NCBI GenBank assembly: GCA_964019415.1
Contig: OZ025880.1
Span: forward strand, 2,019,813 to 2,083,812
Length of the DNA stretch: 64,000 nt
Origin: Ianthella basta
Taxonomy: Eukaryota; Porifera; Demospongiae; Verongiida; Ianthellidae
Direction of reading: 5' to 3'
This document shows, piece after piece, positions 1-64,000 of the stretch. Below the pieces are notes generated by a model. It did no database searches. It was not told the origin of the DNA and worked only from the letters and a program-made list of their open reading frames with translations. The first letter of the stretch is position 1. The number at the start of each line of letters is the position of its first letter. The position numbers and the translations under genes were made by a program.

Positions 1-1080
1 TGTAAATGTTGTCTGCTGGAGTAAAGGAGAATGAAACCTCAACAGTTCAGGTAGCAGCACAAATGAACTTTATAAAATTAAAAGTCATGTTCATAGCAGT
101 CAAAAGTACCAGTAAATTATATGTAATATAGGTTTACCGGGAAATGGTCAGGACATGATGATGGGTAAAACAAACTGGCAAAGATACAAAACATCAACTT
201 ACAGATTTATTGGACAATGGTGTGCAATTGCAGCTTCTTCCACACTTGAGCAATTGGCACTACTAAGAAGATGCACTCCAACAAGACTAAGTTGTCATTT
301 CAATCACTTTGGCAAATTCAATCTGCAAGGAATGTATACCATTGTGTATATGCTTTCACGGCCAGGCATAGTGCATGACTTTTTATATATATCTCACCAT
401 GTATGTGATTGAAAATTTGCATTGTATTGTACTGTTTCACTTTGTATAATGAATGTAGTTGCAGACACAGCTGTGTAGTGAGAGATCTAGAGCTCCATTC
501 ACTCTCATTATGTACTTCATCATGTGCATGGGGGTGGTGTTTAACTTACTACGCAATGTAGCTGATTATTGGAAATTATACATCAATTCAGATTGCATAG
601 AATGCATGCTATATACTATAATAATACTACTCCCATAATATAATCCCATGTACTAGCACTTCTCTAAACAAGCAATTGCAAGCAAAAGGTGACAACTTTG
701 CTATGCATGTGTTTTCCCTTTTGGGTTCATCTGTCTTTAGAAGAAACACTCCATTCAAGATTGGTTCAGTACAGCATTTTGCATTGTGGCAAAATAGTGA
801 TGACAATGTGTGAATATCTACTTTACTTATACGTATCCCTATGCACTCAAAATCTGCAACAAAGCATAGTGGCATATATAATAATCATGATGTGACCACA
901 CATTTTGCCCTATGGCTCTGTTCATATCATTAAATTTCATAGCCAAGAGCATGTAATGTGTGCGCACATGTGCATTGCACAGCAGTGGACATATCACTGT
1001 TCTGTTCCTTATCTGTCATTAGCATTTTCATCATTGGTGCAAGCTATGGTGGCACAAATACAATTTTGCCTACACAATTG
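1..1080. other. Spacer; probable 5' flank of another receptor copy off the left edge
   Basis: No convincing gene is visible. The stretch around 163-410 resembles the 5' flanks of receptor copies A, B and D (for example 12185-12380): it shares an 'aactggcaaagata' block, a 'caacttacag' block and a 'ttggcac...aagaagatgcac' block in the same order. In those copies the flank lies upstream of a minus-strand receptor gene, so a seventh receptor gene may end just left of position 1. That is inference. Short ORFs here have no recognisable family features. Confidence 0.4.
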
Positions 1081-1083
1081 CAT

Positions 1084-1300
1084 CAACATGCAGTGAAACT
1101 GCAGTGAAACTGTAATCCATGAATACTCTATTCACACATGATGTATCTGAAAGACACATATACACAATCATCCATTGTTAGTGTGCAGAAAGAGAAAGGT
1201 CTCTGTACTGAATGTGAACCCTAGTGCATTGTGCTATCTCATTCAGGGTACAACAATAGGTCAATCACCGCGCACTATTGTGTTCTGTACTGTTAATGAC
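1084..1300. repeat. Spacer module, copy 1 (65-bp conserved core at 1194-1260)
   Basis: This is the first of nine copies of a ~200-bp module. It starts near 'cagtgaaactg', continues through 'atgaatactctattcacaca' and a 'catccattgttagtgtgca' block, and contains a core running from 'aaaggtctctgtactgaatg' to 'cattcagggtacaacaata'. Other copies lie near 2085, 3050, 21240, 29490, 31580, 40495, 43030 and 53430. Function is unknown: it could be a shared promoter or 5' exon of the dispanin genes, or an old transposon piece. Confidence 0.8.
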
Positions 1301-1355
1301 TAGACAATACCTTGGCCAAACATGGGTACGTACAGTATAGTATACCAGGTAAAGT

Positions 1356-3049
<1,694 letters not shown>

Positions 3050-3260
3050 CTGCAGTTCACGAATACTCTATTCACACATGATGTATATGAAAGACACATA
3101 CACAATCATCCATTGTTAGTGTGCAGAAAGAAAGGTCTCTGTACTGAATGTGAACCCTAGTGCATTGTGCTATTTCATTCAGAGTACAACAATAAGTCAA
3201 TGAGTATGCACTACTGTGTTCTGTCCTGTCAGTCACTAGACAGTAATTATGTTTACAAAA
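3050..3260. repeat. Spacer module, copy 3 (core 3131-3197)
   Basis: Same order of blocks as copy 1: 'cactgcagttcacgaatact', 'ctattcacacatgatgtata', 'aatcatccattgttagtgtg', then the core with a few substitutions ('tatttcattcagagtacaac'). It is followed by a CA-rich 'cacacccactc' tail, as in other copies. Confidence 0.75.
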
Positions 3261-3330
3261 TGTGAGGGAAGTACACAAGCTACATACACAGCCACACCCA
3301 CTCGTAGACACACCCACAGACACACACATT

Positions 3331-5459
3331 ATACACTTAGGATCAGTGGCTGTTGGTGGTGACCAGTGACCAAGCTGCTAAAGGGCTGGCTAATGATCTG
3401 GAGGTTGCCGGTGCTGGTCTGGTTCACTGCCATTTTCCCTTCCCCCTTTCTTTCTTTACCATGTGTAGTTCCAAACTTTGTCTTTAATTCCTGCAATAGT
3501 CTGTATAATTATTATAGCTATGTAAGTAGTTAAGTACTACATTCCTCTTTAGATGTAATCTGAAAACAAACCTTGAATTGGTATTGCATGCACTGGTCTA
3601 CCACAAAACTCCCCCATAACAATGAATATGCTGTTGCCTGGTACATCAACTACTGTGCGTGCTTTATGGTTGAGATACAGGCATTACAGTATCTTGCAAG
3701 CATTTTGACCCTACATGTGAGGAGGCACGTTATGTGTACATGTGTAGATACTACTTGCTTTTAATGATGTATTGCAAACTTTACTGAACAAGTCCTGAGA
3801 GTGCCAAGGCATACACCCTTGAGATTCATGCAGTAAAATCATAATGGCATTGAAAGTGTGTAATAATAACAGTTAGTTCTTATTCTTGCAATGAAGGATG
3901 CCAAGCCAGCAACAGCTACAGTAATTTGGCAGCCAGCAAAAGTGTCAGAAAAGGCCACCTTATACAAATGAATATAGTGTATCCATGGATAGGACTGCTT
4001 CTACAGTTGCCATTCATAAAGGTAATAATTGGTGCAGTGTGCAGATGAACGGTAACCATAGGTGCTAGGATGTTTCCCTCTACACAATCCCTCCACACAC
4101 CTCCTTCTTCACATATCCGTCCACACACCTTCCTCTTCACATATCCGTGCACGTGCCTTCCTCTCCACATCTCCCTCCACACACCACCCTCCATATTATT
4201 GCCCTCATTTCAAAGGTAGATTTGTAGACAATGCAGCTGGGACAAGACTGGTAGTCAATGTACATACTAGTGTCCACAATTCAACATGTCCTTTAATATT
4301 CAACAATTCCATCTCCTTGTACACAGAAGCATCACTGCTGCCAAATGGTGTAGAGGAAAGGTCTAAATGCACGTGATGACACACAAACAAGCCATAATTA
4401 TATGCCATAATGATATTAAGTACACATTGAAGGTTGGGAGTAGTATTTGCCCTTAAATATAAGGCTGCCAGTATGCCAAAAATTCCATGCCAAAATAGAT
4501 ATCAGTCAAATGGTATAATTGCTTTCAATTGTGTGGGATGATCACATGATTTGTATCAAGCATAGCTATGTATGCAATAGAGTTACATCACTTCTTGTAC
4601 CATCCTCACTGTATATATAGCTACATAAGTAGTTACTATAATATACATTCCTCTTTTGATGTAATTTGAACCTAACCTTGAAAGGATGTGTGCACTGGTC
4701 CACCACAAAAGCTCCCCGTGCACATAACAATACATATATGGTGTTGCCTGGCAACAGGTACGTGGCCACCTGCACATGCCTGTACAATTAAATCGTTGCA
4801 ATACAGGCACTAACATCTTAGGGTTAACCCAATCATGTGTAAACCTGTAAACATGGAATTTTCTGTGCCCACAGGGTTAGATATTTGGAGACAAATCTAC
4901 TGAAGATCGCCATTATATATATAGTAGAAAAGTTTTTTCTGCAGATATAGCTTAAGCGACATACATATAATTTCATTCCTACATGGAACATATGAGTGAA
5001 TGACAAAAGTGGCATTATTCTATAAGCTCAAGATATATGTAACACTATTCAATCAATAGTACAGTAGATTAACCCCTCGTCAGCCCATAAATACTCCCCT
5101 CAGCGAAAGTCCCCCATGTAAGTTCAAAATACCAGACACCCTCACTTATTCATAGGTGTTTATGCCTCCCTTTACAGACATTTATATTCCATTGCAGAAC
5201 TTGATACAATACTCAAAATTTATCTTTGCTCTCTATCACATCTATCCTTTGAGATTTCTTAAGACTTTTCCTCAGTGGAGCAGTACACCCCTCGAGTGGA
5301 GTTGGTGATCCGGGGCATTTAACAGATCTTCATAATACTCGATCTCATGTTATATTGAATGACACCTTTACTGTATATTACCTCTGTATAAATTATTTTG
5401 TGTACTTGTGTATTCCCCATTCTCTTTATGTCTCCACATTGCCCTCTTACTTCCTATAG
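3331..5459 (+). other. Degenerate dispanin-associated spacer
   Basis: No intact gene. A block near 3560-3640 is repeated near 4640-4760 and 54550-54670; all three share 'gcactggtc', a poly-A/CTCCCC motif and 'ttgcctgg'. The part at 3880-3950 is a decayed relative of the dispanin N-terminal exon seen at 44242 and 56508. C-rich sequence at 4080-4190 consists of about three imperfect 30-bp units ('cttcctcttcacatatccgt') and has a counterpart at 55230-55340. The region leads into the dispanin last-exon relic at 5460. Confidence 0.45.
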
Positions 5460-5625
5460 TCTACTGAACGATACAGCCTTGGCCAGTATGAATCTGTTGT
5501 GTGAACTGGAATACTGTGTCCACAGTGGTGGGATATGTGCCTATATATATATATAGCCACTGGGGTCGGCAAATATTTTGCAATTGCTGAATATGGACAG
5601 TCATGCTACCATTTCACCTTTCTAG
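5460..5625 (+). pseudogene. Relic of a dispanin (CD225) last exon
   Basis: After a good acceptor ('cttacttcctatag') the sequence aligns with the last exons of the dispanin genes at 45698 and 57850. Recognisable parts are the 'gccagtatgaatctgttgtg' block, 'gtccacagtggtggg', 'gtgcctata', the 'gccactggggtc' block encoding the second membrane segment, and a closing 'cacctttctag'. The reading frame is broken by stops and indels, including a 'gtgtgaactgg' lesion and an expanded TA run. No matching CD225 exon is left upstream, so this is a dead copy. Confidence 0.75.
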
Positions 5626-5899
5626 CTAGTCTGTCAAATAAATGTACCTGTTCGGGCACAGCTCATGCTCACTGGTGTCAACTGTATATTCTAAGTACCT
5701 AAAATAGGTGGTGGTCTTTTATTCCTTATATAGCATAGGCTTTAACACTATTTACTGTACTTGCTTTTATGGTAACAGTGAGTTGAAGTTTCTGAAGTCA
5801 ATGTGCATGTGCACTCTAAACATTGTCAAAGCCACCAAAATTATTAGTTTTATACAAATGTAATGCATCAAATTTAAGGGGTGAATCTGCATTTCTGCA

Positions 5900-6080
5900 A
5901 GCATAACACTATGATGCATATGTACACACCCAAGGGCAAGTGCATGAGTAATAATAATGCATGTATTGAGAATATTATTCCATGTCCTGATTTGGACTCA
6001 CTTCACAATTATACAGTCATAATATTAGTGGATGTCACAGCCATCCTGTGGGATTATGCTGTACAGTTACAGCTTAGTTT
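5900..6080. repeat. Dispanin 3'-flank repeat, copy 1
   Basis: A ~150-bp block starting with 'gggcaagtgcatgag' and ending in 'gtgggattatgctgtacag' recurs near 13395-13560 and 33685-33850. In all three cases it lies downstream of a decayed dispanin last exon, so it may be old 3'-UTR or 3' flank duplicated with the gene. ORFs in it are not conserved. Confidence 0.6.
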
Positions 6081-6111
6081 GCAGTATGATATGTTTGAGG
6101 CTTAGAACTCG

Positions 6112-6243
6112 AAGTAAAGGCTGTTACACAGTGAAGCATTAACCATGGTCCATACATGCAAGAATGTCACACCTTATAGTCCTAGCTACATCCTTGAAGG
6201 TAGGGACGATGGTTAATGATCCACTGTGTAACAGCCTTTACTT
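6112..6243. mobile_element. MITE-like foldback element
   Basis: Two inverted arms face each other. The left arm is 6112-6133 ('aagtaaaggctgttacacag' plus two bases) followed by four unmatched bases and 'attaaccat'; the right arm is 'atggttaat', four unmatched bases, and the complement of the left arm, ending at 6243. The ~70-bp middle shows no coding potential. The compact size and matched arms fit a miniature inverted-repeat element or a foldback; clear target-site duplications are not evident. Confidence 0.6.
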
Positions 6244-6543
6244 GTTTCTGTACTTTTTATGCCATCCCTACATTCTTACAATTCTTGTAGAAAATTTTAT
6301 TATGTCTAGTTTCTGCACTTTATATGGAGCAGAAGCTAAGATGCATGATATAGCTAGCAATTTAAACTTCTTGTGTAGCTCCTGATAGAATTAGCTGCTA
6401 TTTGCATTTGAGAAATTGTATTGGCATTGTAAACAATTCATTCCACAGGCCAAATGCCACGTTAAGTTGTAAAGCAAGGCAGGAAATCCCACAGTGGTGC
6501 AAAACAACAGATGAAGGATCATCCGGAAGCTGTACGCTAGCTA

Positions 6544-6643
6544 TCATGTCTCAGTCTCTGTCATGGTCACACTATCATTGTCTTCAATGGGCACTCCAGC
6601 ATGTAATTCTGTTATTAGAACAAGGTTCCCAAGTCTCTCTCTC
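6544..6643 (-). pseudogene. Detached duplicate of the receptor C-terminal tail
   Basis: On the minus strand this ~100-bp piece encodes the end of the receptor tail in frame (motifs LGNLVLITEL, HAGVP, then TETET and a stop). It matches the last ~30 codons of copies A to F, although most of the receptor is absent. It sits about 390 bp beyond the tail of copy A and is separated from it by unrelated DNA. The preserved frame and stop are notable. The simplest reading is a remnant of an older tandem copy removed by deletion or unequal exchange. Confidence 0.8.
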
Positions 6644-7028
6644 ATGAGGTCTATCAATGCATGTGGGATATTATTGCTGAATAATCATTATGGATATTAT
6701 ACTGTGTTTTGCATGGAATGCAGTGTGATGTGTGCAATATGAAGTGCTGGTTTTAAACCAGGTACATGGCATATGATGACTCTGGTTTATCAGCAGTAGC
6801 AGGTGAATAATGTAATATACAGTAACAAGAATCTGCATGCATCATGCAGTTTGCATTAAAGCAAATCTGAATACTTGTGATATATTGCAAGTTTAAACTA
6901 CATGATAAAGACTATAATGAGCACATTAAGACTTGATAGTGAATATATAATGAATTGAAGAAAATAAGTGCAAGAACTGAACTTGTACATTGCATGAGTC
7001 AAATGTGAATTCCTGGATCATCATCGAG

Positions 7029-7298
7029 TTATGTTTCAGTCTCTGTCTCAGTCACTGTATCATCATCCTCTGAGGTGGGCACTCCAGCACGCAGTTCTGT
7101 TATTAGAACAAGGTTCCCAAGTCTCTCTGCTGGTGCTTCCAACAGTGGCTCAGCATTATCCTCACTTTGGTCTTCCTGTTTCTGGCAGCATCTCAACTGC
7201 CTGCACTTCAGATACATCCTTCTTCCTAGTAGAATGCCAGGATACAGGAGGGGTAGATAGATGAGGATCATCTGAAAGGAAGCATAAAATGGTCTTAC
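7029..7298 (-). pseudogene. Untranslated 3' remainder of receptor A (tail beyond the premature stop)
   Basis: The 90 codons after the TGA at 7299-7301 remain open in the same frame. They encode what the other copies have there: a last hydrophobic segment (ILIYLPLLYPGILLG), a Cys-rich juxtamembrane stretch (CRQLRCC), an acidic stretch, LGNLVLITELRAG and a Thr-Glu repeat end. Only the single nonsense codon separates them from the upstream frame. They are therefore probably not made unless the stop is read through. Confidence 0.85.
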
Positions 7299-10200
7299 TC
7301 ACGTGGGTGTGTTGGGATCAGTTATGTGAAGACTCAGGATGAGGATGAGGGCCAGTGTACCAAGGATTGCTGCATCCAAAGTGTTGAGTTTATGTGAATT
7401 GTAGGGTTGCAAGGCGGCAATGAGCAGCAGCAAGGCCACAGTGAGGAAGATCTGGATACGAAGAGCATCTTCTGTTCTTGGTATGAACACAGCCACAAGG
7501 AGGTGGACAATGCGATGGAGGAGGTAGAAGGAAGAGAAGCTTCTTAATCGTTCCTTATAGCAGCCTTGTAAGACATTAACAAAATGGTAGACCCATCTGT
7601 CAGTGTAGACATTGCTGCAGAATGTCTGGATTCTCTGCAGCTTCCTCAATGGTGGCACAGCTATGATGAGTCTACCAAACAGCTGAGGCCCAATGGGAAG
7701 AGTTAGGAGAAGAAAGGATGGCAGAAGGACAAACACTAGCAGTATGACAATGGCAGGTATGAAGTATGCAATGTGTTGTATGGAGCCATAGGGCACAGAG
7801 CCCTGCCACCACACCACCACCTTCCTCTCCCCATCCTCCCCTGTGATGGTTTGGTTGACAAGGATGTAGGAGGAGCTGACCAGGAAGCGAGTGAATCCAA
7901 GAATGACAAAGGCAGGAAGTGCTCTGTCATATGACATGCCATCTGAGCACTTAGCCTTCCATCGTCGCATTCTCCTGAGGCATTGGTCCACTCGGTGACA
8001 GCATATCCACTTCTCTGCTGACCTCTCTAGAACAGTGAATGTGATGGCCACTGTCAGTGGGAACAGTCCAATAGAGTAGTGCAGAAGGATTGTCTGTAGC
8101 AGGGTGAGGTGTGCATGTGGAGTGAGGCAGTATGGGGGAAGGAGCACTCCAAAGAAGTCCAGGTTCCACATGCCATACAGAAATCGGTATATCCTGACAA
8201 ATACACTGTGCACTGGTCCCAACTCAGCATCACCTCTGATAGTTGAGAAGGCCAGGAGTTGTGCAAACAGCAGAAATGAGTTGAACCTTCCTGACACTAG
8301 ATCTATGTTAAAGAGCATCAAGACAAACATGAAAGCAAACATGGGCACCCACTCACTCAGTATCCACACAAGAATGCCCACTTTACTGAGCCCTTCATCA
8401 CAACTGACACACACTGGTCTTATCCCATTGAAGTTCACTGAAATGCTGTACGTTTCAAGGCAGTCTCCACAGAGAAGCCCTTTGCGATTTGACCCACTAC
8501 ACACAACTTCTTGGAGCATTTGCTGTGAGTTGTTTTCAGGAAGAATAATATATTGTGATTGACAGAATCCTGATGGGCATTGTCCAGTGAAGAACTTCTG
8601 TCCATCACAGCTGTGTTGGTCATTGGATGGCAGGTATCCAGCCCAGTGATCTCTCTTCAAAACAGCACCAATCACTTCAGGGTGACTCTCATTACATTCT
8701 GCTATCCCAACCACAATGAGCACTCCACAGTGACATGTTCCCTTGTCTCCTAATCGATATCGAAAGATGTAGCCAGGAGGACAGCACTGGAGCTCTATGT
8801 TCATCACCAGGAGTAGGTCTGTGTTGTCCACTGATTGCAGAACCAGCTGAGGGGGTCTAACTACTGCAGATGTGTTGTTTGTGATGCCAGGGAAGGAATA
8901 GTTGGCCATGCCATGGTGCAGTGGAATGCCATGTAGGATGACTGTATAATCAGCAGTGTATTTGGAGAATAAATTTGGTTCCAAGGGTAGTAAGCCATCC
9001 ATTTTATTGATCAGTACTGCGAACACTGAACTGATGTCATTGCCAAACTCATCATATGCATGAGTATAGGGGAGTCTTTTCTGTTTGCCAGGGATAAAAT
9101 GGAGGATGATGTTTCTTTTTAAATTAGCAACAAATGTGGCACCATTCACATATCTGGGACCAGACATTATTGCCCATTGCAAAGGTGGCCATAGTGCAGT
9201 CGTATTTGCTGAGTAAAGGAATGTAAAATTGAAATCTAAAATGTCAAATACACTAAAGCTATATGTTTCCGATGTTAAATCAGTAGCAGTATTCTTCCTT
9301 GTCTTTTGAGAGAAGCAGTTGCGAGCATCAGTTATATACACTGACTGCACATATTCTTTGATGTCAAAATGGTATGGTCTTGCTGTGTTGCTTTCAAAGA
9401 CAAATGCACTACTATTCACTTCCTGATCTTGGTCATACTGGAGGAAACAGTTTGACTCTGGTACCACACCAGATGCAGAGCTTGTGTAAATGGCACCTCC
9501 TCTCTGAAAGGCATGATTTGTAGTAAAATGTACTATGGCATTATTGCCAACTCTGATGTAACTCTCTCCATGCAGAGCAATAGCGCCACCATGTGTTGCT
9601 ACACAATACTCTATTAGTGAAAATGTATTTGCCTGGAACACAATTTCTGAATCTAGTGCATAAATTCCCTGTGAGTAAGCTCCACAGACAATGGCTAATA
9701 AGTCACTTATGGTTATCTGTACTGACTTAGCAAGGATCATGTTAGTGTTGGCTTCCACCTGCAAAGAAGGGTTGATTCTATGTGATAACTCCCAATACAT
9801 GGCTTCAATCGGCTGGTTGATCACAATGGTAAACATCATGTAATACGAAATATCTGGAAACAGGTTGACTTGTTTCTCATAATTCACTATTTGATATTGT
9901 GATGCAGTCATAAATGCTTCACTTCTTGTCATTCTGACACCTTTAAACAACCTCTTCCCATGAGTAGGAAGTGACTGGAAAGCACATGCACTTCCACTTG
10001 CTGCCATGTTGTGAACTAGCTTTATTTCATCCACAGTCAGACTATCCCCATTGTCGCCTTGGTAGAGTGAGTGTTTGTAGAGCACAGATATACCACCACC
10101 AACTCCTTGCTCTGCTGTGTTTGATCCAAAGATATTCACTGTAAAACTGACTCTGTTGTGTGTCCTGAAGGTGGCATTGACAGTGGAGAACTCCACATGT

Positions 10201-11924
10201 ACACCTCCACCCATCATGTCATGTTTCTCTGATGGCACTAGTTTGTTCTGCACAAATTCGCTCTTGAAAATTACTACCACATTTTCTGCTGATGCGTCTT
10301 TAATCTGAACAAACATGCCTCCTCCACAGTGTGCTGTGTTGTTGCTTGGGTATATAGCTCTGAATTGAATAGTGTTGTTGCGCGAGGAATTCTGCAGGAT
10401 GACATAGACTCCACCGCCCAGCTCTGCAGAATTGTGGCCCATTCCAGTGGTAAGAGCTCTGAACGTGTTCTGAGTAGCAAAGTCACCATAGACAACAGCA
10501 ATACCACCACCTCTGAGGGCATGGTTAAAAAAGAAAAAGCCACTTTTAATTTTCACTAAATTCCTCATGGCATGCCCACTAAATTCAAAAAGCCCTCCTG
10601 CTCCAAAAAGTGCTTTGTGATTTTCAGATACTAAAACAGTCACTTTTATTTCATTTCTCCTTGCCCATCCTGTGATGATCAGTTGTAGTCCTCTACTGTA
10701 TACTTCTGAGCTTTTTGGTCCCCATAGACCCACTCTCTGAATCTGGGCTACATTTTCCTCTGAGTGATCTGTTATTTCTATACAGAGTGCACTGCCTGGA
10801 GCTACTCTCGAAGTGTTTACATAAACATCTTCTATGCGTATGTGGTTTCTGGTGGAATTGCCTCTGAGTTCAATCTTGATGCTGTTATAGGTAGCAGAGT
10901 TGTTTGCAGCACCTTTGGTAAAATTTGGAAGAATGTGTTCATCAAATGTCATTCCACTCACTGTTCTATTGCTACTGCTATGAAAGTCTTCATACTCTTG
11001 TATGACATCTGCTCGTTTCAGTGTTACATTGAAATGGTGCTCTGCATCAAGCAGGGCAACTGAGATGCCATTTCCTCTGTACAGGTAGCTATAGACACTG
11101 ACATAGGAGAGAGAAATCTCACCACCCTCTCCATCTCCCATCACAGTGATGTTGATGCCTGTGAATGATGTATTAAGACTATAATTTGGGTGGACATTGG
11201 TATTGTGAATATATATGTCCATCAGCCGATACTTCTCCCTTGCCAGGGAAGCAGCTCTTGTGTTACCTGTAAGAACTTCAAAGTGTATCCCACTGCCATG
11301 AATTCCAAAATGATCCACTTTAACATTCTCAATTGATACATCCCCATGTGTGATCAAGGTGTTGTACTTGACAAATGAAATGCCCCTTCCATAAAGGCCA
11401 TTGATATATATGACTACAAAGCGTATCCACACTATCTTACAGTCTTGAAAGTACAGGGTTGATGAATCTGAGAGAGAATCACTGTGCTGCAATTGTTTGC
11501 CACACTTATCAAATACTAAATATTCGAGCTTAATGTACTGTGAATTGTAAAATCCAAAGTTTGCTTTGTCAGTGCACAGAATCATTGGCCGATTATAGGT
11601 ACAAACACCCACTACTTTTATGTATGTGGCATTCATCAGTGGTGTCCCTTCTAGCAAATTGTCAACTGGCCCAAGTACATGAATACCACAACCAATGATA
11701 ATCAAAGTATAATTCTGAATATTTTTAAGAGCATAGTTCAGTGACCCACATGATTCATTGAAGTGGTGTAGACGGGGTAGTGGGTCACTTGTTGGTGTGT
11801 CATGTATACACTGTGGACTATCTTCTGTTTTACTAACCCACATGGTTCTTCTGTAGTTCTCAGACGCTGCTCCAGGGCACCATGTGAGCAGCCACAGCAC
11901 ACACACCAGCAGAACCAACTTCAT
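7299..11924 (-). CDS. Receptor A: beta-helix ectodomain, multi-pass membrane protein, truncated by TGA
   Basis: Intronless frame of 1,541 codons. Residues 1-21 form a signal peptide (hydrophobic LVLLVCVLWLLTW, likely cleavage after GAAS). The ectodomain to about residue 1050 is rich in N-x-S/T sites and carries Pmp/pectin-lyase-like repeats (RGGGIAVV, CGGGMFV, THGGAIAL, QRGGAIY). A Cys-rich block follows (CCPPGYIF, LLCGDC, VCVSC), then about eight membrane segments from about residue 1180. Compared with B, D and E the frame stops about 90 codons early: AAC-ACA-CCC-ACG-TGA replaces codons for N-T-P-I-G, removing the last hydrophobic segment and tail. Its 5' flank is of the A/B/D class. The start is the first ATG before the signal peptide. 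Function is unknown; a cell-surface receptor is inferred. It could be functional in truncated form or a young pseudogene. Confidence 0.85.
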   Translation of the reverse strand: MKLVLLVCVLWLLTWCPGAASENYRRTMWVSKTEDSPQCIHDTPTSDPLPRLHHFNESCGSLNYALKNIQNYTLIIIGCGIHVLGPVDNLLEGTPLMNATYIKVVGVCTYNRPMILCTDKANFGFYNSQYIKLEYLVFDKCGKQLQHSDSLSDSSTLYFQDCKIVWIRFVVIYINGLYGRGISFVKYNTLITHGDVSIENVKVDHFGIHGSGIHFEVLTGNTRAASLAREKYRLMDIYIHNTNVHPNYSLNTSFTGINITVMGDGEGGEISLSYVSVYSYLYRGNGISVALLDAEHHFNVTLKRADVIQEYEDFHSSSNRTVSGMTFDEHILPNFTKGAANNSATYNSIKIELRGNSTRNHIRIEDVYVNTSRVAPGSALCIEITDHSEENVAQIQRVGLWGPKSSEVYSRGLQLIITGWARRNEIKVTVLVSENHKALFGAGGLFEFSGHAMRNLVKIKSGFFFFNHALRGGGIAVVYGDFATQNTFRALTTGMGHNSAELGGGVYVILQNSSRNNTIQFRAIYPSNNTAHCGGGMFVQIKDASAENVVVIFKSEFVQNKLVPSEKHDMMGGGVHVEFSTVNATFRTHNRVSFTVNIFGSNTAEQGVGGGISVLYKHSLYQGDNGDSLTVDEIKLVHNMAASGSACAFQSLPTHGKRLFKGVRMTRSEAFMTASQYQIVNYEKQVNLFPDISYYMMFTIVINQPIEAMYWELSHRINPSLQVEANTNMILAKSVQITISDLLAIVCGAYSQGIYALDSEIVFQANTFSLIEYCVATHGGAIALHGESYIRVGNNAIVHFTTNHAFQRGGAIYTSSASGVVPESNCFLQYDQDQEVNSSAFVFESNTARPYHFDIKEYVQSVYITDARNCFSQKTRKNTATDLTSETYSFSVFDILDFNFTFLYSANTTALWPPLQWAIMSGPRYVNGATFVANLKRNIILHFIPGKQKRLPYTHAYDEFGNDISSVFAVLINKMDGLLPLEPNLFSKYTADYTVILHGIPLHHGMANYSFPGITNNTSAVVRPPQLVLQSVDNTDLLLVMNIELQCCPPGYIFRYRLGDKGTCHCGVLIVVGIAECNESHPEVIGAVLKRDHWAGYLPSNDQHSCDGQKFFTGQCPSGFCQSQYIILPENNSQQMLQEVVCSGSNRKGLLCGDCLETYSISVNFNGIRPVCVSCDEGLSKVGILVWILSEWVPMFAFMFVLMLFNIDLVSGRFNSFLLFAQLLAFSTIRGDAELGPVHSVFVRIYRFLYGMWNLDFFGVLLPPYCLTPHAHLTLLQTILLHYSIGLFPLTVAITFTVLERSAEKWICCHRVDQCLRRMRRWKAKCSDGMSYDRALPAFVILGFTRFLVSSSYILVNQTITGEDGERKVVVWWQGSVPYGSIQHIAYFIPAIVILLVFVLLPSFLLLTLPIGPQLFGRLIIAVPPLRKLQRIQTFCSNVYTDRWVYHFVNVLQGCYKERLRSFSSFYLLHRIVHLLVAVFIPRTEDALRIQIFLTVALLLLIAALQPYNSHKLNTLDAAILGTLALILILSLHITDPNTPT

Positions 11925-12560
11925 TGTGTTGATATGTACCTTCCACTGTACACCTGTTGGTTTCTATGATAATAATTGAAAAATAAGCCTTGAAAGTTTA
12001 ATTACATGATGCTGTAACTTTTTTATGAACACAGTGGTTACTGTCAAATTTATGTCTATTCAATGAATGGTCTAAAACTAGCACTAGTGCATGACCAAGT
12101 TGGATGTGAACATTCACTGTTCATGCAAGTACAGGTACGTACATATATAGCACAGTGGTACCTGGTAACTGTCAAAAAGTGTTAACAGGCAGAAGAAAAC
12201 TGGCAAAGATAAGGAGAACATTGGTTTGATTCACCAACTTACAAATAATTGGTGTAACTTTCAAATAATGGGTGTTGCACTTGTAGTTAATTCCTCTGCA
12301 GTTGAGCTGTTGGCACAGCCAAGAAGATGCACACCACTAAGACTGACAAATTGCCTTTTGATCACTTTGACTGATTATGCAGGGACTGTAAAGTGACCAA
12401 TAATATGTATAATGATGTATACGTTTCTTCTGACAGGCACAATGGCTTTTATACTTAATTATTATAGTAATTATCACATATATACAGTACATAGGAACAT
12501 TGATAATGAAATTTGTGTATATATAGTATATCGTTTCACTACATTCTAATTCACTTTCCA
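11925..12560 (-). promoter_or_regulatory. 5' flank of receptor A, conserved with B and D
   Basis: Immediately upstream of the ATG, on the minus strand, all copies share GTGTRSAGTGGAAGG, here followed by a spacer and ACACAATG. Further up, blocks common to A, B and D include 'ctattcaatgaatggt', 'gcactagtgcatga', 'aactggcaaagataagg' and 'gttgagctgttggcacagcc'. This length of near-identity between paralogues suggests the flank was duplicated with the gene and contains its promoter. No clear TATA box was assigned. Confidence 0.6.
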
Positions 12561-13794
12561 TTGTGATCTAGTAGCACATACAATATACGTAACTGACTGT
12601 CAATAACTGTTACCTCACATCTCCATGCAGGTGTACATGTTACTGTACCAGACAGCACTGCAACTCTGGTGAATCAGATGCTGTATCATTACTCAATCTC
12701 TTATAGTACAAGTGGCATTAAAATATGTATAAGCTGAACCATACATCCACTTGTACAATATCATACAAAAGTTATAAACCCCTTGCAGTTCATGTGCAGT
12801 ACATATGTTTGTATGCTGTGTAGGAGGCTGTGTTGAAAGTGCTACATTGCAAAACAGACAATATTGGTTGGGGGATTATTAATAGTATTTACTTTAGCTA
12901 TTATACTGTCTTTATCATCCACTAATCCTAGTATTCTAAAACACCTTAGCTCTATGTGGTGTGCCCGTTTCGGTGTGTAAGTGCTTACTAAGTAACATGC
13001 TTTTTGGTCCACATCCCTAGCTCTGTTCTTTTCTCCCTCTGTTGAACTAGTCTTTATGCTTGTGTTGTTATGTTTGTGCTACATTGGACCTCTTGTGTCC
13101 TAGCACCATTTGGTGCAGTGCACTCTAATAATGATTGAATTGAATTGAATTGAATTGAATTGAATTGAATTGAATTGAATTGAATTGTAATGCCCCCTGG
13201 ACCCCAACTGTGTATTTTAAGTACCATAACTAGATCATTATAGGTTCTTAGGCCTAAACCCTCCAGCCCTCACCATATAAAATGGTTGTTTAGAGGGCCT
13301 TAGAGGACCTTATAATGCTACAGATGAAAGCTACCCATCATTTTATCAGTGTAAATGTCTACATGCAATGGTTGCCACTAAAATCCGTATGGCAATGCAC
13401 CCAAGGGCAAGTGCATGAGTGAAACAGTGCAATTATATTATTAAGTCTTATTGAAACTAAATTCCATGTCCTGATATTTGGACTCACTTCACAATTATAC
13501 ATATATAGCCATAGTGGATGGCAAAGCCAAATCCTCTGTGGGATTATGCTGTACAGCTTTGTAGTATGTTTGTTTGAGTTTTAGTATTGGAGATGCAAGG
13601 GATCTATATAGACTGAAATTCTTGATTTTATGCTAATTGGATTAGCACAGTTGTAATGCTATTGAATAGCAGAAACTCTAACATTGAATGACAACTTTAT
13701 TGCGGCTGTGCATTGCGTGCCTATGTATAATTTTGTGCCAGTGGGTATTCCCCATTCTCTCGATCTCTCCACATTGCCCTCTTACTTCCTATAG
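12561..13794. other. Spacer without a gene; pentanucleotide repeat inside
   Basis: No coding signal was recognised. It contains a (TTGAA)n pentanucleotide repeat at 13134-13187, about ten units. Block 13197-13270 ('gtgtattttaagtaccataa', 'ggttcttaggcctaaac') recurs at 43806 and 56070, and in decayed form at 5690, 13982 and 33460. Block 13395-13560 is the second copy of the dispanin 3'-flank repeat. Confidence 0.6.
13134..13187. repeat. (TTGAA)n microsatellite
   Basis: About ten near-perfect 5-bp units run in tandem between 'aatga' and 'tgtaatgcc'. Confidence 0.95.
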
Positions 13795-13967
13795 TCTGCT
13801 GAACACTGCAGCCTTGGCCAGTGTGAATCTGTCGTGTCAGCTCCTTGGATGACATTGATCTGGAACGTTGTGTGTGTGGTGGTGGGCATTTGTGTCTATA
13901 CAGCCATTGGTGTTGACATATACTTTGCCATTACAGTAATGCACATGCTACCATCCCACCTTTCTAG
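13795..13967 (+). pseudogene. Relic of a dispanin (CD225) last exon
   Basis: It follows the acceptor-like 'cttacttcctatag' and aligns with the last exons at 45698 and 57850: 'tacttcctatagtctgctga', 'agccttggccagtgtgaatc', 'gtcgtgtcagctcc', 'gatctggaacgttgtg', 'gtggtgggcatttgtg', and a closing 'cacctttctag'. Indels break the frame and no CD225 exon lies upstream within the spacer. It closely resembles the relic at 33231 (both have 'gttgacatatactttgc'). Confidence 0.75.
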
Positions 13968-15159
13968 CCAGTCTGTGAAATGTGTATTTTAAGTACAGTA
14001 TATATATAACTAGATCTTTAGGTTCTTAGGCCGTAACACTCTTGCCCTCACTATAGTATATAAAATGGCTGTTTAGAAGGCCCACTAAAAAGGATTCAGC
14101 TTTTTAGGCAATATAATGCTACAGATGAAAGCTACCCATTATTTTGATCAGCGTAAATGTCTACATGCAATGGTTGCCACTAGAATTCCGTTATCCCATG
14201 GCAATGCACCCAAGGACAAGAATCTCTGTGTGCCCTCCCCCGCCCCCCCTTTAGGCAAGTACAAGAATACTCCAGGCATCACAGTACACAAGGATATTTA
14301 CCAATACATCTGACATTGAGGTGTTTTGTCCATAATAATTGCATTTTGTCATCATGAACATTCCACACCAAACATGCAGGCATGCAAGCATTAGTTAGTA
14401 ATACACAGATTGATGCATGTGTGCTTTCACAAGAATGGAATCTGGTATATAAATAATTTGTATACTAAGCTAAGTAAAACTGTATTAATTTTGCTTGATG
14501 GTTAACTGATTGCTGTTTGGTAGGAGGACATACACATGCTTACTTTGACACGTGCAAAACCTGTAGACTTGACCATGACTGACATGTACAGCATTAGAAT
14601 ATTATGGTGTGCTTGACATTGATTGCTGAGTGACTGTGATGAAGGGGTAATTATAAGTCAGTGGGCTTACACCCTGCAACAATTTCAATAGGCAGCAGGC
14701 TGTTTCAACCTGCCAATCTTCAACAGCTGTAGATCAAAGATCTGCAGATCAAAACATCCTATTCCCAATTGAAATTGACGCTGTGATACAAGCTCACTTC
14801 CTTATCCCTTCACCAATTGTGTGCCTGACTGTGTGTAAAATTCTATGTTACCTGGTTATTACATGTGCATGACAACCACTAATCAGAAGGACCATGGAAT
14901 GTTAGTTATATATTTTGGCAAATGCACACCTGGCATACTACACGCTGGCATCTCTGACAGATTATTCCTGTTTCTATTATAATGAGCTTCATGTAGTTCA
15001 CTCACTTTTGTATTGAATTCAAATAGAGTTGTGATGTGTATCCTTTGAGGTGATGCAGCTGTTTCAATCATAGTATGTGCATGAGTTGAAAGAAAGAAGT
15101 GCATGAAACATAATTGTGAATTGAGTCAACGAGTGTATCATTGCTTAATTAATTAGCTA
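13968..15159. other. Spacer downstream of receptor B with a degraded inverted repeat
   Basis: No supported gene. It contains spacer-repeat sequence (13980-14330) and, at 14680-14777, a decayed copy of the hairpin seen intact at 59234-59325: arms 'caatttcaatagg' and 'cctattcccaattgaaattg'. The 3'-proximal part to about 15150 resembles 59140-59700 downstream of receptor F and 34150-34360 downstream of D. Confidence 0.6.
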
Positions 15160-18100
15160 TTAATTATGTGTTTCCGTCTCTGTCTCAGTCACTGTTTCAT
15201 CATCCTCTGAGGTGGGCACTCCAGCACGCAGTTCTGTTATTAGAACAAGGTTCCCAAGTCTCTCTGCTGGTGCTTCCAACAGTGGCTCAGCATTATCCTC
15301 CCTTTGTTCTTCCTGCTTCTGGCAGCATCTCAACTGCCTGCACTTCAGGTATACCTTTCTTCCCAGTAGAATGCCAGGATACAGGAGGGGTAGGTAGATG
15401 AGGATCATTTGGACAGATGCATGGAATTGTCTTGTCCCAATGGGTGTGTTGACATCAGTTATGTGAAGACTCAGGATGAGGATGAGGGCCATGTTACCAA
15501 GGATTGCTGAATCCAAAGTGTTGAGTTTGTGTGAGTTGTAAGGCTGAAAAGTAGCAATGAGCAGCAGCAAGGCCACAGTGAGGAAGATCTGGATACGGAG
15601 AACATCTTCTGCTCTTGGTATGAACACTGCCACAAAGAGGTGAACAATGCGATGGAAGAGATAGACGGAAGAGAAGATTCTACATCGTTCCTTATAGCAG
15701 CCTTGTAGAACATTAACAAAGTGGTAGACCCATCTGTCAGTGTAGACATTGCTGCAGAATGTCTGCATCCTCTGCAGTTTCCTCAATGGTGGCACAGCTA
15801 TGATGAGTCTACCAAACAGTTGAGGTCCAATGGGAAGAGTGAGGAGAAGAAAGGAGGGCAGAAGGACAAACACTAGTAGTATGACAATGGCTGGTATGAG
15901 GTATGCAATGTGTTGTATGGAGCCATAGGGCACAGAGCCCTGCCACCACACCACCACCTTCCTCTCCCCATCCTCTCCTGTGATGGTCTGGTTGACAAGG
16001 ATGTAGGAGGAGCTGACCAGGAAGCGAGTGAATCCAAGAATGACAAAAGCAGGAAGTGCTCTGTCATATGACATGCCATCTGAGTACTTTGCCTTCCATT
16101 GTCGCATTCTCCTGAGGCATTGGTCCACTCGGTGACAGCATATCCACTTCTCTGCTGACCTCTCTAGAACAATGAGTGTGATGGCCACTGTCAGTGGGAA
16201 CAGTCCAATGGAGTAGTGCAGAAGGAGTGTCTGTAGCAGGGTGAGGTGGGCATGTGGAGTTAGGCAGTATGGTGGGAGGAGCACACCAAAGAAGTCCAGG
16301 TTCCACATGCCATACAGAAATCGGTATATCCTGACAAATGCATTGTGCACTGGTCCCAACTCAGCATCACCTCTGATAGTGGAGAAGGCCAGGAGTTGTG
16401 CAAACAGCAGAAATGAGTTGAACTGTCCTGACACTAGGTCTATGTTGAAGAGCATCAAGACAAACATGAAGGCGAGCATGGGCACCCACTCACTCAGGAT
16501 CCACACAAGAATGCCCACTTTACTGAGCCCGTCCTCACAACTGACACACACTGGTCTTATCCCATTGAAGTTCACAGCTATGCCTTTTGATTCAAGACAG
16601 TCTCCACAGAGTAGTCCTTTTCGATTAGACCCACTACACACAACATTTTGGAGCTCCTGCTGTGAGTCGTTTTCAGGAAGGTTACTAGGTTGCATTTGAC
16701 AGTACCCCGGAGGGCATAGTCCGGTGAAGAACTTCTGTCCATCACAGCTGTGTTGGTCATTGGATGGCAGGTATCCAGCCCAGTGATCTTTCCTCAAGAC
16801 AGAATGACTCTCATTACATTTTGCTATTCCAGTCACACGGAGCACTCCACAGTGACATGTTCCCATGTCTCCTGAGCCATATCTGAAGATGTAGCCAGGA
16901 GGACAGCACTGAAGTTCTATGTTCATCACCAGGAGTAGGTCTGTGTTGTCCACTGACTGCAGAACCAGCTGAGGAGGTCTAACTACTGCAGATGTGTTAC
17001 TTGTGTTGTTCAAGAAGTGTTTGGCCATGCCATGTTGCTGCGGAATGCCATGGAGAATGACTGTAAAGTCAGCATTGTATTTGGAGAATGAGTTCAGTTC
17101 CACTGGTAGTGAGTTATTCATCTTGTTAATCAGTACAGAGAACACTGAACTAACGGTATTGCCAAACTCATCATATGCATGAGTATAGGGAAGTCTCTTC
17201 TGTTTGCCAGGGATGAAATAGATGGTAATGGTATTGTTCAAATTGACAACAACAGTGGCGGTATCCACATATTTGGGCTCGGACATTATACTGCAAATTA
17301 AAGATTTGTATTGCTCATGATCACCGGCATTGATTGAGTGAATGAACATTAAGTTGAAATGCAATGTATCAAAAAATTTGCTAATGTTACGAAAGTCTGG
17401 AGATGATGCTAAAGTTACTTGAAGTTGAAGGTTCTTCATTACATTTTGAAAGAAGCAATTGCGAAGATCAGACACATACAATTCCTGGCTTCGTTGCTTA
17501 GCTGTTGCTGTGTTACCATAAAACATTAATGCACCTCTGTTCTCAGACTCTTTCCTTTCTTGGTCAAACTGGAGGAAACAACTTGACACTGGTACCACTC
17601 CAGGTGCTGAACTGGCATAAATAGCACCTCCTCTTTGAAAGGCATGATTTAAAATGAACATAATTTCGGCATTATTTCCAACTCTGATGTAGCTCTCTCC
17701 ATGGAGAGCAATAGCACCGCCATGTGTAGCAACACAGTACGCTATCATTGCTGATGCATTTGTCTGGAGCAAAATTTCTGAATTTAGTGCATATATTCCT
17801 TGTGAATTAACCACACAGTCGATGTGTAATTTATTATGTACTGTTATCTGTACTGACTTTGCAAACATCATGATTGTGTTAGTTTGAACCTGAAAGGAAG
17901 GTTTAACGACTTCCGAAAGCAGCTGCATCAAATAAGCACCTGACCAGTAATCGGGGTAATTAGTATAGCTATATGAAAACTGATCACCTACAAACTGGTT
18001 CCACTGCTCCTTGAAGGTTTCATATTCTGTAGTAATCAAAGTTGCAGAAATATTTGTCATTCTGACACCTCTGAACAACCTCTTCCCATGAGTAGGAAGT

Positions 18101-20091
18101 GACTGAAAAGCACATGCACTTCCACTTGCTGCCAGGTTGTGAAGTAGCATTAAAGAATTTAGAGTCACTCTGTCCCCAGGGTTGCCTTGGTAAAATGAAT
18201 GCTTGTAGAGCACAGAAATACCACCACCAACACCGTGTCCTGCTGTGTTAAAGAAAATATCATTTTTGGTGAAAGTGACAATGTTGTCTGTCTGGAAGGT
18301 GGCACTGACAGTGGAGAACTCCACATGAACACCTCCACCCATCATGTCATGTTTCTCGGAGGAAAGTAGTTGGTTGTGCATATAATAACTGTCAAGAATT
18401 ACTACCATGTTTGCTTCTGATGCATCTGTAATATGAATTAACATGCCACCTCCTTGGTGTGCTGTGTTGGCGGGAATGTTCATCTGTGTGAATTCAATAG
18501 TGTTATTACATGAGGAATCCTGAAGGATGAGACAGATTCCACCGCCCCATTCAGCAAAATTGAGATAGATTAAACTGTCTTCCACCTTGAATGAGTTCAG
18601 AGTAGCAAAGTCCCTGCAGACAACAGCAAATCCACCACCTCTGAGGGCATGGTTAGAACCAAAATAGGCATCTCTAATTTTCATTGAATTCCTCATGGCA
18701 TACCCACTGAATTCAAAATGCCCACCTGCTCCAAAATGTGCTCTGTGATATCCACATAATGAATCATTCACTTGTATTTCATTTCTCCTTGCCCATCCTG
18801 TGATGATCAGTTGTAGTCCTCTACTGTATACTTCTGAGCTGTTTGGTCCCCATAGACCCATTCCCTGAAGCAGGGCAACATTTTCCTCTGAGTGATCTGT
18901 TACTTCTATGCAGAGTGCACTGCCTGGAGCTACTCTGGAAGTGTTTACATAAACATCTTCTATGTGTATGTGGTTTCTAGTGGAATTGCCTCTGAGTTCA
19001 ATCTTAATGCTGTTATAGGTAGCAGAGTTGTTTGCAGCTCCTTTGGTAGAATTTGAAAGAATGCGTTCATCAAATGTCATTCCACTCACTGTTCTATTGC
19101 TACTGCTGTGACAGTCTTCACACTCCTGTACGACAAGTGCTTGTTTCAGTGTTACGTTGTAATGGTGCACTGCATCAAGCAGGGCAACTGAGATGCCACT
19201 TCCACTGCTGGCTCTGTGCAGGTAGCTATAAACACCGACATTGAAGAGAGTAATCTCACCACCCTCTCCATCTCCCATCACAGTGATGTTGATGCCTGTG
19301 AATGATGTATTAAGAATATAATTTGGGTGGACATTTGTATTGTGAATATATACGTCCATCAGCCAGTACTTCTCACTTGCCAGAAAATTCAAAACATCTT
19401 TAGCGTTATGTATACCTGTAAAAACTTCAAAGTGTATCCCACTGCCATGAAAGCCAAAATGACATACTTTAACATACTCAAATGATACATCCCCGTGTGT
19501 GATTGAGGTGTCGTACTTGACAAATGAAATGCCCCTTCCATAGGGGCCAGTGATATTAATGATTACAAAGCGTAGCATCACTGTCTTATAGTCTTGAAAG
19601 TACAGGGTTGACGAATCTGAGAGAGAATCACTGTGCTGCAATTGTTCACCACAGTTACAGAATGCTAAATACTCAAGCCTAACTTCTTGTGAATTGTAAA
19701 ATCCAAAGTTTGCTTTGTCAGTGCACAGAATTGTTGGCCAATGATTATCACAAACACCCACTACTGCGATGTATGTGTCATTCATCAGTGGTGTCCCATC
19801 TGGCAAACTGTCAACTGGCGCAAGTACATGAATGCCACAACCAATTAAAATCAGGGTATGATTCTGAATATTTTTAAGAGTATAGTCCAGAGACCCACAC
19901 GATTCATTAAGGTGGCGTGTGTGAGGTACTGGGTCACTTGCTGGTGTGTCATGTATACACTGTGGGCTATCCTCTCCTGTTGTACTAACCCACATGGTTC
20001 TTCTGTAGTCCTCAGAAGCTGCTCCAGTGCAGCATGTGAGCAGCCACAACACACACACCAGTAGGCTGTGTTTGACTAGAACTGACTTCAT
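15160..20091 (-). CDS. Receptor B: beta-helix ectodomain, multi-pass membrane protein (intact)
   Basis: Intronless frame of 1,643 codons from the ATG at 20091 (MKSVLVKHS). An in-frame ATG at 20163 would add 24 residues, but only the downstream one begins a signal peptide (LLVCVLWLLTCC, likely cleavage near GAAS). Residues ~30-1050 are a glycosylated ectodomain with repeats such as RGGGFAVV (~485), WGGGICLIL, QGGGMLIHI, MMGGGVHVEF, THGGAIAL and QRGGAIYAS (~820). Residues ~1063-1183 are Cys-rich (CCPPGYIF, LLCGDC, VCVSC). Eight or nine hydrophobic segments follow from ~1188, with motifs LPPYCLTP, FQPYNSHKLNTLD and LPLLYPGILLG. The cytoplasmic tail holds CRQLRCC (possible palmitoylation), EPLLEAP and TETETET. 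The repeats resemble chlamydial Pmp GGAI repeats, as in sponge proteins auto-named 'outer membrane protein pmp'. Ligand and signalling are unknown. Confidence 0.93.
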   Translation of the reverse strand: MKSVLVKHSLLVCVLWLLTCCTGAASEDYRRTMWVSTTGEDSPQCIHDTPASDPVPHTRHLNESCGSLDYTLKNIQNHTLILIGCGIHVLAPVDSLPDGTPLMNDTYIAVVGVCDNHWPTILCTDKANFGFYNSQEVRLEYLAFCNCGEQLQHSDSLSDSSTLYFQDYKTVMLRFVIINITGPYGRGISFVKYDTSITHGDVSFEYVKVCHFGFHGSGIHFEVFTGIHNAKDVLNFLASEKYWLMDVYIHNTNVHPNYILNTSFTGINITVMGDGEGGEITLFNVGVYSYLHRASSGSGISVALLDAVHHYNVTLKQALVVQECEDCHSSSNRTVSGMTFDERILSNSTKGAANNSATYNSIKIELRGNSTRNHIHIEDVYVNTSRVAPGSALCIEVTDHSEENVALLQGMGLWGPNSSEVYSRGLQLIITGWARRNEIQVNDSLCGYHRAHFGAGGHFEFSGYAMRNSMKIRDAYFGSNHALRGGGFAVVCRDFATLNSFKVEDSLIYLNFAEWGGGICLILQDSSCNNTIEFTQMNIPANTAHQGGGMLIHITDASEANMVVILDSYYMHNQLLSSEKHDMMGGGVHVEFSTVSATFQTDNIVTFTKNDIFFNTAGHGVGGGISVLYKHSFYQGNPGDRVTLNSLMLLHNLAASGSACAFQSLPTHGKRLFRGVRMTNISATLITTEYETFKEQWNQFVGDQFSYSYTNYPDYWSGAYLMQLLSEVVKPSFQVQTNTIMMFAKSVQITVHNKLHIDCVVNSQGIYALNSEILLQTNASAMIAYCVATHGGAIALHGESYIRVGNNAEIMFILNHAFQRGGAIYASSAPGVVPVSSCFLQFDQERKESENRGALMFYGNTATAKQRSQELYVSDLRNCFFQNVMKNLQLQVTLASSPDFRNISKFFDTLHFNLMFIHSINAGDHEQYKSLICSIMSEPKYVDTATVVVNLNNTITIYFIPGKQKRLPYTHAYDEFGNTVSSVFSVLINKMNNSLPVELNSFSKYNADFTVILHGIPQQHGMAKHFLNNTSNTSAVVRPPQLVLQSVDNTDLLLVMNIELQCCPPGYIFRYGSGDMGTCHCGVLRVTGIAKCNESHSVLRKDHWAGYLPSNDQHSCDGQKFFTGLCPPGYCQMQPSNLPENDSQQELQNVVCSGSNRKGLLCGDCLESKGIAVNFNGIRPVCVSCEDGLSKVGILVWILSEWVPMLAFMFVLMLFNIDLVSGQFNSFLLFAQLLAFSTIRGDAELGPVHNAFVRIYRFLYGMWNLDFFGVLLPPYCLTPHAHLTLLQTLLLHYSIGLFPLTVAITLIVLERSAEKWICCHRVDQCLRRMRQWKAKYSDGMSYDRALPAFVILGFTRFLVSSSYILVNQTITGEDGERKVVVWWQGSVPYGSIQHIAYLIPAIVILLVFVLLPSFLLLTLPIGPQLFGRLIIAVPPLRKLQRMQTFCSNVYTDRWVYHFVNVLQGCYKERCRIFSSVYLFHRIVHLFVAVFIPRAEDVLRIQIFLTVALLLLIATFQPYNSHKLNTLDSAILGNMALILILSLHITDVNTPIGTRQFHASVQMILIYLPLLYPGILLGRKVYLKCRQLRCCQKQEEQREDNAEPLLEAPAERLGNLVLITELRAGVPTSEDDETVTETETETHN

Positions 20092-20715
20092 TGTGTTGAT
20101 GCGTACCTTCCACTGTACACCTGTTGGTTTCAATGACATTGAAAGAGTTATAGGTGGTGACACAATGAGCCTCCTTAAATTACAAGGTAAGTTTTTACGA
20201 ACACATTAGTTACTGTCAAATTCATGTCTATTCAATGAATGGTGTAAATCTAGCACTAGTGCATGAACAAGTTGGATGTGAACATCATGCAAGTATATGC
20301 ACATCTATACTGTAGCACAGTGTTACCTGGAAACTATCAGGAAGCTATATATAAGAGGAACAAAAATGGCAAGGATAAGGGGAACATTAATAATTTGATT
20401 CACCAACTTACAAATAATTAGTGTTGCACTTGTAGTTAATTCCTCTGCAGTTGAGCTATTGGCACAGCCAAGAAGATGTACACCACTAAGACTGACAAAT
20501 TGCCCTTTTGATCACTTTGACTGATTTTGCAGGGACTGTAAAGTGACCAATAATACGTACAATGATGTATACATTTCTTCTACCAGGCACGGTAGCTTTT
20601 ATACTTAATCATTATGGTACTTATCACATATATACAGTACATAGGAACATTGATAGTGAAATTTGTGCATGTATAGTATAGTGTTTCACTCACTTTGCAT
20701 TCTAGCTGGAAACAC
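20092..20715 (-). promoter_or_regulatory. 5' flank of receptor B
   Basis: Homologous to the flanks of A (11925-12560) and D (39273-39900): 'cactgtacacctgttggttt' next to the start, 'ctattcaatgaatggtgtaa', 'agcactagtgcatga', 'ccaagaagatgtacaccact' and 'gggactgtaaagtgacc'. Presumed to hold the promoter because it travels with the gene; no individual site is proven. Confidence 0.55.
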
Positions 20716-20972
20716 AATATACGTAGCTGTGTAGTGAGTGTGTCACTTGTTCACTTCATTATACACTACATACTGTACATGGTACATGTACATGGGATGT
20801 GTTGTTACATACGTAGTTAATCACTAGAAATATTACATCAAACCAGCCTGCTGCATGCTACACCAGCCAGTGTTGTAGTAAACCTGGGGACTAGTTATAT
20901 AGTGGCAACACTCTGAAAACACTCTAGCTGCCAAATGATTGCAGGTTCAGTAGAGGATTTGGCAGTGTTGAA

Positions 20973-20974
<2 letters not shown>

Positions 20975-21068
<94 letters not shown>
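20975..21068. repeat. (TG)n microsatellite
   Basis: An uninterrupted ~94-bp TG tract about 0.9 kb upstream of receptor B. It is equivalent in position to tracts upstream of C, D and E. Confidence 0.97.
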
Positions 21069-21069
<1 letters not shown>

Positions 21070-21239
21070 ATTTGCATTATATATTGACACTGGAACTGAC
21101 TGAATGGAAATGACCACATTAGAGAAGGAATGGTACACCATTGTTATATATTTCTGGGCCTTTCATAAGCAAGCATGCAGCTGTCATTGGTACAGGAAAG
21201 TAGCAACAGCAATACAAGTACATTTTTACAGACACAATT

Positions 21240-21450
21240 GCATCAACATGCAGTGAAACTGTTGTCCATGAATACTCTATTCACACATGATGTATATGAA
21301 AGACACATGACTACAATCATCCATTGTTAGTGTGCACAAAGAAAGGTCTCTGTACTGAATGTGAACCCTAGCACATTTTGCCATCTCATTCAGAGTACAA
21401 CAATAAGTCAATAAACTTGCACTATTGTTTTGTCCTGTTGATCAGTAGAC
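21240..21450. repeat. Spacer module, copy 4 (core 21342-21408)
   Basis: It contains 'catgcagtgaaactgt', 'atgaatactctattcacaca', 'catccattgttagtgtgcac' and the core, with a few changes ('agcacattttgccatctcat'). A CA/CCCA-rich tail with 'cacccacccatacac' repeats follows at 21480-21595. Confidence 0.8.
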
Positions 21451-23371
21451 AATAGTTTTGTGAGACATGAGTGCAGTACACAAGCTACACACACACCCAT
21501 AGACACACCCACCCATACACGCACCCAGCTACAAACCCACCCATAGACGCACCCACCCATACACCCACCCAGCTACACACACATGCACTTAGACTACGTA
21601 TGATTTCAGAAGTTATTTTGCTAGTAATTGCAAGTACTCATATTATGCTCCAATGTATTCCTCCAATGTTCTCATGTCTCCAATGCCATGTACACATCCA
21701 CACATTGACCCAGAGAGACGCGCAAGTCATGCACATTGATAATGTGTGTACCCTCATGCAGTGCACATGCTAATAGATTTATGTAGCCATTCATGACTTG
21801 TATTTAATTCACTCTACATAGTAATATATATATGCCATGTACTGTACAATGAATTAAGCATCCTTACTCTGTACGTAATTATACAAGTTATGCATGCAGT
21901 ACATGCAGTGATTGATGCTAGCATAGGATGGAAACTTTGTGGGATTTGGCAGCTTTACTTTGACAGTTGGGCAAGACTTGTCTTAATTACAGTATGCCAT
22001 AAGATAGTATGTAAACATTTTATGGTTGGGAATCTGCCAAAGGTTTCACTGCCAAAAGTCAGGCCTAACAATGTAGCTATTGGCTGTGTACATGGGATGA
22101 TCACATGCACAATTGTATAATGCAAAGCTATATGTATACATTAGAGTTACACCACTTTAAGTTGGGTTAATCACTGGATATTACACCACTTCCTGTACCA
22201 CCCTGTGATAGACGGTATATAGATACGTAAGTGGTTACCCCAAAGATGCTAAATGTGTTGGTATGTGTGATCTAGATGAAAAGAATCAACAAGAGAATAT
22301 TCTGTTCTCACGGAGGTATCCTGAGTGATTCTACAGAAAGATCACTATAAAAGTAGCTAATTTTAATTGTCTATTCTATGGATATACAATGAATGGCAAA
22401 ACATGCACCTACATGCACCAGATATAAATAACAGTAATTAATCAACAGTAGATTTGGGCACCCATTGACCCCCAATGCCCCAGCCAAAGTCCCCCCAAAT
22501 TCAATGTACCAGACCTCATGACAAACTTATTCAAGACTGTTTTTCCCAAGCCCCTGACCGCTTTTACAGATTATTTTGGTTGCAAGCATTTTGAGATACA
22601 TGGTACTCAGTCTGCAGTATAATTACTATCTGTTTGCCCTTTATCACATCCATCCTGTGAGAATTTTTTAATAATTATTTCTATGTTACGTCAAGGCTAC
22701 AAGGCAGTGAATACTGGGCAAAAATAGGTTCAATAAGAACAAAATATATTGCATAACCTGAAAGTCATAGAAATGAAATGTGTTAGCTTTGACGGAGTGT
22801 CTGTCTGCTTGTGAAGAAAATCAGCTGTTGATACTGCAAGCAAATTTGTGCACGCAAAGTTCAAAGCATAAACAAGGGAACGGTGCAGATGGCATTACAA
22901 GATACACAGCTCTGTCAGTGAGTTACAGCTGTTTGGGCAGCAAGTTTCCTGTTCTAGCTAAAAGTTAGCTAAGCTATTTCAGCTAGCCAGCTAGTTGAAA
23001 TATTGTCAGTCAGTCACTATTAGAATGACTTTGTCAAGGGTTTGAATTAGATAGAATAGCTCTGAATTGTTCTACAAGAGCATATTTTTGGTTTCTGCGT
23101 AGACACGGCAGTAGTATGCTGAAAATCCATGTTGTGCTTATTAATAACATTATATAGCCCAAAGAAATTTTGAAGAATGTAATATTACTATCTACATTAT
23201 AATACTATTCTGAACAGGATACAGTTAACTAAAGGAAACAAGGTCTATATAATTATAATGAGAAGAAAAATAGTGAAGTGCTTGATGTGCACATGTGGAA
23301 AGGAGGAATTGCATGAAGCATAATTGTATTTGTGCATCAACTCAACTGTGCGTTATTACTTTATTAACTAG

Positions 23372-26300
23372 CTATGTTTCTGTCTCTGTCTCAGTCACTG
23401 TATCATCATCCTCTGAGGTGGGCACTCCAGCACGCAGTTCTGTTATGAGAACTAGGTTCCTAAGTCTCTCTGCTGGTGCTTCCAACAGTGGCTCAGCATT
23501 ATCCTCCCTTTGTTCTTCCTGTTTCTGGCAGCATCTCAACTGCCTGCACTTCAGGTACACCTTCTTTCCCAGTAGAATGCCAGGATACAGGAGGGGTAGG
23601 TAGATGAGGATCATCTGGAGGGAAGCAAAGAACTGTCTTGTCCCAATGGGTGTGCTGAGATCAGTAATGTGAAGACTCAAGATGAGGATGAGGGCCAGGT
23701 TACCAAGGATGGCTGTATCCAAAGTGTTGAGTTTGCGTGAGTTGTAGGGTAGCAAGGCTGTAATGAGTAGAAGCAAGGCCACAGTGAGGAAGATCTGGAT
23801 ACGGAGAGCATCTTCTGCTCTTGGTATGAACACAGCTACTAGGAGCTGGAGAATACGATGGAAGAGGTAGAGGGAAGAGAAGCTTCTGAAGCGCTCCTTA
23901 TAGCAGCCTTGAAAGACATTGACAAAGTGGTAGACCCATCTGTCTGTGTAGACATTGCTGCAGAATGTCTGCATCCTCTGCAGCTTCCTCAATGGTGGCA
24001 CAGCTATGATGAGTCTGCCAAACAGCTGAGGCCCAATGGGAAGTGTGAGGAGAACAAAGGATGGCAGAAGGACAAACACTAGTAGTATGACAATGGCTGG
24101 TATGAAGTAAGCAATGTGTTGTATGGAGCCATAGGGCACAGAGCCCTGCCACCACACCACCACCTTCCTCTCCCCATCCTCCCCTGTGATGGTCTGGTTG
24201 ACAAGGATGTATTAGGAGCTGACCAGGAAGCGAGTGAATCCAAGAATGACAAAGGCAGGAAGTGCTCTGTCATATGACATGCCATCTGAGTACTTTGCCT
24301 TCCATTGGCGCATTCTCCTGAGACATTGGTCCACTCGATGACAGCATATCCACTTCTCTGCTGACCTCTCCAGAACAGTGAGTGTGATGGCCACTGTCAG
24401 TGGGAACAGTCCAATGGAGTAGTGCAGAAGGAGTGTCTGTAGCAGGGTGAGGTGTGTGTGTGGTGTTAGGCAGTATGGTGGGAGGAGCACTCCGAAGAAC
24501 TCCAGGTTCCACATGCCATACAGAAATCGGTATATCCTGACAAATGCATTGTGCAGTGGTCCCAACTCAACATCACCTCTGATAGTGGAGAAAGCCAGGA
24601 GTTGTGCAAACAGCAGAAATGAGTTGAACCTTCCTGACACTAGGTCGATGTTGAAGAGCATCAAGACAAACATGAAGGCAAGCATGGGCACCCACTCACT
24701 CAGGATCCACACAAGAATGCCCACTTTACTAAGCCCTTCATCACAGCTGACACACACTGGTTTTATTCCATTGAAGTTCACTGCAACTCCATTCCTTTCA
24801 AGACAGTCTCCACAGAGAAGTCCTTTGCGATTAGACCCACTACACACCACTTCTTGGAGCATTTGCTGTGAGATATTTTCAGGAAGAATGATTTGCCGTG
24901 TTTGACAGTATTCTGGAGGACATGGTCCAGTGAAGAACTTCTGTCCATCACAGCTGTGCTGGTCATTGGATGGCAGGTATCCAGCCCAGTGGTTTCTCTC
25001 CAAAACAGCACCAATCACTTCAGGGTGACTCTCATTACATTCTGCTATTCCAATCACAGTTAGCAGTCCACAATGACATGTTCCCTTGTCTCCTGAGCCA
25101 TATCGGAAGATGTAACCAGGAGGACAGCACTGGAGCTCTATGTTCATCACAAGGAGTTGATCTGTGTTGTCCACTGACTGCAGAACCAGCTGAGGAGGTC
25201 TAACTACTGCAGACGTGTTGCTTGTGTTGCTAGGGAAGGAATGGTTGGCCATGCCATGTCTTTGTGGAATGCCATGGAGGATGACTCTAAAGTCAGCAGT
25301 GTATTTGGAGAAAGAGCTCAGTTCCATTGGTAGTGAGTCATCCACCTTGTTAATCAGTACTGCAAACACTGGAGTGATAATATTGTCAAACTCATCATAT
25401 GCTCGACTATAGGGAAGTTGCTTCGGCTTGCCAGGAATTAAATGAATATGTGTGGTCATGTTCCCATTCATATAGCTGATACCAGACATTATCTCCCACT
25501 GTGATTTGCTAAGTAAATGAATGAAAAGTTAAAATGTTGTATATCAAATACACTGAAACTCAGTAAGCCTGAGAATGGAGCTAAATTGGTAGAAATATTT
25601 TTCCTTGTAGTCTGAGAGTAACAGTTACGAGCATCAGACATATACAGTGAGAGTCCTGCAACAACAGCTGAGTTATCATCAAAGATAAATGCACTTCTGT
25701 TCTCCTCCCACTCTTGGTCATACTGGAGAAAACAGTTTGACACTGGTAACACTCCAGGTGCAGAGCTAACGTATATGGCACCTCCTCTCTGAAAGGCATG
25801 GTTGAAAATGAAATCTAAAGTTACATTATTGCCAACTCTGATGTAACTATTTCCATGGAGAGCAATAGCACCACCATGTGTAGCTACACAGATCTTTACC
25901 AAAGCCATTGTATTTGCTTGGAACACAATTTCTGTATCTAGAGCATATATTCCTTGTGAAGAAGCTCCACAGTAGATGTCTAATTCATTCCTTACTGTTA
26001 TCTGTACTGATTTTGCAAATATCATGTTTGTGTTGGTTTCAACCTGAAAAGAAGGATTGATGCCTTGTGATAACTGCTGATTCATAACTGCAAGTGATTC
26101 TTCAGAAGACGAGTTAATCACTATGTGAAAGCGATCGAAATACGAAGTATTCTCTGATAGTTGCATAATGTTCATTTGGTCACTTATAACATTAAAATCT
26201 GCAATAAAATTTGTCATTCTGACACCTCTGAACAACCTCTTCCCATGAGTAGGAAGTGACTGGAAAGCACATGCACTTCCACTTGCTGCCATGTTGTGAA

Positions 26301-28255
26301 GTAGATGTACATTCTCAATAATCAGTCTATCCCCACTGTCACCTTGGTAATGTGAGTGTTTGTAAAGCGCAGATATACCTCCACCAACTCCAGGCCCTGC
26401 TGTATTGAATGCAAACTTATCCTTTGTAAAGATGACAATGTTGTCTGTTCTGAATGTAGCACTGACAGTAGAGAACTCCACATGAACACCTCCACCCATC
26501 ATGTCATGTTTCTCTGAGGGGAATAGTTCGTTGTACATAAAAATTACAATTCCGAATTTCTACCACATTTGCTACTGATGCATCTTTAATCTGAAGCAAC
26601 ATCCCTCCTCCACGGCACGCTGTGTTACTGAAAAGGTCTAGTGCAAGGTGAATAGTGTTTTTGCTTGAGGAGTCCTGCAGGTTGACAAGGACTCCACCAC
26701 CCAGTACTGCAGAACTGTTAGAGATCTTCATGTTGTGTACAATGAATATATTGTCAGTGGCAAGGTCCCTGCAGACAATGGCAATACCACCACCCCAGAA
26801 GGCATGGTTATGACTGACAAGTGTGTATTTGATCTCCACTAAATTTTCCATGGCATGGCCACTGAATTCAAAATACCCACCGGCTCCACAAAGTGCTCTG
26901 TGAGCATGAAATCCTGTCTTAGTCACGAATATTGCATTTCTCCTTGCCCATCTTGTCACAAATACTTGTAGTCCTCTTCTGCATGCTTTTGAGCTGTTTG
27001 ATCCCACTAGGTACATATCCTGGAGCAGGACAGCATTTCTCTCTGACTGATCTGTAACTTCAATGGATAAGGCACTGCCTGGAGCTACACATTCTGTGAG
27101 CCCAAACACTTCAACAGTTCCAATTTGTATGTGGTTTCTGTTGGAGTTGCCTCTCAGTTCAATTTTGATGCTGGTAAGGGTAATAGAGTTGTTAAAAGCA
27201 TCCTTAGTTGTACTTGAACAAAACTGTTCATCAATTGTGGTTCCACTCACTGTCCTATTGCTGCTGTTGTGAAGGTTCTGACAATCCTCTAAAACTTCAA
27301 CATCTTCGAGAAATACATTGTAGTGGCACACAGTATCAAGAAGGGCTATAGAGATGCCACTTCCACTGCTGGGTCTGTCTAGGTGGCTATAGATAGTGAA
27401 TTTGGAGAGAATAATCTCACCACCCTTTCCATCTCCCATCACAGTGATGTTGATACCTGTGAATGTCATAGCAAGATTTCTGGGATTGACATTTTCCACA
27501 AAAACGGCTTTACATTTAATCGTCAACGTCGTAAGCTGAATTCTCTCGTTTGCCAAAGAAGCATCTCTTGTGCTACCTGTAAGATACTCAAAGTGTATCC
27601 CACTGCCATGAATGCCATAATGGACTATTACCACATTGGATATTAAAACATTCCCTTGTGTGATTGAGGCATCATTCCTGATGAAGGAAATACCTCTTCC
27701 ATAAGGGCCAGTGATATTAATGATAAGAGACACTAAAATTACTATCTTACAGTCTTGAAAGTACAGGGTTGAGGAATCTGTAAGAGAATCACTGTGCTGC
27801 AGCTGTTTGCCGCAGTTTCGGAATACTATATATTCGATGTGAATTGTCTCAACATTGTAAAATGCCAAGTTTGCACCATCAGTGCACTGAATCATTGATG
27901 GATAAGCTTCACAATCACTCACTACCACTATGGTTGTGAGATTCATTGATGTCCCTTCTATAGCTAGCAAGCTGCCAACTGGCTCAAGTACATGGATGCC
28001 ACAGCCAATGGCAATCAAAGTATTGTTCCCAATGTGTGCAAGGGCATAGTTCAGTGACCCACATGATTCATTAAGGTGTCGTGGACAGGGTACTGGGTCA
28101 CTTGTTGGTGTGTCATGTATACAGTGTGGACTATCCTCTCCTGTTGTACTAACCCACATGGTTCTTGTGTAGTCCTCAGAAGCTGCTCCAGTGCAGCATG
28201 TGAGCAGCCACAGCACACACACCAGTAGGCTGTGTTTGAGTAGGTCTGGCATCAT
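23372..28255 (-). pseudogene. Receptor C: multiply disrupted receptor copy
   Basis: It aligns end to end with F and the other copies but has three lesions. A one-base expansion of an A run near 26535 ('tacataaaaattac' against 'tacataaaattac' in F) shifts the frame inside the ectodomain. A 22-bp deletion near 25500, between two 'cactgt' repeats still present in F, shifts it again. TAA replaces a serine codon at 24212-24214 in the fourth membrane segment (GTC-AGC-TCC-TAA-TAC). There are also in-frame losses of 27 and 6 bp near 25445-25475 relative to F. Signal peptide (from the ATG at 28255), GGG repeats, Cys-rich block, membrane domain and tail remain recognisable. The ectodomain groups with F. 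Probably non-functional, and a possible donor for gene conversion. Confidence 0.9.
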
Positions 28256-28520
28256 TGGGTACCTTCCACTCCACACCTATAATATTATATGGGATTCCAT
28301 GAGAAAGAAATCATTAATGGCTTGAGTATATGTAGCAGCACAATTAATGAGCATTAAATCACAAGGTAAGTGTTATAAAATAATAATACCTTCCACTCCT
28401 ACTCCACGCCTATAATAAGATACGGGATTCCACAAGAAAAGAAATCATGAATGGTTTTACTATATAAAAAGCAGCACACATGAGCATTACATTACTAGGA
28501 AAGTGCTTTAAATAATAATT
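28256..28520 (-). promoter_or_regulatory. 5' flank of receptor C, internally duplicated
   Basis: This flank is of the C/E class ('accttccactccacacctat' next to the start). It holds two tandem copies of ~125 bp: 28260-28375 and 28388-28510. Both contain 'accttccactcc', 'ggattcca...agaaatcat', a 'gcagcaca' block and 'atgagcatta'. The second copy is more diverged. The corresponding flank of E (51840-51960) has one copy only. Confidence 0.65.
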
Positions 28521-29278
28521 ATTAGCAGAACACTCCAATTATGATCGTTCAAAATTTGAATGGCGCATAATTAGCACCACACGCATGACCAAGTGGGATG
28601 TGAACATTTGCCGCTAAGGTACATTAAACAGGGTCTAAGAAACAGTCATTTGTTATGAGCAAACAATATTGGACAAGTTGTGAAGAGCATTACTATAATT
28701 GTTCTATCAACTTACAGAAGTATTGGTGGGGCAATATTGTGTGGCAAATTCTTCCACACTCAAGTTTATTGGCACAGATAAGAAAGCACACACCATTAAT
28801 CAGACGTTTTGACTTGCACTGCCAGGCACAGTGCCTATTATAGAGGCTTTTGTTTGTAGGTCCATGGATTGTGAAGCTTTGTATGCAGTATTTCACTATA
28901 ACTATGAATAATTATAGTAATTCACTTTACATAGTAGAATGCTGTTGGCAATGTGCACACAATAGGTATGCAGTGAGAGTGCCAGTTAGTCACTTCCCTT
29001 CCATTCCTACATGGTGTGTGTACATGGGATGAATTGCTATAACAGCAAATCACTAGAAAATTATACATCAAATCAGCCTGCATTCTACCCGAGCCAGTGT
29101 CATGTAAATACATCGTAGTGAAGCTGGGAACTATGTACACAGTTGATCCTAAAATTGGCAAAAGTGATTGTCTCTCTAGTCAGGTAAGCAATATATGGAA
29201 GAGCTGCAGACAGAGCTGCATATCTGTTTTTGTGCTTCGGAAGCACACTTTGTTCATGGCTGTTTAATGTGACATTTA

Positions 29279-29327
<49 letters not shown>

Positions 29328-30240
29328 CTGGCATAAAGCATGACCACATTAGAGCAGGAATGGATGCACCATTGCTCTGTTCCTGGCTTTTCATAGGTTA
29401 GCATGCACATGGTTTTTTGTCATTGGTACCAAGTTAATTAATGGCAACAGCAATACAGTATACAATTTTATCTACACAATTGCGTCAACATGCAGTGAAA
29501 CTGTACTCTGAATACTCTATTCACACATGATGTATATGAAAGACACACACACACAATCATCCATTGTTAGTGTGTACAAAGAAAGGTCTCTGTACTGAAT
29601 GTGAACCCTAGTGCATTGTGCTATCTCATTCAGAGTACAACAATACACATCAATGAACATGTACTTTTGCATTCTGTATATATTGTTGATTGCAGTATTC
29701 ATGATACCTTGCAAGACACACAATACAGTGTTTCATTTTGTGAAGCTTGTAATGATTCACAGCTTGACTGTACAGAGCCAGCTAGAATAGTTTACATAGA
29801 CTTCTAGTTGATGATGATTGTGCACATGAAAAGACATTTTATGTACAGTATTGCCAGCATTTACATACAGGCTGATGTACATGCTATAGTAACTAAATCA
29901 ATCCTACAGTCAAGAAAGTTAACATTCAGTTCTAATTGAAGCATTCCTTGTATGGGTGCACACATGCATGGTTGTGGGAATAGAGTTTGTAGCTACACAG
30001 CGCTTGCAATGTGTGTGTGGTGCTGAATTCCTTGCCTTGGAATGGAATCAAATGCACACACACTTCACATTCTGACCATTGTACTGACTATAAACAGTTC
30101 AGTACTCGTTAGTTAAGCACAGATGAAACTTGTGAGAAAGAGACATTTAAGGCTAGGTACAAGATGAGTGAGTACTTGGAACAGAAGGCCCCTCTGGTGT
30201 TAGACCCCCTCAAGCTCCCTATATACATTGTTGACCCTTC
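28521..30240. other. Spacer between receptor C and dispanin gene 1
   Basis: No gene of its own is supported. 28560-28900 is the distal receptor flank, related to 52640-52930 upstream of E ('acattaaacagggtct', 'ggacaagttgtgaag'). A 42-bp (TG)n tract is at 29283-29324. Spacer module copy 5 is at 29490-29690 (core 29582-29646). The ATG at 30164 opens a 75-codon frame that is out of frame with the CD225 exon; it could be an upstream exon if an intron exists, but no clear donor decides this. Confidence 0.6.
29490..29690. repeat. Spacer module, copy 5 (core 29582-29646)
   Basis: Near-identical core, preceded by 'catgcagtgaaactgtact' and 'gaatactctattcacaca'. It lies about 550 bp upstream of the dispanin gene at 30241, the closest association of the module with a dispanin gene in the window. 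Confidence 0.8.
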
Positions 30241-30819
30241 ATGCAGGCAGCTCAGCATTGTGTTGATGCCCATGCAACAGCTGCCCCTCCTCCTCCTCCT
30301 CCCAACACATGGCTTGCATGGTCTATCATCTCTCTCCTCTGCTGCTGCTGGCCACTTGGACTTGTCGCATTCACCTGCAGCATCATGGTAAAGGGCTGCA
30401 TGTGCATCTGGTTGTACATTGCACTATTCTGTGAACATAACCCCACATATTATATCATATAGCATTGTTACACTGAAAACTGCACGACATAATAATTTAT
30501 ATATATATGATGGGTGCAGACCATTTGATACAGTCAAGATTTTATACCTTAATAGCTCAGTTGTAAGTATCACCTTACAAACTGTGACACTGTGTATGCC
30601 CAAACTGTGATTCCCATTTTCTTTCTCTTTTCACCCCCCTTCTACATCCATAGTCTCACTACAACTACACTGCTGGTAACTATGTATGAAGGTGCCAAGT
30701 CAGCTTCTCGCACTGCAAAGGTCATCAATATTGCCTGTCTGGTGGCGGGAATTACCATCTATGTCATCACTGGAATACTCATTGGCATCCTGCAGGGAGC
30801 TAGTGTGGCCAGCAACTAG
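30241..30819 (+). pseudogene. Dispanin/CD225 (IFITM-like) gene 1, frameshifted in the last exon
   Basis: Dispanins are small two-segment membrane proteins; vertebrate IFITMs are the best-known members. The first visible exon reads to 30387: possible start at 30241 or acceptor 'ttcatgcag' at 30246, then a Pro-rich run, NTWLAWSIIS, LLCCCWPLGLVAF and SIM before donor gtaaag. The last exon starts after 'tacatccatag' (30653). Read in phase 0 it gives SHYNYTAGNY and then stops, because TATG is duplicated in 'aactatgtatgaaggt' (four extra bases). Past this the frame is perfect: YEGAKSASRTAK, VINIACLVAGITIYVITGIL and a stop at 30817-30819. Either a young pseudogene, an assembly error, or use of an unrecognised acceptor. 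Confidence 0.75.
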
Positions 30820-30981
30820 TAGGCCTGTTGCATAGATGGATTTGGCACTTGGGCCGGGGCCGAAGTAGGTACGTACTGCCAACCAGTGACCACCTCTCTA
30901 GACTGTCAAGCAAATTTATGGATGAACCATGACATTGGTGCTTATCTCCTTTCACACTTCAGAAGAAACACAAGCACTACA

Positions 30982-30984
<3 letters not shown>

Positions 30985-31036
<52 letters not shown>

Positions 31037-31044
31037 TGTGTGTG
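30985..31044. repeat. (TG)n microsatellite
   Basis: A ~60-bp TG tract with one TA interruption, 165 bp downstream of the stop of dispanin gene 1. Confidence 0.95.
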
Positions 31045-33230
31045 GCTAGGACATATACACTTAGTACAGGTGTGCATGTCTGTATTGTCTAATCATGTGC
31101 ATGTTGGTGTGTCTACCAATGAGAGCAGCTGTGTCACTGGCATGTGCACACACATTGTGTATGCACGTCTGCACTTATGCAAGTGTGTATTGCACAAATG
31201 ATGGATACATATCTATCATTGTTCTGTGTGGTATCCAATTGACTTACAGTACTGCAGTGACAGTCTGTAGTGTTTAGGTGTTTACTGAGTGTGTGTTCTA
31301 TCTTAGTACTATGTTACTGTACTTAGCATGGCTACCTATTATGGTTGGAGTAATGTGTTAACTGTTACTATGCATGTGAATACACGTGCTTATTGTCCTA
31401 TTGTTCAGGTACGGTTGAGTTGCTGAATAATATTGTTGCTCACGAGAGTCCAGTCCGTGATCAAACCATCCATACACGAGCACTACATTCTGTTCCTTGC
31501 ATTTATTGAGCAAGCACGTGGCTGCCATTGATACTAGTTAGTGGCAATAACACAATTATCCCAAAACAAGTATGTCAACAAATAGTGAAACTGTAGGGAT
31601 GTAGTCCATGAATACCCTATTCACAAGATGTTGTAAGTGAAACACACAATCACAATCATCCATTGTTATATTGTGCACCCAAAATGACTGAATATATTAT
31701 ACCATACCATAGACATATGACCCTACAGTGTTATCTAATTCAGGGTAGGACATAAAGTCAATGAGCATTCACTATTAGAGTCCATTTATTCTCTAGACAA
31801 TACTTTGCAAGACGTGAGTGCAGTACGCAAGCTCTATACATACACAGATCCGAACCACCCATAAACACACCTGCAGACACACACATACACAATGATATTG
31901 TAGAGGCTCATTACCATGCATGCTGTAGGATCTTCAAATGGAAACCATGTTTTCTCAGGCTTATATCACCTATTTGCACACAGTTTCCTTGGTATTGGTA
32001 TATACTTGCATTCATAGTGAACCCCCACTGCATGCCAATCGATGCTGGTGCCCGGTCCCCCGCACCTTCAGCAACTTGCACTGGTGGTGTTTTCCTTTCA
32101 TCAACTAGCGCAAACACTCTAATTGCACTCGGGGTGGTTACTCTCGGCAACTTGCACGGGTGGCCTTATTCATATAAGCACAAGGGCATATACTGCATGT
32201 GCAGATTGCAACTTGCACTGTGTGGTGGTGGTAGTGGAGGTGGTGGTATATATAGCGCAAACACTCTACCTTGGCAACTTGCACTGGTGATCTTGTTCCT
32301 AGTATAGCACTTCCACATATACTATATATATTACATATACTGTATATTTATATATATATATATATATATAAATTAAATAATTATAATAAAACAGTGTACA
32401 GGGCGAAGTCAACAGAAACATGCAATCATGCAGCCTGGGGCAGGCTAGTGTTAGACAAGCTCAGTACAACTGCAACCTACTGTAGAATAGAGTATACTGT
32501 ATATATATCTGACTACCATATGCATGTGCCATACAACAGATTGCATAAGAACTGTACTAGTGTCAATAAATCTCTTTGGTTAATTTTGTACTATGTATTT
32601 GGGTTTCCCAAAGGTGCTAAATGCTTGGAGCACGTGCTAGTATGTCTAACACAGATGAAAGTCTTAGAATCAGTACAGGAATATCCTGTGCACACAGTTA
32701 CATATTCAGAAATATGTTTACTGAAAGGTCCCTACCAACCTACCTAGGAATTTTAGTTTTTCTGAGGTAATAGATTAAATAACAGTGATGTTTAATTATA
32801 TTAGCTCCAGATAATTTATATGCAACGGTATTCAATCAGTAGTAGATTTAGCCCCCTGGACCCCAAATACCCCTTAGCAAAAGTCCCCCAAATTCAATGT
32901 AGCAGACCTCTTACAGATACATGTTTATTCCTTCCCTTTACAGCTATTTGTATTCCATTGCAGATCTTGAGTATGTATAGTATAATTTATTTAATTTTAT
33001 TATGTATAATATGATACTATGTATAATATATTATATGTGTTTGCCTTCTAACATATTCATCGATCTGTGAGTATTCATACCAGAGCTTCATGTACATATG
33101 TTCTCATGTTTCGTTGAATGACAACTTTACTGCAGCCGTGCATTACCTACGTATGTATAATTTTGTGCAAGTGTGTATTCCCGATTCTACATATCTATCT
33201 CTCCACATTGCCCTATTCCCTTTTATATAG
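31045..33230. other. Spacer with module copy 6 and short direct repeats
   Basis: No intact gene. A diverged module copy is at 31580-31800. Four copies of a GCAACTTGCAC motif are spaced about 60-75 bp apart between 32070 and 32290, two of them near 'agcgcaaacactct'. An AT-rich (TA)n stretch is at 32341-32390. 32530-32750 matches 55740-55950 ('gaactgtacta', 'aataaatctctttggtta', 'gtctaacacagat', 'agtcttagaatcagta'), part of a dispanin intron or flank. 32820-33230 resembles the sequence before the relics at 5460 and 13795. Confidence 0.55.
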
Positions 33231-33415
33231 TCTGCTTAACACTACAGCCTTGGCCACTATGACTCTGCTGTGTCATGATCAGATTCTCGGATGGCATTGA
33301 TCTGGAATTTTGTGACCACATGCACGGTGGTGGGCATTGGTGTCTATACAGCCACTGGTGTTGACATATACTTTGCTATTGTGGATAATGCACATACTAT
33401 CATCTACCTTTCTAG
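33231..33415 (+). pseudogene. Relic of a dispanin (CD225) last exon
   Basis: It follows the acceptor-like 'cccttttatatag' and aligns with the last exons at 45698 and 57850 ('cactatgactctgctgtgtc', 'gcattgatctggaattttgt', 'ggtggtgggcattggtgtct', 'gccactggtgtt', closing 'ctacctttctag'). A 'catgatcagattctc' insertion and other indels break the frame. The preceding CD225 exon is missing. The third copy of the 3'-flank repeat follows at 33685-33850. Confidence 0.75.
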
Positions 33416-34361
33416 TTAGTCTGCGAAATTTGGATCTGTTCAGGCACGCTCACTTGTGTCAACTGTTAATTTTAAGTACCCTAACTAGATCATTAGGTTC
33501 TTATGCCTTAATCACACCATTTACTGTAATTGGCTTTTAATATTATAACATTGAGTTGCAAAGGTCCTAAGTTGGTCTGAAGAGGTATACATAGAACAAT
33601 GCTATAGCCACTGTAATTATAATTATGCACCTGCATCAAAAAGGTGAATATAAATTTCTGTATGCAACTGATGCAAATGTACACTCCCAAGGGCAAGTGC
33701 ATGAGTGAAGACAATGCAGTAATAGAAACTAAGTATTATTCAAACTAAGTTCTATGTCCTGATATTTGGACTCACTTCACAATATACTTACATAGACAAA
33801 GTGGGTGTCGCAGCCAAGATCCTCTGTGGGATTATGCAGTACAGTTGCAGCTTTGCAGTATGATTGTTTGAGTTTAAAAATTGGAGTTGCAAGGAATCTA
33901 GACAGACATTCTTGAATTCAATTAATTAAAAGCTGATTGAATTTGCACATGCAATTATATTGCTAATGAATAGCAGAAACTCTAACCAAAATGCATTCAG
34001 GGCATATATGTGCACTAAAATCACACATGCATGGAATATCTCTGTGTGCCACCCCCTGCAGGCAAGTACAAGGATACTCCAGGCATCACGGTACATGAGG
34101 ATATGCACCAATACATCTGACACAGGAGGTTTGTCCATAATATTTGCATTGTGACATCATGAATATTCACTTGTGTGCTACACACTGGCATCTTTGACAG
34201 ACTGCATGTTTCTATAATGAGCTCAAGAGTACTGTAGTTCACTCATTTTTGTATTACATTTGAATGCAGTCATAGTGTACTTCATGTGAATGCATTGAAA
34301 GAAAGAAGTGCATGAAACATGTTTGTGAATCAAGTCAGTCAGTGCATTATTACTTCCTTAA
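33416..34361. other. Spacer downstream of receptor D
   Basis: It contains the dispanin 3'-flank repeat (33685-33850) and sequence shared with 14120-14330 ('aagtacaaggatactccagg') and with the 3' flanks of B and F ('gaaagaaagaagtgcatgaa'). No supported gene; the short open frames are not conserved between copies. Confidence 0.6.
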
Positions 34362-37300
34362 CTAGCTATAATTAAAATTATATGTATCTGTCTCAGTCTC
34401 AGTCATAGTGTCATCATCCTCTAAGGCGGGCATTCCAGCACGCAGTTCAGTTATTAGAACAAGGTTCCCAAGTCTCTCTGCTGGTGCTTCCAACAGTGGC
34501 TCAGCATTATCTTCACTTTGTTCTTCCTGTTTCTGGCAGCATCTCAACTGCCTGCACTTCAGGTACACCTTCTTTCTCAATAAAATGCCAGGATACAGTA
34601 GGGGTAGGTAGATGAGGATCATCTGGAGGGAAGCATAGAACTGTCTTGTTCCAATGGGTGTGTTGAGATCAGTTATGTGAAGACTCAGGATGAGGATGAG
34701 GGCCATGTTACCAAGGATGGCTGCATCTAAAGCATTGAGTTTGCGTGAGTTGTAAGGCTGCAAAGTAGCAATGAGCAGCAGCAACGCCACAGTGAGGAAG
34801 ATCTGAATACGGATGGCATCTTCTGCTCTTGATATGAACACAGTCACAAGGAGGTGGACAATGCGATGGAAGAGATAAAGAGAAGAGAAGCTTCTGAATC
34901 GTTCCTTATAACAGCCTTGAAACACATTAACAAATTGGAAAATTAATCTGTCAGTGTAGACACTGCTGCAGAATGTCTGCATCCTCTGCAGCTTCCTCAA
35001 TGGTGGCACAGCTATGATGAGTCTACCAAACAGCTGAGGTCCAATGGGAAGAGTGAGGAGAACAAAGGATGGCAGAAGGACAAACACTAACAGTATGACA
35101 ATGGCTGGTATGAGGTATGCAATGTGTTGTATGGAGCCATAGGGCACAGAGCCCTGCCACCACACCACCACCTTCCTCTCCCCATCCTCCCCTGTGATGG
35201 TCTGGTTGACAAGGATGTAGGAGGAACTGACCAAAAAGCGAGTGAATCCAAGAATGACAAAGGCAGGAAGTGCTCTGTCATAAGACATGCCATCTGAGTA
35301 CTTTGCCTTCCATCGTCGCATTCTCCTGAGGCATTGGTCCACTCGATGACAGCATATCCACTTCTCTGCTGACCTCTCCAGAACAATGAGTGTGATGGCC
35401 ACTGTCAGTGGGAGCAGTCCGATGCAGTAGTGCAGAAGGATTGTCTGTAGCAGGGTGAGGTGGGCATGTGGAGTGAGGCAGTATGGTGGGAGGAGCACTC
35501 CAAAGAAGTCCAGGTTCCACATGCCATACAGAAATCGGTATATCCTGACAAATGCATTGTGTACTGGTCCCAACTCAACATCACCTCTGATAGCGGAGAA
35601 AGCCAGGAATTGTGCAAACAGCAGAAATGAGTTGAGCCTTCCTGACACTAGGTCCATGTTGAAGAGCATCAAGACAAACATGAAGGTGAGCATGGGCACC
35701 CACTCACTCAGGATCCACACAAGAATGCCCACTTTACTGAGCCCTTCATCACAACTGACACACACTGGTCTTATCCCATTGAAATTGACAGCTATACCTT
35801 TTGATTTAAGACAGTCTCCACAGAGGAGTCCTTTGCGGTTAGACCCACTACACACAACATTTTGGAGCTTATGCTGTAAGTTGTTTTCAGGAAGTTTGAT
35901 AGGTTGTATTTGACAGTATCCTGGAGGGCATAGTCCAGTGAAGAGCTTCTGTCCATCACAGCTGTGTTGGTCATTGGATGACAGGTATCCAGCCCAGTGA
36001 TCTCTCTTCAAGACTGAATGACTCTTATCACATTTTGCTATCCCAACCACAATGTGCAGTCCACATAGACATGTTCCCATGCCTCCTGATCCGTATCGGA
36101 AGATGTAGCCAGGAGGACAGCACTGGAGCTCTATGTTCATCACCAGGAGTAGGTCTGTGTTGTCTACTGACTGTAGAACCAGCTGAGGGGGTCTAACTAC
36201 TGCAGATGTGTTGCTTGTGTAGTTCAAGAAGTGTTTGGCCATGCCATGTTGCTGTGGAATGCCATGGAGAATGACTGTAAAGTCAGCAGTGTATTTGGAG
36301 AAAGAGTTCAATACTACTGGTAGTGAGTTATTCATCTTGTTAATCAGTACAGTGAACACTGAACTGATGTTACTGCCAAACTCATCATATGCATGAGTAT
36401 AGGGAAGTCTCTTCTGTTTGCCAGGGATGAAATAGATGGTGATGGTATTGTTCAAATTGAAAACAAAATTGGCGATATCCACATATTTGGGACCAGACAT
36501 AATATTGCATGTCAAAGATTTGCATTGCTCATAGGCATTGTCCAAGTGAATGAACATGAATTTAAAATGTGCAAATACATTAGTGCTAAGCAAGTCAGAG
36601 GATGGTGTTAAAATAGTAAAAACTTCCTTACTTGGATAATGACAAATACAATTACGCATATCAGACACATACAATGACTGGCTTAGTTGCTTAGCTGTTG
36701 CTGTGTTACCTGCAAACGTAAATGCACTTCTGTTCTGAGACTCTTCCCATTCTTGGTCATACTGGAGGAAACAACTTGACACTGGTACCACTCCAGGTGC
36801 AGAACTGGCATAAATGGCACCTCCTCTCTGAAAGGCATGGTTTAAAATAAACTTTAATGTGACATTATTACCAACTCTGATGTAGCTCTCTCCATGGAGA
36901 GCAATAGCACCACCATGTGTAGCAACACAGTACACTATCCATGCCGATGCATTTGTCTGGAACAAAATTTCTGAATGTAGTGCATAAATTCCTTGTGAAC
37001 TAACACCACAATGGATGCGTATTTTATTATATACTGTTATCTGTACTGACTTTGCAAATATCATGTTCGTGTTAGTTTCAACCTGAAAGGAAGGTTTGCC
37101 GACTTGTGAAAACAGCTGTATCAAAAACAAGCCACGGGGGGAATCAGTGGTGCTATATGAAACCTTTTTACCTACAAACTGGTTCCACTGCTTCTTAAAG
37201 GTTTCATACTCTGAAGTATGCAAAAGCGCAGAAATATTTGTCATTCTGACACCTCTGAACAACCTCTTCCCATGAGTAGGAAGTGACTGGAAGGCACATG

Positions 37301-39272
37301 CACTTCCACTTGCTGCCATGTTGTGAAGTAGCTTTAAAGAATTTAGAGTCACTCTGTCCCCAGGGTTGCCTTGGTAAAGTGAATGCTTGTAGAGCACAGA
37401 AATACCACCACCAACACCGTGTCCTGCTGTGTTAAAGAGAAACTTACTTTCGGTGAAAGTGACAATGTTGTCTGTTTGGAAGGTGGCACTGACAGTGGAG
37501 AACTCCACATGAACACCTCCACCCATCATGTCAAGATTCTCTGATGGAAGTAGTTGGTTGTGCACAAACTCACTGTTGAGAATTACTACCATGTTTGCTT
37601 CTGATGCATCTGTAATATGAATTAACATGCCACCTCCATGGTGTGCTGTGTTGTTGTAGAGTTTCATCTGTGTGAATTCAATATTGTTATTACATGAGGA
37701 ATCCTGAAGGATGAGACAGATTCCACCACCCAATTCAGCAATATTGTCATAGATTTCAATGTCTTCCACCTTGAATGTGTTCTGAGTAGCAAAGTCCATG
37801 CAGACAACAGCAAATCCACCACCTCTGAGAGCATGGTTAGCATCAAAATAGGTATCTCTAATTTTCATTGAATTCCTCATGGCATGCCCACTGAATTCAA
37901 AATGCCCGCCTGCTCCCCAAAGTGCTCTGTGATCTTGAGATACTAAATCATTCACTTGTATTTCATTTCTCCTTGCCCATCCTGTGATGATCAGTTGTAG
38001 TCCTCTACTGTATACCTCTGAGCTGTTTTCTCCTCTTAGGCCCACTGTCTGAATCAGGGCTACATTTTCCTCTGAGTGATCTGTTATTTCAATGCAGAGT
38101 GAACTGCCTGGAGCTACTCTCGAAGTGTTTACATAAACATCTTCTATGCGTATGTGGTTTCTGGTGGAATTGCCTCTGAGTTCGATCTTGATGCTATTAT
38201 AGGTATCGGAGTTGTTTGCAGCTCCTTTGGAAAAATTTGAACGGATGTGTTCATCAAATGTCATTCCACTCACTGTTCTATTGCTACTGCTACAAATGTC
38301 TTGATCGTCCTGTATGACAAATGCTCGTTCCAGTGTTACTTTGTAATGGTGCACTGCATCAAGCAGGGCGACTGAGATGCCATTTCCTCTACTGGTTCTG
38401 TACAGGTTGCTATAGACACTGACATTGAAGAGAGTAATCTCACCACCCCCTCCATCTCCCATCACAGTGATGTTGATGCCTGTGAATGATGTATTAAGAA
38501 TATAATTTGGGTGGACATTTATATTGTAACTATATACGCCCCTCAGCCAATACTTTTCACTTGCCAGGAAATTCAAAACATCTTTAGCGTTATGTATACC
38601 TGTAAAAACTTCAAAGTGTATCCCACTGCCATGAATGCCAAAATGATATACCATAACATACTCAACTGATACATCTCCATGTGTGATTGAGGTGTTGTAC
38701 TTAAATGAAATACCCCTTCCATAGGGGCCATTGATAATAATGAGTACATATTGTATTGTCACTGTCTTGCAGTCTTGAAAGTACAGGGTTGATGAATCTG
38801 AGAGAGAATCACTGTGCTGCAATTGTTCACCACAGTTACGGAATACTAAATATCCAAGCCTAGCTTCCTGTGAATTGTAAAATCCAAAGTTTGCTTTGTC
38901 AGTGCACAGAATCGTTGGCCAATAATTGCCACAAACACCCACTACTGCTATGTATGTGACATTCATTAGTGGTGTCCCTTCTAGCAAACTGTCAACTGGC
39001 TCAAGTACATGGATGCCACAGCCAATGGCAATCATAGTATTATTCCCAATGTGTGTAAGAGCATAGTTCAGTGACCCACATGATTCAGTGAAGTGGCGTG
39101 GACGGGGTACTGGGTCACTTGTTGGTGTGTCATGTATACACTGTGGACTATCCTCTCCTGTTGTACTAACCCACATGGTTCTTCTGTAGTCCTCAGAAGC
39201 TGCTCCAGTGCAGCATGTGAGCAGCCACAGCACACACACCAGTAGGCTGTGTTTGAGTAGAACTGACTTCAT
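34362..39272 (-). CDS. Receptor D: beta-helix ectodomain, multi-pass membrane protein (intact)
   Basis: Intronless, 1,636 codons from the ATG at 39272 (MKSVLLKHS). The frame stays open for 70 codons upstream, but that part corresponds to the non-coding flank of A and B and lacks signal-peptide character. The order is signal peptide (LLVCVLWLLTCC), N-glycosylation-rich ectodomain with RGGGFAVV, LGGGICLIL, HGGGMLIHI, MMGGGVHVEF, THGGAIAL and QRGGAIYAS, Cys-rich block, eight or nine membrane segments, and acidic tail ending TETDTYNFNYS. It differs from the rest of the array by L-rich changes near the first two membrane segments and by FQFVNVFQG after SSVYTDR. It is mosaic: the segment around residues 74-84 (HIGNNT, IAIGCGI) is of the C type while the following DSLLEGTPLMN is of the A/B type. 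Inferred cell-surface receptor with unknown ligand. Confidence 0.93.
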   Translation of the reverse strand: MKSVLLKHSLLVCVLWLLTCCTGAASEDYRRTMWVSTTGEDSPQCIHDTPTSDPVPRPRHFTESCGSLNYALTHIGNNTMIAIGCGIHVLEPVDSLLEGTPLMNVTYIAVVGVCGNYWPTILCTDKANFGFYNSQEARLGYLVFRNCGEQLQHSDSLSDSSTLYFQDCKTVTIQYVLIIINGPYGRGISFKYNTSITHGDVSVEYVMVYHFGIHGSGIHFEVFTGIHNAKDVLNFLASEKYWLRGVYSYNINVHPNYILNTSFTGINITVMGDGGGGEITLFNVSVYSNLYRTSRGNGISVALLDAVHHYKVTLERAFVIQDDQDICSSSNRTVSGMTFDEHIRSNFSKGAANNSDTYNSIKIELRGNSTRNHIRIEDVYVNTSRVAPGSSLCIEITDHSEENVALIQTVGLRGENSSEVYSRGLQLIITGWARRNEIQVNDLVSQDHRALWGAGGHFEFSGHAMRNSMKIRDTYFDANHALRGGGFAVVCMDFATQNTFKVEDIEIYDNIAELGGGICLILQDSSCNNNIEFTQMKLYNNTAHHGGGMLIHITDASEANMVVILNSEFVHNQLLPSENLDMMGGGVHVEFSTVSATFQTDNIVTFTESKFLFNTAGHGVGGGISVLYKHSLYQGNPGDRVTLNSLKLLHNMAASGSACAFQSLPTHGKRLFRGVRMTNISALLHTSEYETFKKQWNQFVGKKVSYSTTDSPRGLFLIQLFSQVGKPSFQVETNTNMIFAKSVQITVYNKIRIHCGVSSQGIYALHSEILFQTNASAWIVYCVATHGGAIALHGESYIRVGNNVTLKFILNHAFQRGGAIYASSAPGVVPVSSCFLQYDQEWEESQNRSAFTFAGNTATAKQLSQSLYVSDMRNCICHYPSKEVFTILTPSSDLLSTNVFAHFKFMFIHLDNAYEQCKSLTCNIMSGPKYVDIANFVFNLNNTITIYFIPGKQKRLPYTHAYDEFGSNISSVFTVLINKMNNSLPVVLNSFSKYTADFTVILHGIPQQHGMAKHFLNYTSNTSAVVRPPQLVLQSVDNTDLLLVMNIELQCCPPGYIFRYGSGGMGTCLCGLHIVVGIAKCDKSHSVLKRDHWAGYLSSNDQHSCDGQKLFTGLCPPGYCQIQPIKLPENNLQHKLQNVVCSGSNRKGLLCGDCLKSKGIAVNFNGIRPVCVSCDEGLSKVGILVWILSEWVPMLTFMFVLMLFNMDLVSGRLNSFLLFAQFLAFSAIRGDVELGPVHNAFVRIYRFLYGMWNLDFFGVLLPPYCLTPHAHLTLLQTILLHYCIGLLPLTVAITLIVLERSAEKWICCHRVDQCLRRMRRWKAKYSDGMSYDRALPAFVILGFTRFLVSSSYILVNQTITGEDGERKVVVWWQGSVPYGSIQHIAYLIPAIVILLVFVLLPSFVLLTLPIGPQLFGRLIIAVPPLRKLQRMQTFCSSVYTDRLIFQFVNVFQGCYKERFRSFSSLYLFHRIVHLLVTVFISRAEDAIRIQIFLTVALLLLIATLQPYNSRKLNALDAAILGNMALILILSLHITDLNTPIGTRQFYASLQMILIYLPLLYPGILLRKKVYLKCRQLRCCQKQEEQSEDNAEPLLEAPAERLGNLVLITELRAGMPALEDDDTMTETETDTYNFNYS

Positions 39273-39900
39273 TGTGTTGATACGTACTTTCCACTGTACA
39301 CCTGTTGGTTTCAATGACATTGAAAGGGTTATAGGTGGTGACACAATGCACTTTAAATCACAAATTACTGTAAGTTCTTTATGAACAAAATATTTACCAA
39401 CAAATTCATATCTATTCAATGAATGGTCTAAAACTATAGCACTAGTGCATGACCAAGTTGCATGTGAACATTCACTGTTCATGCAAGTATATGTATATAT
39501 ATAGCAGTAGCAGTGGTACCTGGAAACTATCAGGAAGCATTAAGAGGCAGAACAAAACTGGCAAAGATAAGGAGAACATCAATTTGATTCACTGACCAAC
39601 TTACAAATAATTGGTGTTGCACTTGTAGTTAATTCCTCTACAGTTGAGCTGTTGGCACAGCCAAGAAGACGCACACCACTAAGACTGACAAATTGTCCTT
39701 TTGATCACTTTGACTGATTTTGCAGGGACTGTAAAGTGACCAATAATACGTATAATGATGTATACGTTTCTTCTGCCAGGCACATTGGCTTTTATACTTA
39801 ATCATTATGGTACTTATCACATATATACAGTACATAGGAACATTGATAGTGAAATTTGTGCATGTATAGTATAGTGTTTTACTCACTTTGCATTCTAGCT
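39273..39900 (-). promoter_or_regulatory. 5' flank of receptor D
   Basis: Nearly identical in order and content to the flanks of A and B: 'ccactgtacacctgttggtt', 'tctattcaatgaatggtcta', 'agcactagtgcatgaccaag', 'gaacaaaactggcaaagata', 'gttgagctgttggcacagcc' and 'ttgcagggactgtaaagtga'. It is the presumed promoter region. Confidence 0.55.
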
Positions 39901-40234
39901 GGAAACACAATATGCGTAGCTGTGTAGCGAGTGAGTCACTTGTTCACTTCATTATACACTACATACCGTACATGGTACATGTACATGGGATGTGTTGTTA
40001 CATACGTAGTTAATCACTAGAAATATTACATCTAACCAGCCTGCTGCATGCTACACAGAGCCAGTGTCGTAGTAAACCTGTGGACTAGTTACATAGTTGC
40101 AACAAGTGCCTACCTTTCCAGTCAGCAAAACAACGATGAAAGAGCCACAGACAGAGTGGTTAACTTTAGTCTGTGTGTCAGAAGAAACACTCTGTCAAAT
40201 GATTGCTGGTTCAGTAGAGTATTTGGCAGTGTTG

Positions 40235-40355
<121 letters not shown>

Positions 40356-40494
40356 CCACATTAAAGCAGGAAGGGGTACACCATTGTTATATATGTTCAG
40401 GACCTTTCACAAGCAAGCACGTAGCTGTCATTGGTACAGGCCAGGGGTAGTAGTAACAGCAATACAAGTACATTTTTACAGACACAATTGCATC

Positions 40495-40700
40495 AATATG
40501 CAGTGAAACTGTATAGTCCATGAATACTCCATTCACACATGGTGTATATGAAAGACACATACACAATCATCCATTGTTGGTGTGCACAAAGAAAGGTCTC
40601 TGTACTGAATGTGAACCCTAGTGCATTGTGCTATCTCATTCAGAGTACAACAATAAGTCAATGAACTTGCACTATTGCTTTGTCCTGTTGATCAGTAGAC
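40495..40700. repeat. Spacer module, copy 7 (core 40592-40660)
   Basis: It contains 'tatgcagtgaaactgta', 'tccatgaatactccattcac', 'aatcatccattgttggtgtg' and a near-perfect core. The CCCA-rich tail at 40739-40795 is as in copy 4. Confidence 0.8.
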
Positions 40701-43029
40701 AATAGTTTGGCATGACATGAGTGCAGTACACATGCTACATACACACACACCCATAGACACACCCACCCATACGCCCACCCAGCTGTACACACATGCACTT
40801 AGACTACGTATATTGTCAGACGTTATTTTGCTAGTAATTGCAAGTACTCAGATATGTTCCAATGTATTCCTCCGATGTTCTCTTGTCTCCAATGCCATGT
40901 ACACATCCACACATGGTCCCAGAGAGATGCACAAGTCATGTACATTGATGATACTGTATATGTACCCTCATGCAGTGCACATGCTAATAGATTTATGCAG
41001 CCATTCATGTCTTGTATTCAATTCACCCTTTAGCATGCATGTACATACTGTACATAGTAATATGACATATGTCATGTACTGTACAATGAATTATCCTTAC
41101 TGTGTAATTATACATAAGTGATGCATGCAGTACACGGCAGTGATTGATGCTAGCATAGGATGGAAACTTTGTGGGATTTGGCAGCTTTACTTTGACAGTG
41201 GGCAAGTCTAAATTATGCCATAAGATATTATGTAAACATTTGATGGTTGGGAATCTGCCAAAAGTTTCACTGCCAAAAGTTTCACTGCCAAAAGGCAGGC
41301 CTAACAATGTAGCTATTGGCTGTATACATGGGATGATCACATGCACAATCTGTATAATGCAAAGCTATATTTGTACATTAGAGTTACACCACTTCAAGTT
41401 GGGTAAATCACTGGATATTACGCCACTTCCTGTACCACCCTGTGATAGACGGTATATAGATTCGTAAGTGGTTACCCCAAAGATGCTAAATATGCTGGTA
41501 CGTGTGATCTAGATGAAAAGAATCAACAAGAGAATATCCTGTTTCCACGAAGGTATTCTGAGTGATTCTACAGAAGATCACTATAAAAGTAGCTAATTTT
41601 AATTGTATTTTTCTATGGATATACAATAAATGACAAAACATGCACCTATATGCACAAGATATAAGTAACAGTAATTAATCAATAGTGGATTTGGGCACCC
41701 GTTGACCCCCAATACCCCAGCCAAAGTCCCCCAAATTCAATGTATCAGACCTCCTTTACAGAAGCTTATTCAAGACTGTTTACCCCGGCCCCTGACTGCT
41801 TTTTCAGAATGTTTTGATTGCAAACATTTTGAGACACAGTCATGATACTCAGCCTGCAGTATAATTACTATTTGTTTGCCCTTTATCCATCCTGTGAGAA
41901 TTTCTTAACAGAGTTTCTTGATAATATTATCATGTTATGTCAAGCCTACAGGGCAGTGAATACTGGGCGAAAATAGGGTTCAATAAAAACGGAATATATT
42001 GCATAACCAGAAAGTTATAGAAATGAATTGTGTTGACTTTGATAGAGCATGCAAGTGTATAGCTGCTCGTGAAGAAGATGAGCAGTTGCTACTGCAGCGA
42101 CTACAATCCGCTGGTAGCAGATACACATGTACAGCTCTGTCAGTGAGTCACAGCTGTTCGGGCAGCAAGTTTCCTGTTCTAGCTAAAAGTTAGCTAAGCT
42201 ATTTCAGCTAGCTAGCTAGCTGAAATAATGTCAGTCAGTCACTATCAGAATGACTTTGTCAACAGTTTGAATTAGATAGAATAGCTCTGAATTGTTCTAC
42301 AAGAGTATATTTTTGATTTCTGCATAGACAAGGCAGAAGTATGCTGAAACTCTATGTTGCGTATATTAATAACATTACAATTATAGCTGCAATGAAATTT
42401 AGAACAAGTATGTAATATTACCATCTGCATTATATTGCTATTCCGAACAGAATTCAGTTAACTAATGGAAAGAATAGCTGCACGAGAAAGAAGATAATGA
42501 AGTGTTTGATGTGCACACATGGAAAGGAGGAATTGTATTAAACATAATTGTAATTGTGCATCAATGTGTGGAGCTATTCACATACTCTATAATGAAAGCC
42601 ATGTAATAACACTATATTGTACCTGCTAGATGTGAGGTGAAATGAACACTGCTTTAAGAATATTGCAACAGTGTATGAACCTCCTGACTGTGGTATATGT
42701 ATGTATAAGGGATTGTGTCTGCAATTGTAACATGCTGAATTGCAGCAATGCTCATCACGATATTATATACACTTGGTACAGGTGTGCACTTGTCTGTGTG
42801 TGCATATGTATGTTGGTGTTCTGATAGGTACATCTGTGTAACTTGTTATGCATGTCTGCACTGCATGCATGTGTGTGTTGCACAAGAGAGCAGCTATGGA
42901 CAGCTATGGTTCCTAGTTTTTTATAAGCCTTCCCATTCCTAGTGGGAGCTTACATAAGCAAGCCTGTGGCTGCCATTGGCAGGACAAGTTAGTGATACAT
43001 TTCATTCTACCAACACAAGTTGTGTCAAC

Positions 43030-43240
43030 AAGTAATGAAACTGTTCATGTATGGCTGTAGTCCATGAATGTTCCATTCACAAATTATGTATTTTACATAT
43101 ACGAAATACAAACTACACAATCATCAAAGGTCTCAGTACTGAATGTGAACCCTAGTGCATTGTGCTATCTCATTCAGAGTATACAACAGTAAGTCAATGA
43201 GCATGCACTTTTGTGTTCTCTGGTTGATCGCTAATCAGTA
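43030..43240. repeat. Spacer module, copy 8 (core 43126-43192)
   Basis: The core is well preserved ('aaaggtctcagtactgaatg', 'cattcagagtatacaacagt'), although the preceding blocks are shortened ('acacaatcatcaaagg' lacks the 'cattgttagtgtgca' part). A (CA)n tract follows at 43295-43368. Confidence 0.75.
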
Positions 43241-43294
43241 CCTTTACAGGACAGTATACACACACACACGCACATGACTTGAACATGTACATGT

Positions 43295-43298
43295 ACAC

Positions 43299-43359
<61 letters not shown>

Positions 43360-43368
43360 CACACAATG
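43295..43368. repeat. (CA)n microsatellite
   Basis: A CA tract with a few CG and TG interruptions. Confidence 0.95.
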
Positions 43369-43988
43369 TAAGTACTTCAAGACACTGATTCATGAATCAT
43401 TTATAGAACATTAATTAAAGCAACACAGACCACAAGTATAGTATTACTATTATACACATTAGGATAAAGAGTGTCAGAGGTTAGCAAAAGTTACTACTTA
43501 GTAATTTCACTTCACATCTTCTTCATCTTCTTTTTCGTGTGTTCATTTTACATAGTGAATGTAATTGCACATACAATAGCTGTGTGTATAAGGGATACAG
43601 CAATAGTGCCATGGCCAGTTGTTCACTTCCAATACTACATGGTACATGTACATAGAGAGAATTGCTGCTCCAAGTTTGGAACTTCCGTAGCCAAGGGGAA
43701 TGGACAGATGCTGCTTGTCAGGTGAAGCAAACTTTCCACATACCACATTACCACTGATGAAGACTGAGTTGAAATGATTGATAAGGGACACATCTGCCTG
43801 GACCCCAAATGTGTATTTTAAGTACCATAACTAGATCATTATAGGTTCTTAGGCCTAAACTCTCCAGCCCTCACCTGAGTCCGACCCTGGCTTTCACTAT
43901 ACCAAATTCTGGGGGATACCCCATGCCGGTAGTAGGAAATGAAGAGTCGGGTGATCCAAAATCACCACATGCCCAATGCCCATGCACT

Positions 43989-43996
43989 TATAAAAG
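43989..43996 (+). promoter_or_regulatory. TATA box of dispanin gene 2
   Basis: TATAAAAG stands about 250 bp upstream of the first recognised coding exon and is conserved in the duplicate at 56255-56262. The surrounding sequence ('cccatgcacttataaaagtg') has no coding role. Assignment as core promoter is inference from motif and position. Confidence 0.5.
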
Positions 43997-44131
43997 TGTA
44001 CCACTGCAAGGCTCTTGCTCTGAAGTGAAGCTGGTTATACCATCAGTTTGTCCAATTCTGCTGTTAGTTCTCTGCATTGAATGCTGTGTTCTGGCACAAA
44101 TTGTGGTACATAAACTCAACAGGCCCTCTTT

Positions 44132-44152
44132 GGGGGGGGGGGGGGGGGGGGG
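44132..44152 (+). repeat. Poly-G run (21 G, then A and 6 G)
   Basis: It lies between the TATA box and the first coding exon of dispanin gene 2. The partner copy has 19 G at 56401-56419. It could form G-quadruplexes and is a likely place for assembly error. Confidence 0.95.
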
Positions 44153-44241
44153 AGGGGGGTCAGGCTATGATTACTACATGATGACCACTAACAGGAAGTC
44201 TCTGTAAATGTGTGCACATGCCTGTCTATGTGTTACTGCAG

Positions 44242-45880
44242 GTGGCCCAAATGTGACTTATCCCTTCACTGATGGTTACCAGCCAGCACCAGCCAATCTT
44301 GGCCAAACACAACTGTCACGGTAGGACTGCATAGTGTATGCATGCACGTGCACAGTACTACAACTGCATTATGACTTTAGTACAGTGTACAGCTGAATGT
44401 TAACTTTAGATGCAAGGAGTATGTTAGGTTGAACAGCACATATTTGCTCTGGGATACAACAATCCTACACACAATCCTACACATTGTGCAAGGCTGCAAT
44501 GAAGTAATGCATGTAGGCATTTCCAACTGGGTACACAGAGTTATAACGATTCAGAACACACCACCAATTACCTGCTGTGTGTCTCCCTTGGATCCACTCA
44601 CCTGCTGCTTCTGGCTTCTTAAAAATGCTGAAACTTATAATCCAGTCACCATACTCTTTGGGCACAACCTGGAAAGTTTTGTTTTGAAGGTTGCTTAGCA
44701 CTTCTCTTAATTTAAGGGCATTATGTAATCCATACAATGGCGCTTTTGGTACATCTCGTATGCTCGCCTGTCTCTATCTGGAAGATGGGCTAACAGTTGC
44801 TGCGTCTTCATTGATCAGTTCACTCAAAGCCTATTAAAACTTGCTTAGAGTGCATGTACGATTATAAGTGCAATACCTTTACCTGCTTACTGAAAATCTA
44901 TACAGATTACTGAAATGCATTAAATGGCAAACAGACAGAATTGCAGTAGTGTTTTCTATTCAGCAACCCTTTTACGCAGTTCTCCTTCCACACACTATCC
45001 CTAGCTCTCTCTTCCCTTTGCAGGTGGTGACCACCCAGCCCACCTCTGCTGCCTGTCTCCCTCCTCCTCCCACCACCTGGATTGCTTGGTCCATCTTCTC
45101 TTGTTTGTGCTGTGCCTGGCCATGTGGCATTATGGCTATAATATACATCATGAAGGTGAATTGTTGTATGGTTGGATGCATTTTAGTGTTATACAGGTGT
45201 ATATGTCTGACTTACCATGCCACAGAACATGTCGCTTATGAATCAGGGTTAATGAATCAACTTGGTCTATAAATTTTGAGTTAGGGTTAACCCAAAGATG
45301 CTCAAGAAATGAAGCACGCATGTACTTAGGGGATGAAAGGAATCAACGTAAGAATATCCTGTTCTCATGGAGTCCCATTCTAAATAAGTGGGTTATCCAA
45401 AATATCGTCCATCAGTCACTAGCACAATGACTTGGCAATGGCATGATAAATAGCTCTGAACTTTTGCCAAGAGCATGTTTTAATTTTGCACAGACATGGC
45501 TGGCGTACACTGAAACTCCATGTTGCGCTCTATTAATATCATTATAGCCGCAATGAGTATGATAATGAAGGCTGGTACCCTGTAACCTTTAATTGACACC
45601 TTTGTTGTATGTTACATCTGTACATTATGTGCATGTGTGTATCCCCATACTCTTTACCTCTCCATGTACATTGCAATTGCCTCCTTACTTCCTGTAGTCT
45701 TCCGATCACTACAGCAGTGGCCAGTATGACTCTGCTGTGTCAGCTTCTCGGACTGCACTGATCTGGAATGTTGTGTCCACGGTTGTAGGCATTTGTGCCT
45801 ATATAGCCACTGGTGTCATCATTGGTATACGACTTGGTGCTGCGGGGGATGCATATGCTACCATCTATCCACCTTACTAG
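44242..45880 (+). pseudogene. Dispanin/CD225 (IFITM-like) gene 2, one-base deletion in the N-terminal exon
   Basis: Three exons match gene 3. Exon 1 is 44242-44320 (PNVTYPFTDGYQPAPANLGQ), exon 2 is 45024-45155 and exon 3 is 45698-45880. Exon 2 encodes VVTTQPTSAA, a Pro run, WIAWSIFSCLCCAWPCGIMA and YIMK before donor gtgaat. Exon 3 encodes SSDHYSSGQYDSAVSASRTA and a second membrane segment around VVGICAYIATGVIIG, ending YPPY. Introns 2 and 3 join in phase 0. Exon 1 lacks one A relative to gene 3 ('ggccaaacac' against 'ggccaaaacac'), which shifts the frame into exon 2, and the ATG used in gene 3 is not in frame here. If another upstream exon exists the gene could still work; otherwise it is a young pseudogene. 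The paired Cys next to the first hydrophobic segment is typical of palmitoylated dispanins. Confidence 0.75.
44500..44815 (-). other. Possible antisense gene fragment inside the dispanin intron
   Basis: On the minus strand two adjoining open stretches look protein-like: one from about 44808 (MKTQQLLAHLPDRDRRAYEM) and, after a frame change near 44715, one reading LREVLSNLQNKTFQVVPKEY and IFKKPEAAG, followed by GTGAGT near 44600, a perfect splice donor. In the duplicate at 56850-56975 the second stretch is deleted. I do not recognise the family. It may be an exon relic of an unrelated gene caught in the duplicated unit. Confidence 0.3.
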
Positions 45881-46947
45881 CCAGTCTGCTGCAAAGTGTG
45901 GACAAGTGCAGGAACAGCTAACTTGTGTCAGTGTTTAATTTTGACTACCATAAATAGGTCATTAGGCTCAGAGGCCTTAACACCAATTAATGTACTTGTT
46001 TCGGTAATAACAATGAGTTGCATATGATACAGTTCTTGATGGTGTGTTTTCTGGATTACAGTATGGAAGCCATGCAGTCTGTTACCATAGTACATAATTA
46101 TGTAGGGTACCACTGAGGGAAGGCTAATGGTCATCACCATGCATGCAGGTTCAGCAGCAGTTTACATTGATTCATTGTTTATACTGTAGTATATCTTTTT
46201 GTATATCACGGTCATCCTATTTGAATTTTTAATAACGAAAGTCATACTATGATCTCATGAAAGTAAATGACACCTTTGTGTACTTTGTCTTTGTATATGG
46301 GCATGTGTGTTCTCTCCATTCTCTTCATCTCTCCATATGTCCTGGCCCCATCAGTTAATCAGATTAGCACAATTCATATATAACATATACACCAATTGAA
46401 TGGCAGAGACTCTTTTACATAGCATGCAAGCACGTAGGAATTTAAAGAATAATATATATTAATTTGTGCAATCTTTACCTTGGTGTGGCCCCCAGAAATA
46501 TGCATCTATTGGAATTTGTATGCATGACAAAGTGCAAGCATGGGACGAAATATAACTATACTCTAACTCTACTACTCTATAAGCTAACTATGTAAAACAT
46601 TATATATGCTGTACATGGCATACCAGATGATGTCTTCCCGTATATTACTGTGTACCGCAAAAATCACAAGGTCTATCAATTCATGTGGGATATTATTGCT
46701 GAATAATGTCATCATTATGGATATAGACAGTGTTTTGGAATGCAGTGTGATGTGTGCAATACAAAAGCACGCAGTCATGCAGTCTGTATTAAAGCAAAAC
46801 TGAATACATTTTTAAATACTAACTTCATGATAAAGACTATAATGATCACATTAATACTTGGAAGTGAATAATGACTTGAAGAAAGCAAATGCAGGAACTA
46901 AACTTGTACACTGAATCAGATGTGAGTTATACTGGATCATCAGCGAG
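45881..46947. other. Spacer downstream of receptor E
   Basis: No supported gene. 45940-46020 is dispanin 3' flank. 46660-46900 matches 6645-6900 downstream of receptor A ('atgtgggatattattgctga', 'tggaatgcagtgtgatgtgt', 'gataaagactataatga'), so A and E share a 3' flank class, distinct from that of B, D and F. Confidence 0.6.
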
Positions 46948-49900
46948 TTATGTTTCAGTCTCTGTCTCAGTCACTGTATCATCATCCTCTGAGGTGGGCA
47001 CTCCAGCACGCAGTTCTGTTATTAGAACAAGGTTCCCAAGTCTCTCTGCTGGTGCTTCCAACAGTGGCTCAGCATTATCCTCCCTTTGTTCTTGTGGTTT
47101 CTGGTAGCATCTCAATTGCCTGCACTTCAGGTATACCTTTCTTCCCAGTAGAATGCCAGGATACAGGAGGGGTAGGTAGATGAGGATCATCTGGAGGGAA
47201 GCATAGAACTGTCTTGTTCCAATGGGTGTGTTGAGATCAGTTATGTGAAGACTCAGGATGAGGATGAGGGCCAGTGTACCAAGGATAGCTGCATCTAAAG
47301 CATTGAGTTTGCGTGAATTGTAGGGCTGAAAGGTAGCAATGAGCAGCAGCAAGGCCACAGTGAGGAAGATCTGGATGCGGAGAGCATCTTCTGCTCTTGG
47401 TATGAACACAGCTACAAGGAGGTGAACAATGCGATGGAAGAGATAGAGAGAAGAGAAGCTTCTGAATCGTTCCTTATAGCAGCCTTGTAGAACATTAACA
47501 AAATGGTAGACCCATCTGTCTGTGTAGATGTTGCTGCAGAATGTCTGCATCCTCTGCAGCTTCCTCAATGGTGGCACAGCTATGATGAGTCTGCCAAACA
47601 GCTGAGGTCCAATGGGAAGAGTGAGGAGAACAATGGAGGGTAGAAGGACAAACACTAGCAGTATGACAATGGCTGGTATGAAGTAAGCAATGTGTTGTAT
47701 GGAGCCATAGGGCACAGAGCCCTGCCACCACACCACCACCTTCCTCTCCCCATCCTCCCCTGTGATGGTTTGGTTGACAAGGATGTAGGAGGAGCTGACT
47801 AGGAAGCGAGTGAATCCAAGAATGACAAAGGCAGGAAGTGCTCTGTCATATGACATGCCATCTGAGTACTTTGCCTTCCATTGTCGCATTCTCCTGAGAC
47901 ATTGGTCCACTCGATGACAGCATATCCACTTCTCTGCTGACCTCTCAAGAACAATGAGTGTGATGGCCACTGTCAGTGGGAATAGTCCAATGGAGTAGTG
48001 CAGAAGGAGTGTCTGTAGCAGTGTGAGGTGGGCATGTGGAGTGAGGCAGTATGGTGGGAGGAGCACTCCAAAGAAGTCCAGGTTCCACATGCCATACAGA
48101 AATCGGTATATCCTGACAAATGCATTGTGCACTGGTCCCAACTCAGCATCACATCTGATAGTGGAGAATGCCAAGAGTTGTGCAAACAGCAGAAATGAGT
48201 TGAACCTTCCTGACACTAGGTCTATGTTGAAGAGCATCAAGACAAACATGAAGGCAAGCATGGGCACCCACTCACTCAGGATCCACACAAGAATGCCCAC
48301 TTTACTGAGCCCTTCCTCACAACTGACACACACTGGTCTTATCCCATTGAAGTTCACAGCTATGCCTTTTGATTCAAGACAGTCTCCACAGAGGATCCCT
48401 TTGCGGTTAGATCTGTTACATGCAGCTTCCTGCAGCTCTTGCTGTGAGTTGTTTTCGGGAAGAGTGATTTGCTGTGTTTGACAGTATCCTGGAGGGCATT
48501 GTGCAGTAAAGAACTTCTGTCCGTCACAGCTGTGTTGGTCATTGGATGGCAGGTATCCAGCCCAGTGATCTCTCTTCAAGACAGAATGACTCTCATTGCA
48601 TTCTGCTATTCCAGTCACACTGAGCACTCCACAGTGACATGTTCCCATGTCTCCTGATCCGTATCGGAAGATGTAGCCAGGAGGACAGCACTGGAGCTCT
48701 ATGTCCATCACCAGGAGTAGGTCCGTGTTGTCCACTGACTGCAGAACCAGCTGAGGAGGTCTAACTACAGCAGATGTGTTGCTTGTGTTGTTCAAGAAGT
48801 GTTTGGCCATGCCATGTTGCTGTGGAATGCCATGGAGGATGACTGTAAAGTCAGCAGTGTATTTGGAGAAAGAGTTCAGTTCCGCAGGTAGTGAGTAATC
48901 CATCTTGTTAATCAGTACTGTGAACACTGAACTGATGTTTTTGCCAAACTCATCATATGCATGAGTATAGGGAAGTCTCTTCTGTTTGCCAGGGATGAAA
49001 TAGATGGTAATGGTATTGTCCAATTTGACAACAAAAGTGGCAATATCCACATGTTTGGGACTTGACATTAGTGTGCAACTGAAATATTTGCATAGCTCAT
49101 AAGCACTTGTCGGATAAATGAACGTAAAATTGAAATGTGCTAATATGCGAGTGCTAAGCAATGATGTTAAATTTGTAGTAACTTCCGGCTTTATATTTTG
49201 AAGAATACAATTGCGAACATCAGACACATACAATGACTGGCTATGTTGCCTATCTTTTGCTGTGTTAAATGCAAACACAAATTCATTTCTGTTCTGAGAC
49301 TCTTCCCATTCTTGGTCATACTGGAGGAAACAATTTGACACTGGTACCACTCCAGGAGCAGAACTGCCATAAATGGCACCTCCTCTTTGAAATGCATGAT
49401 TTGAAAGGAAGTATAATGTGACATTATTGCCAACTCTGATGTAGCTCTCTCCATGGAGAGCAATAGCACCGCCATGTGTGGCAACACAGTACTCTATTGC
49501 AAACAATGTATTTGTCTGGAGCAAAATTTCTGAATGTAGTGCATATATTCCTTGTGAAGCAACCCCACAATGGATGTGGAATTTATTTTGCACTGTTATC
49601 TGTACTGATTTCGCCAACATCATGTTTGTGTTAGTTTGAACCTGAAAGGAAGGTTTGCCAACTTGTGATAACAGCTGCATCAAATATTCATATGACCAGT
49701 AATGGGGCGAATTAGTATATCTAAATGAAAAGCGACCACCTACATACTGGTTCCACTGCTCCTTGAAGGCTTCATATTCTGTAGTAATCAAAGTTGCAGA
49801 AATATTTGTCATTCTGACACCTCTGAACAACCTCTTCTCATGAGTAGGAAGTGACTGGAAGGCACATGCACTTCCACTTGCTGCCATGTTGTGAAGTAAC

Positions 49901-51837
49901 ATTAAAGAATTTAGAGTCACTCTGTCCCCAGGGTCGCCTTGGTACAGTGAATGCTTGTACAGCACAGAAATACCACCACCAACACCGTGTCCTGCTGTAT
50001 TAATGAAAAACCTACTTTCGCTGAAAGTGACAATGTTGTCTGTTTGGAAGGTAGCACTGACAGTGGAGAACTCCACATGAACACCTCCACCCATCATGTC
50101 ATGTGTCTCTGATGGGAGTAGTTGGTTGTACACAGACCCACTGTCAAGTATTACTACCATGTTTGCTTCTGATGCATCTGTAATATGAATTAACATGCCA
50201 CCTCCTTGGTGTGCTGTGTTGCCGTCAATATTCATCTGTGAGAATTCAATAGTGTTATTGCATGAGGAATCTTGAAGGATTAGACAGATTCCACCACCCA
50301 ATTCAGCAAAATTTTTATAGATCATATTGTTTTCCACCTTGAATGTGTTCAGAGTAGCAAAGTCCGTGCAGACAACAGCAAACCCACCACCTCTGAGGGC
50401 ATGGTTTAAATTGAAATAGGCATCTCTAATGTTCATTGAATTCCTCATGGCATACCAACTGAATTCAAAAAGCCCGCCTGCTCCCAAACATGCTCTGTAA
50501 TATAAAGATACTAAATCAGTCACTTGTATTTCATTTCTTCTTGCCCATCCTGTGATGATCACTTGTAGTCCTCTACTGTATATTTCTGAATTGTTGGGTC
50601 CTTTTAGGCGCACTCTTTGAAGCAGAGCTACATTTTCCTTTGAGTGATCTGTTATTTCTATGCAGAGTGAACTACCTGGAGCTATTCTGGAAGTGTTTAC
50701 ATAAGCATCTTCTATATGTATGTGGTTTCTGGTGGAATTGCCTCTGAGTTCAATCTTGATGCCATTAAAGGTAGTGGAATTGTTGGCAGTACCTTTGGTA
50801 AAATTTGAAAGAATGCGTTCATCAAATGTCATTCCACTCACTGTTCTATTGCTACTGCTATGAGAGTCTTGACAGTCCTGTATGACAAGTGCTAGTTTCA
50901 GTGTTACGTTGTAATGGTGCACTGCATCAAGCAGGGCAACTGAGATGCCACTTCCACTGCTGGTTTTGTACCGGTGGCTATAGATAGTGACATTGGAGAG
51001 AGTAATCTCACCACCCTCTCCACCTCCCATCACAGTGATGTTGATGCCTGTGAATGATGTATTAAGATTATAATTTGGATGGACATTTGCATTGATAATT
51101 GTTATCTTCTTCAGCCAATGCTTCTCACTAGCCAGGGAAACATCGCTTGTGTTATGTATACCTGTAAGAACTTCAAAGTGTATCCCACTGCCATGAATGC
51201 CAAAATGCAGTACTTTAACACGGTCCATTGATACATTCCCATGTGTGATTGAAGAGTCGTACTTGACAAATGAAATGCCCCTTCCATAAGGGCCAGTGAT
51301 ATTAATGATTACATAATGTATCATCACTGTTTTATAGTCTTGAAAGTACAGGGTTGATGAATCTGAGAGAGAATCACTGTGCTGCAATTGTTCACCACAG
51401 TTACGGAATGTTAAATATTCAAGCCTAGCGTACTGTGAATTGTAAAATGCCAAGTTTGCTTTGGCAGAACACAGAATCTTTGGCCTATAATTGGCACAAC
51501 CACTCATTAGTGCTATTTTAGTGACATTCATCAGTGGTGTCCCATCTAGCAAGTTGTCCACTGGCTCAAGTACATGGATGCCACAACCAATGACAATCAA
51601 GGTATCATTCCCAATGTGTGTAAGAGCATAGTTCAGTGACCCACATGATTCATTAAGGTGGTGTGGACGGGGTACTGGGTCACTTGTTGGTGTGTCATGT
51701 ATACACTGTGGACTATCCTCTCCTGTTGTACTAACCCACATGGTTCTTCTGTAGTCCTCAGAAGCTGCTCCAGTGCAGCATGTGAGCAGCCACAGCACAC
51801 ACACCAGTAGGCTGTGTTTGACTAGAACTGACTTCAT
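46948..51837 (-). CDS. Receptor E: beta-helix ectodomain, multi-pass membrane protein (intact)
   Basis: Intronless, 1,629 codons from the ATG at 51837 (MKSVLVKHS). The frame continues seven codons up to a GTG, but no ATG lies there. Signal peptide LLVCVLWLLTCC, then a glycosylated ectodomain with GAGGLFEF, RGGGFAVV, LGGGICLIL, QGGGMLIHI, MMGGGVHVEF, THGGAIAL and QRGGAIYGS. The Cys-rich block has AACNRSNRKGILCGDC where the others have VVCSGSNRKGLLCGDC. Eight or nine membrane segments and an acidic tail ending TETETET follow. The ectodomain is mostly of the B/D type, yet the 5' flank and the N-terminal SLNYALTHIGN segment are of the C type and the 3' flank is of the A type, so this copy looks recombinant. 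Inferred surface receptor. Confidence 0.93.
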   Translation of the reverse strand: MKSVLVKHSLLVCVLWLLTCCTGAASEDYRRTMWVSTTGEDSPQCIHDTPTSDPVPRPHHLNESCGSLNYALTHIGNDTLIVIGCGIHVLEPVDNLLDGTPLMNVTKIALMSGCANYRPKILCSAKANLAFYNSQYARLEYLTFRNCGEQLQHSDSLSDSSTLYFQDYKTVMIHYVIINITGPYGRGISFVKYDSSITHGNVSMDRVKVLHFGIHGSGIHFEVLTGIHNTSDVSLASEKHWLKKITIINANVHPNYNLNTSFTGINITVMGGGEGGEITLSNVTIYSHRYKTSSGSGISVALLDAVHHYNVTLKLALVIQDCQDSHSSSNRTVSGMTFDERILSNFTKGTANNSTTFNGIKIELRGNSTRNHIHIEDAYVNTSRIAPGSSLCIEITDHSKENVALLQRVRLKGPNNSEIYSRGLQVIITGWARRNEIQVTDLVSLYYRACLGAGGLFEFSWYAMRNSMNIRDAYFNLNHALRGGGFAVVCTDFATLNTFKVENNMIYKNFAELGGGICLILQDSSCNNTIEFSQMNIDGNTAHQGGGMLIHITDASEANMVVILDSGSVYNQLLPSETHDMMGGGVHVEFSTVSATFQTDNIVTFSESRFFINTAGHGVGGGISVLYKHSLYQGDPGDRVTLNSLMLLHNMAASGSACAFQSLPTHEKRLFRGVRMTNISATLITTEYEAFKEQWNQYVGGRFSFRYTNSPHYWSYEYLMQLLSQVGKPSFQVQTNTNMMLAKSVQITVQNKFHIHCGVASQGIYALHSEILLQTNTLFAIEYCVATHGGAIALHGESYIRVGNNVTLYFLSNHAFQRGGAIYGSSAPGVVPVSNCFLQYDQEWEESQNRNEFVFAFNTAKDRQHSQSLYVSDVRNCILQNIKPEVTTNLTSLLSTRILAHFNFTFIYPTSAYELCKYFSCTLMSSPKHVDIATFVVKLDNTITIYFIPGKQKRLPYTHAYDEFGKNISSVFTVLINKMDYSLPAELNSFSKYTADFTVILHGIPQQHGMAKHFLNNTSNTSAVVRPPQLVLQSVDNTDLLLVMDIELQCCPPGYIFRYGSGDMGTCHCGVLSVTGIAECNESHSVLKRDHWAGYLPSNDQHSCDGQKFFTAQCPPGYCQTQQITLPENNSQQELQEAACNRSNRKGILCGDCLESKGIAVNFNGIRPVCVSCEEGLSKVGILVWILSEWVPMLAFMFVLMLFNIDLVSGRFNSFLLFAQLLAFSTIRCDAELGPVHNAFVRIYRFLYGMWNLDFFGVLLPPYCLTPHAHLTLLQTLLLHYSIGLFPLTVAITLIVLERSAEKWICCHRVDQCLRRMRQWKAKYSDGMSYDRALPAFVILGFTRFLVSSSYILVNQTITGEDGERKVVVWWQGSVPYGSIQHIAYFIPAIVILLVFVLLPSIVLLTLPIGPQLFGRLIIAVPPLRKLQRMQTFCSNIYTDRWVYHFVNVLQGCYKERFRSFSSLYLFHRIVHLLVAVFIPRAEDALRIQIFLTVALLLLIATFQPYNSRKLNALDAAILGTLALILILSLHITDLNTPIGTRQFYASLQMILIYLPLLYPGILLGRKVYLKCRQLRCYQKPQEQREDNAEPLLEAPAERLGNLVLITELRAGVPTSEDDDTVTETETET

Positions 51838-51982
51838 TGTGTACCTTCCACTCCACACCTATAATATCATGTGGGATTCCATGAGAAAGAAATCATTAAT
51901 GACTTGAGTATATGTAGCAGCACAATTAATGAGCAAGAAATCACAAGGAAAGTGTTATAAATTTATTAGTAGAACAGTAATT
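51838..51982 (-). promoter_or_regulatory. 5' flank of receptor E (C-type)
   Basis: It shares with C 'taccttccactccacaccta', 'gggattccatgagaaagaaa', 'gagtatatgtagcagcacaa' and 'aaatcacaagg'. It is not closely related to the A/B/D flanks. It is interrupted at 51999 by an insertion; the distal flank resumes at 52606. Confidence 0.55.
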
Positions 51983-51998
51983 AAAATTTTACTTTTGT

Positions 51999-52605
51999 CA
52001 GGTCTAATGAAAGTCACGACTTGGAAGAAATGTTGGAAAGAAAGGGAAATTGACACCAGCTGGCAGCCAAACCCAGGACAACTTACGCCCTAACGCGGGG
52101 TTTCAGCAGCCCAAGCCAACCAACCAGGATGGAACAATTCGCCCTTTCTCTCCTTATAGGCTAGTTACGAACGATGAAATGGTTCAACTAACCTTTGCAG
52201 GTGTGCTGCTAACTGCTGCCACTTAAAATCTGCATACAACAAGTCAGTACGGAACGATAACAAGGTTCCACTAACCTGAACGGGCGGGCCGCTTACTGCT
52301 GCCACTTATCAACCCGGTACTGTGCTCCTATTCTAATTTTACGTAAGATGAACGAGTCGGTTGTAACCGTGTCAAGTCTAATGAAAGTCACGACTTGGAA
52401 GAAATGTTGGAAAGAAAGGGAAAATTGGCACCAGCTGGCAGCCGAACCCAGGACAACTTACGCCCTAACATGGGGTTTCAGCAGCCCAAGCCAACCATGG
52501 TTTTAGCAGGCCAAACCATGGTTGGCTTGGGCTGCTGAAACCCCGCGTTAGTCGTGACTTTCATTAGACTTGACACGGTTACAACCGACTCGTTCATCTT
52601 ACGTA
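51999..52605. mobile_element. Composite foldback insertion with a 16-bp flanking repeat
   Basis: The insert is bracketed by AAAATTTTACTTTTGT at 51983-51998 and 52606-52621, consistent with a target-site duplication, and the receptor flank continues beyond it. Inside are two direct copies of a ~125-bp block (from 52003 and 52373, 'tctaatgaaagtcacgactt' onward). A 60-bp inverted repeat has arms at 52335-52394 and 52551-52610. An inner inverted repeat is centred near 52512 ('gcagcccaagccaacc' against 'ggttggcttgggctgc'). Base composition is more GC-rich than the surroundings. The reverse strand carries a 'gggttcggctgcc' stretch reminiscent of a tRNA-type B box, so a SINE origin is possible but unproven. 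No protein is encoded. Confidence 0.7.
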
Positions 52606-52621
52606 AAATTTTACTTTTGTT

Positions 52622-53228
<607 letters not shown>

Positions 53229-53429
53229 AAATATCTGACAGCTAGCACTAATTATTAATAACATGGACACTGCAACTGACATAATAGAAATGATCACATT
53301 AAAGCAGGAAGGGGCATACCACTGCTATATATGTTCATGGCCTTTCACAGGCAAGAATAATAGCTGTCATTGGTACAGGATAGTAGCTACAGCAATCAAG
53401 TACATTTTTACCAACACAGTTACATCAGT

Positions 53430-53650
53430 ATGCAATGAAACTGCAGTCCCTGAATACTCTATTCACACATGATGTACGTACGTATATGTATTATGAAAGA
53501 CAAATGTACAATCATCCATTGTTAGTGTGCACAACAAAAGGTCTCTGTACTGAATGTGAACCCTAGTGCATTGTGCTATCTCATTCAGGGTACAACAATA
53601 AGTCAATGAACTTGCACTATTGTTCTTTCCTGTTCATCAGTAGACAATAG
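53430..53650. repeat. Spacer module, copy 9 (core 53537-53602)
   Basis: It contains 'tatgcaatgaaactgcagt', 'tgaatactctattcacacat', 'aatcatccattgttagtgtg' and a near-perfect core, followed by a CCCA-rich tail. Confidence 0.8.
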
Positions 53651-55440
53651 TTTTACAAGTCATGTGTGCAGTACACAAGCTACATACACACCTACCCATA
53701 GACACACCCACCCATATAGACACACCCAGAGATACACACATACACTTAGATTACATGGACCACATTGTATTTGTATTACATATGCTTTTACCTTTATAAG
53801 TTATACAATTCATGTAGTCTGTAAACATGTGTCAGAGGTTATTTGCTATTATTACAAGTACTCAGATAATATAATTATGCTCCAATGTATTCTTCCAATG
53901 TTCTCTTGTCTCCAATGCCATGTACACATCCACACATGGACCCAGAGAGACACTTGAGTCATGTACACTGATATAATGTGCACCCTCATGCAGTGCACAT
54001 GCAAACAGATCTACACAGCCATTTATGACTTGTATTCAGTTCACACTTTAGCATACATGTACATGCTGTACATAGTAATACGTATGTCATGTCATGTACA
54101 ATGAATGAAGCATCCTTACTGTATATGCATATACACACATGCATAAAATTATGCATGTGTGTAGCTCACATCAGTAATTGATGCTAGCAAACATACGTAC
54201 CATAGGATGGGTACTTTGCGGGAGAATATTTTGGTGACTTGCTCCAGTTGTGGAATTGGGCAGCCTCACTTTGATGGTTAGGCAAGCCTTAATGATGTCA
54301 TAAGATGTTTGTAAACATTTGCTAGTTGAGAATATTAATTGCTAATCTGCCAAACATTTCCCTGTCAAAAGTCAGCCCAAACAATATAGCTCTTGGCTGT
54401 ATGTGTGTATGAGATGATCATGCACATGCACAATTAATGGTATTATGCACAACTACGTACATATACACTAGAGTTACACCGATAGCTTCCTGTACCGCCC
54501 TGTGATAGACTGTATATATGGCTACATAAGTGGTTACAACATCCCTCTTTAGATGTAATTTGAAAATCACACCTTGAATGAGTATTGTGTGCACTGGTCT
54601 ATCACGATAGCTCCCCATGCACATAACAATACACATATGCATGGTGTTGCCTGGCAACACGTACATCAACTAATTACTGTACATGCCTTCACGGGTGATC
54701 ATGAGATACAGGTTAATACAATATCTTGTAACCTGTGTGGAGGAGGAGTTATGTGTACAATTGTAGATGAGGTTCCTCTATCATCCTTCCATGCACACCC
54801 TATAGCTAAGCACCTGTTTGAATTGTGACATCCAGTGTACAGAGATACTGGATGTCAAGCTCAGAGCCAGTGTTTAAGTTCAAATTATGAATGTGTGCAT
54901 TTATATTTTGTATTAAGGTACTTATACAATGTACTACTCACTTTCAATGGTGTATTGCACACTTTACTGAACAAGGCCTGAGGGCACAAAACACCCTTGA
55001 GATTCATGCAGTAAGGCAATATGCCATTGAATGTGTGTAATAACTAGTACTTATCCTTCACTAAAGGCTACCAAGCCAATCAGCCCATTTGGCAGAAACA
55101 CAAGGTCACAGTAGGATCACCTTATACATGTGAACATAGTGTATTCATGCACAGGCCTGCTGCTGCAGTTGGCATCCACAAAGGTAATATTTGGTACAGT
55201 GAACAGACGAATCCTTTTCTCAGGTGTCAGGGTGTCTCCCTCCACACACACACTCCACACACCTAATTCCCTACATGCACCTCTCTCTTCAAATCCCTAG
55301 CTCTCCACACATCTCCCTCCATATGATGCCCTCATTTCAATGGTAGTTTTATTGACAACATTGCTAGGACACTGTCTGTAGTCACTGAATGGCATAGCAT
55401 CCAGAATTCAGTGTGTCCTTCATTGTTCAGGGGGCTCCTG
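53651..55440. other. Spacer with degenerate dispanin-associated sequence
   Basis: No intact gene. 53880-54420 follows the same order as 21650-22110 and 40850-41350. 54470-54680 is a copy of the block at 3560 and 4640. 55060-55120 is a decayed relative of the dispanin N-terminal exon ('cttatccttcactaaaggct', 'aggtcacagtaggat'). 55230-55340 is the C-rich block also found at 4080. Confidence 0.5.
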
Positions 55441-55559
55441 TGTATTGCCTATTTCATCTGGACATGATGCTGTCATACATCTAGTGGCTTCATTGATTGC
55501 TGAAAACAGCAGTGACATTCATTATACCCCGTGTCTTCCCTCTTCTTCCACACTTTCAC

Positions 55560-55690
55560 TCAATCACTCCTCCCACCTCTGCTGCGCCCATCTCCCACCT
55601 CCTCCCACCACCTGGGTTGCCTGGTCCAGCTTTTCTTGCCTGTGCTGTACCTGGCCATGTGGCCTTGTGGCTGTCATGTACAGCAGGAAG
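55560..55690 (+). pseudogene. Isolated dispanin CD225 exon without its last exon
   Basis: It encodes PPPPTTWVAWSSFSCLCC, TWPCGLVAVMYSRK and then the donor gtgaat at 55691, exactly as exon 2 of genes 2 and 3. The Pro-rich start carries an indel ('gctgcgcccatctcccacct') that puts PTSAA out of frame with the CD225 part, and the acceptor region is diverged. No last exon follows: the sequence continues with intron-like spacer (55740-55950, shared with 32530) and then enters the duplicated block of gene 3. A broken copy. Confidence 0.75.
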
Positions 55691-56254
55691 GTGAATTGTT
55701 GGTTAAATTCTTTACATATTAACTCTAGTATTGCAGATGAGCCATACAACATGGTGCCTAAGAACTGTACTAGCATAAATAAATCTCTTTGGTTATTTTC
55801 GTAATTGTGTTTGGGTTAACCCAAAGATGCTAAATGCACAAAGCATGTGTTGGTATGTCTAACACAGATATCTAAAAGTCTTAGAATCAGTATAGCAATA
55901 TCCTGTGCACAAAGTTACATATTTGGAGATACATTTACTGAAAGGTCACTACTATAAAGTAGAATTATTTATTTTCTGGGGACATAGATTAAATACCAAT
56001 GTTGATAATTATCTCCAGATAATATATATGCTACAGTATTCAATCAACAGTAGATTTAGCCCCCTGGACCCCAACTGTGTATTTTAAGTACCATAACTAG
56101 ATCATTATAGGTTCTTAGGCCTAAACCCTTCAGCCCTCACCCGAGTTCGCCCCTGGCTTTCACTGTACCAAATTCTGGGGGATACCCCATGCCGGTAGTA
56201 GGAAATGAAGAGTCGGGTGATCCAAAATCACCTCATGCCCAATGCCCGTGCACT

Positions 56255-56262
56255 TATAAAAG
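56255..56262 (+). promoter_or_regulatory. TATA box of dispanin gene 3
   Basis: TATAAAAG, 240 bp upstream of the likely start codon; conserved with 43989-43996. A 19-base G run stands between it and the start. Confidence 0.5.
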
Positions 56263-56400
56263 TATACATATGCACCGCTGCAAGGCTCTTGCTCTGAAGC
56301 TGGTTATACCATCAGTTTGTCCAATTCGGCTGTTAGTTCTCTGCATTGAATGCTGTGTTCTGGCACAACTTGTGGTACATAAACTCACCAGGCCCTCTTT

Positions 56401-56419
56401 GGGGGGGGGGGGGGGGGGG
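56401..56419 (+). repeat. Poly-G run (19 G, then A and 4 G)
   Basis: It lies in the presumed 5' leader of dispanin gene 3 and is conserved in the partner copy with slightly different length. Confidence 0.95.
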
Positions 56420-56494
56420 AGGGGTGTCAGGCTATGATTACTGCATGATGACCACTAACAAGAAGTCACTGTAAATGTGTGCACATGCCTGTCA

Positions 56495-58032
56495 ATGTTT
56501 ACTGTAGGTGGCCCAAATGTGACTTATCCCTTCACTGATGGTTACCAGCCGGCACCAGCCAATCTTGGCCAAAACACAACTGTCACAGTAGGACTGCATA
56601 GTGCATGCATGCACGTGCACAGGACTACAACTGCATTATGACTTTAGTACAGTTTACAGCTGATTGCTAACCTCAGATGCAAGGAGTTAGGTTGAACAGC
56701 ACTTATTTGCTTTAGGATACAACAATCCTACACATTGTTCAAGGCTGTAATGAGGTAATGCATGTAGGCATTTTCAACTGGGTACACAGAGTTATAACGA
56801 TTCAGGACACACCACCAATTACCTGCTGTGTGTCTCCCTTGGATCCACTTCTGTTAATTTAAGGGCATTATGTAATCCATACAATGGCACTTTGGTACAT
56901 CTCGTATGCTCGCCTGTCTCTATCTGGAAGATGGGCTAACAGTTGCTGCGTCTTCATTGATCAGTTCACTCAAAGCCTATTAAAACTTGCTTAGAGTGCA
57001 TTTACGATTATAGGTGCAATGCCTTTACCTGCTTACTGAAAATCTAAAAGATTAATTACTGAAATGTATTAAATGGCAAACAGACAGGATTGCAGTAGTG
57101 TTTTCTATTCACTAATTAATATAACCATTTTACACAGTTCTCCTTCTACACACTATCCCTAGTTCTCTCTTCCCTTTGCAGGTGGTGACCACCCAGCCCA
57201 CCTCTGCTGCCCGTCTCCCTCCTCCCCCCACCACCTGGATTGCCTGGTCTTTCTTCTTTTGTTTGTGTTGTGCCTGGCCATGTGGCCTTGTGGCTATAAT
57301 ATACAGCATGAAGGTGAATTGTTGTATGGTTGGATGCATTTTAGTATTACAGGTGTATATGTCTGACTGCCATGCCACAGAACATTTTGCTTATGAACCA
57401 GGGTTAATGAATCAACTTGGCCTAAAATTTTGAGTTAGGGTTAACCCAAAGATGCTCAAGAAATGAAGCACGCATGTACTTAGGGGATGAAAGGAATCAA
57501 CGTAAGAATATCCTATTCCCATGGAGTCCCATTCTAAGTGTGTTATCCAAAATATCGTCCATCAGTCACTAGCACAATGACTTGGCATTGGTATGATAAA
57601 TAGCTGTGAACTTTTGACAAGAGCATGCTTTCAATTTTTGCATGGACAAAGCAGGCGTACACTGAAACTCCATGTTGCGCTCTATTAATATCATTATAGC
57701 CGCAATGAGTATTATAATGAAGGCTGGTACCCTGTAACCTTTAATTGACACCTTTTTTGTATGTTACATCTGTACATTATGTGCATGTGTGTATCCCCAT
57801 ACTCTTCTCCTCTCCATGTACATTGCAATTGCCTTCTTACTTCCTGTAGTCTTCCAATTACTACAGCAGTGGCCAGTATGACTCTGCTGTGTCAGCTTCT
57901 CAGACTGCACTGATCTGGAATGTTGTGTCCACAGTGGTGGGCATTTGTGCCTATATAGCCACTGGGGTCATCATTGGTATACGACTTGGTGCTGTGGGGG
58001 ATGCATATGCTACCACCTATCCACCTTACTAG
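56495..58032 (+). CDS. Dispanin/CD225 (IFITM-like) gene 3, intact
   Basis: Three exons give 135 residues. Exon 1, 56495-56587, starts at an in-frame ATG (MFTVGGPNVTYPFTDGYQPA) and ends in phase 0 at 'gtcaca|gtagga'; alternatively an acceptor at 56507 joins an unseen 5' exon. Exon 2, 57182-57313, encodes VVTTQPTSAARLPPPP, WIAWSFFFCLCCAWPCGLVA and YSMK. Exon 3, 57850-58032, encodes SSNYYSSGQYDSAVSASQTA, a membrane segment with VVGICAYIATGVIIG, and the end YPPY. The layout (Pro-rich N-terminus, hydrophobic segment with paired Cys, polar loop with a G-Q-Y-D-S-A motif, second hydrophobic segment) is that of the CD225 domain (compare the usual G-D-Y-E-G-A). Family members are membrane proteins, some of which restrict virus entry in vertebrates; the role here is unknown. 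Exon boundaries are from inspection only. Confidence 0.85.
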
Positions 58033-58239
58033 CCAGTCTGCTGCAAAGTGTGGACAAGTGCAGGAACAGCTAACTTGTGTCATCATCCAATTTTGACTAC
58101 CATAATCAGGTCATTAGGCTCATAGGCCTTAACACCATTTAATGTACTTAGTTGTTTTTGTAATAACATTGTGATACGTTCCTGGAGTCGATGTAGTCAT
58201 GCTTATAGTAGGATGATGGTTTATCTAATCTATGAAGTG

Positions 58240-58557
58240 TCATATATAAATTTGATCCAACACCATCCCATGCACAAGTGCATCTATAATATATAGTTTT
58301 TGGCGATTAGTTCGCCACTTAGAAGTCAGCCAATAGCTGGCTAGACCTTTCCAACGGAAGTGTTTGGCTACTCTCTGCAGGTCGAGGTCTTGGTAAAACA
58401 AAAATGGACCTGTACCAGAACCCTGACCCAGAACCACATATACTGCAGCTTGATGTAGTCTTCCCACTCCAAAGAACAATTGCAGGGCTCTCAGCTTAGT
58501 CTGCTCAACCCCCTTCAGCTTTTTACTGCACCCCCAGATCTTGGCACCATTCAACAT
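58240..58557 (-). mobile_element. Fragment of a LINE-type retrotransposon ORF
   Basis: The minus-strand frame reads LNGAKIWGCSKKLKGVEQTK, then LRALQLFFGVGR. This pattern (Y/N-G-A-x-I/V-W-G followed by E-x-x-x-L-x-x-x-x-G-V-G-R) is typical of the region after the reverse transcriptase domain in non-LTR elements. The rest of the element is not visible and the fragment is about 100 codons long, so it is dead. The family assignment rests on the motif alone. Confidence 0.5.
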
Positions 58558-58926
58558 TTATAATATATTCCACCAATTATGTCATCAGTCTCCTGAACGT
58601 CCCTACCCCTATGTCACCCAATTCCATTCTGCATTGCCTGAACCAGGCTCCCTATGCTTTCCTGCCTGCTACAGCCTTCTCCTCAACTATGTCATTCAAT
58701 TCCAGGCAGATGGCCATCAATCACACATCCCAAACTACGTACTCGTCATTCTCAATTACTGTACATATTGCACATCAGCTCTTATCATCTTCATCTGCCA
58801 TATGTGCATAATCCTAGATTTCTGGACATTAATGTTCACCCCTCATTCATGTGTGTAATTGATTGTGTTTTGGCAACTCTGAGAATGTGCAAATCGTGTA
58901 TAAGGCATGTAAGTTAATGTACTGTT

Positions 58927-58970
58927 GGGACGGCAGCCCCACGAGTTTTAACTTGTGGGGCTGCCATCCC
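58927..58970. repeat. 44-bp near-perfect hairpin
   Basis: Arms are 'gggacggcagccccacgagtt' (58927-58947) and its complement, ending at 58970, with two mismatched pairs and a two-base loop. It is GC-rich against an AT-rich background. There is no poly-T after it on either strand. Confidence 0.85.
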
Positions 58971-59233
58971 TGTCAAATACATGAACTTATACCAGATGTG
59001 AAATTACGTGAGAGTGAATAGTAACCCATGTTAGTCAGCCATGCACATCATAAGGAATGTTTTATTTAATTACATTGTGTCATCATGAATACTCCACAAA
59101 CTGAACATGCAAGCATGCAAGCATTCACTACACAGATTAATGCATGCAACAATATAATGGTGTGCTTGACATTGATTGCTGTGTGATCATGATGAATGGG
59201 TAATTATAAGTTAGTGAGTTAGCACCCTGCAAT

Positions 59234-59325
59234 AATAGGGAACAGGCTGTTTCAATCATTCTGCAGATCTATCTTCAACAGCTGAAGATTTAACATCTTC
59301 TGATTGAAATGTCCTGTTCCCTATT
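59234..59325. repeat. Inverted repeat, about 92 bp
   Basis: The left arm is 'aataataggg' then 'aacaggctgtttcaatca'; the right arm is 'tgattgaaatgtcctgttcc' then 'ctatt'. Arms pair over about 25 bases with one three-base internal mismatch; the loop holds a second inner pairing ('cttcaacagctgaag'). A decayed copy is at 14680-14777 at the same distance from receptor B. Confidence 0.8.
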
Positions 59326-59716
59326 GAAGTTGATGCTGTGATACAAGCTCACTCTACTTTATCCCTTTACTGCTTTGTGCGTTGTAAAATTCCATTTTAT
59401 GCTTGGTTTTTCTGCAACACATGCACTAATCATAAGGACCCTGGAATGTTAGCTATTATATTTTGGCAAATGAACACTGGCTTACTACATGCTGGCATCT
59501 TCGACAGACTGTTTCTATAATGAGCGCAAGAGTACCTTCCAATCATGTAGTTCACTCACATCTATCAAATAGTTAGAGTTGTGATGTGTATGCTTTGGGG
59601 TGATGCAACTGTTTCAGTCATAGCATATTTCAAATGCATGAATTGAAAGAAAGAAGTGCATGAAACATGTTTGTGATGAACTGAGCTAACAAATGTATTG
59701 TTGCTTCACTAACTAG

Positions 59717-60658
59717 CTATAAATTATGTGTTCCAGTCTCTGTCTCAATCACAGTGTCATGATCCTCTGAGGTGGGCACTCCAGCACGCAGTTCTGTTAT
59801 TAGAACAAGGTTCCCAAGTCTCTCTGCTGGTGCTTCCAACAGTGGCTCAGCATTATCCTCCCTTTGTTCTTCTTGTTTCTGGCAGCATCTCAACTGCCTG
59901 CACTTTAGGTACACCTTCTTTTCCAGGAGAATGCCAGGATACAGGAGGGGTAGGTAGATGAGAATCATCTGGAGAGAAGCATAGAACTGTCTTGTCCCAA
60001 TGGGTGAGTTGAGATCAGATATGTGAAGACTCAGAATGAGGATGAGGGCCAGGTTACCAAGGATAGCTGAATCTAAAGCATTGAGTTTGCGTGAATTGTA
60101 GGGCTGAAAGGTAGCAATGAGCAGCAGCAAGGTCACAGTGAGGAAGATCTGGATACAGAGAGCATCTTCCGCTTTTGGTATGAACACAGCCACAAGGAGA
60201 TGGACAATGCGATGGAAGAGGTAGAGGGAAGAGAAGCTTCTGAATCGTTCCTTATAGCAGCCTTGAAAGACATTGACAAAGTGGTAGACCCATCTGTCAG
60301 TGTAGACATTGCTGCAGAATGTCTGAATCCTCTGCAGATTCCTCAATGGTGGCACAGCTATGATGAGTCTACCAAACAGTTGAGGTCCAATGGGAAGAGT
60401 GAGGAGAACAAAGGAGGGCAGAAGGACAAACATCAGTAGTATGACAATGGTTGGTATGATGTAGGCAATGTGTTGTATGGAGCCATAGGGCACAGAGCCC
60501 TGCCACCAAACCACCACTTTCCTCTCCCCATCCTCTCCTGTGATGGTCTGGTTCGCAAGGATGTAGGAGGAGCTGACCAAGAAGCGAGTGAATCCAAGAA
60601 TGACAAAGGCAGGAAGTGCTCTGTCATATGACATGCCATCTGAGTACTTTGCCTTCCA
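59717..60658 (-). pseudogene. 3' remainder of receptor F beyond the premature stop
   Basis: 313 further codons stay open in the same frame after the TGA at 60659-60661. They encode the last membrane segments (ALPAFVILGFTRFLVSSSYI through LPLLYPGILLE) and the acidic tail ending TETGTHNL. They are untranslated unless the stop is read through or the base is a sequencing error. Confidence 0.85.
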
Positions 60659-63600
60659 TCATCGCATTCTCCTGAGGCATTGGTCCACTCGGTGACAGCA
60701 TATCCACTTCTCTGCTGACCTCTCAAGAACAATGAGTGTGATGGCCACTGTCAGTGGGAACAGTCCAATGAAGTAGTGGAGAAGGAGTGTCTGTAGCAGG
60801 GAAAGGTGGGCGTGTGGTGTGAGGCAGTATGGGGGAAGGAGCACACCAAAGAAGTCCAGGGTCCACATGCCATACAGAAATCGGTATATCTTGACAAATG
60901 CATTGTGTACTGGTCCCAACTCAGCATCACCTCTGATTGTGGAGAATGCCAGGAGTTGTGCAAACAGCAGAAATGAATTGAACCTTCCTGACACTAGGTC
61001 TATGTTGAAGAGCATCAAGACAAACATGAAGGTGAACATGGGCACCCACTCACTCAGGATCCACACAAGAATGCCCACTTTACTGAGCCCATCCTCACAA
61101 CTGACACACACTGGTCTTATCCCATTGAAGTTCACTGCAATTCCATTCACTTCAAGACAGTCTCCACAGAGAAATCCTTTGCGATTAGACCCACTACACA
61201 CAACATTCTGGAGCTCTTGTTGTGAGTTGTTTTGAGGAAGAGTGATTTGCTGTGTTTGACAGTATCCTGGAGGGCATGGTCCAGTGAAGAACTTCTGTCC
61301 ATCACAGCTGTGTTGGTCGTTGGATCGCAGGTATCCAGCCCAGTGGTCTCTCTTCAACGCAGCACCAATCACATGCATCTCAGGGTGACTCTCATTACAG
61401 CCTGCTATTCCAATCACAGTTAGCACTCCACAGTGACATGTTCCCATGTCTCCTGATCCATATTGTAGGATGTAGCCAGGAGGACAGCACTGGAGCTCTA
61501 TGTTCATCACCAGGAGTAGGTCTGTGTTGTCCACTGACTGCAGAACCAGCTGAGGAGGTCTAACTACCGCAGATGTGTAGCTTGTGTTGCTAGGGAAGGA
61601 ATGGTTGGCCATGCCATGTTGCTGAGGAATGCCATGGAGGATGACTACAAAGTCATCAATGTATTTGGAGAAAGAGTTCAGTTCCACTGGTAGTGAGTCA
61701 TCCATCTTGTTAATCAGTACTGCGAACACTGGAGTGATAATATTGCCAAACTGATCATATGCACAAGTATAAGGAAGTTGCCTTGGTTTGCCAGGAATGA
61801 AATGAATAATATTATGTTTGGTCATGTTCCCATTCAAGTCAGCGAAAAGTGTGGCACTATCCATATAGCTGATACCAGACATTATCTCCCACTGTAAATT
61901 TGTCCGTCTCTCACTGTCATTTGCTGGGTAAATGAATGAAAAGTTAAAATGTTGTATGTCAAATACACTGAAAGTAAGCCAGTCTGAGTATGGAGCTAAA
62001 TTGGTAGAATGATTTTTTCTTGTAGTTTGAGAGTAACAGTTGCGAGCATCAGACATATACAGTGAGAGTCCTGCAACATCAGCTGAGTTCGTATCAAAGA
62101 CAAATGCACCGCTAATTTCATTCCACTCTTGGTCATACTGGAGGAAACAGTTTGACACTGGTAGCACACCAGGTGCAGAACTGGCATAAATGGCACCTCC
62201 TCTTTGAAAGGCATGGTTGAAAGCAAATTCTAAAGTTGCATTTTTGCCAACTCTGATGTAGCTCTCTCCATGGAGAGCAATAGCACCACCATGTGTAGCA
62301 ACGCAGATCTGTAGCAAAGCCATTGTATTTGCTTGGAACACAATTTCTGTATCTAGAGCATATATTCCTTGTGAAGAAGCTCCACAATAGATGTTTAATT
62401 CATTCCTTACTGTTATCTGTACTGATTTTGCAAATATCATGTTTGTGTTGGTTTCAACCTGAAGAGAAGGATTGATGCCTTGTGATAACTGCTGATTCAT
62501 AACTGCAACTGATTCCTCAGAAGACGAATTAATCACTATGTGAAAGCGATTGAAATACGAAGTATTCTCTGATGGTTGCATAATGTTCATTTGGCCAGTT
62601 ATAACATTAATATCTGCAATAAAATTTGTCATTCTGACACCTCTGAACAACCTCTTCCCATGAGTAGGAAGTGACTGGAAAGCACATGCACTTCCACTTG
62701 CTGCCATGTTGTGAAGTAGATGTGCATTCTCAATAATCAGTCTATCCCCACTGTCACCTTGGTAATGTGAGTGTTTGTAAAGCACAGATATACCACCACC
62801 AACTCCAGGCCCTGCTGTATTGAATGCAAACTTATCCTCTGTAAAGATGACAATGTTGTCTGTCCTGAAGGTGGCACTGACAGTAGCGAACTCCACATGA
62901 ACACCTCCACCCATCATGTCATGTTTCTCTGAGGGGAATAGTTCATTGTACATAAAATTACAATTCCAAATTTCTACCACATTTGCTACTGATGCATCTT
63001 TAATCTGAAGCAAAATCCCTCCTCCACGGCATGCTGTGTTACTGAAAAGGTCTAGTGCAAGGTGAATAGTGTTTTTGCTTGAGGAGTCCTGCAGGTTGAC
63101 AAGGACTCCACCACCCAGTACTGCAGAACTGTTAGAGATCTTCATGTTGTGTACAATGAATATATTGTCAGTGGCAAAGTCCCTGCAGACAGTGGCAATA
63201 CTACCACCCCAGAAGGCATGATTATGACTGACAAGTGTGTATTTGATCTCCACTAAATTTTCCATGGCATGTCCACTGAATTCAAAATACCCACCGGCTC
63301 CACAAAGTGCTCTGTGAGCATGAAATCCTGTCTCAGTCACGATAATTGCATTTCTCCTTGCCCATCTTGTCACAAATACGTGTAGTCCTCTTCTGCATGC
63401 TTTTGAGCTGTTTGATCCCACTAGGTACATATCCTGGAGCAGGACAGCATTTCTCTCTGACTGATCTGTAACTTCAATGGATAAGGCACTGCCTGGAGCT
63501 ACACATTCTGTGAGCCCAAACACTTCAACAGTTCCAATTTGTATGTGGTTTCTGTTGGAGTTGCCTCTCAGTTCAATTTTGATGCTGGTAAGGGTAATAG

Positions 63601-64000
63601 AGTTGTTAAAAGCATCCTTAGCTGTACTTGAACAAAACTGTTCATCAATTGTGGTGCCACTTGCTGTCCTATTGCTGCTGTTGTGAAGGTTCTGACAATC
63701 CTCTAAAACTTCAACATCTTCGAGAAATACATTGTAATGGCACACTGTATCAAGAAGGGCTATAGAGATGCCACTTCCACTGCTGGTTCTGTCTAGGTGG
63801 CTATAGATAGTGAAATTGGAGAGAATAATCTCACCACCCTCTCCATCTCCCATCACAGTGATGTTGATACCTGTGAATGTCATAGCAAGATTTCTGGGAT
63901 TGACATTTTCCACAAAAACGGCTTTACATATAATCGTCAACGTCGTAAGCTGAATTCTCTCATTTGCTAGAGAAGCATCTCTTGTGCTACCTGTAAGATA
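60659..64000 (-). CDS. Receptor F: beta-helix/multi-pass membrane protein, truncated by TGA, 5' end off window
   Basis: The frame is open from the right edge (5' end missing) and reads GSTRDASLANERIQL before the point where an automatic start might be placed, so no start lies in the window. The ectodomain is of the C type (GLTECVAPGSALSIEVTDQS, GAGGYFEFSGHAMENL, RGGGILLQI, MMGGGVHVEF, THGGAIAL, QRGGAIYAS), then CCPPGYIL, FLCGDC, VCVSC and the first membrane segments. It stops after CLRRMR, where B has CLRRMRQWK: CGA or CAA is replaced by TGA (60659-60661) in the loop after about the third membrane segment. This would leave a protein with a complete ectodomain but fewer than half the membrane segments. 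Compared with C it has no frameshift, so F is the better representative of this subtype. Confidence 0.85.
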   Translation of the reverse strand, partial: YLTGSTRDASLANERIQLTTLTIICKAVFVENVNPRNLAMTFTGINITVMGDGEGGEIILSNFTIYSHLDRTSSGSGISIALLDTVCHYNVFLEDVEVLEDCQNLHNSSNRTASGTTIDEQFCSSTAKDAFNNSITLTSIKIELRGNSNRNHIQIGTVEVFGLTECVAPGSALSIEVTDQSERNAVLLQDMYLVGSNSSKACRRGLHVFVTRWARRNAIIVTETGFHAHRALCGAGGYFEFSGHAMENLVEIKYTLVSHNHAFWGGSIATVCRDFATDNIFIVHNMKISNSSAVLGGGVLVNLQDSSSKNTIHLALDLFSNTACRGGGILLQIKDASVANVVEIWNCNFMYNELFPSEKHDMMGGGVHVEFATVSATFRTDNIVIFTEDKFAFNTAGPGVGGGISVLYKHSHYQGDSGDRLIIENAHLLHNMAASGSACAFQSLPTHGKRLFRGVRMTNFIADINVITGQMNIMQPSENTSYFNRFHIVINSSSEESVAVMNQQLSQGINPSLQVETNTNMIFAKSVQITVRNELNIYCGASSQGIYALDTEIVFQANTMALLQICVATHGGAIALHGESYIRVGKNATLEFAFNHAFQRGGAIYASSAPGVLPVSNCFLQYDQEWNEISGAFVFDTNSADVAGLSLYMSDARNCYSQTTRKNHSTNLAPYSDWLTFSVFDIQHFNFSFIYPANDSERRTNLQWEIMSGISYMDSATLFADLNGNMTKHNIIHFIPGKPRQLPYTCAYDQFGNIITPVFAVLINKMDDSLPVELNSFSKYIDDFVVILHGIPQQHGMANHSFPSNTSYTSAVVRPPQLVLQSVDNTDLLLVMNIELQCCPPGYILQYGSGDMGTCHCGVLTVIGIAGCNESHPEMHVIGAALKRDHWAGYLRSNDQHSCDGQKFFTGPCPPGYCQTQQITLPQNNSQQELQNVVCSGSNRKGFLCGDCLEVNGIAVNFNGIRPVCVSCEDGLSKVGILVWILSEWVPMFTFMFVLMLFNIDLVSGRFNSFLLFAQLLAFSTIRGDAELGPVHNAFVKIYRFLYGMWTLDFFGVLLPPYCLTPHAHLSLLQTLLLHYFIGLFPLTVAITLIVLERSAEKWICCHRVDQCLRRMR

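What the first reader, a model, noticed from the sequence alone, without database searches (positions are those of the whole stretch)
7029..64000. Tandem array of six giant intronless beta-helix/multi-pass receptors
Six colinear ORFs of ~1,630 codons on one strand, with spacers of 3-8 kb, share a signal peptide, Pmp-like GGG/GGAI repeats, a Cys-rich collar and eight or nine membrane segments. Beta-helix ectodomains fused to such a membrane domain are not a textbook animal receptor class. Copy number, ectodomain divergence and three damaged members resemble birth-and-death evolution of recognition genes. A role in allorecognition, symbiont sensing or immunity is inference.
Basis: partly seen in the sequence, partly recalled or inferred. 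Interest (0 to 1): 0.8.

Follow-up and report, generated by a model that had tools for sequence, protein, structure and literature searches.

The report
Giant beta-helix cell-surface receptor family
The window holds six tandem copies of a very large family of single-exon membrane proteins whose long outer part is probably a beta-solenoid with fast-changing residues on one strand of its coils, as expected of receptors that must keep up with changing targets.

Summary
Six minus-strand copies share a signal peptide, a Pmp-type repeat ectodomain, a 13-cysteine collar and 8-9 hydrophobic segments; B, D and E are open, A, C and F broken. They belong to a far larger family: 84 membrane-domain matches outside a duplicate-looking contig, 63 in open frames of 1,600 codons or more, plus a divergent array on contig C9. 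AlphaFold2 gives a medium-confidence all-beta solenoid; PDB hits are mostly beta-helices, none significant. The membrane domain could not be modelled.
New result: positively selected codons recur at fixed places in successive coils, flanking the buried residue of FxxN (9 of 14 places, 0.64 expected). In close pairs pN/pS is 3.8-4.0 at register places, 0.16-0.29 in the core, 0.21-0.22 in the membrane domain; an out-of-sample check is weaker, 0.81-1.00. Silent divergence is roughly 2-5 times lower in the membrane half, which suggests gene conversion. Best reading: diversifying recognition receptors. Ligand, signalling, expression and species (sponge not confirmed) are unshown.

The parts
7299..11924 (-). 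Copy A, signal peptide to last membrane segments; in-frame TGA at 7299-7301
7029..7298 (-). Copy A, C-terminal tail, open frame behind the stop
15160..20091 (-). Copy B, intact, 1,643 codons from the MKSV start (ORF open to 20163)
23372..28276 (-). Copy C, broken: pieces 23372-24163, 24212-25489, 25489-26538, 26504-28276 (one TAA, two changes of frame)
34362..39272 (-). Copy D, intact, 1,636 codons from the MKSV start (ORF open to 39482)
46948..51837 (-). Copy E, intact, 1,629 codons from the MKSV start; reference numbering in this report
48760..51762 (-). Copy E ectodomain (residues 26-1026): Pmp-type coils with a hypervariable strand
48271..48759 (-). Copy E Cys-rich collar (about residues 1027-1189) with 13 invariant cysteines; limits are my choice
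46951..48270 (-). Copy E membrane domain (8 strong + 1 weaker hydrophobic segments) and acidic C-tail (residues 1190-1629)
59717..64000 (-). Copy F, broken by one in-frame TGA at 60659-60661; runs off the window (5' end about 0.7 kb beyond)

Best explanation
A large, tandemly amplified family of single-exon cell-surface recognition receptors. A probable beta-helical ectodomain of some 20 coils (my estimate) projects from a Cys-rich collar on a conserved multi-pass domain with a conserved cytosolic tail. One outward strand face of the helix carries fast-evolving residues, coil after coil, and forms the ligand-binding ladder; the buried framework is fixed. Duplication and recombination renew the ectodomains while gene conversion keeps the membrane half uniform. 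Most likely ligands are variable outside surfaces (microbial or symbiont glycans and proteins), less likely self/non-self partners. Shown here: family, architecture, selection in a periodic register, recombination, low silent divergence of the membrane half. Inferred: that the ladder binds ligand, that the membrane domain signals, that conversion is the cause, and what the ligands are.
For: Family. Fold: 376 of 1,001 residues at pLDDT 70 or more, all-beta core; most of the 50 PDB hits listed (of 194 at E<=10) are beta-helix proteins by name, as I recognise them; PF02415 matches 9 of 25 and TIGR01376 15 of 25 ectodomains at E<=1, best 7.6e-5 and 8.5e-4. Selection: 2dlnL of 31, 20, 49 and 30 in four ectodomain segments exceed all 20 null simulations each; recombinant nulls, made for two of them, reach at most 10.7 and 12.9. 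Register: 9 of 14 places at -4/-2 of the FxxN Asn, 0 of 20,000 random placements as many, also with free choice of offsets; with 16 wider anchors 21 of 46 ectodomain hot sites fall in 10% of positions; -4,-3,-2 are in predicted strands in 21 of 21 cases, baseline 46%. F and N of FxxN point inward in chlamydial Pmp models (PMC11166332, passages). pN/pS 3.8-4.0 at register places, 0.16-0.29 core, 0.21-0.22 membrane. Recombination: 41 of 42 AU comparisons p<0.05; median dS 0.18-0.29 in membrane segments, 0.53-0.84 in ectodomain segments. Divergence rises with distance along C13.
Against: No Foldseek hit is significant (best E 0.23 in PDB, 0.0042 in the viral library), the ectodomain model averages only pLDDT 58.6 and the membrane model failed (30.6). 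PF02415 gave no match in the whole genome at E<=0.001 and none in the five window proteins at E<=1; TIGR01376 passes its cut-off in B, E and F, not in D or A. The register offsets were first seen in the same 24 sequences and rest on 6 silent differences in the close pairs. Out of sample (six broken members) pN/pS is 0.81 and 1.00 in two pairings against 0.63 and 0.65 elsewhere, Fisher p 0.038 and 0.0055; pN exceeds pS there in only 4 of 15 pairs, though register pN exceeds the rest in all 15. Null data give 2-3 false hot sites per segment, and in segments 231-410 and 661-850 the number of hot sites (7) is no more than the null maximum. The strict register is shown for coils 478-858 only. Ectodomain dN/dS is below 1 (0.47-0.58); segment 851-1050 shows no excess (2 of 20 nulls reach it). 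The membrane part also has a few candidate sites, above its 20 nulls. 21 of 84 loci look defective. No expression, ligand or population data.
Confidence: 0.6

Rival explanations
1. Allorecognition or homophilic adhesion: the beta-helix face binds the same or an allelic protein on neighbouring cells, and variation marks self.
For: A Pmp fragment is predicted to stack into oligomers (PMC11166332, passages); periodic variable face; tandem arrays with recombination.
Against: 84 matches on several contigs rather than one or two very polymorphic loci, the usual design in cases recalled from memory (Hydractinia Alr); allelic variation not measured.
Confidence: 0.2
2. Chemosensory receptors like vertebrate V2Rs: a conserved multi-pass signalling domain with a large variable ectodomain that binds soluble cues.
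For: Conserved membrane domain, variable ectodomain, single-exon tandem arrays.
Against: No 7tm or receptor-ligand Pfam match in 25 members; selection sits on a strand repeated over coils rather than one pocket.
Confidence: 0.1
3. Variable surface antigens or adhesins of a non-animal eukaryote (protist, parasite or cobiont) whose genome this is; variation evades or tracks a host.
Against: Peptidase C1 matches lie in several short pieces as in an intron-rich genome; a uniform multi-pass domain with a collar is unusual for antigens (recalled).
Confidence: 0.1
4. Ordinary amplified gene family with a relaxed ectodomain; hot sites are artefacts of recombination, alignment or relaxed constraint.
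For: Strong recombination and ectodomain dN/dS 0.47-0.58; broken members; out-of-sample register pN not above pS in 11 of 15 pairs.
Against: Recombinant nulls do not reach the observed statistic in the two segments tested; hot sites flank conserved buried places.
Confidence: 0.12

Closest known systems
Chlamydial polymorphic membrane proteins (Pmp autotransporters)
   Same: FxxN and GGA-type tetrapeptide coils, mostly with the same short gap of 4-5 residues; weak repeat-family matches; predicted beta-helix
   Different: No beta-barrel translocator matched; eight or nine hydrophobic segments and a Cys collar instead; tandem single-exon genes of a eukaryote-sized genome
Trichomonas Pmp-like proteins (named in PMC11166332, passages only)
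   Same: Eukaryotic proteins with Pmp-type repeats
   Different: Not compared here; recalled as single-pass proteins, whereas these are multi-pass with a collar
Lamprey VLR / leucine-rich-repeat recognition receptors (recalled)
   Same: Works alike: solenoid with fixed core and variable strand residues, one set per repeat
   Different: Different fold, no LRR match; variation between germline genes, no somatic assembly looked for
Vertebrate V2R pheromone receptors (recalled)
   Same: Large variable ectodomain on a conserved multi-pass domain, large tandem families
   Different: No Pfam match to 7tm_3 or ANF receptor; single coding exon; probable beta-solenoid; eight or nine segments
Sponge aggregation factors (recalled; cited in PMC5450542, passages)
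   Same: Candidate self/non-self surface genes in sponges
   Different: No Calx-beta match; membrane proteins rather than secreted proteoglycans; sponge origin of this genome unproven

Membership tests
Chlamydial Pmp autotransporters | FxxN and GGA(I,L,V) repeats in a beta-helical passenger | tested here: met
   Met weakly: PF02415 in 9 of 25, TIGR01376 in 15 of 25 ectodomains at E<=1, but no PF02415 match genome-wide at E<=0.001; motif counts; medium-confidence solenoid
Chlamydial Pmp autotransporters | C-terminal beta-barrel autotransporter domain | tested here: not met
   No autotransporter match among the four families found in 25 membrane parts at E<=5; 8-9 hydrophobic segments
Animal GPCRs (any Pfam 7tm class, adhesion GPCR) | 7tm Pfam domain or GAIN/GPS site | tested here: not met
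   No such match
Animal GPCRs (any Pfam 7tm class, adhesion GPCR) | Seven membrane helices in a 7tm bundle | tested here: inconclusive
   Eight strong and one weaker segment; AlphaFold2 failed, pLDDT 30.6
TRP/PKD-type channels | Pfam TRP or PKD channel domain | tested here: not met
   No such match in 25 members or in the divergent L047 and L046
LRR recognition receptors (VLR, TLR) | Leucine-rich repeats | tested here: not met
   No LRR match in 25 ectodomains at E<=1
Diversifying recognition receptor (functional class) | Positive selection focused on exposed residues | tested here: met
   Met in-sample; weaker out of sample; exposure inferred from strand position and from Pmp models, not from coordinates
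Diversifying recognition receptor (functional class) | Ligand binding and signalling | not testable with these tools
   needs biochemistry
Allorecognition locus | High allelic polymorphism between individuals that predicts fusion or rejection | not testable with these tools
   one assembly only; C86 scores like a near-copy of part of C4

The most novel reading that the evidence does not exclude
A previously undescribed class of germline-diversified receptors, perhaps of an early-branching animal: a solenoid recognition face made of stacked beta-helix coils, the beta-helix counterpart of LRR-based VLRs, fused to a new eight- or nine-segment signalling domain and encoded by a superfamily of more than 100 loci, with gene conversion keeping the membrane half uniform while the binding ladder diversifies.
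Probability: 0.4. Interest if true: 0.92.

Novelty: new variant of a known kind. Interest (0 to 1): 0.74.

Why it matters
Large diversifying recognition families are known on Ig, LRR, SRCR and NLR scaffolds (recalled). A family of this size on a beta-helix scaffold, with variable residues in one structural register and a conserved multi-pass partner, would add a scaffold and possibly a new signalling domain, and would give a concrete set of residues to test in recognition of microbes, symbionts or kin.

Tried and rejected
Led nowhere: the membrane-domain AlphaFold2 model (pLDDT 30.6), not used. PDB sequence searches with E (phmmer) and with profiles of both halves gave none at E<=1. PHROGs (three proteins or parts) and PADLOC (two proteins) gave none. 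Viral and prokaryotic contigs gave no relative, a weak test because it needs short near-exact peptides; tblastn of the membrane part against phage records gave none. VIA-align was never available. Nine paper searches about such a family or its context listed no description of it; the lists showed 1-15 papers each, and titles and abstract starts were what I saw. One more search was for sponge genome notes. Beyond listings I saw passages and section 12 of PMC11166332, passages of PMC5450542 and passages of four genome notes.

Considered and rejected: frameshift as F's lesion (one in-frame TGA); silicatein as proof of a sponge; a haplotype comparison with contig C86 (letters not available); scattered Pfam matches in one or two ectodomains (best E 0.0012) and in one to three membrane parts (best E 0.09), taken as chance.

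Dropped before counts: broken members A, C, F (L027), L028, L033 and L041 were left out of the 25-member set; L046 was also left out of the 24-sequence selection fit; columns with more than four gaps were dropped; C86 (11 matches) was left out of the 84. Of the 84, sequence was used for 31 (25 open, 6 broken).
Full report
OBSERVATION. The window lies on contig C13 (2019813-2083812) of a 209-Mb, 96-contig genome. tblastn of copy E finds six colinear minus-strand copies. B, D and E are open from a shared MKSV start with a signal peptide; A has one TGA, C a TAA and two changes of frame, F one TGA, and F runs off the window. Spacers are 3.2-7.9 kb. No tRNA and no Rfam family above its gathering score was found.

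FAMILY SIZE. Searching the own genome with E's membrane part and with that of a C4 member gave 95 distinct matches in union (each scored 89 of 326 and 322 candidates, so these are lower bounds): C4 35, C13 30, C15 13, C86 11, C7 3, and one each on C6, C11 and C21. C86 repeats C4 scores and looks like a duplicate; outside it there are 84, of which 63 lie in an open frame of at least 1,600 codons with no stop in the matched part, and 21 look defective. A degenerate DNA pattern for the collar motif GLLCGDC gave 103 sites and 0 for its reversed control (the list of sites is cut near its end), with 16 sites in an array on C9. Its member L047 has the same architecture at 43% identity in membrane part and collar and 24-28% over the long ectodomain stretches. 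Three more places on C12 and one on C7 match L047's membrane part. Counting these, and defective ones, the superfamily reaches 104 loci.

ARCHITECTURE. In the 25 open members that I used (3 from the window, 17 from elsewhere on C13, 3 from C15, 1 each from C7 and C4) mean pairwise identity is 54% in the ectodomain (32-81), 78% in the collar and 90% in the membrane domain. Thirteen collar cysteines are invariant, also in L047. Hydropathy gives eight strong membrane segments; a ninth around residues 1212-1230 and the resulting topology are my reading. The membrane part has no credible Pfam match (best E 0.09 at a limit of 5). PF02415 (9 of 25) and TIGR01376 (15 of 25) match ectodomains at E<=1, mostly weakly; a genome-wide PF02415 search found nothing at E<=0.001, and of the five window proteins scanned TIGR01376 passes its cut-off in B, E and F. 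AlphaFold2 on a shallow alignment gave an all-beta ectodomain core, mean pLDDT 58.6, with 376 of 1,001 residues at 70 or above. Most of the 50 PDB hits listed are beta-helix proteins by name, but the best E-value is 0.23; in the viral library it is 0.0042. I take the beta-solenoid as likely, not proven.

SELECTION. In four of five ectodomain segments the likelihood gain exceeds all 20 null simulations; in the fifth (851-1050) 2 of 20 reach it; the membrane part also exceeds its nulls, modestly (9.5 against a maximum of 7.6). Nulls with four breakpoints, made for segments 26-230 and 411-660, do not reach the data either. Nulls give about 2-3 false hot sites per segment (maxima 4-8), and in two segments the number of hot sites only equals the null maximum, so single sites are not certain.

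REGISTER. Variability repeats every 31 residues (autocorrelation 0.55 at lag 31, residues 411-640). Anchored on the seven strict FxxNxA-type coils of E (residues 478-858), 9 of 14 places at -4 and -2 from the Asn are hot (0.64 expected; 0 of 20,000 random placements reach it, also with free choice of offsets). The hydrophobic residue at -3 and the Asn at 0 are hot in none of the seven. With 16 wider anchors, 21 of 46 ectodomain hot sites lie within -7 to -1, which is 10% of positions. In chlamydial Pmp models the Phe and Asn of FxxN point inward (PMC11166332, passages), so -4 and -2 should point outward; in the model -4,-3,-2 are strand in 21 of 21 cases. In three non-overlapping close pairs the five register places have 95 replacement and 6 silent differences (pN/pS 3.96), core 0.29, rest of the ectodomain 0.64, membrane 0.22. 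Because the offsets came from these sequences, I tested six broken members kept out of the fit: register 0.81 and 1.00 in two pairings, rest 0.63 and 0.65, Fisher p 0.038 and 0.0055. Over all 15 pairs register pN exceeds the rest of the ectodomain in 15, but exceeds register pS in only 4. These pairs are more diverged, uncorrected for multiple hits, and silent counts are small; support is weaker but in the same direction.

RECOMBINATION. Each segment rejects the trees of the others in 41 of 42 AU comparisons; median dS is 0.53-0.84 in ectodomain segments, 0.48 in the collar, 0.18-0.29 in the membrane segments and 0.20 in the tail. Lower silent divergence in the 3' half points to gene conversion; a lower mutation rate or silent constraint there is not excluded. 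Among 20 C13 members divergence rises with distance for all five segments tested (Mantel r 0.48-0.65, 0 of 2,000 permutations), as tandem duplication predicts.

MECHANISM. A secreted-side solenoid with a fixed core and a variable outward strand ladder, tied by a Cys-rich collar to a uniform multi-pass domain, is best read as a recognition receptor whose ladder binds changing ligands and whose membrane half passes on a common signal. Binding, signal and ligand are inference.

KNOWN AND NEW. It shares Pmp-type coils with chlamydial autotransporters but fails their membership test (no beta-barrel). It works like solenoid recognition receptors (VLR, LRR) and resembles V2Rs in outline, without sequence or Pfam evidence of membership. 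No description was found in the nine searches named in Tried and rejected; subscription papers, preprints and eukaryotic protein databases were not available, so unnamed database relatives are likely. PMC11166332 reports almost 200 non-bacterial proteins with PF02415 (section read). The organism stays unidentified.

Noticed in passing
G000:C9:4607816-4806061; L047: Second-tier tandem array of the same architecture (16 motif sites); the member read is 43% identical to copy E in the membrane domain.
   Followed up: partly
G000:C86 and G000:C4:10866000-10953000: Small contig C86 repeats the scores of part of the C4 array, including pairs 52.9 kb apart that look like a tandem duplication; haplotig or unplaced duplicate.
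   Followed up: no
G000:C15:5339342, C15:5360802, C4:10790694, C4:11081529: Family members in unusually long open frames (2,773-3,364 aa), perhaps with extended ectodomains or in-frame neighbours.
   Followed up: partly
upstream of the start codons at 11924, 20091, 28255, 39272, 51837: Short conserved AG|GTGT..AGTGG stretch just before the start codon behind flanks of two kinds that align poorly; possible 5'UTR splice acceptor.
   Followed up: no
8104-8562, 16241-16699, 24447-24905, 35455-35913, 48023-48481 (+): Recurring 152-aa antisense open frames over the collar/membrane part of five copies, probably shadow frames of conserved coding DNA.
   Followed up: no
1359-1573, 20975-21068, 40239-40354, 43295-43365, 53088-53226: (AC)n/(TG)n runs in the spacers.
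   Followed up: no
25492-27586 and 61907-64000: Ectodomain DNA of the two broken copies C and F is 95% identical although they lie 36 kb apart: recent duplication or conversion.
   Followed up: partly
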